DNA of 64,000 nucleotides, from the NCBI GenBank assembly GCA_946699065.1, contig CAMPDV010000040.1, forward strand, positions 558,001-622,000. Direction: 5' to 3'. The notes below the pieces were generated by a model. The model saw only the letters and a list, made by a program, of their open reading frames with translations, did no database searches and was not told the origin of the DNA. Source of the stretch: Loxodes magnus. Lineage: Eukaryota > Ciliophora > Karyorelictea > Loxodida > Loxodidae. A program made the translations under genes and the position numbers. Of this stretch, positions 1 to 64,000 are shown piece after piece (within the stretch, counting starts at the first letter, position 1; the number at the start of each line of letters is the position of its first letter).

Positions 1-49
1 TTCCTAATTTTAACATAATAAGCTTATTAGCATTTGTATCTTCTTTCAT
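1..49 (-). CDS. N-terminal fragment of an unknown protein (left edge)
   Basis: On the minus strand an ATG at 49 opens a frame starting MKEDTNANKLIMLKLG that runs off the left edge. Only 16 residues are visible, so no function can be given. The mix of acidic, basic and polar residues looks like coding sequence, and the 180 bp between it and the next plus-strand start would be a divergent promoter region. The evidence is short and this could be chance. Confidence 0.35.
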   Translation of the reverse strand, partial: MKEDTNANKLIMLKLG

Positions 50-229
50 AATGTTGATGTTATATTTCTCTATAGTATTTCTAAAGATTATATATCAAAA
101 GATATAAATCTTTAGTTTTCTATAAAGTATAATTAATTTAATAATAGCTAATAGCTTGCTTTATTGTAATCCATTTAAAAATTGAGGAACTTATAAGGTT
201 AATAAGATTAAGGAAGATATGATTAAAAA

Positions 230-1623
230 ATGCTTAATAATAAATTAAGCAGACTCAGTACATTAAAATATTTAGCTTCAAATATTTCGTAAGTGAAGGA
301 TGAGAAGAATGGATATGGATTAGTCTAATTTTGATGCCTTAATCATCCTGAGAAAGAAAACTATAATATGATTATTGAGTTGTACTATAAGTGCTTTTTA
401 TTGAAGAATAGTTATATAAATATAAGAGAGAAATGATTATTAATGAGTATATTAATTATTTAATTAAAGTGATATAAAAATGTATGTTTATAAGTTTCCA
501 GGCAGAAGATTCTTTTTTAAGTTCAACAAAAAGCCCGTTTTGCTGGAAAAATAAACTCTTGAAAAAATGACTATTTGCTATTAATAATAAAAGGGGCATT
601 TGTGAAATTTGATTGAGCCTTTTAAGAAGCTACAATAAATAAGTATAGATTACGGAATTGCTAAGAAGAAATAACCTGGAGCCCTAAGTGGAAAATTTTT
701 AGGAATCTACCTTGATCATGAAGATAAGATATTACCAACTTAATATTGTACTTCAGCATTAGGACTAATTTTAGATTGGTAAGAAAAATAAGACGCGAAG
801 TTACTTGAAGATAAGAAAGAAAATACTGAATCAACAGAAATGACAATAAAAGAAAATGAAGATTCTATTTTACAAGTTTCTTCAGAAACTTTTTTACTAA
901 TAAACCAGCTAAAAGAGTAGTACAAGAAATAGTACTATTTCAAAACTTTAGAAAAGCGCTCAGATGTTTTAATTTGCACAGCTTCTTTCAAGTAAAATGG
1001 AAATTTAAGTTTTTGGATATCAATGTATAAAATTTACAATATGATGAATGAATACATAACCTAAAATAAATTATATGACTAAGTTCCTTTAATTTTAGAT
1101 CTTTATGACTTTGATAATTCCTAAGTTTCTGTTTGCGTTCCTTTTAAAAATCATGAGCAATATTTTATTTGATCTAAGTAACTAAGAACATTTTAATTTA
1201 AATAATTATCCTTTTTAATATAATCCTTAATTTCATTCTCTAAGTTTGCTTCTCTTTTCAAACAAGAAATCAATCAAAGGCTCTCTGCGATGGCTAAACT
1301 ATCCTTGTAATTGAAATTGTTTAAATGGTTTTTGTATTTTAATTATAATAAGAATCTGTAATTATCTTATATTTCCTGTCCTTTAAAAAATGTAAATATT
1401 CAAAATCCACATTTTTAGTAACAACTTAAAAGCTCCTTTTAAATAATATAATCAAAAGTTTAGTTTATTATCATCTTCAGATACTTATATTGTAAGTAAT
1501 TTTTATATATTATGGAATAAGAAGCAGAATAATTATTATGTTTACATTGATAATCCTTTGCTAGAATAATATATTAATTATAGAAAACTTATCGCTATCT
1601 TTACTAATTTTAATTATAATTGA
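230..1623 (+). CDS. Unknown protein, about 453 aa, two probable tiny introns
   Basis: I do not recognise this protein. Under the ciliate code the frame starts at ATG 230 (MLNNKLSRLSTLKYL), shifts at a probable 16 nt intron (391-406, GTGCTT..GAAG) into a frame with YVYKFPGRRFFFKFNK and DYGIAKKKQPGALSGKFLG, and shifts again at a possible 16 nt intron (1083-1098, GTTCC..TTTTAG). It ends at TGA 1621. With both introns removed the length is 454 codons. A competing frame stays protein-like past the second intron to about 1160, so the 3' exon boundary is uncertain. A stretch rich in Glu and Lys lies near residues 190-215. It faces the next gene tail to tail, 90 bp apart. Confidence 0.5.
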
Positions 1624-1713
1624 TTACTTTTGTACTAAATTACAAGTAAGTTGGGTAACTTAAACTAAAAATAAGATAAATCATTTAGGTTAATTTATAA
1701 TATTATGTTTAAA

Positions 1714-3261
1714 TCATTAAATATCTTCAAATTCTATTGTTTTCTTTTTCAATGTACGTTTGCTTATGACTGGTCTAAAAAAATGTTCAATCTTATTTTG
1801 AGACTCCTTAATTTCTTCAATTTTCTTAAATTTTAAATTATTAGCTATTAGGTTTTTTAATTATTCGAAAGGCTTTATTTATTCTTTTTCATGGTAAAAT
1901 TTTCCTTCATCATATATAAATAAATCACTTTAAGTTTTTACTATTCTAATTTATTAGACTTAGCTTTCTTACTTGTAAAATACAGGATTTTTCTACTCGT
2001 TTTCCAACTATTACTCAAGTTCTTAATTATTCAATACTTAATCCAAATTATTAGCTTTTTTATTAGAATTAACTAAATCATTATTTTCAGTTATATTTGA
2101 CTGTTGGATTAAATTTTTGTCTATCCTCTATTTACTTTTTTTAATTTAACTCTACTCTAGCTTTTCTTCTTTTTAATTATTATTTTATTTGGTAATTGAA
2201 AAGCTATTTTGCAAATTTTGCTTATTGTTTTCTGACTTTATCAATTAATTATTCTATTTATTTAAGCTTCTTTCTTAACTTATTTATTTTCCTATATTCG
2301 TGTTTATTTATTAATTATTTTCTAATTAATTGCTTTGACTTTCTTTTATACTTATTTCTTTCACAAGAATCTAATTAATTTAAAGATTTTCTTCTATGCT
2401 ATTCTGATTATTATCTTTATTACCTTATAACACATTATTCTTTTAATTTTTATCTTAGGCAACATAATGACTATTTTGGGATTTACTTAGATAGTCTGAT
2501 TTTTATATCTTTTATTAAATTTATTAAGAATTTTAATTTTAAGGATTATTTTTATCTTTCTTAGCCTGAATACCTTACAAATAAACTTAATCATTTTATT
2601 AGCTAATTTATTGATTTTTATCAACAGTTTCTAATTTTTATTCCTTATTTTCAAAACTACCAGCTAATTCTTTTTTCAGATCCTTTTAACCATAACTCTT
2701 TAACAAAAATTCATCTTTTTATTATGCCTTCTAACTATTTTATTTAATCTGGTAATTAGATTGATTAACGTTATTTTAGCTGGCTTTATTTGGTTAAATT
2801 TCTTAATGTTGATTTTCCTATTTATTTTTCTAATTGATATTCTTAACATCTTTCATCTCGTTTTATACCTATATTTATTAAATTTCTTGCTTAGATTGTG
2901 TGTTTATCATTTCAATTTATTACTCATTTTTCTTTTAGTTTATTCTATTATTTTATAAGTTGTCATTCGATTATCTTGAATTTCCATTTTACTAGCCTTC
3001 AGAAATATTATCTTCCTTTCTGAATTATTAGATATTGGGCTATTTATTAATCTAATTATCTTCTAATTATATTTTAGCTTAAATATCTTAATCATTATTT
3101 ATGTTATTTTACATCTGAACTCTAAAGTCTATCTATTATTGCTTTTGCTAAGCATCTATTTCTACATTCTTATTGAACTGAAATTAACTTTAAGTACCTT
3201 AGTTTTACTCTTCTTTTTAATTATTTTTCTACTATTTTTTACAGCAAGGACAACACCCCAT
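1714..3261 (-). CDS. Gln/Asn-rich protein with N-terminal MGCCPCC acylation signal, 515 aa
   Basis: A single open frame from ATG 3261 to TGA 1714, with no internal TGA at all. It begins MGCCPCCKK. Gly2 followed by clustered cysteines is the classic context for N-myristoylation plus palmitoylation, so the protein is probably anchored to a membrane by lipids. The rest is extremely rich in Gln, Asn, Lys and Glu, low in complexity and without transmembrane segments. The C-terminal 110 residues are more ordered and charged (YDEGKFYHEKEQIKPFEQL, ending TIEFEDIQ). No enzyme motif is visible. The family is unknown; a scaffold at the plasma or ciliary membrane is an inference from the tag only. Confidence 0.7.
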
Positions 3262-3595
3262 TCCAATAAGATAACAGATAAATATATAAATATAATTAAA
3301 GTGTCAATGAAAGCTAATTACAATGTAATCTTTTTCTGAATAAATCCTTTCTTTTTAGAATTTATACAAGGAGCATTAATTAAGATTGCTTAGCTTCCTA
3401 TATTAATTTATTTTACTTATAAGCTTGTTACTTTAGTTTAGATCCTTGCAGAACTAATTAACCTTCATAAAATATCACTTTGCTTCAGTAGATAAGAAAT
3501 AAATTAGATGATGTATTAAGAAAGTCTAATTGATTAGTTAAAATTTTAATTAAAGAGGAGTTAAATATCTAAATTGTTAATTTCAGTGAGCATTT
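3262..3595. other. Intergenic, 334 bp
   Basis: AT-rich spacer upstream of the MGCCPCC gene and downstream of ALY/REF. I see no gene or repeat in it. Confidence 0.6.
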
Positions 3596-4174
3596 TCATA
3601 TCTAAATAGTAGCTTACTTTAATCCTGGTCTCCAATATATTACTTGAATTACTTATCCATCTACTTTGGAGTTGTTATATTCAGAAATTGCTTTCTTTGC
3701 ATCTTCTGGATTTTGAAATTCCACTTCGGCTGTTCCTAAAGATCTTCCTAGTTAATCCCAATGAATGCCACATCTTTTTAAAGGTCCTATCTATGAGAAC
3801 ATATCATTAAGATCTTTATTTATTACATTAAAATGGAGACCGCTTATCCAAATACGACACTTTTAAAGAGCAGATTATGTAGTATACGAACGAACTACGG
3901 GCTTTGCATTAACAGACTTTTACGTTGGTTAAGCTTTAAAAGCATTTTGTTTAGTTCTGGTTGTAAATGATTTTCTTAAAAAATTAGGACGAATCTAATT
4001 AATCTATCTTTGCTAAAAAACAGGCTTTCTTTACCTTTATATTTGTCTTTACTTGTAATTAATAACCCTCTTCTATTTATTTTTCTATTGCACGTTCTTC
4101 TTTTCATTTTTTATAATATCATCTAAGGACATCTCAAGCAATTTTGAGGCATTATGTGCTTTAGCATCCTCCAT
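3596..4174 (-). CDS. ALY/REF mRNA export adaptor, 192 aa
   Basis: An ALY/REF (Yra1-type) RNA-binding adaptor of the TREX complex, which links spliced mRNA to the nuclear export receptor. The N-terminus has the conserved short helix EMSLDDIIKNEKK (residues 14-26) that binds the UAP56/Sub2 helicase. A basic Arg/Lys/Gln-rich linker follows (residues 30-100). A single RRM then spans about residues 105-185: RIWISGLHF fits RNP2, LGTAEVEFQ fits RNP1, and DAKKAISEYN is the second helix. Length and order match the family. It ends ATTIQI-TGA at 3596. The start is only 22 bp from the stop of the upstream gene. One open frame, no intron. Confidence 0.9.
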
Positions 4175-4196
4175 TTATTTATTAATAATTATATTG

Positions 4197-5142
4197 TCAA
4201 TAAACTTTAACTATAAGTTCAAGCTTCTATAATATTATGTCCTTATACTATTACTTATAATTAATAAATGTTTTCTTTAGTTATTATTCTTCAGTTTAAT
4301 CTTTTTCAATATCATGCTTAATACTTATATTCTTAATTTATTATTTTCCTTTTATAAAGCTAAATAACCAATCTATTACTACTTTCATTTGTAAATCACT
4401 TCTATAATTACTTAACTTTAAAATTCTCTTTAATTATTGATGCTTTACTATAATTGTTTCTTAATATAGGTTTATAAATTCTTTGCTTTTTATATCTCTC
4501 AATTCTATAGGATTTTTTTGTCTAGAAATTAGTTTAAATTATTTTAAGCAGTTAGATTTCATAAATTAATATCTAGTATAGAGTAATTCTTAATATTAAA
4601 TACCTATTTCATTAAAAAGCTTAAAATTTAATTTTTTAATCTTTGATCCAAAATAAAAATTTATCATATCTAGTTTTTTCCTTTACATCCTTTATTTGTA
4701 TCTAGAAATTTATACGAGCAAATGTTTCTCTTTAATAATTCTATTAATAAATTATAAATTATAACTAATTAACCTCATTTAAAATGAATCTACTTAATTG
4801 CTAGTATAAAAGGAATTTGCAGCTATTACGGAGATTAGTGCTATTTGGAAGTTATTGGGTTTATATAAAGTGAAAACTAAGCTAGTTATTTTAGATTTTT
4901 ATTTCATTAGCAAAAATTTCAGGAAGCATCCCTACTAATTTATTAAGTTAATATATAATGTCAATCTTACTCTCATTAGGCTTGTCTGCTTTAAATTTCT
5001 TTTCTTAATTAAATAATTTAAATCCTTAATAAGGAATCAAATAGTACATAAAGAGAAAAATCTTTCAATTTAATTATAGTTTGAATAAAACTAATTTCGT
5101 TCTTTATGCTGTGTGAACTTTAGTCTACTACAACTTATTCAT
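4197..5142 (-). CDS. Unknown protein, about 290-305 aa, start and intron uncertain
   Basis: A minus-strand coding region ending at TGA 4197. The last 170 residues are clear (RQKNPIELRDIKSKEFINLY, later QMKVVIDWLFSFIKGKQQ, ending LELIVKVY). Upstream a second frame is protein-like (KADKPNESKIDIIYQLNKL, then GMLPEIFANEIK). The two frames join through a GT-AG segment of about 31 or 67 nt near 4550-4620. The first in-frame ATG is 5142, but another frame further upstream is also fluent, so the 5' exon is unsure. No domain recognised. It sits between the CDK-like kinase and ALY/REF, all on the same strand. Confidence 0.45.
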
Positions 5143-5319
5143 TTTTAAGATATTTTAAATAAATTAACTTAATATTGATTCTTAATTAGGATATCAACCT
5201 CACATTTATAAATTAATTAATTTGCTTTTTATTAGTAATGCTTGCTATTATCTAAGTAGAGGCAATTAAATAAAATAGTTATTTATTATAAAGAAAGGAT
5301 TATATAAGAAAATAGAGTC

Positions 5320-6264
<945 letters not shown>

Positions 6265-6860
6265 TTTAGTATAATTTCTTCCTTAGTCTATTTAAAGGAT
6301 ACCTTAGATATTTATTTGAATCAATCTAGAAATTAAACTAATAAATTTCATATCATATAATTCATTTTATTGCAAGCAATCAATCATATTATTAAACTTC
6401 TTACTACAATACCTTATATGCATTTAATTAAGGCTTGCTTATGATTAAAACTATCATATCTTTATCTATCTTCAAGTTAGTTACATGAATCATTACTTGC
6501 GTTTATCTTTTATCCCTTTTTAATTAATAACCTTTCCTTAAGTTTTAATAAGCATTATTCCCTACAATTAATACAAATCCAATTTATAAAATAAGAACAG
6601 CTGCTGATTATAAATGTTTGATTTGTTAGTTAGCTTATTTTAGATTAATACTTCATTTAGTTTAATAAAAGATTACTAATTTTAAACTTAATAGTTGTAC
6701 ATAATATTAGTAGGCTATTTATACATAAAGGCATAGTATAGGATATTTAAGTTGTTTAATGTATTCTTCTTATACTATTAGCAAGCTTAATATTTTTGTT
6801 AATAGACTACTCTTTTAGTTATTATATTATATCCTTTTGCTTTATACAAATAGAGTCTTA
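6265..6860. other. Divergent promoter region between CDK-like kinase and glutaredoxin
   Basis: 596 bp between two divergent start codons. It may hold a short N-terminal extension of the kinase (in-frame ATG 6351). No other feature seen. Confidence 0.5.
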
Positions 6861-7269
6861 ATGTAGAAAATTATATCTAAGTTAAGGTTTTCAACAAGCA
6901 GCTTTAACTAAGAGTAAATATAGTAAAAGGTAGATCTTTTAGAAAAGGTAAGTTTAATTACTAATTAAGCAGATTCTTTCCAATAATAGAATTACCTTGC
7001 TCTTATGAGGATCTCCTGAAAAACCTTTCTGCAAATATAACAAATACATGGTAGATCTAATGCAGTATTATGGTATAAGCAAATTTGGCTACTTAGATAC
7101 ATAAAAAGATAGGCAATTACAGAAAATTATAAAGGATAAATGCAAAGTAGATGCTTTTCCATAATTATGGATTGATGGGAAGTTTATTGGAACATAGCCT
7201 TAAATAGATTTTATGCATACAAGCAATGACCTTAAGGAAATCCTCAAAGAAAAAGGACTTATTTCCTAA
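6861..7269 (+). CDS. Monothiol glutaredoxin, probably mitochondrial (Grx5-like), divergent active site
   Basis: Two exons split by a 22 nt intron (6948-6969) with GTAAGT donor, TACTAAT branch-like element and TTAAG acceptor. The N-terminus MQKIISKLRFSTSSFNQ is basic, hydroxylated and lacks acids, as in mitochondrial targeting peptides. The body matches monothiol glutaredoxins of iron-sulfur cluster assembly: ILSNNRITLLLWGSPEKPFC, then KYGISKF-like loop, then VDAFPQLWIDGKFIG (the cis-Pro glutathione-binding region). The active site reads CKYN where Grx5 has CGFS, and the usual GG after the FPQL region is replaced by GT. About 128 aa to the TAA at 7267-7269; no TGA follows in frame until 7636, so the true end is unresolved. 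Confidence 0.75.
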
Positions 7270-9467
7270 CTTTAATTTTAATTATTATTAATTACAATTA
7301 ATTAAGATCTTTTCCTACATCTTATATCTATTTATTTCCTTTATAGAAGGGAAAAAGCTAAATAATAGAATTTTTATTAAGTTATCTATTAGATAAAATC
7401 CTTTAGAATAGAAAAACAATCTAATTAAAATAATATTAAGATAGATAAAATAGATATCAAGCAAAAGAAATTCCCTCAACGCATAGTCTTGATTCCCTTA
7501 GTTATTTATAAGTAGTTAATTTCAGGTTAATGTTGCATTATACAAAAAATGCATTTATACAAAAATTAGAAAAAGGAACTTATATAGTTACTTCTAAGCA
7601 TATTGTAAATACTTAGTGCATCTAATTTTAAGTCTTGATTATATCTATCTTTCAAAACATTATTTAAAAATTAATGGCTATTTGCAAAATTAATATAAAG
7701 AGAAATTGCCATCCAAATATATTTATATATCTAGAGTGTAAGATTAAAATAGCATAGCAGACTCATATTATGGTATCTTCTGTGATGATGAAAATAGAAT
7801 AGAATTAAAGATAGATAATATTTTTATAAATAGATGCTGAATAAGTTGCTTTCTATTTTGTACATTATATACTGACTATTTTTATTTACAAGCATTAGAA
7901 TCTCTTAACAAACAAAATGCTCTTTATAAGTTTAATTTATGATTCTTTCCTTCTATTTATATTTCTACTATAAGTAATTATTTTAATTTAAGTTAAGCTT
8001 TTACTTAAGATTTAAAGAAGTATAATGTTTCAGTAATATAATTATAAAAAGATAGAAATTAAAAAAAGAGAGCATTGTTCTAATAAAAAAGTCTAAATTA
8101 GTTGATGTTTACAAGAAAATCAACTAAGGTAGAGAGATTCAATATTAGTATACTAACTCATCAATTAATTTCTTTCTTAGCACATATATCTTTAGTTAAT
8201 TTAAATAAAGGATGTGAGCAGTTAATTATTATTAATTACAAATTAAATTTGTTGAAGCAATAAATTTATTAATGAGTAGTAATAAGATTCAATATATCAT
8301 TCTTAATGCTTAATAAGTTTAACATTATCAAATTCAAAAATTTCTACTATCTGTCTTTGATGATATAAAGAAAAGGCAGGAATTTTATTATCTTATTATA
8401 AACAGTAAGTCTTTGATATATAGCATATATCTTATAATTTTATTAATTAGTAGTCCTAAGCTAATTTTTTATTCTAAATTTAGCCATTATTAAGAATAAA
8501 GGATAAAGCACCCCAACTTTATCAATTTAATTATAGCGTAACATAATTAATAATTATTAAATGTTTAAAATCAGCAAATAACTGCTTATTTATCAGCTTT
8601 TCATTTATTTATCTTCTCAATAATATGATTTATATATAGTACAGATACATTACTATTATTAAAATTTACCTAAGAATAAATACTATTTAAACTGAGAAAA
8701 TTATAAATCTTGCTTATTTATCCAAATGTCATGAGTTTACTATACTAATTTAAAGTAATTTTTATCTTCTATCTATATCTACTTTGGATATTTAGTCTAT
8801 CCATACTGTATTATCAATAAGCATCTTTTTTCTTTTATAATAGCTTAAAACAAAACTTTAATCTTTAGATCTAATATATTTCAAAACTTAATTAGGTAAT
8901 TTATCACTCAAAAGTGTATTTAGTGATCTTAATAATAAAACGTATTTAAATTTTCTAGTTTATTGAATATAGCAAAACTAAATTTAGTCTAAAGGATTTT
9001 ATAAAAGAAATTTCTTATTAAGGTTTAAAACTTAGAGGTAAATATAATTAAACAAATAATTAGGATTTAAATCTAATTCTGATAAACAGAAATATCCTTA
9101 GCTTTTACTTACCTATTTTACTAAAATTCTATTTAAATTTGGATATATTTATCAGTTATGAGCCTTAATTGAAGCTAGCAAGCTTTATAACTATTCCAAT
9201 GTAAGTTCTTTTAAAATATTCTGATATAAAATTGTTTTACTTATAGTTATCTCCTAAAACTAGATCTATATTTAGAATATCTAGAACACCTAAATATAAG
9301 ATTCTTTCTTTGGTGGGTAAGGTTAAAATTAGTAAGTATGTGCAAGGGTATGTTTTTATCATGACAGTAATAGAAATAAATATTTTTACAATAATTTAAT
9401 AAATAAACTATTTTCTGAGATAATTAACTAAATTTAAATTTACATTTTAGGTTTATAAATTCATAAT
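7270..9467. other. Intergenic, 2.2 kb
   Basis: AT-rich, without any frame that stays protein-like. The first part could contain an unrecognised last exon of the glutaredoxin gene, whose in-frame TGA is at 7636-7638. Confidence 0.5.
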
Positions 9468-10240
9468 ATGGCAAAATTTAGCATTTAACATTATCATACG
9501 TTTGTTGCTATCATTAATATCACTATTATACTTATAATAGTTGCTCTAACTACTGATTAATGATATGCTTTAGAATGATATTAACCGAGATCTGACATTG
9601 AAACTTAATATTATTACGATTTCTTTTCTCTCACTGATTTTATATCCTGGGATAGTGATTTATTTAATGAGGTAAAGGATAAATACGAGTAAGATAAGAA
9701 AGAAGTAGGAATAACTGAAGTAAATACAATATCTTTTTAAGTTGTATATATGAAAGAAGATACTCGCTATTTTGTTGATTTAATTTAAGTGAACAAGGAA
9801 ATTTGTCTTTGTGATTAGTGCAAAGATAATTAAGATTGAGACTCAAAATTAAAAAACTTCTGTGATGGAATTTCATAAATGACTGGAGCAGGAATTATTG
9901 TAATTTTTTATTTTAGGTTGCTTTATTATGTTTTTCGTCAGTTTCCTTCGGTTCGGCTAGTTTTATGATGATTTTATTAAACAAAATTTAATAAAAATGT
10001 GTCTAGATCTTATTTCATTTGCATGTGTTAAGTTTAACACTAGCGTTTATACTTTTTTGTGCTTTGATTTATTCAATTAAGGATAAAATCTAACTAGAAT
10101 CAATTTCTACTAAAGCTGGAGGTGGAATTTTAATAGCTGCATTTGGGTTATCGCTTATAAATTGGATTTATTTTTGTATCTTCAAAAAGAAAATTTTGGA
10201 AGATAATGCAAATAATTAGGCTAATCAACAAATGTAGTGA
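9468..10240 (+). CDS. Four-helix membrane protein (tetraspan, claudin/PMP22-like layout), 251 aa
   Basis: ATG 9468 opens MAKFSIQHYHTFVAIINITI and a first membrane helix (residues 11-30), followed by a long external loop (31-145) containing ICLCDQCKDNQ and NFCDG cysteines. A 17 nt intron (9900-9916, GTAATT..TTTTAG) falls at the entry to helix 2. Helices 2-4 are VALLCFSSVSFGSASFMM, LSLTLAFILFCALIYS and GILIAAFGLSLINWIYFCIF, then a short Lys/Asn/Gln tail ends QQMQ-TGA. One long first loop with cysteines, short inner loops and four helices resembles claudin/PMP22/TMEM tetraspans; sequence identity is too low to name a family. Removing the intron gives 252 codons. Confidence 0.8.
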
Positions 10241-12518
10241 AATTAACTTTTATTTAATTAAGCTTTGGAGTAAAAACTTTATTATCAATCTAAAATATCA
10301 AGCTTCTATCATATTTATCTATTAGCATTTAAGATAAAATAATACTTCTATCTAAGCTTTTGAAATTAGCTAAGTATAAGTCTTTTAATTTTAATCTATT
10401 TTAGGTCTTATTTAACTTCTAGTTTGATGATAAATAACCTTTTTTATTTAATTTATTTAGATAAAAATATCTGCTATATAACTAGATGTCTTCATAGGAT
10501 AAAAATAAAACTTTAATAGCATAGTAATCCTGAGATAAATTGGATTTAGATAAAATACTGATATTCTGGAGGCTTTGAGTAAATATGAAAATAAAACCTG
10601 ACAAATTTTAAAATCTTCTAGTAATGAGATATTTAAAAGACTTATTAGCTTGCAAAGTCGGTAGAAAAATTAATTTTGAAATAAAGGAAGTGAAATATAA
10701 AAGATTATATAATGGAAAGATAAAAAAGATTCTAGAATAAATAGATAACTAAACTCTTTTATATTAATTATGTAATTTAAATGATTAAAGGCATTAATAG
10801 TAACTATTAAAGATAAAATTAACCTTACTGGTTTTAAATTATTTTAGTACTCTATTTTATATACAATACCTACCTTTATATTTTAGGATCTAATTAATTA
10901 GCTTTTATATTTGAATTTCTTTTTTCATCTATTTTAGCTTATTTTATTATAGATTTATTACTATTTGAATGAATTAAATCTTAATAATATTGGCTACTTG
11001 TTAAATGCTATTTTACTAAAAATAATTTAAATTAAATTAATATCTTAAATAGTGTTAGGCACATCTAAAAGTAGTGTAATAATATATTTCTCTAAACTCT
11101 AGCAAGGCTTATTTTCTAAAATAACTAGCAAAAGTAGATGTAATTAGCTAATTAAGAGTTATTATTTTACTATATTAGTCTTTTTTATTCTAAATCCAAT
11201 TTTATACTAAGCTAAGTTAAACTAATGACTTGATATATTAAAGCTAACACTAGTATTATACTAACAATTTAATTTTAAAATAAAATATTATTAAATTAGC
11301 TTTTGATCTAATAAGTAGAATGATACCTAAATTATATTTATAAAAATGTAGCTTAAAGATACCTTTTGGAGATATATTATATAAGTTCTAAAATCCTTTC
11401 TAGTAATTAAAACTAAATGGCTTCAGAGAAATCCTTAAAGAAGCTATTATTGATTTCACAGTTTATATTTGTATAATGAAATAAGAGAATAGATTACTTA
11501 ATTTCTATCAATACAACAATTAAAACCCTATTACAGCTTAAAATAAAGCATCTCTTTTATCTATTTATTGTTCTTTATGCTTCATTACTGAATCTTTACT
11601 CCTCACTTTAAGGTTTATTCTTTGTATCTCTATATTAAAAAGATAATTAATTAGCTAAAGCTTTTTAAAATTAATAACTCAGTAATAAGAATAGCTAGAG
11701 ATAAAGCTTGTTAATAATATTTTAGAAATAGAGCTCCTATCTACTTATTAGCATCATAAAACCTCTTTTACATTTACTAAAAACATAATTATAGCTACAT
11801 ACTAATATATTTCACTATGATAACTAACTACATATCAGCACTATTTAGTTTTATTTCCTTAGCTATAAGTTTACAAACTATTAAGTAATATACTAATTAG
11901 AGAAAGAATAGTTATTATAATATATCTATAAATAATTCATTAAAATTAGGGAATATTATTGAATGCGACAGTATATACGATAGCATCTAGCTAGGTTTGA
12001 AATCTAGTACTAAACAGTGTCAACTAAATTATATTTATCTATAGAAACTGCTTAAAGTTAATAAGTTGCTTCATAAATTTTTAAACTTGTATGAGTATCA
12101 GTAAATAATACAGATTGAGATACATCTTTATTGTATTTTATAGTAGCGTAAGTTTTATAAATACTTATTATTAAATGATCTAAATCACCTTTTTCTCACT
12201 TTTTATATTTATTTTAGTCCTTAAATTATACATCATTTAAGCATAGTTGCTACATTCACAAAATAGATTATTTATAAAACTAAGTTTTTGCAAAGAGCTA
12301 AGATATGCTTATATAAAAGACAAGACAAAGAAAGACTTTTCAATAGACAAGAGAGATAAGGAAAAGGTTAAGAAGTATAGATAGAAAAAGATAAGGATGA
12401 AGAGATAAATAGTAAGAAGTAGAATTAAAGAGTAGAGTGTAGTTAAATTTTCGAAGGCTTATACGTTAAAGTATTTAAATGCTATTTACAAATAAAAGAA
12501 AATCATAATCGATTAATT
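10241..12518. other. Intergenic, 2.3 kb, with a purine-rich stretch near its end
   Basis: No gene recognised. About 12310-12430 is strikingly purine-rich on the plus strand and could be read as a Lys/Glu/Gln/Arg peptide, so a short exon or leader of the DYRK gene is possible. Confidence 0.5.
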
Positions 12519-16088
<3,570 letters not shown>

Positions 16089-17157
16089 AGCAATATTTAT
16101 TTGTTATTAATTTCTAGTATAACATATCAATAATTTTTGTGGAGTCTTCTTTAATTGTTTACTATAAACTTAATGTTTCATTCTTAACTAAAAAGAAGTC
16201 AAATATGTCGCTCTTGTCTGTTAGTACTTTTTACTATTTTAACAAATATAAATCTAAAAACTAGATAAGCATATTATATCATTTTTATCTAATTATTATA
16301 TTAAAATTCTAAAACTTTTAATTTCCTTTTTATATTTAAAATGAGTAAATTGCTTTTATTAATAAAGACATTAGTGAGTAAAGTAATGATAATTGCATTA
16401 GTCAGATATTTTTAAGTAGTTTAAATCCATTTTCAGATAATTATTTATTTTTATACTTTCTTTTAAAAATAATTAGATATATTTATAAATTTAGTTCTTT
16501 TGCTTTTCTAATTGTTTATCCCATTTAAGTTAAGCTCGTAATCTTTTAATATTCGTAAAGTTAAACATTTAAATTAATTTTTACATTGTATATTTTAGAA
16601 TGCATATCATTTTAGTTAGTTAGCTATAAATATCTCTTTTATATTATGAATGACAGGAATAGATCCAATAAGATGAATTGAGTTCTTAATTATAAGCTAT
16701 TTGTTTTATACGGATTCTTGTAGACAGAAAGGTTTTTAATAAATAGTTTATTTATCTTGATTTATTTCAATTATTTTTTAAGAAAATCTCTGTAAAATAG
16801 TAATAGTATTTTTGGTTATGGCTATTAAAAAATTGAGCATTTATATTTTATTATTTAAGCATAAATATATGTATAGAGCATTTGTATATTTATGAGTTAT
16901 CAAGTTATTATTATTTCCAGCCTTTAACTTGAAACATTAAAATAGTTTCGTGAACATTAGTAAATAAATCAATGCTTCTGAAATTTTCCTTTATCTTCTA
17001 TTAATTCAAATCTCACGCGTTTTAATTATTTGAACTCTTCGCTTTAATAGTTTAGTGATGGAAGGCTTGCTGTAATAACTTATTTTGAGTAATTTATTCT
17101 TAGCCTTTTCAATATTGCATATATAAAACTATCACTTAATAAGAGAAATTTAATAGA
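16089..17157. other. Intergenic, 1.07 kb
   Basis: Between the DYRK gene and YeeE. No TGA occurs in any frame for about 250 nt after the kinase domain, so part could be a missed last DYRK exon. Otherwise nothing seen. Confidence 0.45.
17120..17127 (+). promoter_or_regulatory. TATA-like element upstream of the YeeE gene
   Basis: The string TATATAAA lies about 30 nt before the start codon of the YeeE/YedE gene. It could be a core promoter element, but such strings are frequent in DNA this AT-rich, so position is the only support. Confidence 0.2.
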
Positions 17158-18264
17158 ATGGGTGTCTATTATGGAGGAGAATATGTTGCAGCTTTTATTG
17201 GTGGTCTAATTATAGGTTTGTCAACTACTTTAAATTTATGGCTTTATGGAAAAATAACAGGTTTGAGTGGAATACTTGTTGGGATAATATATCCTTCGTC
17301 TGCAAAAGATATAGGATGAAGATATGTATTTCTAGTTGGGTTAATTTCTATTCCTTATATTATATACCTTTGTGATGGTAGGGAAGTCTACTTTTATGAG
17401 GATTATACTATGATCTTTTTTGATAAAGCTAACCATGTTGGGGAGAATGAGCATATCGTTGGATTTATAATTGGTGGAATCTTAGTTGGCTTTGGCACGA
17501 AAGTGGGAAATGGTTGTACAAGCGGACATGGAGTTTGTGGTTTGCCAAGATTTTCAAAAAGAAGCACAGTTGCAGTTTGCGTGTTTATGGCTTTCGGATT
17601 TGCAACAGCAACTATAAGATGGCACGCTAAAATTTTATAAAATGGAGATTATTGAGGTGAAGATGGATGGAAAATAGGAAGCTTAGTAATTTGATGTGTT
17701 TTGTTAGCTGGGGTTGTTTTAGACTTTATCATTGAAAGACAAAAAATAAAATTACTTGCATTCTAATTTTTATTCGGATGCATCTTTGGATTTGGATTAG
17801 TAATTTCAGGAATGTGTAGGCAGTGGAAAGTTCTTGGATTTTTAACTCTTCGTGATGGATGAGATCCAAGTCTTGGATTTGTAATGGGAGGAGCTGTATT
17901 AGTAAATGTGATTACTTTTCATTACATTATAAAAGTCAAGAAAGTTCCTGTCTGAACTGAAAGTTTTGGAATTCCTAAAAAGACAGAACTAGAAATTCCT
18001 ATGATTATTGGGAATGCTATTTTTGGAATTGGATGAGGATTTGCAGGATTCTGTCCTGGACCAGCTCTTATAGATTTTTTTAACACACCCCATTTAATAG
18101 TTTTCTTAGCTTGTATGATATTAGGATAATATTTTGGTGTTTTCACTTCAAAAAAATTAGAAGCTAGAGCATAAGTTAAAGTTACAGATAAAACATAAAA
18201 TATGAACGATCAAAACATAAGTAAATCAGAGGAAATAGCATTAACAGGACCATCTCAAAAGTGA
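17158..18264 (+). CDS. YeeE/YedE-family sulfur (thiosulfate) transporter, 368 aa
   Basis: A hydrophobic protein with about nine membrane helices matching the YeeE/YedE (sulphur transport, TsuA) family, which takes up thiosulfate in bacteria. Two related halves are visible. The first has [20 protein letters not shown] followed by RFSKRST, the conserved cysteine motif thought to guide the substrate. The second has [16 protein letters not shown]. The N-terminal half also has [12 protein letters not shown]. Both halves end in short loops, and the tail is polar ([13 protein letters not shown]). Single exon, 369 codons including the TGA stop. Several in-frame TGA trp codons and TAA gln codons show it is fully adapted to this nucleus. 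The family is mainly prokaryotic; see findings. Confidence 0.9.
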
Positions 18265-18569
18265 ATCAATAGATAGAAATAAAATACATGTATCTTAGTC
18301 ATTTTATACCAATATCCCCTTCTATATCTTAACCATAAATTCCATTTAACAGCTACTAGTTTTAGATCTTTTAATGATTATATTAAAATAGAATTTCGTC
18401 TATTTTATTTAAAAAAGAAACTAAAAATATAAGAAAAAATTTGATTCCTTCATATTAAAAGTTGAATTATTATAATCACAAGAGTTGATAAATTTAGATT
18501 TAAGGTTTTAAAAGGGAAAACTTATTTATTATACTGGTGAAAAAATTAAATATAATAATCAAGTAAAAA
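18265..18569. other. Convergent 3' spacer, 305 bp
   Basis: Between the stops of the YeeE gene and the unknown 588-residue gene. AT-rich, nothing recognised. Confidence 0.5.
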
Positions 18570-20379
18570 TCATTTTTGAATTGCAAGTTCTTTAGCCAAA
18601 TCAATCTAAACACCAGCTTCTTAAATAGTGTGAAGGATAATAATTAGTAAAATACTATTTGATACTTCTAAATTCAACAACATTAACTTGCTAACTGCTT
18701 CGCTAATTGTTTGGTGGTTTTTTAAAGAAGTAATTAAGCACTCTCTCACTTCTTGTACTTGTAACTATTCAAATTTAACCTACGTAAAGATATCTTAAGA
18801 TTCATAACTTTATAAGTTTTCAATTTCTGTAAATTTAAATTCAGAATTTTCTTAAGGGGTATCATATTAAGAGTCTTAGATTTCTTAATTATAATTAAAC
18901 TACTCTTAAGTAAAGTTTAGTTACTCTTAAGTAAAATTGTCTAAAGACAATTAAGGAATTTTTAGACTTTAAGAGAAGAATCGATTTCCTTATGCAATGT
19001 ATTCATTCAATCAAAAATCATTTAATAATAACTATTTTATATCTCTATATTTATGAACTCCAAATCAACCTCTATTATTTTCTTTTTTCCTCATTTTCTA
19101 AAAGATAGGCACCTTATTTTTTAAGAAGGCAATCTAGAACAATAGTTTCTCCTTCTAATCTTAATTTTTTATTTTCTTCTTCTTTTCTTTATGATTAGGT
19201 TCAATTATTTGGATTCGTTACTCTTTAAATATAAGTGGGTTTTGGATTCTTTTTAATACTTACCTTATCAAATCTTAATAGTTTTACTCTTTCTATAATT
19301 TCTGTAGATAGCTAGTATAACCTTCTTGAGTTATTTAATTTCTCTACTATTCTTATTGCTTTTCATTCGAATATAATAAGTTATTAGTCTGGATTTGATA
19401 AAAGTTATCTTCATATCCATTATAATCAAAATACAAAGATTCTCCATTTATAAGTGAGAAATTTCCTAGCTATCTAGAAATTTCTTCAATGTTAAGTTAT
19501 GAAATAAATTATTTTTTCGCTTCGTTACAGTCACATAATTGAAAAAATAACTATGCAGGATTTTCTGGATTTTACTAATTTTCTAGTTAAGTATATTGTT
19601 CAATTTCAAGCTTTAATTAATATATCTCTTGTTTAGCACATTTTCAAGGTTATTTTGAATCGCTTAATTCAGTTCCGTAGATAGAATAGCCTTAATACCC
19701 TACTATATTATAAGATGTTAAGTCATAATTATTTTGTGTTTTTGTTATTTTCTCCCATAAAATATCTTGATGATCAGATTTTACACTCTGCTATAGCTTT
19801 TTATTTGTTTTAATAAGCTTACGATCCTATACTATCCAGGACAATCCTTTTTAAAACGTAAAACTATCGTTTCCAATGCTTTAGTTAGATCCTCTTTCAC
19901 TTTATTATTTATTTATCTTGGAAATATCAAATTCCAAGTTATAGATTTATTATAAAAACCGAAAAACTAGCTTTTTAAGAGTGTTTAGCTTTATGATGAA
20001 TATTTTATTAATAAGACCAACTCCTTAAGTAAGAACAGATCAAGCTTATCTAGCTCTGGAGTGTATAAACTTATCTTAAATAGCGTTTAATAGCAGCTCG
20101 GCTATTTAATTTTCATTCGCTCATACTTTTTACTCTCTTTAAGCATTCTACGAAATAACTCTATTTACTTCCTTCTGCCTATCCTCTAGAGTCTAAATTC
20201 ACTACATTCTAAATAGTTATAAGATACCAAATTAAATCTAGGGAATATATCTTAGCTCTCAGATTTAAAAGTTTAAATTAAATTTAAAGATTTTTCTAAT
20301 TAAATAGCTTACTACCATTTCAGTCTTAATTACAATTAAGTATTTAAACTTTATATTAAGCCATTTCATTCTATTTCAT
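18570..20379 (-). CDS. Unknown protein, 588 aa, two tiny introns
   Basis: Start ATG 20379 (MKQNEMAQYKVQILN), end TGA 18570. Two introns, 17 nt (20054-20070) and 26 nt (19797-19822, GTAAGC..AAAAG), restore one frame of exactly 589 codons. No known domain recognised. The N-terminal 150 residues are helical (LDKLDLFLLKELVLLIKYSS). The middle holds PWKCAKQEIYQLK and the acidic segment GESLYFDYNGYEDNF. A basic stretch (KEKKKKIKNQ) precedes NNRGWFGVHKYRDIKQLLLN. Next come Gln/Asn/Glu repeats of LNFTQEQ type, and a hydrophobic helical C-terminus (LMLLNLEVSNSILLIIILHT). It is convergent with the YeeE gene, 305 bp apart. Confidence 0.65.
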
Positions 20380-21631
20380 ATCAATATGCTACTTTAAATA
20401 CTTATTTAAGTCTTCTCTTTTAAAGTAGCTTAATGATTTATTCTTCTTTATCTGAATGTATAAAGCTTTCTAAAATCCTTAGTTCTAATTAAATTAGAAT
20501 AAAAAGGAAACTAGCTTAATTTTAGTGATTATGCATAGTTTAGATTAATTCTGAACTATATTTCATATTTTACTTCATTTACCTTTAATCTTATTCTCTA
20601 AATCCTTACGCTAAGGATATAAAGTTAACTAATAAAGGTTTAGCTTGTACTTAAAGTCTAACTAATATCTTCTAAATGCTAAATTTAAGTTTAAGGTTAA
20701 TAAACTATAATATAGCTTATATAGCCAATATTGTTTGAAACTAACTAAGCTGTTTATACCTTAAAATTATTAAGTTAATTTAAATAAAAATTCTATTTAT
20801 TTAACTGATAGCATTGCTATATTTTATTGCCTTTGATCAGTAAATTATAAGGTTCTTTAAAATGTCTATAGCTTTTTGATTCTTTCTTATAAAAGCCTTA
20901 TCTTTATACTTACAGCTTACTGTTTCCTTATCACCTTTATTAATTATTTAATTTCTTACTTATTAACCAAATAGAAGTATCTAATTAGTACTGAAGTAAT
21001 TTCAATATATTAATTACAGGATATAGAGTAGTTCTTCTTTATGCTGCTTATATACCTTTGCTTAGTAGAGATATTCTGATATGTGTTAATACGTATTATA
21101 CTATATGTATATAATACCTAAAATCTCACTTTCTATGTTATCCTAAAATTATAAGATAAAGCTACTCAAAAAGCTAACCGTTTTTCTAAGCTCATATTTA
21201 TTGATTATTTCTCTTATTCTGTCCTAAAACTGAAAAACTCTAATAGCAGAGCTGATATAACAAAAGTGATAGCTAAATTAGTAATTTATTCCCAGTTTTG
21301 ACATATTAAGCAACTAGATGATAAAGAAAGAGATGACTAATGCTTTAAGGAAAGCATTATATAAGTAACCTAAAGTAGTATTTGAGGTAAATTAATCTAA
21401 TTTATTAAAGTAGGACTAATTCTTATATCCATTCTCTTCAATAACCGTTCAAATTTGAATTAAGTGTAGAAAAGCGAAATTAGAATAGCTGATTAGTATG
21501 AATTTTAAAGAAGCTTATAAAGTAAGGCTATGTAAAGTTATTCTAGTAAGAAAAACTAGAATTGATTAGGTTTATAGCTTTTAATTGGTGATATTGTACG
21601 TTTAAGAAGTATTTTAAATTATAACTTTGAA
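20380..21631. other. Intergenic, 1.25 kb
   Basis: Divergent region between the unknown 588-residue protein and the 703-residue coiled-coil gene. No gene recognised. Confidence 0.5.
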
Positions 21632-23743
21632 ATGCAAAATCGTTTTTCCAAATTCTTGCAGAAAAGGAAAGAGAAGAAATTAACAAAAGAGACTCTGAAC
21701 TCACTATAAAAAGAAGAGCTTTATGATCTTGTTTTCAATATAGAAAAAGATCTTAGTGAATATACTTAAGCACTTGAAAGCGAATAGGAAGAAAAAAGCA
21801 AGTTGTAAGGCGATTAAGAGAAATAGAATTAAATTCTAACTTAGATTTAGTAAAAAAGCTAGAAATTGTAGGAGTAAGCTGATTATCTAACTGATTAAAT
21901 CAAAGCTTACGAATAATAAGTTTAGCAGCTGAATTCAAAACTTCGCGAGGAAGAACTCTAAATTTAATTAAAAGACCATTTAATTGAAAACCTCAAATAA
22001 GATTCAAGTCTTAAAGTTGGAAATCAAGATGTTTAAAAATCAAATTCAAAGTCTAACTGATATATCAAAAGTCCAGTCCGCAGAAAATCAAATGCCTAAG
22101 ATTTAGAAATTTCAGAAGAAATTTTAGAGTAAAGCTTTACAGAATTAATAAAATACTAAGAGGAAATAAAAGAACTATAAAGACTAAATTAAAATTACAA
22201 AGCTGAAATATATAGGTTACAGGAAATAAATTAAGAGTATCTCTATGAGAAACTGTAGTTAGAAAGTACAATAGCTAGTTTAAAGTAAGAGAACAATAGA
22301 ATTAGATTAACTACACTCACTTTCTCTGAAGATCAAACTTCTATTTTAAGAATCAAAGTAAATGAACTTGAGGAAATGCTTCAATTGAAAACAAAGGATT
22401 TAGATTGTGCAGATAAAGAATTGCTTACCTTGAAGCAGTAAAACTAAGAACTTTTTTAAAAAATATAGTAGTTTGAGCATGAATTAGAGGTTAAAATAAA
22501 TAAGCACAATTAAGAAATTTACAGATAAAAGGAATTTTACACTGAGTAAATAAAATAACTAAAGGAAGAAAATATAATATTAAGTACTCCTAGGATAGAT
22601 GAATCTTAAATGAAAGCTAAAGAAGAGGAAATCGTTCAACTAAAGAAAGAAATATAAACTGCTAATGAGAAATCTGATAGGATTATAAGAGACAATTAAG
22701 AGTTGTAAAATATAAATTTTGGATTGAAAAATGAATAAGAATCATAAAAAAAGCAAATCCAAGCTTTAGAAGATGAAAAGTATAAAATGTATAAAAGGCT
22801 AGCTATTGTTGAGGCTAAGAGAGATATTATGCAGAAATAGATGAATAATATACAAGAACGCATGAAAGGAAATAATTCTCTTTAGGAAAGAATATCAGAA
22901 AATCCATTTGGCGTAACAAATAATTAGGACATCCCTACAAAATCTCAAAGTGCAAGATTATTACCTGAAAAGAATGAAAATTAAAATCAGACTGATAATT
23001 ATAAAATATATGAATAGAACGAAATGGAAAACAATTTTATTACAAACTAAACAGAATTCCTATTTATAAAACAAACCAAAAGAATCTTTGAAGCTCTTTA
23101 TAAAGAGCTAATGAAACTAGTAATGACAGCTCCTTCAAGTCTCGAAGGTTAGGAATCTATATTAAACAACAAGATGAAAAATGTAAAAAAGGAAGAAAAA
23201 AAAAATTCCGAGCAATAAAATTCTTAAGGAAAAAACGTAATTCGGAAAGTCTATTCCTAAGATAATATAAGGAAACAAACTAATTAAAACGTAATTTAAT
23301 TCACAATTTCAGCAGAAAAATTTTCATAATTCGAAAGAAAATATAATAATACATTAGCAGCTCTAACTGAGTTTTTAGAAAATCCTAATTAATAATCCGT
23401 TAATATGAGTAATGATAAAAAGATGTTTTCATAAACAATGGGTCCTACTTAAAAGAGAGTGGGTTCATTAATCAATCTAACTAAAACATTTCAACCTAAA
23501 TAATTATTTGCATGCATTATTTAGAAAAATAACAATTAAAACGATTAGAATACACCACTTTAACAGACTCCTTAGTAAAAAAAATTACCACTAAGACCTA
23601 AGACAATGCTAAAAAGCAAATCAAAAGAAAACAATTAGAGCAGAGTATCAATAGAAGAAAGAAATAGTTACGTACTTAGTAGTTAGCAAAAAAGAGCAGG
23701 AAGTTTGGGTCCTGCTAAAAGCCCGAGAGAGAGCAAATAATGA
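21632..23743 (+). CDS. Coiled-coil protein, 703 aa
   Basis: A single open frame from ATG 21632 to TGA 23741, intronless, with one internal TGA (trp). Residues about 5-410 are a long coiled coil: heptad-like Leu/Ile with Glu, Lys and Gln in between (for example QLKEENIILSTPRIDES, then KAKEEEIVQLKKE). A helical segment KRIFEALYKELMKLVMTAP lies near 490. The last 200 residues are basic and Ser/Asn/Gln-rich with many phosphorylatable SP sites and end AKSPRESKQ. The layout is that of centrosomal, basal-body or cytoskeletal linker proteins, but no family signature is visible. Confidence 0.75.
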
Positions 23744-24322
23744 AAATCTACTACTTTTGAAAATTTTATGAAGAAAATCTATTTAAACTTTTAAATCTTC
23801 ATCTTACTAAATATATCAAATACAATTACATTAGACATATTCTTATTAATAATCAGAATAAGATACTTAAAAAGACATATAAAGTATTTTAACTCATATT
23901 AATAGCTAAATTGTTAATGAGTTACTATAATCATAAACAAATGACTGAGAATTCATTTTATATTCAATCTATGAAATTCCAGTAAATATTATAAAGCGGA
24001 GCAAATAAAACCAATAAGATATTATTTTATAATTACTTAAGAACCTAGGAAAACATATAATTCAAATTAGAGAGCATTGCAGATATAGTTCCTCAATAAA
24101 CTGATATACTTCTTAATTTAGTTTCTTATAGTAAATTAATTAAATTGAGATGGCTTAAATAAAAGGAACTATTTTATATTTAATTTTTTCAATAGAATTA
24201 GAAAATTTATTTAATTGTCTATCTTATTTTGCTCATATTTGAAAGACTTAGTATAAATATTATGGATTAATTTATTACATAAAAAATATAAATCAAATAA
24301 GTTTTAAAAGAAAGGAACTATC
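23744..24322. other. Convergent intergenic region, 0.58 kb
   Basis: Between the ends of the coiled-coil gene and the ERLY-repeat gene. Nothing recognised. Confidence 0.5.
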
Positions 24323-26190
24323 TCAAAACTTGAACTTTTCTTCTTTTTGTTCAGCAACAAATTTTTCTTTCTTGTTTTTTAATTGGGCAAAGTTATATAA
24401 TCTTGCTATAATTCCAATTGGACCAGATTCACCTATATAATAAAGAAATACTTTTAGGCAAAAATGCGCTGTTTTGTTCTTACTGTTAGTTTGTACTTTA
24501 ACTATTTTCTTATGTTTCCTAAGTATTAGTTGACAATTTATTCATTATTTTAAATGAGTTTGTTAACAAACCCGAATCTTGAGCTTAAGGTTTTTTATTC
24601 TTATCTGCATTCGGAATAAAGTTGAACCCACTATCTTTAAGAAATTTGAGGACTAGATCTTTTTTCTTTTATGCTAATTCTTTTTTTTCTTAAAATAGTC
24701 TTTCATATATATTCCCACTACTATTATTTCTCTTATGCTTTTTTTATTCTGGTTGTTTTTTCTTTTTTGTATAAGACCTTTTTTTGTTCTCTTTTATGTA
24801 TTGTTTGAATATATCATCTCTAAGTTTTTAGAGATTCTTTTCTTTAGTATTACGATATTCATATAGTCTTTCGTAAGGAGACTCGGACCTTTATGATTTG
24901 ATGGGAGAACTTCGATCAAAAGATTTTCTCTATATTTAAGGGCTAAAAGTACATTCTTTCATTACTTAATTGTTTATTTTCTAAGAAAGGTATATTTGCT
25001 TATTTCTTTACTTATCAAAAGTGCTATAAAGTCTATTAAATACTTTTTCAGATATTGGCACTTCTTCACTGTTGAGTTATTCCTCACTAGTTAGTGTATC
25101 TATAGCTCTTGCACTTCTAAATGGTTAGAATGTGCATCCATTCAATTCATTTTTTATTTTATCTTGTTATTTTAATCTAATCATTCCCTGTAATTTACCA
25201 TAGTCACTATATAACTTTTCATAAGTATTAAACTTCCTTTCTGCCAAAATTTGTTCATTTTTCGTTAATAATTCAGGCTGGAAAGTGCAATTTTCAAGTT
25301 CGTTCTATTCTTTTTGCTGCTGCAAAATTTAGTATGTTTATTTACGATCTACAGAAAGTCTCTCATAAACACTCTGATTTTCTGAAAAAGTTGTGCTTTT
25401 GTCTCGTGAATTTAAATATTTCCTGGATGATTAGATAGTTAAAGACAAATCTGGCTAAAATGTACAATCTTCAAGCTCTTTAAACTACTTTTTAACTTTC
25501 TCTTATTCCTTTACTTGCTTTTAGATTGAAAAATCAGAATAAAGTCTTTCAAACACTTTTTGATTTCCATTTTAACTTGGAGAGTTACTTTTTTACAGTA
25601 AACTCCTAGTACTGGTATATGACTTGATTGGTCTATGATAAGGTTTCTTACAAGTTTAGCTTTAACCATTCATTATTTACCAAGCAAATTCTTCAGTTTA
25701 TTCTAAGTTATAAGTATAACTAGGCAGTTTTACTTTATCCTTCATATTTGTGGTACTATTATTTCTTTAGTGGCTAAAGGTTTACATTGGAGAAAACTCA
25801 TTCTTAATTTGTTTATTCTCTTACATTATTTTTTTTATATATAGCTTCAATTTTTCGTTTTCCTATAAGATAGCTTTTTGCTAACTTTATACACCAAAAT
25901 TAAATTTCCATTTGGTGAATTTTTTGGTTACTTATACCTTTTAGAAGTTAGATAATAAGTTTTGCAGTTTTAGCAGTCTTTAACCCTTAGTTTTTTAAAT
26001 TTTTTCTTCATATTTCTAGAAAATCCTGCAAGACATTTCTACGTAATACCTTACCTTATATCTATTCTTTCGTTGTAGAAGATAGAAATTTGTTAAGAGA
26101 AGAGACTGTTTAAGAAGCTCGATGCTAACTCTCCTCTACTTTATTAATATCATGGATAGATAGAATTCCCTGAATTTATAAAGATTACAT
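24323..26190 (-). CDS. Protein with ERLY/CTFQP repeats, 608 aa
   Basis: Two introns, 22 nt (25803-25824) and 19 nt (24433-24451), give 609 codons from ATG 26190 to TGA 24323. Residues about 200-490 hold a tandem of roughly 60-70-residue units. Each carries a V-x-E-R-L-Y-S-D helix (VFERLYSD, VYERLSVD, TYEKLYSD, VFNRLYST, PYERLYEY, IYERLFQE). Four also have a C-T-F-x-P strand (EDCTFQPDL, ENCTFQPEL, NGCTFQPFR, KECTFSPQI). The N-terminus is helical (LRRNVLQDFLEIWRKNLKNQ). Near the C-terminus is SESGPIGIIARLYNFAQLK. I know of similar CTFxP/RLY units in uncharacterised ciliate and apicomplexan proteins, but cannot name the function. An upstream exon is possible. Confidence 0.7.
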
Positions 26191-27261
26191 TATCCACCAA
26201 ATTTTATCTGAAGCTTAAGCATTAGCTTTCTTTTTCCCTTTTTTTCATTATTCTAACTATAATAATTAATTTAGCTATTAAATGCCTAACTATTTTATTT
26301 CTAAGCCCTAATTTCCTTTATACTCTTTACTAATAATACTTCTGTATCTCAACTGATTTAATTTAATTGCTGCTTAAATGTCTTTATTCTTAGATATTTT
26401 GCTAATAATGTACTTTCTATATACCAAGAAGTAAATATATGGTTTTAGGCTATTATGGCTTAAAGGTATAAAACTAGTTATATATCTAGTAAAGCTAATC
26501 CAAGGTTCTTTTTCTTAATTTAGAACATTAGTGTCAGCAGAGAGCTAGTAATGTGCTATATTAACACTTTACCAAATTTGTATACTACTAACATAGGAAA
26601 ACTATCTAACTAGTGCTTCAATAATGATATAAGATAGAATAATAGCATCATTTGACATAAAAGAGCATTTAGAATATATTATATTTATTGATTTGGATAT
26701 GATTTGAGTATATGATATAAGCAATCTTGTATTACTATTTTATTAAAGGATCTTATAAATAAACTAATTTTTAGATCTTTAGGAATACTTTTATTAAGCT
26801 AAGCTTAATAAACTATCTTAATAGCCACTAATCAAAGAATCCTTTTTTAATGGTTAAAATAAAGACTGATTGCTTCTAATAAAGATCATAAGTATGATTA
26901 TAAATAGACATTAGTTAAAAGAACTATTTTATTTAAGTTACTAGCTTTAGTACTAAGCTTTAAGTCAATCTAATATAATATTATCACTTAATCTATTTTC
27001 TTCTTAACATATAATCTTAAAATAAATAAATTTGATACTAAATTAATAAGAATTAGAGCAAAAGGATAAGAAGATAATTAAATAAGCAGGAAGAAATAGG
27101 ATGAAATATTATAATATTGGTAAGAAATTAGTAGGGCTGCTTTGAGCAGAAAAGAGAAATATAACTGAAAGCATATTAGCTAAGAATAATTAATTAACTA
27201 ATTATTGATTTTTTAAGGCTTTATTCAAAAGTTATTGCTCAGTGAGTGATTTAACAAAAAT
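26191..27261. other. Divergent intergenic region, 1.07 kb
   Basis: Upstream of the ERLY-repeat gene and of the IolG-type gene. The first 60 bp beyond 26190 still read as Lys-rich sequence, so a small upstream exon of the ERLY gene is possible. Confidence 0.45.
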
Positions 27262-28260
27262 ATGGAGAGCTAGAAAATTTCAGTGGCTCTTGTTGGTGTA
27301 GGAAGAGCTGGCCACTTCCACTTGACTTCTATTTAGATGCTTCCTAAAGTTAATCTTAAATATGTTGTGGATACCAATTAAGAAGCTGCACAACGCGTTG
27401 CTAAATAGTTTAACACTCAAGTTGGAACGTGGGAATAGGTTTTATAGGATCCAGAAGTTAAAGCAGTTATAATAGCGACTCCAGCAAGCCTCCATATAAA
27501 TTATATACTTGATGCTTTTAAAAATGATAAACATGTTTTTGCAGAAAAACCAGCAGGAGCCAGTTTAGAAGAAGTCAGAACAATTTACTAATAGTAGGAA
27601 TAATATGGAAAGGTATTCCATGTAGGATTCTAAAGGAGATGGGATCCCAGCTATAAGCAAGTTTTAGATCAAGTAAAGAATAGTGGAGAAAAAATTTAAG
27701 TGATGAAATTTATGTTTAGAGATTGCCCATTACCTCCCTTAGAATTTTTGAGATAATGTGATGGATTACAAGATGCTATGACTCATGATTTTGATTTATG
27801 TTTTTCATTAGTAGATGAAAAACCATCAGAAGTATTTGCTATGGGATCTAATTTCATTCCAGAAATCAAAGATTTTGGTAACTACGACACAAGGATTATT
27901 ACTGTAAAATTCCCATCAGGAATTATGGCAACCTTTGATGGATAGCTTGAAGCTAAATTTGGATATGATATTCGTATGGAAGTATTTACTGGAGAAAGGT
28001 CGTATTTTGTAGATGTAAGGCCAACAACAATGACTAGAACTATTGACGCTAATGGAATTCACGAAGTTCCAATAGATTATACTTTTGTAGGAAGATTTAA
28101 AGAAGCCTATTTTAAAGAACTAGAAGCATTCTTCGAAGCAGTATAAGGAAATGCAAAGGTTCCAAAAGTAAATCCCACAGCATCATAGCACGAAAATCTC
28201 TATATCTTATTTGAGTCAATTAATAAGTCATTAAAGGATAAAGCAATAGTATACCTTTGA
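27262..28260 (+). CDS. Gfo/Idh/MocA oxidoreductase, myo-inositol 2-dehydrogenase-like, 332 aa
   Basis: A complete NAD(P)-dependent sugar or inositol dehydrogenase. The N-terminal Rossmann fold has VALVGVGRAGHFH (residues 8-20, GxGxxG dinucleotide loop), then VIIATPASLH. The diagnostic EKPAG motif is near residue 100, where the lysine contributes to catalysis in this family. The C-terminal domain includes HVGFQRRWDP, and MTHDFDLCFSL where IolG-type enzymes have an Asp-x-x-x-His; the substrate is therefore probably inositol or a related polyol. Length is typical. Single exon; gln codons TAA and TAG are frequent; it ends KAIVYL-TGA. The start gives only six residues before the first strand, as usual for this family. 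Confidence 0.92.
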
Positions 28261-28935
28261 TAAAAACATCTCAACAACTAGTATTTTTACTTTTATTTTA
28301 ATATCATTAATATATTTATTTGATCCTCTAATTATATAAGGCATAAGCATTTGTATTTTTTATCTTATATGTTTAAAAATCAAAGATTAAGACTTCTAGA
28401 TTGGATATTTACTTTCTGTTCTTGCTGAAAAGTAATTATTATGTTTTTGAACAGATTCAACATGCATTTTTCCTTCTCTTTGAAATGACTATTGATGATA
28501 AATCTCATTTCAATATCAAATTTTCAATATAAGCTTGAAATTTAAAGCTCAAAATTAATTTTATTTCTGATTTAGTTTATAATAAATAGTTAATAAAATC
28601 AGGATATATTTAGGTTTTAACAATATTTTAATCTTCATAGTTTTATCAAGGCATTTTAATCTATATCTTCAGGTAAAATATTTATTCTTTATTACAAAAA
28701 CAAATTTAACTCTCTAGAATTCCAAAAATAGCTGAATCATGTAAGTTACCTTTTGTTTACATCTTGGTAATTTTATTTGTTCTGATATAATTATCATTTT
28801 TAAGATTTTCTCTTTGAAACTAAGGTAATTAAAGGTATACATATATAGTCTCTATTATGGTAGTAATTTAAGTAGAAAGTAGAGTTATAAATATAAATAT
28901 TTTACATAAATTAATTGATTTTAAACTAATTATCT
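28261..28935. other. Convergent intergenic region, 0.67 kb
   Basis: Between the stops of the dehydrogenase and the NQGF gene. No gene seen. Confidence 0.5.
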
Positions 28936-31900
28936 TCAAAACACTAGTTCTTCTATATCCTCCACCTATAATAAAAATAAACTTACATCTGCGTATATTT
29001 TTTGTCTGTTTTAATTTATGTTAGTTGCTTAATTTTATTTTGAGCTTCCTGGAAAATCGTTGAAAATTTCTTTTTTGCTTGTGTTTTAATTTGCCTACTT
29101 AGCTGGCATGATATTGAAGTTTTCTTCAAAACTCTGATCAAATAATTTGTAGCTTTAGTCAGAACTATTCAAGTTCTATTATATGTTTTATTTATCTTAT
29201 TTGGATGCTTATTATATACCACTTACTTATTGCTAAGATTTAGTATCCTTTTACTAGTTAAATGCATTAAATTGCTGGCTTTAATTAAAAGTACCAACAG
29301 AGGGGTTCTAAGTTAAATTTGACTGATATTGGTTAGTATTTTATAGTTGTACAAAATTTGAAGGCACAGAAAAGTCTTATTTTGGAGTATTAAAAGTGTT
29401 CTAACTAATTTTTTTATCCTTAAAAGTACTACTTTAGGGTTATTAATTATTAAAAAGATTGTTATTGAAAATTGACTGTTCGTTATCGTTTTTAAGTACT
29501 TTTCTCCTCCTTGAAGTTCCTATATCTAATGTTTATATCTGAATTTCTTCTTTTTTTGCTTAATTCTCTTGTTAAGCCAAAAATAGTGGTGGTTTTTATA
29601 TCATTTCATTGTTATTGGGTTCTTAATTATTGTAGAAGCCTTAATTATTATTAATTCCCTAATTGCTATTGATGCCTTAGTTGTTGCTAAGGCCTTAGTT
29701 ATAATTGAATCCTTGATTGCGATTAAAGCCTTAATTACTTTTAAAGTTTTAATTATTATTAAATCCCTAATTACTATTGATGCCTGAATTGTTACTAAGG
29801 CCTTAGTTATTATTAAATCCCTAATTATTATTGAATCCTTATTTGTTGTTAAGACCTTGGCTAACATTAGTTCCTTAGTTGTTAATAAAGCTCTAATTAG
29901 AAATATTTTTTTCTGGATTTAAATTCTATTTTTATTACTATAATTATGCAGTAATGTTTTGGGCTTAAGGTTATTATACTTAAGTTTAGTTTCCCGCTGT
30001 ACTAAATTATTTTTATTCCTGTAAATTTTGCTACTAAGTATTCTCATTTTGTTACATGTTTGCTTAAATTTACTGATTTTAATTATTTAAATTCCTTCTC
30101 GCTTTTAAGTTTGGCTTAGTGAAAGAAGATTATATATTTTATTGAGTTTAAACTTACTAATTTTTTTCGTTGTTTTTAACTTCTTCTTAATGTTATGGCT
30201 GCTGATTAACTGGCTGATTTTGCACCTCATTTGTTTTTAATTGCATTATAAATTTAGGTTCTTATATAGTATTAGTATCCTTAGTTTCAGGGATTTTAAT
30301 AGCTTCATTATTTTTAGTTTGCTATATTTTATCGACTGTATTTTAGACATTTTGCTTCTTCTTAAAATTAGGCTTTGAATAGATAGTTGATTAGGTTGCT
30401 TATTCCTAAAATATATTAGTATTCTGATTCTAACTCTACGCAATAGCTACCTTTTTCTCTTCTTGCTTAAAAGGCTTATCTTCTTATTTTTTAACTTCTA
30501 ACTTTTCATTTTCTTATTTAACTTTATCTGATTTCTTTAACTAAAATGGATTTACTTGAGTTATATTAACTTCTTAGGATTTTTATAGTTCTTTTTTGGT
30601 GATTAAGCTATTATTCCTTTTAGGCTTTTATGACTTGTTTCGTGAAAAGTTAGGCGATACTAAAGATGAATGCACAACTTTTTATGGGCTTTAGTCTTTA
30701 TGCTGCTATTTCTTTTATATATAGTTTTAATCCAAAGAATACTTAGGACTTATCGCAGTGCTTTACGTTAAAAATATTTTCTAAGATTCTTACTTTTTTT
30801 CTGCCTTTTGAATTATAACTTGCTAAGATTTTTAAGTTTTAATTACTTATTCTTATATTTATTAGGGAGTACTATCAGCACTATTGAATTATGGAAATGA
30901 GATTTAGTTTTGATTTTTCACTTGTTATTCCTTTTTTTCCTGAAGTTCTTGCTTATCCATTTATAGATTTTGTATTTCATTTTTTTTTTCTTCTAATCGT
31001 GATGTAATTTCATAATACTATGTTTAGAAATCTCTCATTTAATTTTAGTAATTGATCTCAATTCGCTAAGCTTATTTTTCAAGCTCTTTCATAATATTTA
31101 ACAAATTCTACTTTCTGTTTAATAAAGCACTTGCTTATTCCCTTAAACTTTGCTATTCCTTATTTTCTTCTATAATTCCGTTCTCTTAAGAATATTTCTT
31201 CATTGCTTCATAGTTTCTATTTAATTAAGATTCGTGTTTTACTTTCTCTTTAAAATGTTACTCAGCTTATTCATGATCCTTATTCAATTTGAATATCTTT
31301 TGCTAGTAGAATAATATATTTCTAGATATTTCTTCATACTATCTAGTTTGCTAGCTTAAATCTTAATTCTAGAACTATTTCTAATAAGCATTTTACTTAC
31401 TCGTTGCTTTCTTTATTTTTCCTTCTAGCTGTTAAATTAAATTCTTTTTCTCCAAAATTTATTTTTCTAGTTCGATAGAGTATTGAATATCATTAAATTT
31501 ATTTCATCTTTTCTTAAATAATAAATAATCATTTCTATATACTTAAAAAACTTACTCATATTATGTCTATTTCTTTCTGGCATTCACTAAAATTTCCTCA
31601 GTTACTTTTTCATTTTAATCTAGTCCTTTAATTGGCTCTAATTTAATGACTTACTTTTATTTTGCTATTTTTCATATAAATCTTTCAGTTCGTCATTTAG
31701 TAGTTTGAGTTTTTCTTTTAACTCGTAGTTTTCATTCCTTAGCATTTCTAATTCTTTTCTTTAATCTATTTTGCTTCCAAAATTTTTCTTATTGCTCTTC
31801 TTACTATCTTCTAATAGGTTTTAGTCTTCATTAATGTTTCTTGCTGAAACTGATTCCGTTTTAGATTAAACTATCAAATTTTTTTGGACTCCAAGTTTAT

Positions 31901-32384
31901 CTTACGTTTTGCTTTCTTTTTTCTCATAAGTTTGATAATCAATTTCTACTTTTTTCTTCTTTTATTACCCTTAACTAGATTCATCTTCACTTCTACTACT
32001 GGAATTTTCCTAATTATACTTAAAAGTATTTTACTTCTATTACTGCTCAAATATAATCTAAGGTTGCCTATCAGTTTTTTAATTATTTTATTAATTTTCA
32101 TTTGTTTTCTCTGATTCATTAAGATATTTACTCTAATTTATTTTATGATATTTAGGAGGTTTAGTATTATCCTCTTCAATAGGAGTAAATTTAGAAGTAT
32201 TAACTTCACTAAATTTGCCCATAGGAGTCTTTTTTCGAGATTCAGGAGTCTTTAAGGTTTTTACTTCGGTTTCACTGTTTTTTGCCTCACTATTACCTCT
32301 TGAATTCAAATATTCCTTATCCCCACTGAAATCTTGATATTACTAACCTTCAAAATCTTCAGAATATTCAGAATTAACAGACAT
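28936..32384 (-). CDS. Large coiled-coil protein with prion-like NQGF repeats, 1136 aa
   Basis: Start ATG 32384 (MSVNSEYSEDFEGQQYQDFS), end TGA 28936. Introns of 17 nt (31638-31654, GTAAGT donor) and 21 nt (28966-28986) leave 1137 codons. Residues 1-220 are acidic and disordered with TP sites. About 230-500 form a long coiled coil (KELEMLRNENYELKEKLKLL, later KNEIQNLQMDKQELQEKK). About 500-850 are Gln/Lys/Ser-rich. About 845-922 are 13 perfect-length copies of a six-residue unit (N-x-N-Q-G-F/L/I). The C-terminal 200 residues are again Asn/Gln-rich and end KIYADVEDIEELVF. A prion-like domain attached to a coiled coil suggests a self-assembling scaffold or ribonucleoprotein granule component; no family assigned. 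Confidence 0.75.
29617..29850 (-). repeat. 13 x 18 bp in-frame tandem repeat coding for NxNQGF units
   Basis: Thirteen contiguous 18 bp units with no length change, encoding variants of N-N-N-Q-G-F in the 1136-residue coiled-coil gene. Positions 4-5 (Q-G) are nearly fixed, position 6 is F, L or I, and positions 1-3 vary among N, S, K, R and Y. Codons for the same residue differ between units (TAA, TAG and CAA for Gln), so the array is not a fresh DNA expansion; the protein pattern is being kept. Confidence 0.85.
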
Positions 32385-35300
32385 TTTAGAAACGTTTTAA
32401 TTAAATCTATTATTTAGTTTAATTCCACTATTACCATCTTGCTATAAACTCTCTTTATCATTATACTTTCTATATTTCCATTATAATCCTCTCAATATGA
32501 CTTTAGTCCTTCTTCTATTCTTATTAGGAACAAAGGGATTAAGTATTATCACTAAGATAATGAATAAGCCTAATAATCTTAAACTAGTTAAGGAAAACCC
32601 TTTAAATGGGATAGTAGCTTTATTAGATTAAAAGAACTATCATAGTCATACCAAGTAGATGCCTAATTTTGCAGTTAAAGTAGTACTTTATTAATTGTAA
32701 ACTAAGCAAAGTTTATTGTTTAGCAGTTTATACTTAATGGATTATAAAGAAAGGGTATTAAGTAATAAGAGCATGCAGTATTTATTATATACAGTTATGC
32801 TCTAATAATAAGTATAATTATTTGCTTCTAGTAGCTTTTGCTTTATTGCTATTATAATATCAAAATAATCTTCTATTATCCTTTCCCTCCTATTTTGTGA
32901 TTATTTGGTCCATTTATTTTCTATGCTTAACTCTTCGTTTTGAATGCTTACATTATTGAGTTTTAGTTAAAGTTCTATAATTCTTAGTTTATTACTTGCA
33001 TGTTTGAAGTAGTTAGGAATGGTATCTTTTTTATTATAATGAAAGATCGTTCAACTGTGAATATTAAATAACTATCGCATTAAAACCAGAAACATTTATA
33101 AAAGGCTACAAGAATAAGAAGGTAGTAATCTTTATAAAGTATCCCTTAAACTAATTTAGTGCTAAGTAATAATAGGATAAGCAATAACCACGTACGTGCA
33201 TTTTAAACTTTAACCAGTGATTGATAACCAGAATTCCTTGATTTTAAAATGTTATTATAAATCCCAAATAAATTATTAGCATTTAATGAGTAAAATCCTT
33301 AATAACGCCTAACAATAAGTATTATATAAAGCATTCTAGATAATAAACTTTTTAGTAGTCTATTTCTCTTATAATTTTTGAGAGGGATAAAGTTAAAATT
33401 ATTAGTTTTAATAATTAAATAATACCTCCATTAAGTAGAAGACTTCATCATTTCCATTGCTAAAACTTTTGTAATAACAAGTTACTTTTTGCTAACTATT
33501 TAAAGTGCTTTGATAGTATTAATTTAAAGTATTCTTCAAATTGAAGATATTTAGCTATACTTATTAAGTCTACATATTTTGCTATACCTGATATTTAAGT
33601 AAAGGTATATCTATCTTTATTTATATACAAATGTATAAGAAAGATGTTTGCTTTACTTTCATTTAATAATAGACAGCACTCAATCAGATTGTCAAGAATC
33701 AGGCTTATTCTAGCAAAGTGTTTTATTAGATTAAATTTTAAGATTAAAATAGTAAAGAAGCAAAGTATAAGTAATCAGTTAGTTCTATATTCCTCTCTAT
33801 AATACATTCAAGCTTGCCTAACAAGTTAAAGATATTCAAACTGGAACATAATAAAGTTAATCAATTAATAGTATTAAAAAGAGAAGTATGCAAGAAAAAT
33901 GCTTTTAGATATATCTACTGAAATTACTATGCACTTCTATTAGTAAAGAATTAAATTGGAAAAGCAAATGTTTCTAGTTATATTATAAAGAGTGCTATTT
34001 CTATTTTCTTAGTTTAACTATAAACTACTAAGCAACATAATAATACCTTTAGAGAATATAGATGTAGGAAGAGTTTAAGAATGTATTAGGTTATCTATTC
34101 CTTAATTATAATGATTATGCAGTGCTTACATTAATTAACTTTACATTTTTTAAGTATTATATAATGCTCCCTTTTTAATATTTAGGCAAATTATTTTAAT
34201 ATTGATTTGATAGCTAAAGCCTAGATATTTTGCTAAAAATTCATATATTCGGAGACTGAAATAAATTAGAATGTTAGATCTCTGAATTAGGGAAGATTAG
34301 AGTGATAGAATCACTTTATCTCATAAGATTATAAGATTCTGGTCATGGCTATAAATTTCAAACAATTAGTCTACATTCAGGTTTGCTATCTAACTTTATA
34401 TATAATTGAAAGTAAAATCTAGCCTATTTCTATTCAAGTTCAAATGAAGACTATTTCTTGTTTACTAAGTTGCTAAAAAATAACTTTAGCATATTAAAAT
34501 GAATCTCAGAAGTAGATTGATATTACGAGTCTTTAAAAGAATATTATAGCATCTTATGCAAATCCTATAGATTTATAATTAGCCTGGTAGTTTACATACT
34601 TTATTATTAATACTTATATAATTAGAATATATTAAGAATGCTTAGTCCAAAGATATATATTCTGTAGACAATATATTGAAAATATGGTTATAGTTCTTTA
34701 TATGGATTTATTAGAAAGTATTATAATTATCTACTGATTGAGTTCATTATTAGTCTTATCAATCAGATCTACAATCTAGGAAGTTTTAAATAAACCCATT
34801 AATTTACAAAATCTTTGTTTACGCTAGTCATTTAAAACTAGCTTTTAGTTTATTATTATTAGCTAAAATTTATTTAACGTTATAATTACAAAAGCATCAG
34901 GAGTTTTCAACTGATTATCTTAGATAAACAATATCAAAAGTATAAGAGTTATGAAATAAACCAATATTAAGCTGAAGATTAGAATAACCAAGTAAAGGTT
35001 TATAGAGTGAAAGTTAGAATCTTTTATAAGTAATAAAAGCAATTATTTAGTTAATGATTCAAAATAACTTATCAGATTTAACTTATTTTATTAAGTTAAT
35101 TAAAAGAGAAATTCAAATTATTCAAACTATAAGATATATTATTGTTTAGCATTAAAATTTAAGAAGCTTCAACCATTTCACAAATCTTACTGTTAATTAC
35201 TTATTTTCCTTTTTGATATGACTTTTTATTTAAAAGATTCATATTAAAGCATTATGATTATTTAATAATAATATCATAGTAACTATTCTAGATTCTTGCT

Positions 35301-36419
35301 TTATAGTTTCAATTTTATTTAGTCTATCTATTGTAAATTGCTTACTTAATATTTGAATATACACTAATTCAAACTTTATTTTTATTATTCTATTTTTTCC
35401 TAAAATTAAGTTATAATCCTATTACTTAATGATTCATATTGATTCTTTAAAATTAAGCTTTATAGTAAATAAAATATATTAAGATGCTATATTTTATAGT
35501 ATTAAAACCATCTAACTAATGATGAGTAAAAGTAAGTCTATAGCTATTATTAATGTATATCTTTAATTTCTTAAATAAATACTCTATTTTTCTTTTCAAT
35601 AAGCATTTCTTTATGGAATGTATACGAAAGCTAATTACCTAATTTAAATTCTATTAAGCTTTTTCCAACAAATTTTTATATTCCTTTTTATTATTTTAGT
35701 TAATATATTTTGAAAATGAAGGAATATTCAGATTCCATTTAGAAATCGTGCTGTTTGTTTAGAATTTTAATAAGTTGTTGATATAAAACAAAGAGCCTCT
35801 GCTCAGATTTTTCTTACTCTCGCTTAAGTTTTTAAACTATTTTGACTGCATTTTTTGATTCTATTATTTATATGAACATTGGTCTTCAAAGTATTGAAAT
35901 CCAAATTTATAAAAATGAACACTAAGTTTTCATATATAATTAATAAAGTTAAGTAAGTGAAGATAACTAAATACCTTCCTAGTATAATTATATATTTTAA
36001 GCTTTTAAAAAGTCTAATTTTAGTTGAATAATTGCTATTACTCTCTCCATAATAACTAACTAACTAGATACATATATTTAGAAAGAATAAGACAAGATTA
36101 ATTTATAGAAAGACTCCTTAAGATTAAAGCTTCATTTTAATGAAATTTAAATTTCTCATTCCTGTCTTAGGATATCAAATCTTAGGTTTTAAACTTAGGT
36201 AAAAGAAGAAAAAATGAGTCAGATATATTTGAAAGTTTGACTCTAAAATTTAAATATTAAATAGGTACTTATTCAGACACTATTAGCATTTATTTATATG
36301 ATAAGTGATGTATTAATGAAATACTTGGAAATTGTTAGATTAATTTAAATGGTATAAATAGCATTTTTTCAGTAATTATTTAGATATTTATCTTTATTTT
36401 ATCCCTTTTAGATATAAAA
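32385..36419. other. Largest gene-free stretch, 4.0 kb
   Basis: Divergent region between the NQGF gene and the kelch gene. AT-rich on both strands with no frame that stays protein-like and no tRNA-like GC island. I see no transposon ends. Confidence 0.5.
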
Positions 36420-39400
36420 ATGTATCTATTTCTTTACTTCTTGATGCACTTATGCTTAGCATAGTGAAGCTTAATTCCTAAAACTTTAACTCCTCCTGAA
36501 AGGAGAAATTATTTTTCTGGAAGTATAAATAAAGAAAAAGGTTATTTTGTTATCACGATGGGATAAGGGCTTAAAGGAATTTTGTAAGATACTTGGAAAT
36601 ATGATATGAACATTAATTAATGGTCATTTTTGGCGCTTACTTTTGATTTAGCGCCAGAAGCAAGACATTCCTCATGCAATTAGTTTTTGAAATAGGATGA
36701 GAGTATTCTTTTGTTTGGAGGATATACTAACAATGGGCCTCAAAATGATCTCTGAATTTTTTCGGTTCCATTCTAGAAATGAACCTATGTTAATTAGCTA
36801 GGAGCCAAGCCTGAGCCCAGATATTATACTGCTTGCAATTTAGAAGAAAAGCAAAATGGAAGTTCTTACCTTTACGTTTTTGGAGGCCTTGGATTTACTG
36901 GGTATCTTAATGATACTTGAGTCTTAGATATCAAAAGTTTAACTTGAACTGAGTTGCAAACAAAAGGAGAAAATCCTGGTATATAGTAATTAGCAACAAT
37001 AATAATTGATGAAGGCGAACTTATTTTAAAATAAGCAGGCTATCTAGAAAACTACTAAGTAGTCTATATTCTAAATTTAGAAAGCTTAGTATGAAGAACT
37101 ACTATTCCCTCAGGCAATTTTGGAGACTAATGCTATAGTGGTGAAGCTTTAGATCATAAAAATAAAATATTATATATTGCAGGAGGGTGGAGTGACTCAT
37201 AAAGTGATGATATGCCAGAATTTTGAAAACTTGAATATAGTGATCATAGCAACCTAAAATATACTAAACTAATAGAATATGAGGAGTTACTTGTAAGGGA
37301 TTCAGGATACGCAACGTTTTATAATAATAAAGTATGAGTTTTTGCAGGGTATTCTATATATGGATTAAGAAATGATTTAGCAAATGTTGATTTAAGTTAA
37401 AAAACTCTTAAATGGGAATTAATAGAAGATAGCTTTGATTCTCCAGGACCTCGTTAGTTTCATACAATGGATGTAATTTCTACTAAAGCTTATGTTTTTG
37501 GAGGAAGAAATGAAAAAAATGAACCTATGAATGAATTATGAAGTTTAGAGCTAGAAAGATGATATTGAACTTAGCAAATTTTACAGGGTGATTCTCCAAC
37601 TCCTAGATATGAGCATGTTTCAGCTGTTCATGGAAATTATCTAATTATTTGGGGAGGATAAAATGAAAAGGAATTTTTAAATGATATGTATGCATATAAT
37701 ACGTTAACTTAATCTTGAAAATAAGTTCAAAGTTCAGAATCTCCTTTACCTAGAGCAGGAGCATGCTCAACCTTTAATTATGATAGGTTGTATATTTTTG
37801 GAGGAGAAACTACCATAGGATATGTTAATGATTTATGGCAATTTGATTTCAGTAACTAGATATGATCTAAAATTTCTTCTTTAGAAATTCAAGGAACTGT
37901 AAAGTTAAAATATAGCGAGTGCTATATAAATGGAGATTGAATTTATGTTTTTAATGGAGAGTATCAAGCAAAAAATCCATAAAACTAAGTATTTGCATAT
38001 CATTTAAAGGAAAAGTATTGGCACAAGTTCGCAGCGTCGTAATATCCCTAATCCAAATCTACTCATGTTGCTATTGAAAATTTTATTGCTTATTTTGGTG
38101 GCTAAACATGAGGACTATATGCTTCTAATAATTTTATTTATGGCAAGCTTGATACTCATGAATGAGATGTGATGGAATATTAACAGAATGACTAAAATAA
38201 GCCTGAATTTGTTTATGGACATGCAATGGCTTACTACAAGAATTAAATATTGGTATTTGGAGGAGGTTATGTACTTAATGATATTTCTTTAGAATAAAGA
38301 TCTTAAAACTAATTAAGAATATACACTCTACCTTCTAAATGCTAGAATTCTACATTATGCTATTGGCCTTGTAGTTATGGAACTTATTACGAGTAAGATT
38401 AATGCTAATTATGTCCTCCTGGAACTTATGATAATTCATCACATTATTGCAAAAAATGCTCAATAGGAATGGAATAACAAACTAAAGGAGCATTTTCCAA
38501 AGACTAATGCATACCATGTGCAGATGGCTACTATGGAGATAAAGAAGGGCTTTAATTTTGCTATCAATGCCCAACCGGTTATTTTTGTGGTGTTGGCACA
38601 AGTTATCCTACAACAATATATGAAAATTATGAGTCAGATTCAGATCAACCATAAAACTACTAAAATAAATCAGAAGAAGTACAAGAGGCTAACATATATG
38701 TATATGCTGTGACTGCTTTTATTTTTTTAGTGACTGTTATATTTCTAATAGTATGAAGTTAAGCTTAAAATTATATGACCAAATTAGATTTATATGCTGG
38801 ACAGCATATCTTCTAAATTAACGAAGCCATAATACTTACCAAAAATGCCTTTGGAGGCTTTTTTTCCATCTTATTTTTAATTTTAGGAATAGCTCTAATT
38901 GGAATTAACTTAGACTAGTTTTTTATAGACAATATAAACGAAACTAAAGCACTAATTCCTTAGGTTGTATTAATGGAGAGCTATGACAATATATTCTCTA
39001 ATATTGACTCAACTGTTCTTTTTTCCTAATACCAAGGATATTGCACTGAATCTGGTAAAGATAGTACTTCATATACGGACTGCAATCTTTATATTTCATA
39101 TGACAAAAAAAATATAAAGCTAAAGTAAAATGAAGGGTATTGAAAAAAGATATAGTGCTTCAAAAAAGCAAAAGATTGCTATGTAAAGGTTTAGTGCTTT
39201 AACTGTGAAATTGGCAAAACTTCTGAGATCAATTATTTGCTAGAAGAATAAGATTCTTATTGCTCATAAATTAACTATAACATAACTGCAACCTCATCTA
39301 TCCCAAATGAACTATCTAGCATAGACATTTCTATTTATCCTGATTAGCATCAAGTTTTCAGAGGTACAAAATCAACCGTCTTAAAAGTTACTGCAATATC

Positions 39401-40031
39401 AAGTGTTTTTGAAACTGATGTTGAAAGTTAAATGGAGTATGACGATAGCACAGGATATCATATGATAATTGAAGGCTCTTTTACGAAAGGAAGTTAATTT
39501 CGAAGTACCGATGTTCAGTTTACGAATAATTTATACACAGATATTCAATTTAAATTAAGTGACTCCTCTTTAGTTACAAAGCAGCTAAAGAAATAAACAT
39601 TCATAGACTTACTAAGTTCTATGCTAGGATCCATTTTTGGTTTAATGGGGGCTGTGATGGGAATAATGACATTCTTAGAGAAAAGGAAAAATTCCTTACA
39701 AGAATGGATTAAAATATAAAACTTAAAAAAGTCAAAGCATTTTAGTTTCATAGCAAAGACACTTAAATGAAGGAAAGAATCTGAAGCTGAAGAAATAAAT
39801 GCAAATTACTATATCAATGCTAAATTAAAGTAAGAAGAAATTAGCTCTTAAGCTTCTACTGGTAAAAATGTAAAATCTAGATTACAAGTTAGCAACAAAG
39901 TATGAAAAACTCCTTAAGTAGATTTGCAAGATACTGAATAGACATTCTATCAAACAAACCATACAAACAATGGCTAAACGTTTGAAGAAAACGACTAAGA
40001 ATGTTCAAAAAGAGCTTAGATAGACTTTTGA
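36420..40031 (+). CDS. Kelch-repeat receptor-like membrane protein with Cys-rich module, 1203 aa
   Basis: An intronless 1204-codon frame from ATG 36420 to TGA 40029. A signal peptide (MYLFLYFLMHLCLAQWS) is followed by about ten kelch blades (residues 35-610) with the pattern LFGGYTNNG..NDLW, YVFGGLGFTGYLNDTWVL, YVFGGRNEKNEPMNELW, YIFGGETTIGYVNDLW. A Cys-rich ephrin-receptor/TNFR-like module (about 635-735) has CPPGTYDNSSHYCKKCSIG and CPTGYFCGVG. Membrane helices lie near 750-775, 810-830 and 1050-1075. The segment between the last two has its own cysteines and may be a second extracellular domain. A polar cytoplasmic tail ends KRAQIDF. Trp is mostly TGA. Probably a cell-surface receptor or adhesion protein. 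Confidence 0.88.
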
Positions 40032-40473
40032 CATATTATGTTATAAATCTAATTCTTTAAAATGAGTATTTTTTAAAGCTAAAGCTTAATTTTAAAAATA
40101 GCAATTTAAAGGAAGTAAGAAGCTTGATAAAAATAGAAAAATGTAGCTGCAAATTAATTCTTTAAAGCTATTAGAATCTAAGACGTTACAAATAATAAAT
40201 AAACAATAAAGATACTTTACATTTGCTAAGTAATTAGTATTTCCTTTAAATGGTTAAAAGTTTAGCTCAGGGTAAAATATTAAGAGACTTCCTTATAAAG
40301 TAACTGCTCAATAAATTATATAAAATAGTCAAGGATAAAATATATTTAATTCCTAGTATCTGGTAAATAAATGAGGAGCAAAGATAGATAGGGAGTGTTT
40401 GGTGATAAAATGAGAGTAATTGATTAAATAATAGATTTATTAATAAATTAAGCTTTAATTATCTATTATAATA
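40032..40473. other. Intergenic, 0.44 kb
   Basis: Between the tandem kelch and OSCA genes. Nothing recognised. Confidence 0.5.
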
Positions 40474-43275
40474 ATGCAGAAAATACTGTCTTTAAATAAA
40501 GCATCTAATGATAACTAGGTAAAAAAACCTAGCTTAGAAGACGATGCTAACTCTGAGTCAACAAACAGTTAAAAGACGAAACTTTAGAAGGAGAAAATGG
40601 AAGAATAATTCGATTTAGAGGAATATAGGAAAAAATTTAAACCTTATGATCAAGCTAATATAGAAAAAGCTATTCTACACTCTGAAGTTAAGAAGGTAAG
40701 GAAAAGAAAAGATATCGAAGATGTTGAGAATAAAAATAACATTTGCTAATGTTGTGGATAGCACAAGGAGGGTGAATAATATTCTTTATGCGGCAATTTG
40801 CATGAACTTTCTGATTTAGGTGTAGGATTCCCTCTATATTTTATACTACTCAAATATATTCTAATCGTATTTTTATTTTGCTCCTTTTTCGGAGTAACAA
40901 TGGCAATTTACTGTCATCAAAAAAATGAAGATGAAAGTACAAGCTGAATGATAAGTTATTCAGTAGGAAGTTATGGTGAGTTAGTCAAGGGAAAATTTGT
41001 AGGCGAAGGAATTCCAGCCTGGTTTGGAATCTTACATCTGATAATAATATTTTGCATTCTGATCTCAGTTATGGTTTATCAAATATATGTACTGAAATAA
41101 AAAATGAAAATGGATGAAACCAATATTTCACCTAGTGATTATACACTTTGATTTAAAGGCTTAGGTAGAGATATTGATAAAAATGAACTAAAAGAATGGA
41201 TAAAAAAGAACGGTAAAAGTAGTTCAGAAGAAGTTTAAGTTCTAAAAGTAACTCTACTCTATGATATTCAGGATAAAGTAATGTGAACTAGGAAATTAAA
41301 GAAGTTTTAGTAAAGAAAAGATTTTATCAAAATTTATTAAGAGTAAAATTCAGGAAAACTTCCAAAAATAAAGAAATTTTTTTTTTTTGAGGCAAAGAAT
41401 GATACCCCTGAAGAAATAGATGAAAAGCTTAAAATAATAGAAAATAATTTAAAGATATATGATGATAAAGATGATGATCCAAACGATAAGGATTTATAGA
41501 TCGGAGAGGCATTAGTCACTTTTCAATGATAATATGATGTAAGAGCTTTAGAATAGAAATTCACAAAGAAATATGTAATTTAACACTACTTGAAGAATTT
41601 ATTTTCTAAAACGCTTGGTAAATATATTAAAAAAGTGGAAGCAGTTTAATTTAAAGGGAATTATCCTTATGCCTTTATTCCTCCAGATCCTTCTGATATA
41701 TATTGGGAAAATCTTGGAGTTAAATGATAGCAAGTAATTAAATATCGTTTCTTTACTTGGACTATCACTACAATGATATTAGTTGGAGGATTTTTTTCTT
41801 TATTAGCCATTTCAGAATGACAGCATGCTATGACTGAGTCGAAAACTAAGTCATAAATAACATCTTTCATTCCTAGTATCTTCATTCTTATAATTAACGC
41901 TGTACTTAAAGCTACGGTAAAACATTTAGCAATGTATGAAAAGCATGAAACATGAACTGCTTATACAGATAGTATAGCACTTAAATTGACTATCTCATAA
42001 ACTATTGCTTCAGCTGCTTTAGTATTAGTTGTAAACCGAAATCCTAATAATTGGTTTAAAAGTGGTGATTTGATATTTGATGCAACTTGGATTATTATTA
42101 CAGATGCTATTATAACACCTATAATCAAATTTATTGACATTGCTAGCATTACTGACAGGATTTCTAAATTTATACTTAGATATAAAGTAAAATTAACCTA
42201 TGTAAGCTAAATAGAGGCAAATATAATATGGGAAAATCCTTAATTAGATATGGCAGAATCAAATGCGTTGCTCATGAAATCGATAGCTATAACTTTAATA
42301 TACGCACCTCTTATTCCATTATCTTTTGCTATCTCTTCAGCAGGTATTCTATTAAGATATTGGGCAGACAAGTATAATTTACTGAGAAGACAAAGCAGAC
42401 CATTAGCTCTATCTGAAGTATTAAATGATGAAATGATAGATAATATTCCTTACTTACTACTACTGTATAGTAGCTTGGGATGATGATTCTACAAAACTTT
42501 ACATAGTGATGGAACTGTTTACTTTCTAGCAGCTTTCATCATAAATTTAATTTACGTTGCTTTTCCAATTCATAATTTGTTCTCGTTTTGCTTCAAGGAT
42601 AAAGCATCGCTATATAAGTAAATGTATGGATGTGATTAGTTTAAGTATGAAAACTAAGCACTTGAATTTATTGATGTAAGTACTAAATTTAGGATTTTGA
42701 TCGGGCAAATCCAGTTTCCGCTAATGAAGGATGGGAATATTATTATGATTTAATGGGTAAGCTTAATTTGACCGTATACAGAGAAATAACAACCACATAA
42801 GATAAAGGAAATTTAAGAAGATAGAAATAAATTTACTTTGTCAAAGCTAGGATTTACAGGAAGACTTAATTTATACGCAGGTTCTTCAGTAACTCTGGCT
42901 AAAAAAAACAAAGCTATTTTTAAAACTTAAGGAATTATGGGTATAGCTTAAAATACTGGAGATAGCAAGCAAATGCTAGTGGGGAAACTATTTAGCGCTT
43001 AAAAGAAAGAATCAAACTATCTATTGAAGAGTCAAAATTAAAAAAATAAGCTAGCAGGCAATACTTAAGCTTTAATATAGCCTAATTATACTTAAGAAAA
43101 CGTGGATAAATAAGAATAAAAAACGCCACTTCTTTCTTAATTAATCCAAAATAAAGATAACTTCTTTTTGCCAAGAATTGCAAAAGAAAAGTAACAAGAA
43201 AACGAAAATGAGAGGGGAAAATCTATTAAGATTTAGAGCGCTGAGTGCTTCAGCTTGAATACTAAAGACGTTTGA
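40474..43275 (+). CDS. OSCA/TMEM63 (DUF221) family mechanosensitive-type channel, 919 aa
   Basis: Introns of 17 nt (42676-42692) and 25 nt (42757-42781) give 920 codons from ATG 40474 to TGA 43273. The first membrane helices are LGVGFPLYFILLKYILIVFL and GILHLIIIFCILISVMVYQI. A cytosolic domain follows with SDYTLWFKGLGRDIDKNEL, then EALVTFQWQYDVRALEQKF, and PPDPSDIYWENLGVKWQQ, which corresponds to the family's AP-x-P-x-D-I-x-W-x-N-L signature. Seven or so further helices follow, including LVGGFFSLLAI and the ASAALVLVV region, with LRYWADKYNLLRRQ between late helices. The C-tail is long, basic and disordered. Family members are calcium-permeable channels opened by membrane tension or osmotic change; here that role is inferred. 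Confidence 0.85.
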
Positions 43276-43344
43276 TTGATGAACATTCTATATATAAGAC
43301 TTTTTTTATATATTAACATATTTATTTAGCGTTAAAACATATTT

Positions 43345-44069
43345 TCATGTATCTTTAGACCAACAAATTTTCTTCTTGTTGATAGATTCATAAGTGTCTA
43401 GTTCTTGACTGCATTAAGAATTGAATCTAAATTTCCATTCCCAGTTATTTTATTTTCGTAATCGTTTAGATATTTCATTCTGTTGTAATTTAGTTTTTAT
43501 AATTTTTAATGATGAATGTACTTTTATCTAAAGTTCGAATTTTAATAGTTGTCAATATGCTCAATAGTTGATTCGTTTTGGTATTATATTTAATCAGTAT
43601 CGTAAATATGAAAAAAGGATTTTTGATCAGACACTTTTTTTTTAGCTTGCTAGTTTCTTTGCGAAAGCCTTATACTATTTTCATCGAAAGTTACGTTTAC
43701 TTATTTCTTTTTTTCTCTAAAAGGACTTACTGACCCAAAAAGAGGTTTATTTCTAAAATCACTGTCGCAGAACTTGTAATGGAATTATTCATAGTGCTTT
43801 TTCTCAACAGTCGCTTTAATTTTACTATTTTTTGCAAAAAGTAAAGTTCTTATTTAAGGAAGTCCAGTGAAAGCTTTTGAATTTTTCTACTTCTCTATTG
43901 GAATAACTAATGGCTATATAGATTCTTATATGTCCCTTCAAGTTTTAGGAGTATATATTGGTTTCTTAGCTTGCTTCAATTAATTAAATTGAATTTCAAA
44001 AATCCTTCTATCAAACTTAAATTCCTTTTATACCTTTTGTTAGCTTTCTTCACTAGTAGAAGTTTGCAT
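43345..44069 (-). CDS. Unknown basic protein, about 229 aa
   Basis: Start ATG 44069 (MQTSTSEESQQKVQKEFKFD). Readable segments include KKPIYTPKTWRDIQES, KHYEQFHYKFCDSDFRNKPL, FGSVSPFREKKKQVNVTF and KYLNDYENKITGNGNLDSIL. No domain recognised; it is basic and probably mostly disordered. The frame runs on without TGA unless a 35 or 38 nt GT-AG segment near 43375-43409 is removed, giving AKKICWSKDT-TGA at 43345 and a whole number of codons. The intron is longer than others here, so the last exon is less certain. It is convergent with the OSCA gene, 69 bp apart. Confidence 0.6.
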
Positions 44070-44409
44070 TTTTACTATAAATTGTTCTTATTTAATTAGA
44101 TTAACTAACTACATTCTAAAATATATAGCTGTTTCTTTAATCACTAGCAATGCTTCTATACGTTAGCACAATATTAATAAACTCCCTTCTAGAGGTTTCT
44201 TATCTAACGCTTATTTATCATTCCTTAACTCTACATCTTAGAAAATTCTACTTAAGGAGTATAATTCCTATATCTAGGAGTAGTGGTTGTATGATAAGCT
44301 AATTAGCTTGATTAATACTTGTAACGTTAGAAACTACTTACATATGGTATAAGTTTAGGTAGGTTTAGGTGTGAAATAAGAATTAAAGGAGAGTGGTAAT
44401 TAAATTAAA
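44070..44409. other. Divergent intergenic region, 340 bp
   Basis: Contains a short imperfect direct repeat of TTTAGGT near 44352-44370, 40-60 bp before the plus-strand start. Meaning unknown. Confidence 0.4.
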
Positions 44410-46038
44410 ATGGACACTATTGTTTAACATTCTAAAATTAGAGATTTCTTGTCTTTTTATCCTATGGAATCATGGAATGCTATAGTCCTTCGATTATGTC
44501 TAGAAGGATTAAGCTTAATTATAAAATAATATGGAAATTACCCTGCTATCCGATTGCTGATTAACCAGGAGGATCATTAGAGAAATACTCTAAAGTAGGA
44601 ACTTCAGACTATGAAGTAGAAGCTGGATTAGTTAGATGAAAAACTAGCGAAAAAATAGTAAAATCTATTATAAGATAATATATAAAGCTCTGGTAAAAGG
44701 AATGATAGAGAAATGAGAGTAAGTGAGCTAAAAGAAAATTCTAAAGGTAAAAAAGAACGCTCATAAAGCGCATAAAGACATAGGAACAAAAACGAAGAAA
44801 GACTTTTGAATATTAAAGTTACCAATTCCCCTCAAAAGTATGTTAGTTCTTAAAAGTAAGAAAATATCGAAATAAAAGAAAGAAAGGAAAAGGCAAAATT
44901 AAAGGGTCTAACTTAAAGAAAAGTGAGAAGTCCAAGTTTGAAAGAGCACGGAAGTTCAATTGAACGTTCTTAAAGCCATAGTATAGTATATAGAAGTCCA
45001 AGTGAAACAACTATTTAGATACAAGATATTGAACGATAAATTAGTCGAAACCATGAATAAAAAGATAAGTAAAAAAAGAGCTAAAAGCTCAAAGAAGCAA
45101 GTTAAAGAGATAAATTAAAAGATAACAATTTTAGTATATCATCAAAAAGTAATTTCCCTTCCAAATTAACTTCGATTTTTCCTTCTAAGATGACTTCTCC
45201 AAAAGCAGGAGCTAAATCGCTAATAAAAAATTTTGTGTAAAAGGACAAAGAAGTTTACAAAAAGTAGAAGAAGCTGGAAAAGATGAGATAAGTATAAGAA
45301 TCAAAAGAAATATCTCTTAACAAAAGTAGAGAAAAAGAAGTACGAATGAAGTATACGTAAACTTAGAAGGAATAGACTAAAGAAAGTGTCAAATTTGTTA
45401 AAGAGCCAGTTTTAAATGATTTAAAGCTAAGGTAAAACAAGCATCAAGTTTATTAAGATTTATAGCAGGAAACACTGTCTAATCTAGTTAATAGAGAAAA
45501 AAGCTATCTTTTAAAAACGGGAAGCCCTCTAAGTAATTAGAATTCTCCTTAATTTTAGCAGAAAATTTAAAAGTCTGATACATAATATACGCTTAACACA
45601 TAATAAGATCAGTTATAAACTTAATCTACTAACGAAAAATTAAACTTCATGGAAAAAAATTTTTAGATGTACTAGAACTTTTTGAATTAAATGAATGATC
45701 AAAGTTCAGATAGTGTACAGCAAAAGCTAATTCAAAACCAAAACCTGAATAGTACACCTTATGGAGAAAGCTAGCTGTCAGTAACTCCATCTTATAACTA
45801 TTCTAACTCTTAAGAAAAAGTCTAGCTTAAAGATTTAGATGAAATTATAAAATACTTCAAGCAGTAATAAGACACAACTTCCTTCCATTCAATATTATCT
45901 GGGATTACTAGCATGATTGGGAGCTAACAAAATGTGACTGACAGTATTAGTTAGAGAAAAGTTTAAACAAGCAATTAATTCTCCATGTCTCATCCATATA
46001 GTTTAGCTATGTCAATTTCATCCAAGAAAAATGTATGA
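44410..46038 (+). CDS. Unknown basic protein with conserved-looking N-terminal helix, 542 aa
   Basis: A 543-codon intronless frame, ATG 44410 to TGA 46036, with no internal TGA. The first 55 residues look structured (RDFLSFYPMESWNAIVLRLC, then LEGLSLIIKQYGNYPAIRLL). A short coiled coil follows (KQELQTMKQKLDQLDEKLAK). Residues 110-540 are very Lys/Gln/Ser-rich and disordered with many SP sites (KVRSPSLKEHGSS, MTSPKAGAKSL), a second helical patch near 430, and a Ser-rich tail ending SISSKKNV. This pattern, a small N-terminal helical module plus a long basic tail, is common in microtubule-associated proteins, but I cannot assign a family. Confidence 0.65.
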
Positions 46039-46630
46039 TTCTGTTTAATTATACACTTTAAAAATCCTTTATATAAAATTGATGAATATCTGATAATTAC
46101 TTAACACATAAACGAAGTGATATCCTTTTAGGTTATTAGAGTTAAATAAATAGCTTTATTAATATGCTTATATATTAAATAAAGAGCAAGTTAGTTTCCT
46201 TGCTTTTGTATTTCCTCAGTTAATGTGCTTGATAATACGATTTATTAAAGCAAAAGTAAAATAAAAAGATTTCCTTTAATATTACATATAGCTCTAGTTA
46301 GATCCCTACGGATTTATACTTATTACTCATTCCATATACTTCAAATATCTTATTTTAAAATGTAAGAAATAAATAAGCTTTAAGATTATCTTTACAAATT
46401 GCTTAATTCTTAACTTAGCTTAAAAAGTAGAAATTTGCTAACTGTAATATTACTTTCAAATTATCTAAATTTATTTTACTTATGTTGAACAAGCTCAGAT
46501 TATAAGAATACTTTGCATAATGATATATAAAAAAGTCTTAAGTCTAATTAAAATATTCTATATATTTAAAGGCAAGCTACTAAGAAAGGAAGTGCTAATC
46601 AAGTTTAAATAAGGTAAATAAAAATTAGTG
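46039..46630. other. Convergent intergenic region, 0.59 kb
   Basis: Between the 542-residue gene and SF-assemblin. Nothing recognised. Confidence 0.5.
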
Positions 46631-47418
46631 TCAAAAATTTGTTTGGAGTCCAGATTCAACTCTGTGACAAGTTTCTTCAAGTAGCTTAAGGATAGTTTCC
46701 TCTGTACTTTCTCTATCCTTTCTTTCAACTTGAATTTCGTACATCATTCTTTAATTCATTTCTTCTAGCATTTTAAACATTGTCGTTTGTGTTTCTTCCC
46801 TTACCTATATTTATTTATTACCTTCTTCTCAAGAGCAACCATTTCATGAAATTTGGCAATTTCTTCACTTACTTTTCTGGTTAATCTGTCAAAAGCATCT
46901 TCTCTTTAAGCAGTTTCATTTTCTAGCAGCTCTTAAAGTCTCACTAACTAATCAGCTAAATCTCTTGAATGTTACTCTTCCATTTCTTCTCTAGCTTTTC
47001 TTTCTTTAGCTAGCTCAAGTCTAAGAACAAAAACTCTTTCATCAACATCTTTTACAAGTTTCTACTCTCCTTCTTTTCTCGTTTATTTCTGGACATTAAG
47101 ATCTAATTAAACATTATTCTCGACTAATTTAAGTTCTTTAGTTTTGCGTTCATCCAGAATTTCTCTAGCAATTCGTTCAGTAGCGAGTCCTTCTTGCAAT
47201 TTAGTAATTTAGTCTTTTAAAAGTTTGAATTTAGTTTCTTCTGCGATAGACTAGCGAGATAATTTCTCCTCTATATTATATATTTTATTTTCTATAGCAT
47301 CCTTTCTTGCTATTTTTTCTTCTTCAAGACCATAATGAAGAGCAGAGAGTTTATCTGATAGGGCTCTAAGACGAAGTTTTTCAGGAGAGGTATTATATTC
47401 ATCAAATTAAGAAGCCAT
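46631..47418 (-). CDS. SF-assemblin (striated-fibre assemblin/beta-giardin family), 256 aa
   Basis: A filament-forming coiled-coil protein of basal-body-associated striated rootlets. It starts MASQFDEYNTSPEKLRLRAL and continues LSALHYGLEEEKIARKDAIE, then ATERIAREILDERKTKELKL and RVFVLRLELAKERKAREEME. This is the family's non-helical head plus a rod of skip-containing heptads, with the characteristic E-R-x-A-R-E and E-E-K-I-A-R-K motifs. A 17 nt intron (46805-46821) lies after LEKK; downstream VREETQTTMFKMLEEMNQRM and RKDRESTEETILKLLEETC complete the rod. Total 257 codons to TGA 46631. Length is about that of green-algal SFA and Giardia beta-giardin. Confidence 0.9.
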
Positions 47419-48972
47419 TTTAAATAATTTATTTGTAAAACCTTCTCACTCTTTCTCTTTAGTTCAACTAATCCTTAAGATTGGTACTTAATCAGCCTAA
47501 TGTCTTAAGGATAGAAAGCCTATAATTAGAGAATTGTGGAGGAAGTAAAATAGGGTAAGAAAGGGCATAATTATATAAAGATATAGTGTGGGATATAAGT
47601 TATGATAGGAAGATTAAGGATTGGAATATCTATAGCATTACTAGGCTAAAATAATAACATCTCTTATTTCCTTACTACAACTAGATTAATCTTACTAACT
47701 GTTTAAATAATTATTAGGGTATTCCATTTAGATTCTTACATTCATTAGCATTTTTATTTAAGAATGCAAAAAGATGATTAAAATAAGAAGAGGTTTCGGA
47801 GTGATTAATCATGGTTAGTAAATAAAATACAGAAGGAAAGTAAGTTTAGTATGGAGAGTAAATTGATATATTTGAAGTAAAGGCTTTCATAAACAAAGCT
47901 TTATTATATAATTTATACCTTTTTACTAGCAAAATTTACTTACTTTAGTTCTAGTTTCTTGGAAAATCTGGCTTTAAATCTCCAAATTAAAAATAAAGAA
48001 TGATTATTATAAAATAAGGAAAGGAAAAATGGAACATTTTACTTTCAATGCTTGTTTTATGTCTTGCTAATATGTAATAATAAGATTAAGATAATTATAA
48101 TGCATTTAAAGGAATTACAGAAGAAGCTTAGTTTATAGTAGAAATAACTATTCTTTTTATGATTTAACGGTATAAAACTTTGTAATTTTCTACAAGTAAT
48201 AGGAATTATAGAATGAGAGTGTAGCTAGTTGTTGTATATTAACCAAATTCTATCTAAATCATAGCTTAATATTTTTACACTTGAGACTCATTATTATGTA
48301 CGTTATGCATTATCAGCAACATAAATGGAAACTAATAAGATTCTTGAATATTAAACTAGTCTAAATTAATAAATTCTCGTTATTATCTTTTGATTGCTAA
48401 TCTACTAAGTGAATCATTACATACCCTTATCATTTTTATAATAGCTTCCTATAAAATAACGTTTAACTGATCAAATTCCAATGCATATTGAAGCAGTATG
48501 GTAAATTTTATGATTAAAAGGCATTAATTAGTTTAAAGATGCTAGTAAAGTGGAACATATAAATATCTAGCAAGCTATATTTATTTCCTTAGTGGCATTA
48601 TTATTACTTTTCTTTGATATTCAAGATTCCTTTTTATTACTCTCCTTCTTAATCTTATATCTCATTTCCCTTACAAATCAATTCTCAATAAATCAGGTTT
48701 AGTTTGAAATCTCAGTAGCTCTCAATTCTAAATGAAGCATAAAATTATCCAGTAAGCAAGTAGATCAGCCTAGCTAAATAAAAAGTATCTAGCGTTTAGA
48801 TTCTAAAAGGATGTAATGAAAAGTAGGTTTTAAAAGATTCACGTATTTAAACGTAAGTTTTAGAGAGTTTGTAAAATAATTGTACAAAACTATTGGCTAT
48901 AGAGAAATGGACTATTGAGTAAAACGTTTGTATATATGACTAATAAAAGGGAGATTATGCATTATAAATAAA
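47419..48972. other. Divergent intergenic region, 1.55 kb
   Basis: Between SF-assemblin and the bZIP gene. No convincing gene. Confidence 0.5.
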
Positions 48973-50100
48973 ATGGATTTAAGCGAAAAAGATTTCAAAG
49001 TTAAAAAATCCGAGGAAATCAATATCTTTTCATTAGAAAACTCAGGACAAGGACATCTTGATGAGAATTAGCTGCCAGACCTTTATTAACCTACACCTCA
49101 ACTAAACTTTGGAGATATAATGAAGGAATATATTATGATGGAAGAGAGCTTATGCTCTGAATCTAGCATGAAAGCTCTTAGTACCAGCAGCAAAGAAGGT
49201 ACTTCAGAAATAGTAACAAACCAATCTGACTTTAAGAGTCGAATCGCAAACTGAAATATGAATAACTTTTAAGATGAGTAGAATAGTTAGAAGCTATATG
49301 GTGATATAGATAACAACATTAACTTCGCTACATTAGAGAATCAAAACTAAAACAAAAGAAAAAAGAGAAAAATCAATGATAATTCTTATCAAGAAAGTCA
49401 TTAAGTGATAAAGATGAAAGAGGAACTCTTAAAAATCTATAACTCCTAGCTAACTGAAGAGTAGAAAAAAGAAGCATGCTCCAAAATTAAAAACAGAATC
49501 TCAGCTTAGTAAAGCAGAGATAGATAAAAAGCTTAATTTTAAGAAATTTAGCAGGAAAATCAAATGTTAAAGTAAGAAAATCAGCTGCTTAAGTAGGAGA
49601 TTATCCTATTAAAGAAAGAGAATTAGTTCTTAAAGAAAAAACAAAACTAGGATGCTGTTTTGAAGCAAAATATGATGCAAATTAGAACGTTAGCTTAAGC
49701 AGCTCTATTAATGGTTGTTACCATAATTTGTTGCTTTTACTTTAATCCTTATGATGAAAAACTAGGAAGCGCAACAAATAAACTTCATCGAGAACTTTAA
49801 ACAATCAGTATCTTAAAGTAAAATTAATAGCAAGCAGAATATTTACAACCTGGGAAATTTCAAAACCTTTCAAGTGAATTGCAAAAGATAATGGGACTAG
49901 AACTAGAGTTAAGGTAAAACCAATACGCTAACTATTACTGCGAATTAACTGATTTTAACGATAAGCCTAATATAGAAAATGTTCATTATCCTACTATATT
50001 GATTCTTTAAAACTCAACCTATGACTCTCAAAATGAAAATAAATGGCTTAACAAATGGTTCTTCGACAAAACTGAACACTAAATTAAATATCAACTATGA
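48973..50100 (+). CDS. Membrane-tethered bZIP transcription factor (ATF6/CREB3-like layout), 375 aa
   Basis: One 376-codon frame, ATG 48973 to TGA 50098. Residues 1-160 are acidic and Ser/Asn-rich, like an activation domain, with a basic patch KRKKRKIN near 143. The basic region SKIKNRISAQQSRDRQKA (about 166-183) fits the bZIP signature N-x7-R (Asn, then Ala-Gln-Gln-Ser-Arg). A leucine/asparagine zipper follows (NQMLKQENQLLKQEIILLKK). A single hydrophobic helix AALLMVVTIICCFYF lies at about 242-257, then a 115-residue tail with a few cysteines. bZIP plus one membrane helix just after the zipper is the arrangement of ATF6, CREB3 and plant bZIP17/28, which are cut loose in stress; the regulation here is inference. 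Confidence 0.85.
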
Positions 50101-51544
50101 ATAAATAAGCTTAACTTACTCATTTTATCTAACTCTCAAATGCTCAGTTAATCTACATTTTATCTCTTTATTTTTATATTTTTAACCTACTTCTATATAA
50201 CTCTCCAGTACTATAAATCTATTTCATTTTGTAAGTTTAAATGCAGATTTATTTATAAGGGAATAAGGAGGGCTTATTTATCAAAAGCATATAGAAATAG
50301 CGAGGCAAGGGTAAGAAAGAAGGTTACATTTTATTTATTGTTTTAAAGTCTTAGAAATCCAGTAAATATAATAAGTATTATCAATAAGGCTATAAGTAAG
50401 ATCATCTAAGAATAAGACTTCAAATAAATTATAACGCTCAAACTAATACCATACATAGTATGAATGTCTAAGATATAAATTATTATAGTAGCAACTTTAG
50501 TATCTAGAGATTAAGAATAAATCAAAGTAAAGCTAAATGGAATCGAGTATTCGATTAAAAGCCAGCTATCTGTATTATAGAGTAAGACAAATTGTATTGG
50601 ATATAGTATGCTTTTAGTAAGGCTTTTATAGCTTTTATATCAAAAAAATAAAATTTATTTATTGATATTGGTACAAAACAGTAGCGGCAGTCTAATTAAA
50701 CTTTATACTATATATTTTACTTCTTCTCTCTTTTCAAATTTAGTTAATTTAATTTTGTAAATCTACCTCTCAAGTTTTCAAAAAGGGCAAAAAGAGTTTT
50801 TCTTTCGTAAATCTACTGAAATATGCAATTTGTTTCAGGAAATTGTAAAATCTAACAAAGGAACACTAAGAAGTAAAATACTTATGATATATAATATTCA
50901 TAGCTTTATATAAGCATTATTTTCTTAAGCCTATCAAATTAGCCATCACATCAATAACTAAATATGTACATAAGTTTATCAAAACTTAGCTTCAAAGAAA
51001 AAGGTAGTAAAATAAAGAAATTAATAGACAAGAATGAAGACTATAAAAGTTATTAAGTTAAGCATTAAGATTACTTCATATTTGTATTTAGCTTTAAAAG
51101 AATTAGTGATTAATAATAAGAAGAATTAAAGTCTTAAAGAAATAGTCTAAAAGTTATATCTTTAAATAAGAGAGAACTGAAGTAAACACTTGGATTTTAT
51201 TTATTATATAATAATTTACAATGGTATTTTAAATCTACGATGATAATAAAACTTTAAAGAGTATTTTTTAGTAAAAAATCTAATCTATATTATCAAAATT
51301 ATAACTATGACTTATATATTTAAAATGGTGATATTTAAATACTTTTAATTACATCTAAATTGTCTGAAAATATACTAAGTAAGTGTTTAATATTAAATTA
51401 AAAATCTATTTGGCCTATATTTAAATTTCTAAGTTAAAAGCTTAGGTATTTTTTAGATTTATTTTGAGATACTTAGGATGCTTAAATAATTAAGTCGCAA
51501 TAGAAATAAAATTTAATTATAAATGCAATGTATAACTTAAAGTA
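50101..51544. other. Convergent intergenic region, 1.44 kb
   Basis: Between the bZIP gene and the 849-residue gene. AT-rich, no frame that holds. Confidence 0.5.
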
Positions 51545-54094
51545 TCAGCAGCACCAAAATCCTGTTGGTCTTGGAGTGACGTTTTAGTTCAAGAATTCTG
51601 TGTTTTTGTAACTTCTATTTAAGCTTCTATAACTTTCATACTTAGTTAATCTGCTTTCATTCATTAATTAGAAGATCTTTTGATTTCTTAATCTATTGAA
51701 TGAAAATACTTTTTGCTTAAGAGAAAGTAATTCGAAGACATAAGACAAATGTTTGAGCCCTGCACATAGCTATCTTTTCTTGCTTTCATTATAATTGTGT
51801 TACTGATTCTTCTTACTCTAGATTTATATTATCAACGTGCTAGATTTCCCCTTCTAAGATTTTTGCTTTACTTATTTTTCTTTTGTTTAAAACTATCAAA
51901 ACTTAATTTTCATAAAAACGTCTAGCACGTTTATTTTAACCAGTCCAGTTAATCTTGAGACTAGACATTTCAGTTTTTTCTTGGTTACTTCTGCAATCAG
52001 CTTTTACTGTTTGCTTATAATATTCCATTTATAAAAGCAAAATTTCTGTCTAAAGTTATAGAATCTAACCAATCTTTGATATATTCATTTTTATTTTTAC
52101 TAAGTCAAAATTTCTCTTTTCTTTTCATTCTCTACCATTAACTTTAACGTTTTTATGACCTGCAGTTTAGTTTTTAAAAAAACACACTAGATTGATTAAG
52201 TTAGATGGTTTAGATTTTTTTGATCAGGAAAGTGTGGAGTTTCCTTTTGTAAAGATTCTTCTGAAATTTTGAATTCTTTTTTTCTCTAAGAGCTAACTGT
52301 TTGCTAAGTATCGTGGTTTATTTTAGGAGATAATGATTGATTATTTTTTTAACTTTACTCTTACTACGCAAGTTAGGTTAGATACATTTACTATTCATTA
52401 CTCAATTTTCTTTATTTTTTACCAGTATTCTACTCACCTAATCTTTCCTCAGATTTTTATAGTTCTGTCATTTATTTTTCCTTTCTATTTTCATCTTTTT
52501 TTGGAGGTTAAAAAGTTTTGATTTTAGTTAATAGCTTTGAGAGGTAAAATTTTTCAATTACCTTTACCAATCCCTTAATATGATTTCTGAGTTCGTTCAT
52601 TTTACTAATTTAAAGGTTAATCGAAGTTATTTTCTTCTTAAATATAGCAAAAGAGAAAGCTAAACTAATTTTCTATATGACTCCTACTAATTTAACAATT
52701 TAAGCTTAATTTACTTTTATTTTCTCCTTACTTTTGAAATTTTAAGGACTCTATTCTAATTTAATCTTCTTATTGTTACTGGAACTCAAATTTTCTTCTA
52801 TTTCGTTCTAGTCAGAAAGAACACATAATTCATGGTCTTAGATATTCTATACCTTTTAATTATCCTCAACATTGGAGAAGTTCCAGAATGAGTCTTCTAC
52901 TTCTTTATTAGGTGACGACTGATTTTTCTACTAGTTTTCTCGATTTACTTCAATTTGCATGGTCTTTTTCTAATTATTCTGCTTTTCCTCAGTTAATTAA
53001 ATATTACCTTTTAGCTTCTTTTATTCCTATGCTTGCTCAAACTGCTATTAGTAATGCTCTTGCTTTTCTTCTAATTTTGGAATTATTTGTTTATTTGACT
53101 AAATTACCTAAGAACTGTATGTATTTGCTTTTAAGTTAAAGCTTCGATCACTTTATATTTTTTCTTGAAACTATGATTAATCTTTGACCTCTTTATTAGT
53201 AGCAGAATCTTTTGATATTGATTAGTTAGGTTTTTACTATTGAATCTGTTCTATTTACTTTTAGAAGTTTCTGATAGACTCCTATAAATTTAAAATTTGC
53301 TAGCTTTGCCTTATCTCTTGTGATATGTCCGCACTTTTCATTGACTCATTTAAGTCACGTATACTGAGTGTTTGTACTTCTGTTTGCTAATTTTATTGAG
53401 TCTCATTTTGGTTTTATTATCCCATATTAAGTAAGAAGTCAAAACTACTGTTTGACTCTAGTTAAGTGTATGATACATTTTCAGGAGTCAGTTGATACTA
53501 TTGCAAGAGTTATTAGTTGGAAGAGAAATGCTGATTGGTGATTTTGTCTTATAAGTTAACTGTTTACTTAATGGGTTAGAGTTTAGATTCAGGATTCTGC
53601 TTGCTAGAATTCTATTGAATTGAAAAATTCAAAGTACTCTTATAAGGAGAGCTAGATTTAGACTGAAATATACTCTAGATACTGTACATGCTTTCTTATT
53701 TCTTACTAAAGGATTATCCAACTTCAAAACTAGCGTCTTTAGTAGTTAGCTATTGCTTAGAGCTTTTAAAGCTGTAGTTAGTTTATCTTGATTCCTTTTT
53801 CTTTTCGAAGCTTTAGTAAAGTTGAGAGTACAAGTATTTATACTTCAATTCATTTAAGTTCACATGCTTCTAATTTTCATTTGAAGGAGTAGGAGGCTTA
53901 GCAAATTTCTAAATTTCGGTAATAGATTTTAAGTTTTTATTTGAAGGCGTAATATCGTTATGAGCGATTTTAAGGGTTAATTTTTTTTCAAATTCGCACT
54001 AAACACAGTGCTACTTGTTTTTACTTCCTTTTCTGAGAACATTCTGTCTCTATTATATATCCTCTATCAATTAATTAATTTCAGATTTCTTCAT
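51545..54094 (-). CDS. Large Gln/Lys-rich protein with helical Trp-containing C-terminus, 849 aa
   Basis: An intronless 850-codon frame, ATG 54094 (MKKSEINQLIEDI) to TGA 51545. Residues 1-430 are Gln/Asn/Ser-rich and disordered. Predicted helices rich in Leu, Lys and Phe occur near 470-530 (SLAFSFAIFKKKITS, GLVKVIEKFYLSKLLTKIK) and 650-760 (RLVRFYNFRQKFCFYKWNII, then LVSRLTGLVKINVLDVFMKI and KFWQFQ). Basic helices with spaced Leu, Phe and Trp resemble Sfi1-type centrin-binding repeats, but spacing is irregular and this is tentative. The tail ends TPRPTGFWCC, with two terminal cysteines. Two internal trp codons are TGA. Confidence 0.65.
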
Positions 54095-55481
54095 TTTAGT
54101 ACTTTAAGAATTTAGTTTAAAACTCTATTTTTATTAGTTTATTCTTTTATTCATTTCAGCCTTTTAATACATACTAAGCTTATCCTTGTCACTCCTTATG
54201 CTATCACTATCAATATCCCTCTCAATTTTATTTCCTTACTTTTTGCCTTTTGAATATTTTGCTCGTTATGTATTTTTAAGTTTCAAGTATTTATCTTAAG
54301 AAAAGGGAATAGAAGATAATCATCTTCTTTTGATATTTTAGTTAGGCAGTATCTTTAAGAAGTATCCGAATTAATCCTTAAGGAATAGAAAAAAGGTATT
54401 AGAAATATATTATCTGGCATCTTTTAGTATACGCTAGAGAACTATGCTAAACCAAGGCATACTAACTTGATCACTTATTTAATAGGTTAAAACTAGAAGG
54501 AAATAAAGCCTGATAAGTACAGATTGTGTAAGAGATAAATTAAAATAGCATAGAAGTTCCTAATTGTAAGTAATTAGCTAAATGGATTATTATAATTACT
54601 AAGTCCAATTTAATAAGGATAATCTCTTCCTCTACTATTAGCATAGCATTTATACACTCTTAATTGCTAAAGCTTTGCTTAGCAATATAGAAACAAAGAT
54701 ATTTGATTATTAACTTTGATAATGCTGAAGCAAATAAATAGTAATATTAGCTTATAAGATAATCAGATGGTTAACTATTTAAAGCTGAGAGATAGCTTAT
54801 TTATTCTAGCTAGCAAAGCTGAGTATATAATATAATAATAACATGATAGTAGCTAAGGCTTCAATATTTTAAAGTGTATAAAATAATAAAAGGCTGAAGA
54901 CAAATTTAGATCTTATTGTTGTATAAAAATTGGTTTGCTTCTGATCTAATGAAGTTAGTTATTTAAGGCAAAGAACTTAATTTAAAAATTTTAGCTAATA
55001 AATGAAGAATAAACTATGCTATCTTCTCAAAAGAAATAGTCCTTATCATTAAGAAAATATAAAAGTAATCAAAACTAATACTTATATTGATTTAAAGGTA
55101 TAAATTAAGAAAAGACACAGTTAACTATATAATGTATTAGCATAGCAATCACTAAACAAATTAAAAAGTAAAATTTATTAAAATACTTTCAAAAGTTATT
55201 TATTATAAAGGATAGGCTAACCTAAGAAAAAGGAAAAAGAATAAAGGTTTTAAAAGATTTTTAAGACTCTTTATGTTTATAAAATTATCTTAAGAAACCC
55301 TTAAAATAAATTATTAATTTTGGAGAATAAAACAAGTCTTTGATATTTCTATCTTAGTAAATAATAAAGCTAAAGGGATAATTATAATATCAAAGAAGTT
55401 TAATATTGCTTATATTGCTGTATGTGTTTGATGTGTTAATATATTAAGTAAAACTTAGCATATAATAAGATATCTAATTTA
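54095..55481. other. Intergenic, 1.39 kb
   Basis: Upstream of the 849-residue gene. A small GAAGAT/ATCTTC hairpin lies near 54312-54327. No gene seen. Confidence 0.5.
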
Positions 55482-57311
55482 TCATTTTATCCTTGCATCT
55501 CTTAAGCCAACGTTGTAATAACTCGCTTTATCCATCTAGGTTCCTTTTGAAATTCCAGTCATTGTACCTTGATCTCTTGGAGGCCATACTTGAGTCTCGT
55601 TTTCTCTTCTGAAGTTTGATAAATCTGTTTAACTTCCTGTAGTTGCTTTTGATCTAATATCAGCCATTTGCAAAGCTTATCTCCTCAGTTCCCATTCATT
55701 TCAATGATAATTAGGATCAATATTAGATTCCATAAAATGTGTAGGACACTAAATCTCACAATCTAGCATCAAAGGAGCAACTCCAACTTTACTTAAGATT
55801 TAGACTAAACTGCAAGATTGGAACTCATCTTGAAGCCTAAGCAAATGTATTAGTTCTGGATGAATTCTACAAACATCATAAAGCTCTTTAAGTTAATCTT
55901 CCGTATTTATAGAAAAATCAATAGCTGCTTAAGCGCTGGAAAATACTAGTAGCTTTTCCTACATTTTAAACACACCTAAGCTTGGTTTACCTGGAAGAAG
56001 TAATCCGTTTCTTTTGATTAAAGTCCAAGGACAAAAGCCTTAAAAGTCTAAAGGTAAGGATAGAAAATCTGGAGTATTTTCTTAGGTAAATCTGATTGCT
56101 CCATCCAATTCATAATTTTCATCTCATTATTCCACGGGTGGCTAAAAGGCTCTTGCAGCTCTAATTAAAGCATTTGGAAGAGTAAATTAGAATTAGCTCT
56201 TACTATCCATTAAGAGATTAAACAGTTAGTTCCTGATTCTAGCTTGACATCTTTCTTCCAAAAGTTAATTATATAGCTAAGCTAAAGCATCAAATTTGGG
56301 ATAAACTTGGTCCTTTGGTATACTTGTTTTGTTACCAATTAAATCCTTTACGTTGTTCATTTCTCTTAAAAACCTTCCAGCTAATGCTTCAACACTTCTT
56401 TCAGCTGCTGCAACTTCTTCTTATAACCCTAGCAAATAAGTTAATTGTTGTCTTATAAATCCTAGTTCCTTCTACCAAACCTTTAGATTCTATTCAGTTA
56501 CTTAAACATCTTAAATGTTAGAGGAGAATAAAATAGAATAACCTTCACAAATTTCAGCTAAAGACGTTAATTACTGAATTATATTGCTTAGCAAGGATCT
56601 TGCAGGATGCTCTACTAATTCCATAAAGCTGAATAAGCCAACTCCTCCCTTTCCTATTTCCTTGTTAAAGAGCCTAATTCCTAAAACTATATTGGCTAAC
56701 TCGCAAAGCTGAGATATTTTCTCTGCATCTGTTAAAGAAATTAAAGGTCTCAACCCTGCTCTTGGCAAAACGGATTCAAGAGCTGCAGCAACTTCTCTTT
56801 CCATTACTGACTAGTTCTAATTAACTCTAATTGATGGCAAGGATTGAACTAAAGTACCAGCAGGTGTGAGTAAGATATCAGCCAAATCTGTGCTAGCTAA
56901 TGTATTTTTGTAGGATAAAAATGCGAAAATCTTCTTATATAGTAAGGTTAATCCTTCGAAATCATTACCTCCTTTAGTTTCACAATGAACTATATCATCT
57001 AAAAGTTTATTTGTCTCTTAGCCTTACTGCTCATAAGCAGCTGCTCTCAGTAATTCTTGCTATAGATAGTCTCCATCATATGCAACTTATAACTTTAAGA
57101 TTGGACTTGGATTTTATAGAGCTTTCACTGTTTTCTACGTTAGTTGCTCAGCTTATTTATCATTTTCAAGTCCTGTTTCACTAAAGAATTATCCAGTATC
57201 GCGATTAAGTTGAGTTCTTGCAACCAGAGCTGCCAAAGGTTCAGTTACAGGGCATCCTTTTTCTCTGCATTTAAAAACAACAAGTTTGACAACTTCGTCT
57301 ATGTCTACCAT
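55482..57311 (-). CDS. CFAP206: Cilia- and flagella-associated protein 206
   Basis: A 609-residue protein matching CFAP206/FAP206, an axonemal protein that docks radial spoke 2 and the dynein c region on the 96 nm doublet repeat. It starts MVDIDEVVKLVVFKCREKGC. The N-terminal two thirds are helical (LTDAEKISQLCELANIVLGIRLFNKEIGKGG is a long conserved stretch). The C-terminal third has FCPWTLIKRNGLLLPGKPSL, VFSSAQAAIDF, then HWNEWELRRQALQMADIRSK and a Thr/Gln-rich tail (TGSQTDLSNFRRE, then ETQVWPPRDQGT). Length and motif order fit the family. Intronless, 610 codons to TGA 55482; two TGA trp codons are internal. It fits with SF-assemblin nearby as ciliary machinery. Confidence 0.9.
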
Positions 57312-57945
57312 TAAAATGATTCCTTTTAAAGAGTTAAAAATGCTTCTATTTTAAATACAAACATTCCTTTTCAAATCACTACCGTTTCAATTATTTAAGT
57401 CTATTCAGACTTCTCCTTGCTATTTCTAACTTCTAGATCCATTAATCAAATTTAAGCTCCTTTTTGACTTTATCCATAATTCTAGGTATTACGGAAACTT
57501 ACTAGCTCTAAAAGCCTTTATTCAATCTTGAAAGCTATTATTATATACATTATATAGGATAAGGAAAAATCTAGCAGATCATATTTAGTATTGCAATCAA
57601 AGGATTATTGAATGCAGATTATCAAGTTAACTGATAAAAGATACAAGGTCTAGTAACTAAGAAACTACTTTTATGGATAGGAAATAAAAAATAAGCAAAG
57701 GCTACTAGAATTTAACAATAACTTAGATTTTAAGCTTATAAATCCCTTACTACTCTCTTAACCTTTCTTAAAGCTTTAATTATTAATAACCAAAAGTAAT
57801 GCTTATAAATACTTAAGAGTTCATAGAGCTTAGATAATTAAATTGATATTAGTGATGCAGATAAGTGATTAGACTGTACAATTTAAAGAGTTTAATTAAT
57901 TTGATATTAGAAAGAATCTGAAAATTAGCTTTGTCGTTATTTAAA
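57312..57945. other. Divergent intergenic region, 0.63 kb
   Basis: Between CFAP206 and the small LPLPSF protein. Nothing recognised. Confidence 0.5.
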
Positions 57946-58353
57946 ATGGAAAGTAGAAAGAAAAAGAAGAAACTTTATTAAAAGAAAGATATTACTAACT
58001 AAAATTTAAGCGAACAGAAAATAATTAAGCTTGAGTCAGAAATAATCTCTGTGGAAGAGTTGAAGTAGAATGATAGTTTCAAAGTTGTCAAGAAATTAGG
58101 CTGTTAAGATAGATTCGCAACTTCTAGCTATAGACTAGCACCAAGCGCTGAATCTCTCCCACTGCCTTCTTTCATTTACAATTCTTAAATTTTTATACAT
58201 AAGATTTAAGGTAGCTATCCTTTATTATTTGCTCTTCAATTTTACTTTCACATTTAGTTAGAGAATATATACACATACTACTATGAATCTTAGAGTAAAA
58301 GTAGCAGAAGATTCAATTAATATACTACTTAAAGCAGATCAAGATAAAGTTGA
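57946..58353 (+). CDS. Small basic protein with LPLPSF motif (decapping-adaptor-like), 135 aa
   Basis: A 136-codon frame, ATG 57946 (MESRKKKKKLYQKKD) to TGA 58351. Most is basic and disordered. Residues about 60-85 read FATSSYRLAPSAESLPLPSF. This resembles the short motif of PNRC-type and plant homologues (aromatic, then S-P-x-P-x-x-L-P-x-P-x-F) that links mRNA decapping factors, but the match is to a short linear motif only. The last 45 residues contain an aromatic/hydrophobic run and a Ser/Arg-rich end; a longer GT-AG segment near 58212-58258 could instead splice to an earlier TGA. The start lies 634 bp from the divergent CFAP206 start. Confidence 0.55.
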
Positions 58354-59216
58354 GCTATTTAACCATCTATACTCATACTTATTACTGCTTTAAGAGGAAT
58401 AATTCTACCTATAATGCAATCCATCTTACCTTATTAAGGTAATTTCTATTCAGTTATTTAGTAATCTTAAAATGTTCCTGCTACTATATTAAAAATTATT
58501 TTTTCCTTGCTATAATACTAAAATATCCCTAATTTCCCTTTATCTGCTTAGTAAATTATGAAAGTCTAATATATTCGAAACTTAAATTATCCCTTTGAAT
58601 TAAATAAAACTAATAAATAATTCAGCTTCAATTAAGGAGCAAAGTAGTTAGGTTTAATTCAAGAAGCTAAATGTATTGATAAAAGGAATGAACATTGTAA
58701 GATATTTAATATCATAAGAGCAAACAAGCTTAAGTTATCTATATATTTACTATACACTTAAATTGTATTATCCTTATATAATTAAAGCTAATTATGCTAG
58801 ATACTAAGAATCAAAATATTATTAGAGCTTTATTTGATGAATTTAATGAAGAGAGAAATGAAGCATTATAACTAAGTCAAGCTTGATTTATAAGGAGATT
58901 AATATTGATTTTGGGCTAAATCTCTCTAAATATTTGACTATAAAAGATATAGTCAGGTAATAGATTTCTATTAAATGAAAATGGTAATTAAGATAGATAA
59001 GTGATATCTATATATCTAGGAAGGTATTTAGCATATTTTAGAGTTTATAAAGCATTACTAATAGAAATATAGAATAGACTTTAAAGTCTAGAATAAAATG
59101 CTTTCATTAAATTTAAAGGATCTAAACTTTTTAGTTTATTGAAGAATTCTAACTTAAAGTTAGATAGTTAACTCTGAAATAGAATTTAAACTTAAGAACT
59201 CAAGCGATTTTTAAAA
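58354..59216. other. Intergenic, 0.86 kb
   Basis: Upstream of TAF10. Nothing recognised. Confidence 0.5.
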
Positions 59217-59516
59217 ATGGATGGAAAATTTGTTTAGCAACTATAAGAAGCAACTGTCGCTATACCTGCAGAACTTACGTAAGCAATTGCAGAAAGTTTT
59301 GGAATGAACACCAAAGATCCTAATGTAAGTAAATTGATGAGTCTAGCAACCTAAAAATTACTAACAGACATTTTAATATCATCTCAAGATGTTTTGAAAC
59401 AGAGACCTCAACTTAATTTAAGCAAGCAGGGAAAATGTTTACTGAGTAGCTAAGTAATATAGTATGTCTGCAACGAAAAAGGAATAAAGATTTCAAAGCC
59501 ACCTAATATAGTCTGA
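59217..59516 (+). CDS. TAF10-like TFIID/SAGA subunit, 99 aa
   Basis: A small histone-fold protein: MDGKFVQQLQEATVAIPAEL, then TQAIAESFGMNTKDPNVSKL and MSLATQKLLTDILISSQDVL. This follows TAF10: the conserved I-P-x-x-L-T lead into helix 1, G-x-x-x-x-D-P-x-x-x-x-L-x-S-L-A-x-Q-K in helix 2, and D-I at the start of the long central helix. It closes VIQYVCNEKGIKISKPP, equivalent to the family's EYGINVKKPHYF. TAF10 pairs with TAF3/TAF8 (TFIID) or SPT7/SUPT7L (SAGA) in RNA polymerase II initiation. 100 codons to TGA 59514, intronless. It lacks the usual disordered N-terminal extension. Confidence 0.88.
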
Positions 59517-60181
59517 TTCTGCTATTTTATACTTAATTAATTTCAACTCCCATCATAATATGAGCTCTATTTAAATTATATCTCCTTATTAACTCTTTCA
59601 AAACTTAAATTTCTATCATAAGCATTATGAATAACTTCGATATTACAAGTTTTAGTCAAAGGAGTATTTTGTATCTCAAATCGATCTAAGAATTACTTAA
59701 AAAGCTATTAAAATACCTGATTGTAAAGGAATGAATGATATCTTATACTATAAGTAATTACTTCGGTTCTAAAATGAATAAATCATCTATATAGCAAACC
59801 AAATCTTATAGCATAATGGAATAATTCCAAATAGATTAATCATCTCTTGTCTTTACTGTTAGCTGATTAAAATGATTGATATATTTGTAGAATTAAGGAT
59901 AATTATAAGCTAGTAAGTCTATAAAGTTATTATTCTCTTCATTGCAGTAATCTGTTATTTATTGTCAAATCTAATTAAATTGTCTTAGAAGTTAAATATT
60001 ATAAGAGTTAGAAATCTATTAGAAAAGCTGATTTGTAGGTGGTGTTGCATAAAGAAATGAAGTAAAGTAGATTTATCCTAAAGATATTAGATGTATAAGT
60101 GATTAACTAATTCCTGTAATTAAGCCATTTTAAAATGAGAGTATTTACTAGGGAATAAAAGAAAATATCGATTCTAAAAAC
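59517..60181. other. Convergent intergenic region, 0.66 kb
   Basis: Between TAF10 and the PX gene. Nothing recognised. Confidence 0.5.
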
Positions 60182-61147
60182 TCATAAAATAGTAGAGTCG
60201 TTATTTGAATTAGATATTGAAGCCTCACTTTCTACCATTGAATTCTGAATTCTGTCTTTAGAGTAAAATAATTTAATGAACTCTTGATTTTAATATGTAG
60301 ACTCATGCTTCACTATCTACTGAAAAAAGTTCTCTAACTTCTATCTTCTCTTTCTTATTAATTACTCTCCATCATTTTTAAGCGATGGAACCATTCAAGA
60401 TAACCAGCCGAAGTAATTTTTATTAGGAAACTTAGATTAATCAATTTCCTTATTTTGCTTGCTAAGGCTTTCATAAAGAGTTTTAAGCTCAGAATATCTT
60501 GTAGTAGTAAATCATTCTTAGCCGTCATTTCTTCTTATTTTTAATTAGAAAGCAGTAAACTATTTCTTGCTGTTTTCTTTTTGGGCATTTCTCCAATGAA
60601 TAATATGAATGGTAACCTATCTAAGTCATATTTCACTCATATATTAGATTTCACATTTCAGCAAAGGCCTTTAATCATTTTTAGTTTTGCATGTGATTTA
60701 ATCGCTAAAATTCTCCATCTATTCTAGTACAAACCAAGCTTCTGTCGTTTGGTTTTAAAATTTAGAAAGTTCTGATAATTGAAATTTGATAATATGCTCA
60801 ATTTTCTTATTTCTTTCATATCAATCATTTTTAGTCACTTTGTTCAGCTTTTCAGAAGACCCTTGAAAAGGACTTTCAATACTGGAAAGTTAGGATTTTT
60901 CCTCTTCACTTTCTAAATCTTCAGGAACTGAGTAGCATATAATACTTGCAGTCTGTTCAGTATCTTCAATCTTAAACTCATAAGAATCACCTAGCAGCTA
61001 CCTACTTCCGGCCTTTAGTTCTGACTATAAAATTTGATGGTCAATAGATAGGTAAAATTAATACAGCTTATTAGAAACTCCAAGATTAACAGCAGCGATA
61101 AGCTTGATAAAGACAGAAGGCTTTTTAAGTAAAATAAAAGCTTCCAT
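60182..61147 (-). CDS. PX-domain protein, 321 aa
   Basis: ATG 61147 to TGA 60182, 322 codons, no intron. Residues 1-95 form a beta-rich N-terminal region (AFILLKKPSVFIKLIAAVNL) that could be C2-like, then an acidic Ser-rich linker. A PX phosphoinositide-binding domain occupies about 185-290: KQFTAFQLKIRRNDGQEWFT, then TTRYSELKTLYESLSKQNKE, FPNKNYFGW, and RKRRQKLENFFQQIVKHEST. The R-Y-S-E-L pattern, the FPxKxxxG loop and R-R-x-x-L-E-x-F are the PX lipid-binding hallmarks. The C-tail is Ser/Asn-rich. It probably binds PI3P on endosomes. Head to head with a tail-anchored gene, 27 bp apart. Confidence 0.88.
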
Positions 61148-61174
61148 GAATGGGTAATAATAAATATAGACTAA
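61148..61174. promoter_or_regulatory. 27 bp divergent intergenic gap
   Basis: The start codons of the PX gene (minus) and the tail-anchored protein gene (plus) are separated by only 27 bp, including a TAAATATA run. Both promoters and both 5' leaders must fit here or overlap the neighbouring coding sequence, so the pair may be co-regulated. Confidence 0.5.
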
Positions 61175-61540
61175 ATGTCCTAAATCTTTTAATTAAATTA
61201 GGATACAATACAGCAAAATTAAGAAAGCTGATAAAGCGAACATGAAAGTTCTGAAACTCCCAAGCAAGCTGTATCTCCAAGTGAACTTCAAGATGCCTGC
61301 TAGTATATGCAAGATAAGACGGAAATAATATAGACTTTGGAGTAAAATATTAGTGTAGATAATACCTTGGATGATTAAGCCAAACAATTATAAGAAAAGC
61401 ATGCACCTTGAATCAGAAGACTAATGTCAGAAGAGAAAAGAGCGCAAACAAAATTTATCGTGTGTCTTATCGTGATTTTGTCTTCAATTGTTGTTATCCT
61501 AGTTCTTCTTTTAGTTTGGCTGAGGAAATATAAAAGTTAA
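61175..61540 (+). CDS. Tail-anchored membrane protein (SNARE-like layout), about 121 aa
   Basis: ATG 61175 opens MSQIFQLNQDTIQQNQESW. A polar, helical central part (SPSELQDACQYMQDKTEIIQ, then TLEQNISVDNTLDDQAKQLQ) leads to EEKRAQTKFIVCLIVILSSI and a strong C-terminal membrane helix ending LLLVWLRKYKS. One membrane helix at the very C-terminus after a coiled region is the layout of SNARE and related tail-anchored proteins; no central Gln/Arg layer can be identified, so SNARE is only a possibility. The end used is TAA 61538, just after RKYKS. No in-frame TGA follows; a 34 nt GT-AG segment from 61536 would instead give a longer luminal tail ending at a TGA near 61677. Confidence 0.6.
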
Positions 61541-62121
61541 TTTTTATAATTAGGTTTAATTAATCCTAGACTTTAATATCTCATTTTCCTTATCTCAACT
61601 CAAACCACCAAAAGTTAACTTTTTATTTTAATGTTCCTTCATATTCTTAGCTATAGAAAATAATAGGGCATATAACTGAATAGAAGTGCATAATAGTTTT
61701 AAAGGTATTCTAAAGGAGGAATTCCAATAAAATATAAGTATAAAAGAGAGTGTTAAGTTAATATTTATTAAAGTAATATGAAATTTTCATTCAAAGAACT
61801 ATTAATCCATAATTCAAACTACTTAACCCAGCTTTCTAAATATAACTATCAAATAATTCCCCTTAAGTCATAATTTGCTTATACCAAAATAAATAAGCCT
61901 AAAGAATAGAAAGGGACTAAGTAAGAGAGATTGGATAGTAGAAAGGTTCCACTAAACTTATTAATAGCTGTCTTCATTAGTATAACTATCAAGATAGAAA
62001 AAAGGAAAGTCTAGAGAGATGTTGGAGAAGAATAATTGTTAATTAAAGGACTATTTGAGGAAATAGATTAAGAAAATTTAAATAAATTTAAAGTTTTTGA
62101 ATGTTTTTATCTATAATTAAA
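61541..62121. other. Intergenic, 0.58 kb
   Basis: Upstream of the Cys-rich surface protein. Its first 140 bp may include a last exon of the tail-anchored protein. Confidence 0.45.
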
Positions 62122-64000
62122 ATGAGATTCTTAGCGTCTATTCTAATTTTCTGATCACTGGCATAACTTTCAAAATCATGTTGGGATGAAAATTTCAATA
62201 TGGTTTGCAACTTGGATGGCTAATGATGTGCTCTGCCTAACTCCTGTGAGAATTGTAATTATTCAAAAAATTGTGCAAAATGCTTGATAATTGATGTATA
62301 AGGGGTTTGCAAAGCATGCAGATAAGGTTGATATCTTAATAGACTTTCAAACGAATGTTAAAAGAATTGTAGCAAATAGTACTGATTTACATACTAGGAA
62401 TAAATAGAAATCACTTCGGACTTATTTTACACAGTAGAAACATGCTAGTATTGCTTTTCAAATCCTTATTTCATTATGCAAAATAAATGTGATAACTGTG
62501 TTAATATAAATGGAAGTATAATCTGCGTAAAAAATTAGACTCAATAGATTTTATATTAGCAAAGTGCTAGGAATGGAGAACTATAAGATTAGTTTTAAAT
62601 TAAAAAGGAGATTATTGATAAAAGCCACTTATAGACTGGGACTACAGGAACGAAAAAAAGAAAGACTTAATATGATTAATGTCCATATAACATTGTAGGT
62701 GGACATAATTATTTCTTAAATAAAACTCATTTATAGGATGAAGGCATATAAAAATGTGAGCTTGCTTACTATTATACTCCTAAAAGTATGTTTAAAAAAC
62801 CACCTTTACCTTGAGGATGTGGAGTCTATAAATACTCAAATTGCCATGATTTTACTAGAATTTGTGATTATACATGCATAGCTGGTTTTTGGTGATGCAC
62901 ACCTGATGTTTCAACTTGTTCTTCAAATGTTAAGGTTTGTAACCAAATTGCAGCTGATAAAAATAGTATGACATCTTAGTCTAAAACTTTTAATTTTTAT
63001 GATTATTTGACATATATGTAGCCAGGTGGAATTAGTGACGTAACAATTGATAATTCGCAAGCTAATGGATATTAAGTTTATTAAATGGATCCAAATAATC
63101 TTTGATTAGATTGTGAAGATTAATGATACAACCACATATATTCAACTGCTGAATTCGGAGGCTAAAATGGAATTTGCCTTCCCTGCTACAACATGGTCCC
63201 AAATTGTATTGATTGCACTAATCAAGATGGACTCTATTGCAGGAAATGTGATACTGGTTATTACCTTTATGCAGAAGATATAACAGTCACATCTTGTGTC
63301 TCTACCCAAAATTAATGTGGCTGATATTATTTCAATGCTTATGATAAAGTATGACTTTATAGTTATACTTATGAATATATATATTTCTGCAAAAAATGCA
63401 GAATTCCTAATTGCTTAGATTGTAAAAAATCTTCACCTGAAGCAGTTGAATTCGAGACGTGCAAAATATGCGTACCAGGATACTATTTAAAAATAGATAC
63501 AAACGAATGTGTTACCTATAGTTAGTGCTTAGTGCATTATTATACTAAAACCTTATATAATTAACAGCTTCCTGATGGCTCTTATTCCTCAGTTCCTGTA
63601 TGTTTGGAATGCTCTATGGGTAAAAGTACTTGCTATTATTGTGTCTTTGAATGAGATAAAGGATATGATGTTTGCTATAAATGTACTAATAAAAGGTGAC
63701 TTCTTCAATCTAACTTTGTGAATAAAAATTAATGATAATGTGTAGATTCTTGCTTAAGCATGGGCTGGTATTAATATCTAGAAACTGTTTATGACTCTAG
63801 AATTTCTCCTGATGGAAAATGGTATTCCAAAACTTGTAGAAGCTGCTCTTTATGAACATAAATTCCAGTAAGCTGTATTGATTGTATATATGGAACTACT
63901 TAGAATTACAGTGGATTTTAATGCACAAAATGTGATCCAAATTCTTTTTATAAATATCTAGATCGAGGTAAAAATGCTTGCCTTAATGATTGCTAATTTG
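62122..64000 (+). CDS. Secreted or surface Cys-rich repeat protein (furin/VSP-like), partial at right edge
   Basis: ATG 62122 opens a signal peptide (MRFLASILIFWSLAQLSKS) followed by at least 626 residues, continuing past the window. Cysteine-rich repeats of the furin/growth-factor-receptor type recur throughout: CENCNYSKNCAKC, GVCKACRQGWYLN, CIDCTNQDGLYCRKCDTGYY, CLDCKKSSP, CKICVPGYYLK, CTKCDPNSF. Aromatic residues follow most CxxC pairs (G-Y-Y, G-W-Y). Such proteins are abundant and expanded in ciliates as surface or leucine-rich transmembrane antigens. No internal stop other than sense TGA. A C-terminal membrane helix is expected but lies outside the window. Confidence 0.85.

What the first reader, a model, noticed from the sequence alone, without database searches (positions are those of the whole stretch)
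1..64000. All three stop codons are sense codons; TGA is both Trp and the terminator
Conserved families here read only if TAA and TAG are Gln and TGA is Trp: the kelch blades (NDTW, NELW with TGA), YeeE (GIGWGFAGF), the CDK (GTLWYRAPE). The same genes end at a TGA exactly where the family ends (22 genes). The meaning of TGA must therefore depend on context, as described for karyorelict ciliates. In the kelch gene the last sense TGA lies roughly 40 codons before the terminal one.
Basis: partly seen in the sequence, partly recalled or inferred. Interest (0 to 1): 0.75.

Follow-up and report, generated by a model that had tools for sequence, protein, structure and literature searches.

The report
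Ciliate code with ambiguous stop codons
This looks like a piece of the genome of the ciliate Loxodes, whose genetic code reads all three usual stop codons as amino acids and still ends most proteins at one of them, TGA; that code is already published, but some genes here seem to end at TAA as well, which can be tested.

Summary
The window belongs to a 705.7 Mb genome, the size of the published Loxodes magnus macronuclear assembly (706 Mbp), whose code is NCBI table 27. With all three codons masked, in-frame TGA aligns to conserved Trp in CDK, CFAP206 and kelch genes; TAA fits Gln clearly, TAG only weakly. TGA sits at homology-anchored protein ends: histone H4 9 of 9, dynein light chain 18 of 20, actin family 33 of 40. 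The claim of 22 window genes ending exactly at the family end is not reproduced: 11 of 20 scanned segments match a family, and three ends can be anchored. Decoding fits the known mechanism: tRNA-Trp(CCA) arrays with a 4-bp anticodon stem, no tRNA-Trp(UCA) found by pattern, two eRF1 copies. One refinement: TGA may not be the only terminator. Of 41 hand-classed prenylated GTPase ends 35 have TGA, 6 TAA, none TAG; two centractin-like genes also have TAA exactly at the expected end, and a DYRK-type kinase in the window has no TGA at its end. This is post hoc and needs RNA.

The parts
5320..6285 (-). CDK-type kinase (5' limit uncertain); sense TGA at 5740-5742 (GTL-W-YRAPE) and 5680-5682 (VDI-W-SSGCIF); terminal TGA 5320-5322
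   Evidence: Pkinase E 3.7e-69; masked alignment to CDK3/CDK2; positions; the terminal TGA is near the length expected from CDK2
12315..16034 (+). DYRK-type kinase gene (5' limit uncertain); sense TGA 15900-15902; no TGA in any + frame 16012-16342; TAA at 16032-16034 directly after HPWFT is the first candidate stop
   Evidence: paralogue L076 has its first in-frame TGA 13 codons after HPWIN and has TGA where this gene has TGG in DMW-SFACIL
17158..18264 (+). YeeE/YedE-type sulphur transporter with several in-frame TGA; candidate terminal TGA 18262-18264
   Evidence: DUF6691 and Sulf_transp; frame read; TGA position
27262..28260 (+). Gfo/Idh/MocA (inositol dehydrogenase-like) gene; terminal TGA 28258-28260
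   Evidence: TGA about 36 codons after the last residue aligned to 3ezy, which runs on for 46
36477..40031 (+). kelch-repeat protein (5' limit uncertain) with 19 in-frame TGA and 9 TGG in the segment; terminal TGA 40029-40031, 42 codons after the last sense TGA
40000..43275 (+). coding stretch with an anoctamin match; gene limits uncertain (its start overlaps the end of the kelch gene); candidate terminal TGA 43273-43275
   Evidence: Anoctamin E 2.4e-07; no match in solved structures with stops masked
55482..57311 (-). CFAP206; sense TGA 55701-55703 at conserved W; terminal TGA 55482-55484
   Evidence: FAP206 E 1.2e-54; masked alignment to 9e5c and 9y6s
60182..61024 (-). PX-domain gene with four in-frame TGA in the segment; candidate terminal TGA 60182-60184
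3596..4180 (-). RRM gene; candidate terminal TGA 3596-3598
48967..50100 (+). bZIP gene; candidate terminal TGA 50098-50100

Best explanation
This is nuclear DNA of a karyorelict ciliate, by inference Loxodes magnus, that uses the ambiguous code of NCBI table 27. UAA and UAG are read as Gln by tRNA-Gln of the UUA and CUA types (sequence patterns shown; charging inferred). Internal UGA is read as Trp by near-cognate tRNA-Trp(CCA) whose anticodon stem has 4 base pairs (tRNA shown; decoding inferred from work on other species). The same UGA ends translation when it is close to the 3' end of the mRNA, where eRF1 probably wins with help from poly(A)-bound protein (published model, not tested here).
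For: Genome size 705.7 Mb against 706 Mbp for the L. magnus MAC assembly. Masked alignments and residue scans: Trp at TGA, Gln at TAA. 91 of 136 scored kinase domains hold 157 in-frame TGA; 52 of 80 Ras domains hold 95. Anchored ends: H4 9 of 9 TGA, with a pattern that also allowed TAA, TAG and TGG; dynein light chain 18 of 20 with TGA within two codons of the profile end; actin family 33 of 40, including HRKCF-TGA. tRNA-Trp: 125 pattern matches, the 100 listed all with CCA; UCA-specific pattern 0 matches; the 9 copies read on C67 have A27.C43 and the 4 on C148 have U27.C43 in place of a pair. tRNA-Gln patterns with UUA and CUA present. eRF1 keeps NIKS.
Against: Of 13 aligned TGA, 8 face residues other than W, as can happen at variable positions. 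TAG = Gln is thin from alignments. Two single tRNA-Trp copies on C110 have a full 5-bp stem. The tRNA-Gln copies were found by pattern only and not folded or scored. The composition test of gene ends in the window is weak. Species identity rests on assembly size and code; no rRNA comparison was made. 'UGA is the only stop' is put in doubt by the TAA candidates below.
Confidence: 0.95

Rival explanations
1. Two of the three codons, UGA (mostly) and UAA (in a minority of genes), both end translation at mRNA 3' ends while also being sense inside genes; UAG is always sense. This extends the best explanation rather than replacing it.
For: 80 of 150 Ras-family matches had their tails read. I classed by hand 41 with a prenylation motif at a plausible end: 35 followed by TGA, 6 by TAA (L161, L165, L203, L206, L211, L212), 0 by TAG. 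L165 ends CNC-TAA where its relative L151 ends CNC-TGA; L206 and L211 end CCY/CCF-TAA where L159 ends CCKL-TGA. Two centractin-like genes end KTF-TAA and KTC-TAA, next TGA 24 codons on or not within 30. The six TAA-ended tails hold no TAA in their last 20 codons. Before TGA ends the last 12 codons hold 4 TAA and 20 TAG, against 172 and 79 in the domains of the same genes. The L. magnus paper reports UAA and UGA, not UAG, depleted before stops.
Against: No RNA. Post hoc and hand-classed; 39 of 80 tails dropped, among them six of one group ending in Y-TGA (L148, L150, L157, L187, L197, L207), which would raise the TGA side. L161 and L212 are the weaker TAA cases (unusual motif; TGA 16 codons on). 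The count alone is modest: P=0.0006 at a TAA rate of 2.6%, 0.016 at 5%, while TAA makes up 6.0% of codons in the window segments. Over the last 20 codons the TAA rate hardly falls (3.1% to 2.6%) and the shift comes from TAG rising (1.4% to 4.0%); the fall of TAA shows only in the last 12. H4 (9 of 9) and dynein light chain (18 of 20) end in TGA; of the other two light-chain matches L127 has TAA at +4 and TGA at +6, L137 no TGA within 30 codons. The two centractin-like genes are relatives and may count as one case. The paper calls UGA the only stop.
Confidence: 0.7
2. An ordinary ciliate code (table 6, TGA stop only) with in-frame TGA lying in very short introns.
For: Loxodes introns are very short, mean 19.3 bp and 93% up to 25 bp, so short inserts are possible in principle.
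Against: The TGA codons sit in gap-free aligned blocks at conserved Trp. A paralogue has TGA where the window gene has TGG at the invariant kinase Trp. 157 TGA lie in 136 kinase domains, most of which match the profile over nearly its whole length.
Confidence: 0.02
3. The genes with in-frame TGA are decayed copies and only TGA-free genes are live.
For: A decayed-looking actin copy with TAG and TGA at conserved positions exists (L095); the 43 best-scoring actin matches and both eRF1 copies have no sense TGA.
Against: Genes with TGA (kelch 19, CDK 3, CFAP206) keep frame and family fit, with TGA at Trp more than elsewhere. Sense TGA is in 91 of 136 kinase and 52 of 80 Ras domains.
Confidence: 0.02

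Closest known systems
Karyorelict (Parduczia) code, NCBI table 27; Loxodes magnus (PMC11441545)
   Same: TAA/TAG = Gln and TGA = Trp and stop; TAA scarce next to TAG in the last codons before the stop
   Different: The paper states UGA as the only stop; here a few genes have TAA at the homology-anchored end
Condylostoma magnum code (PMC4967479)
   Same: All three codons sense, termination by position near the 3' end; transcripts with only UAA possible as stop are reported there
   Different: No end with TAG here (0 of 41 prenylated ends); sense TGA is more common, 0.62% of codons in 18 composition-defined window segments against 0.042% reported for C. magnum
[quoted passage not shown]
   Same: UGA = Trp with a 4-bp stem tRNA-Trp(CCA); there reassigned codons are avoided in highly expressed genes, and here actin and eRF1 lack sense TGA
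   Different: There UAR is Glu and UAA the only stop; here UAR is Gln and UGA the main stop

Membership tests
Karyorelict ambiguous code (NCBI table 27) | UAA encodes Gln | tested here: met
   69 aligned TAA, best residue Q (83, next E 57)
Karyorelict ambiguous code (NCBI table 27) | UAG encodes Gln | tested here: inconclusive
   Alignments undecided, Q by a small margin with actin added; a tRNA-Gln-like pattern with anticodon CUA supports it (44 of 100 listed matches, counted by hand)
Karyorelict ambiguous code (NCBI table 27) | UGA encodes Trp inside genes | tested here: met
Karyorelict ambiguous code (NCBI table 27) | UGA ends genes | tested here: met
   H4 9 of 9, dynein light chain 18 of 20, actin family 33 of 40
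Karyorelict ambiguous code (NCBI table 27) | UGA is the only stop | tested here: inconclusive
   6 of 41 prenylated ends and two centractin-like genes show TAA at the end; no RNA to decide
Karyorelict ambiguous code (NCBI table 27) | Sense UGA depleted close to the stop | tested here: inconclusive
   Kelch gap 42 codons; Trp codons in the last 20 of fetched actin-family and dynein light chain ends are TGG except a TGA in L094 and in L095. The zero TGA in Ras tails is built into how the stop was chosen and is not evidence
[quoted passage not shown]
   two further copies (L064, L065) have 5 bp; absence of UCA rests on one pattern with no mismatch allowed
Condylostoma code (all three codons also stop) | UAG as stop | tested here: not met
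   0 of 41 prenylated ends; the H4 pattern allowed TAG and found none in 9
Ciliate code, NCBI table 6 | UGA never sense | tested here: not met

The most novel reading that the evidence does not exclude
Loxodes magnus has two context-dependent stops, not one: UGA in most genes and UAA in a minority (for example the two centractin-like genes and several Rab-type GTPases), whereas UAG, which has its own tRNA-Gln(CUA) type, never terminates. The DYRK-type kinase in the window may be such a UAA-ended gene. I recall, from no call, that Seah et al. 2022 said in their abstract that a small minority of transcripts may use UAA, so this would be gene-level support for a suspicion already in print.
Probability: 0.7. 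Interest if true: 0.5.

Novelty: already known. Interest (0 to 1): 0.35.

Why it matters
The code itself is published, so the finding is a correct rediscovery. What is useful beyond it: anchored gene ends (H4, actin, dynein light chain, prenylated GTPases) let one read the stop set straight from genome sequence, and they point to UAA as a second terminator that the gene predictor described for this genome, which models a stop at UGA, would miss. UAA and UAG, both Gln and each with its own tRNA type but seemingly different at gene ends, would make the competition between tRNA and eRF1 directly testable.

Tried and rejected
Composition-only gene-end test: weak, kept as such. TAG assignment by Pfam variants: undecided. 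Masked PDB search for YeeE and for the anoctamin-like stretch: no match. Prokaryote relatives of YeeE: none confirmed. Short intron in the DYRK tail: rejected as an explanation of the missing stop, because no + frame holds a TGA between 16012 and 16342, so no short splice could bring one near. An HSP90 test of TGA avoidance never got an answer and was dropped, as was the 18S search. The 404 tRNA-Trp copies counted come from overlapping loci and are not a gene count. Script one search printed its segments and then failed on saving; script read only one of 30 loci and was repeated. Rab tails: automatic labels were revised by hand (L139, L140, L160, L162, L205, L213 moved to TGA because TGA follows within a few codons or ends another motif; L154, L168, L173, L178, L179 dropped as not true ends).
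Full report
What it is. The window is G000:C40:558001-622000 of a 705,730,643-base genome in 7843 contigs. The Loxodes magnus macronuclear assembly is given as 706 Mbp in PMC11441545 (passages seen; section 9 read). Window G+C is 26%. I infer L. magnus from assembly size and code; no rRNA was compared. That paper states that karyorelicts use NCBI table 27, with UGA as the only stop and also Trp when far enough from the poly(A) tail.

Sense meaning of the three codons. I masked all three as X and aligned gene products to solved structures. CDK TGA codons 182 and 202 face W, CFAP206 codon 580 faces W, kelch codons 364 and 414 face W of LZTR1. In all, 13 TGA: W5, L2, and six other residues once; BLOSUM62 favours W (44) over Y (14) and F (6). 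For TGG, as control, 7 of 14 face W. TAA (69 cells) favours Q (83) over E (57). TAG (23 cells) is undecided: E 29, K 27, Q 26. One actin added moves TAG to Q 37, E 33. Pfam scans with TGA set to every residue give W as best in 7 of 8 kelch families on a fragment; PF24681 preferred Y there, but W on the whole segment (449.3 against Y 287.0 and F 278.2, the only three tried whole). For CDK, W scored best of 7 residues tried. For YeeE, W scored best of 10 residues in DUF6691; the weaker Sulf_transp match was best with M, over a stretch without TGA. A Pfam test of TAG with five residues did not decide. A paralogue of the DYRK gene has TGA at the invariant kinase Trp where the window gene has TGG.

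How common. In 18 coding segments (10,459 codons, found by codon composition, last 12 codons left out) TGA is 65, TGG 41, TAA 624, TAG 253. Genome-wide, 91 of the 136 kinase domains scored hold 157 TGA (counts copied by hand); 52 of 80 Ras domains hold 95 (80 of 150 matches used). The 43 best-scoring actin matches of 96 hold none, and the Trp codons seen in three of them are TGG; divergent actin relatives hold 1 to 4. Both eRF1 copies use TGG at all four Trp codons in the aligned part. This fits avoidance of sense UGA in strongly expressed genes, as reported for Blastocrithidia (abstract and passages of PMC12153298), but I have no expression data, and the HSP90 test did not complete.

Terminators. 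Ends anchored by family elsewhere in the genome are clear. Histone H4: 9 of 9 matches to a TLYGFGG pattern that allowed TAA, TAG, TGA or TGG end in TGA; the same logic was used for Condylostoma and Parduczia in PMC4967479 (passages seen). Dynein light chain: 20 of 21 matches fetched, TGA within two codons of the profile end in 18; L127 has TAA at +4 and TGA at +6, L137 no TGA within 30 codons. Actin family: 40 ends fetched out of 96 matches, TGA within two codons in 33, and as the very next codon in 22. The seven others: two with TAA (L090, L091), L094 (TGA just before the profile end), L095 (decayed-looking copy, TAA), L098 and L104 (TGA at +3 and +4) and L115 (profile ends early, TGA at +11).

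TAA as a second stop. Two actin relatives that I call centractin-like end KTF-TAA and KTC-TAA, with the next TGA 24 codons on or not within 30; they may be relatives of each other and so one case. I then read 250 bases after 80 of 150 Ras-family matches. By hand, 41 tails have a prenylation motif at a plausible end: 35 TGA, 6 TAA, 0 TAG. The other 39 were dropped; six of them form a group ending in Y-TGA. L165 (CNC-TAA) pairs with L151 (CNC-TGA); L206 and L211 pair with L159. In the 35 TGA-ended genes the last 20 codons hold 18 TAA and 28 TAG, against 172 and 79 in their domains (Fisher p=0.0002); per codon TAA goes from 3.1% to 2.6% and TAG from 1.4% to 4.0%. The last 12 codons hold 4 TAA and 20 TAG. 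The six TAA-ended tails hold no TAA and five TAG in the last 20 codons (about 3.7 TAA expected at the domain rate, P=0.024). The paper reports a like asymmetry: UGA and UAA depleted before stops, UAG not. Against it: the test is post hoc, the TAA count alone is only moderately unlikely (P=0.0006 to 0.016 depending on the rate assumed), TAA is common as a sense codon (6.0% in window segments), and there is no RNA. The zero TGA in those tails is by construction, since I took the first TGA as the stop.

The DYRK gene in the window. Its kinase domain ends at HPWFT; coding score and G+C fall by about 16100, there is no TGA in any + frame between 16012 and 16342, and the next in its own frame is at 16647. 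Its paralogue has the first in-frame TGA 13 codons after HPWIN. TAA at 16032-16034 is the first candidate stop. This gene may be UAA-ended, or may run on; I cannot tell.

Machinery. tRNA-Trp: 125 pattern matches, the 100 listed all with anticodon CCA, 48 of them on C67 and 50 on C148; a UCA-specific pattern found none. The 9 copies read on C67 have A27.C43 and the 4 on C148 have U27.C43, leaving a 4-bp anticodon stem; two single copies on C110 keep 5 bp. PMC13092985 (passages seen) says such a 4-bp tRNA-Trp(CCA) was identified in Loxodes, citing Swart et al. 2024, which I have not seen. tRNA-Gln-like patterns with UUA (the 100 listed of 364 matches) and with CUA (44 of 100 listed of 265, counted by hand) are many; they were not folded or scored. 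eRF1 has two copies on C196 (a third match on C2 was not identified), keeps NIKS, and has FLCENTF where human has YLCDNKF (the motif is named, its residue numbers are recalled).

Mechanism, shown and inferred. Shown: codon positions against families, anchored ends, tRNA and eRF1 sequences. Inferred: that the 4-bp tRNA reads UGA, that eRF1 wins near the poly(A) tail, that UAA keeps some stop function while UAG, with its CUA-type tRNA, does not. The poly(A)/PABP model is from PMC4967479.

Novelty. The code is already known. In the listings I saw nothing in titles or abstract openings reports UAA stops in karyorelicts, but I did not read those papers for it. Seah et al. 2022 is cited in PMC11441545, did not appear in those listings and was not read; I recall its abstract mentioning a minority of UAA stops.

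Noticed in passing
window 17158-18264 (+): A YeeE/YedE-type sulphur transporter (DUF6691 plus Sulf_transp), a family I know mainly from bacteria, sits between kinase genes in this ciliate; in-frame TGA shows it is read in the host code. A scan of prokaryote genomes with it confirmed no close relative.
   Followed up: partly
window 27262-28260 (+): A Gfo/Idh/MocA gene whose best matches in solved structures are inositol or related dehydrogenases, enzymes I know mainly from bacteria; possible transfer, not tested.
   Followed up: no
window 28948-31644 (-): Long open segment rich in Asn and Gln with repeats of the kind GFNNNQ, many Gln written TAA or TAG; looks like a prion-like low-complexity protein.
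   Followed up: no
G000 contigs C266, C437, C524, C707, C711 and others: 43 actin matches of nearly equal top score with TAG-rich Gln codons, plus decayed-looking copies (L095, L104); an unusually large actin family.
   Followed up: partly
G000:C67:482300-491400 and C148:155400-169000: Tandem arrays of tRNA-Trp(CCA), units of about 187 and 241 bases, both of the 4-bp stem kind with different mismatches (A.C and U.C).
   Followed up: partly
L034, by G000:C110:362491: Near the 5-bp tRNA-Trp copy on C110 lies a tRNA-like sequence with anticodon CAU and the same acceptor stem (matched by pattern only); possible anticodon shift between tRNA families.
   Followed up: no
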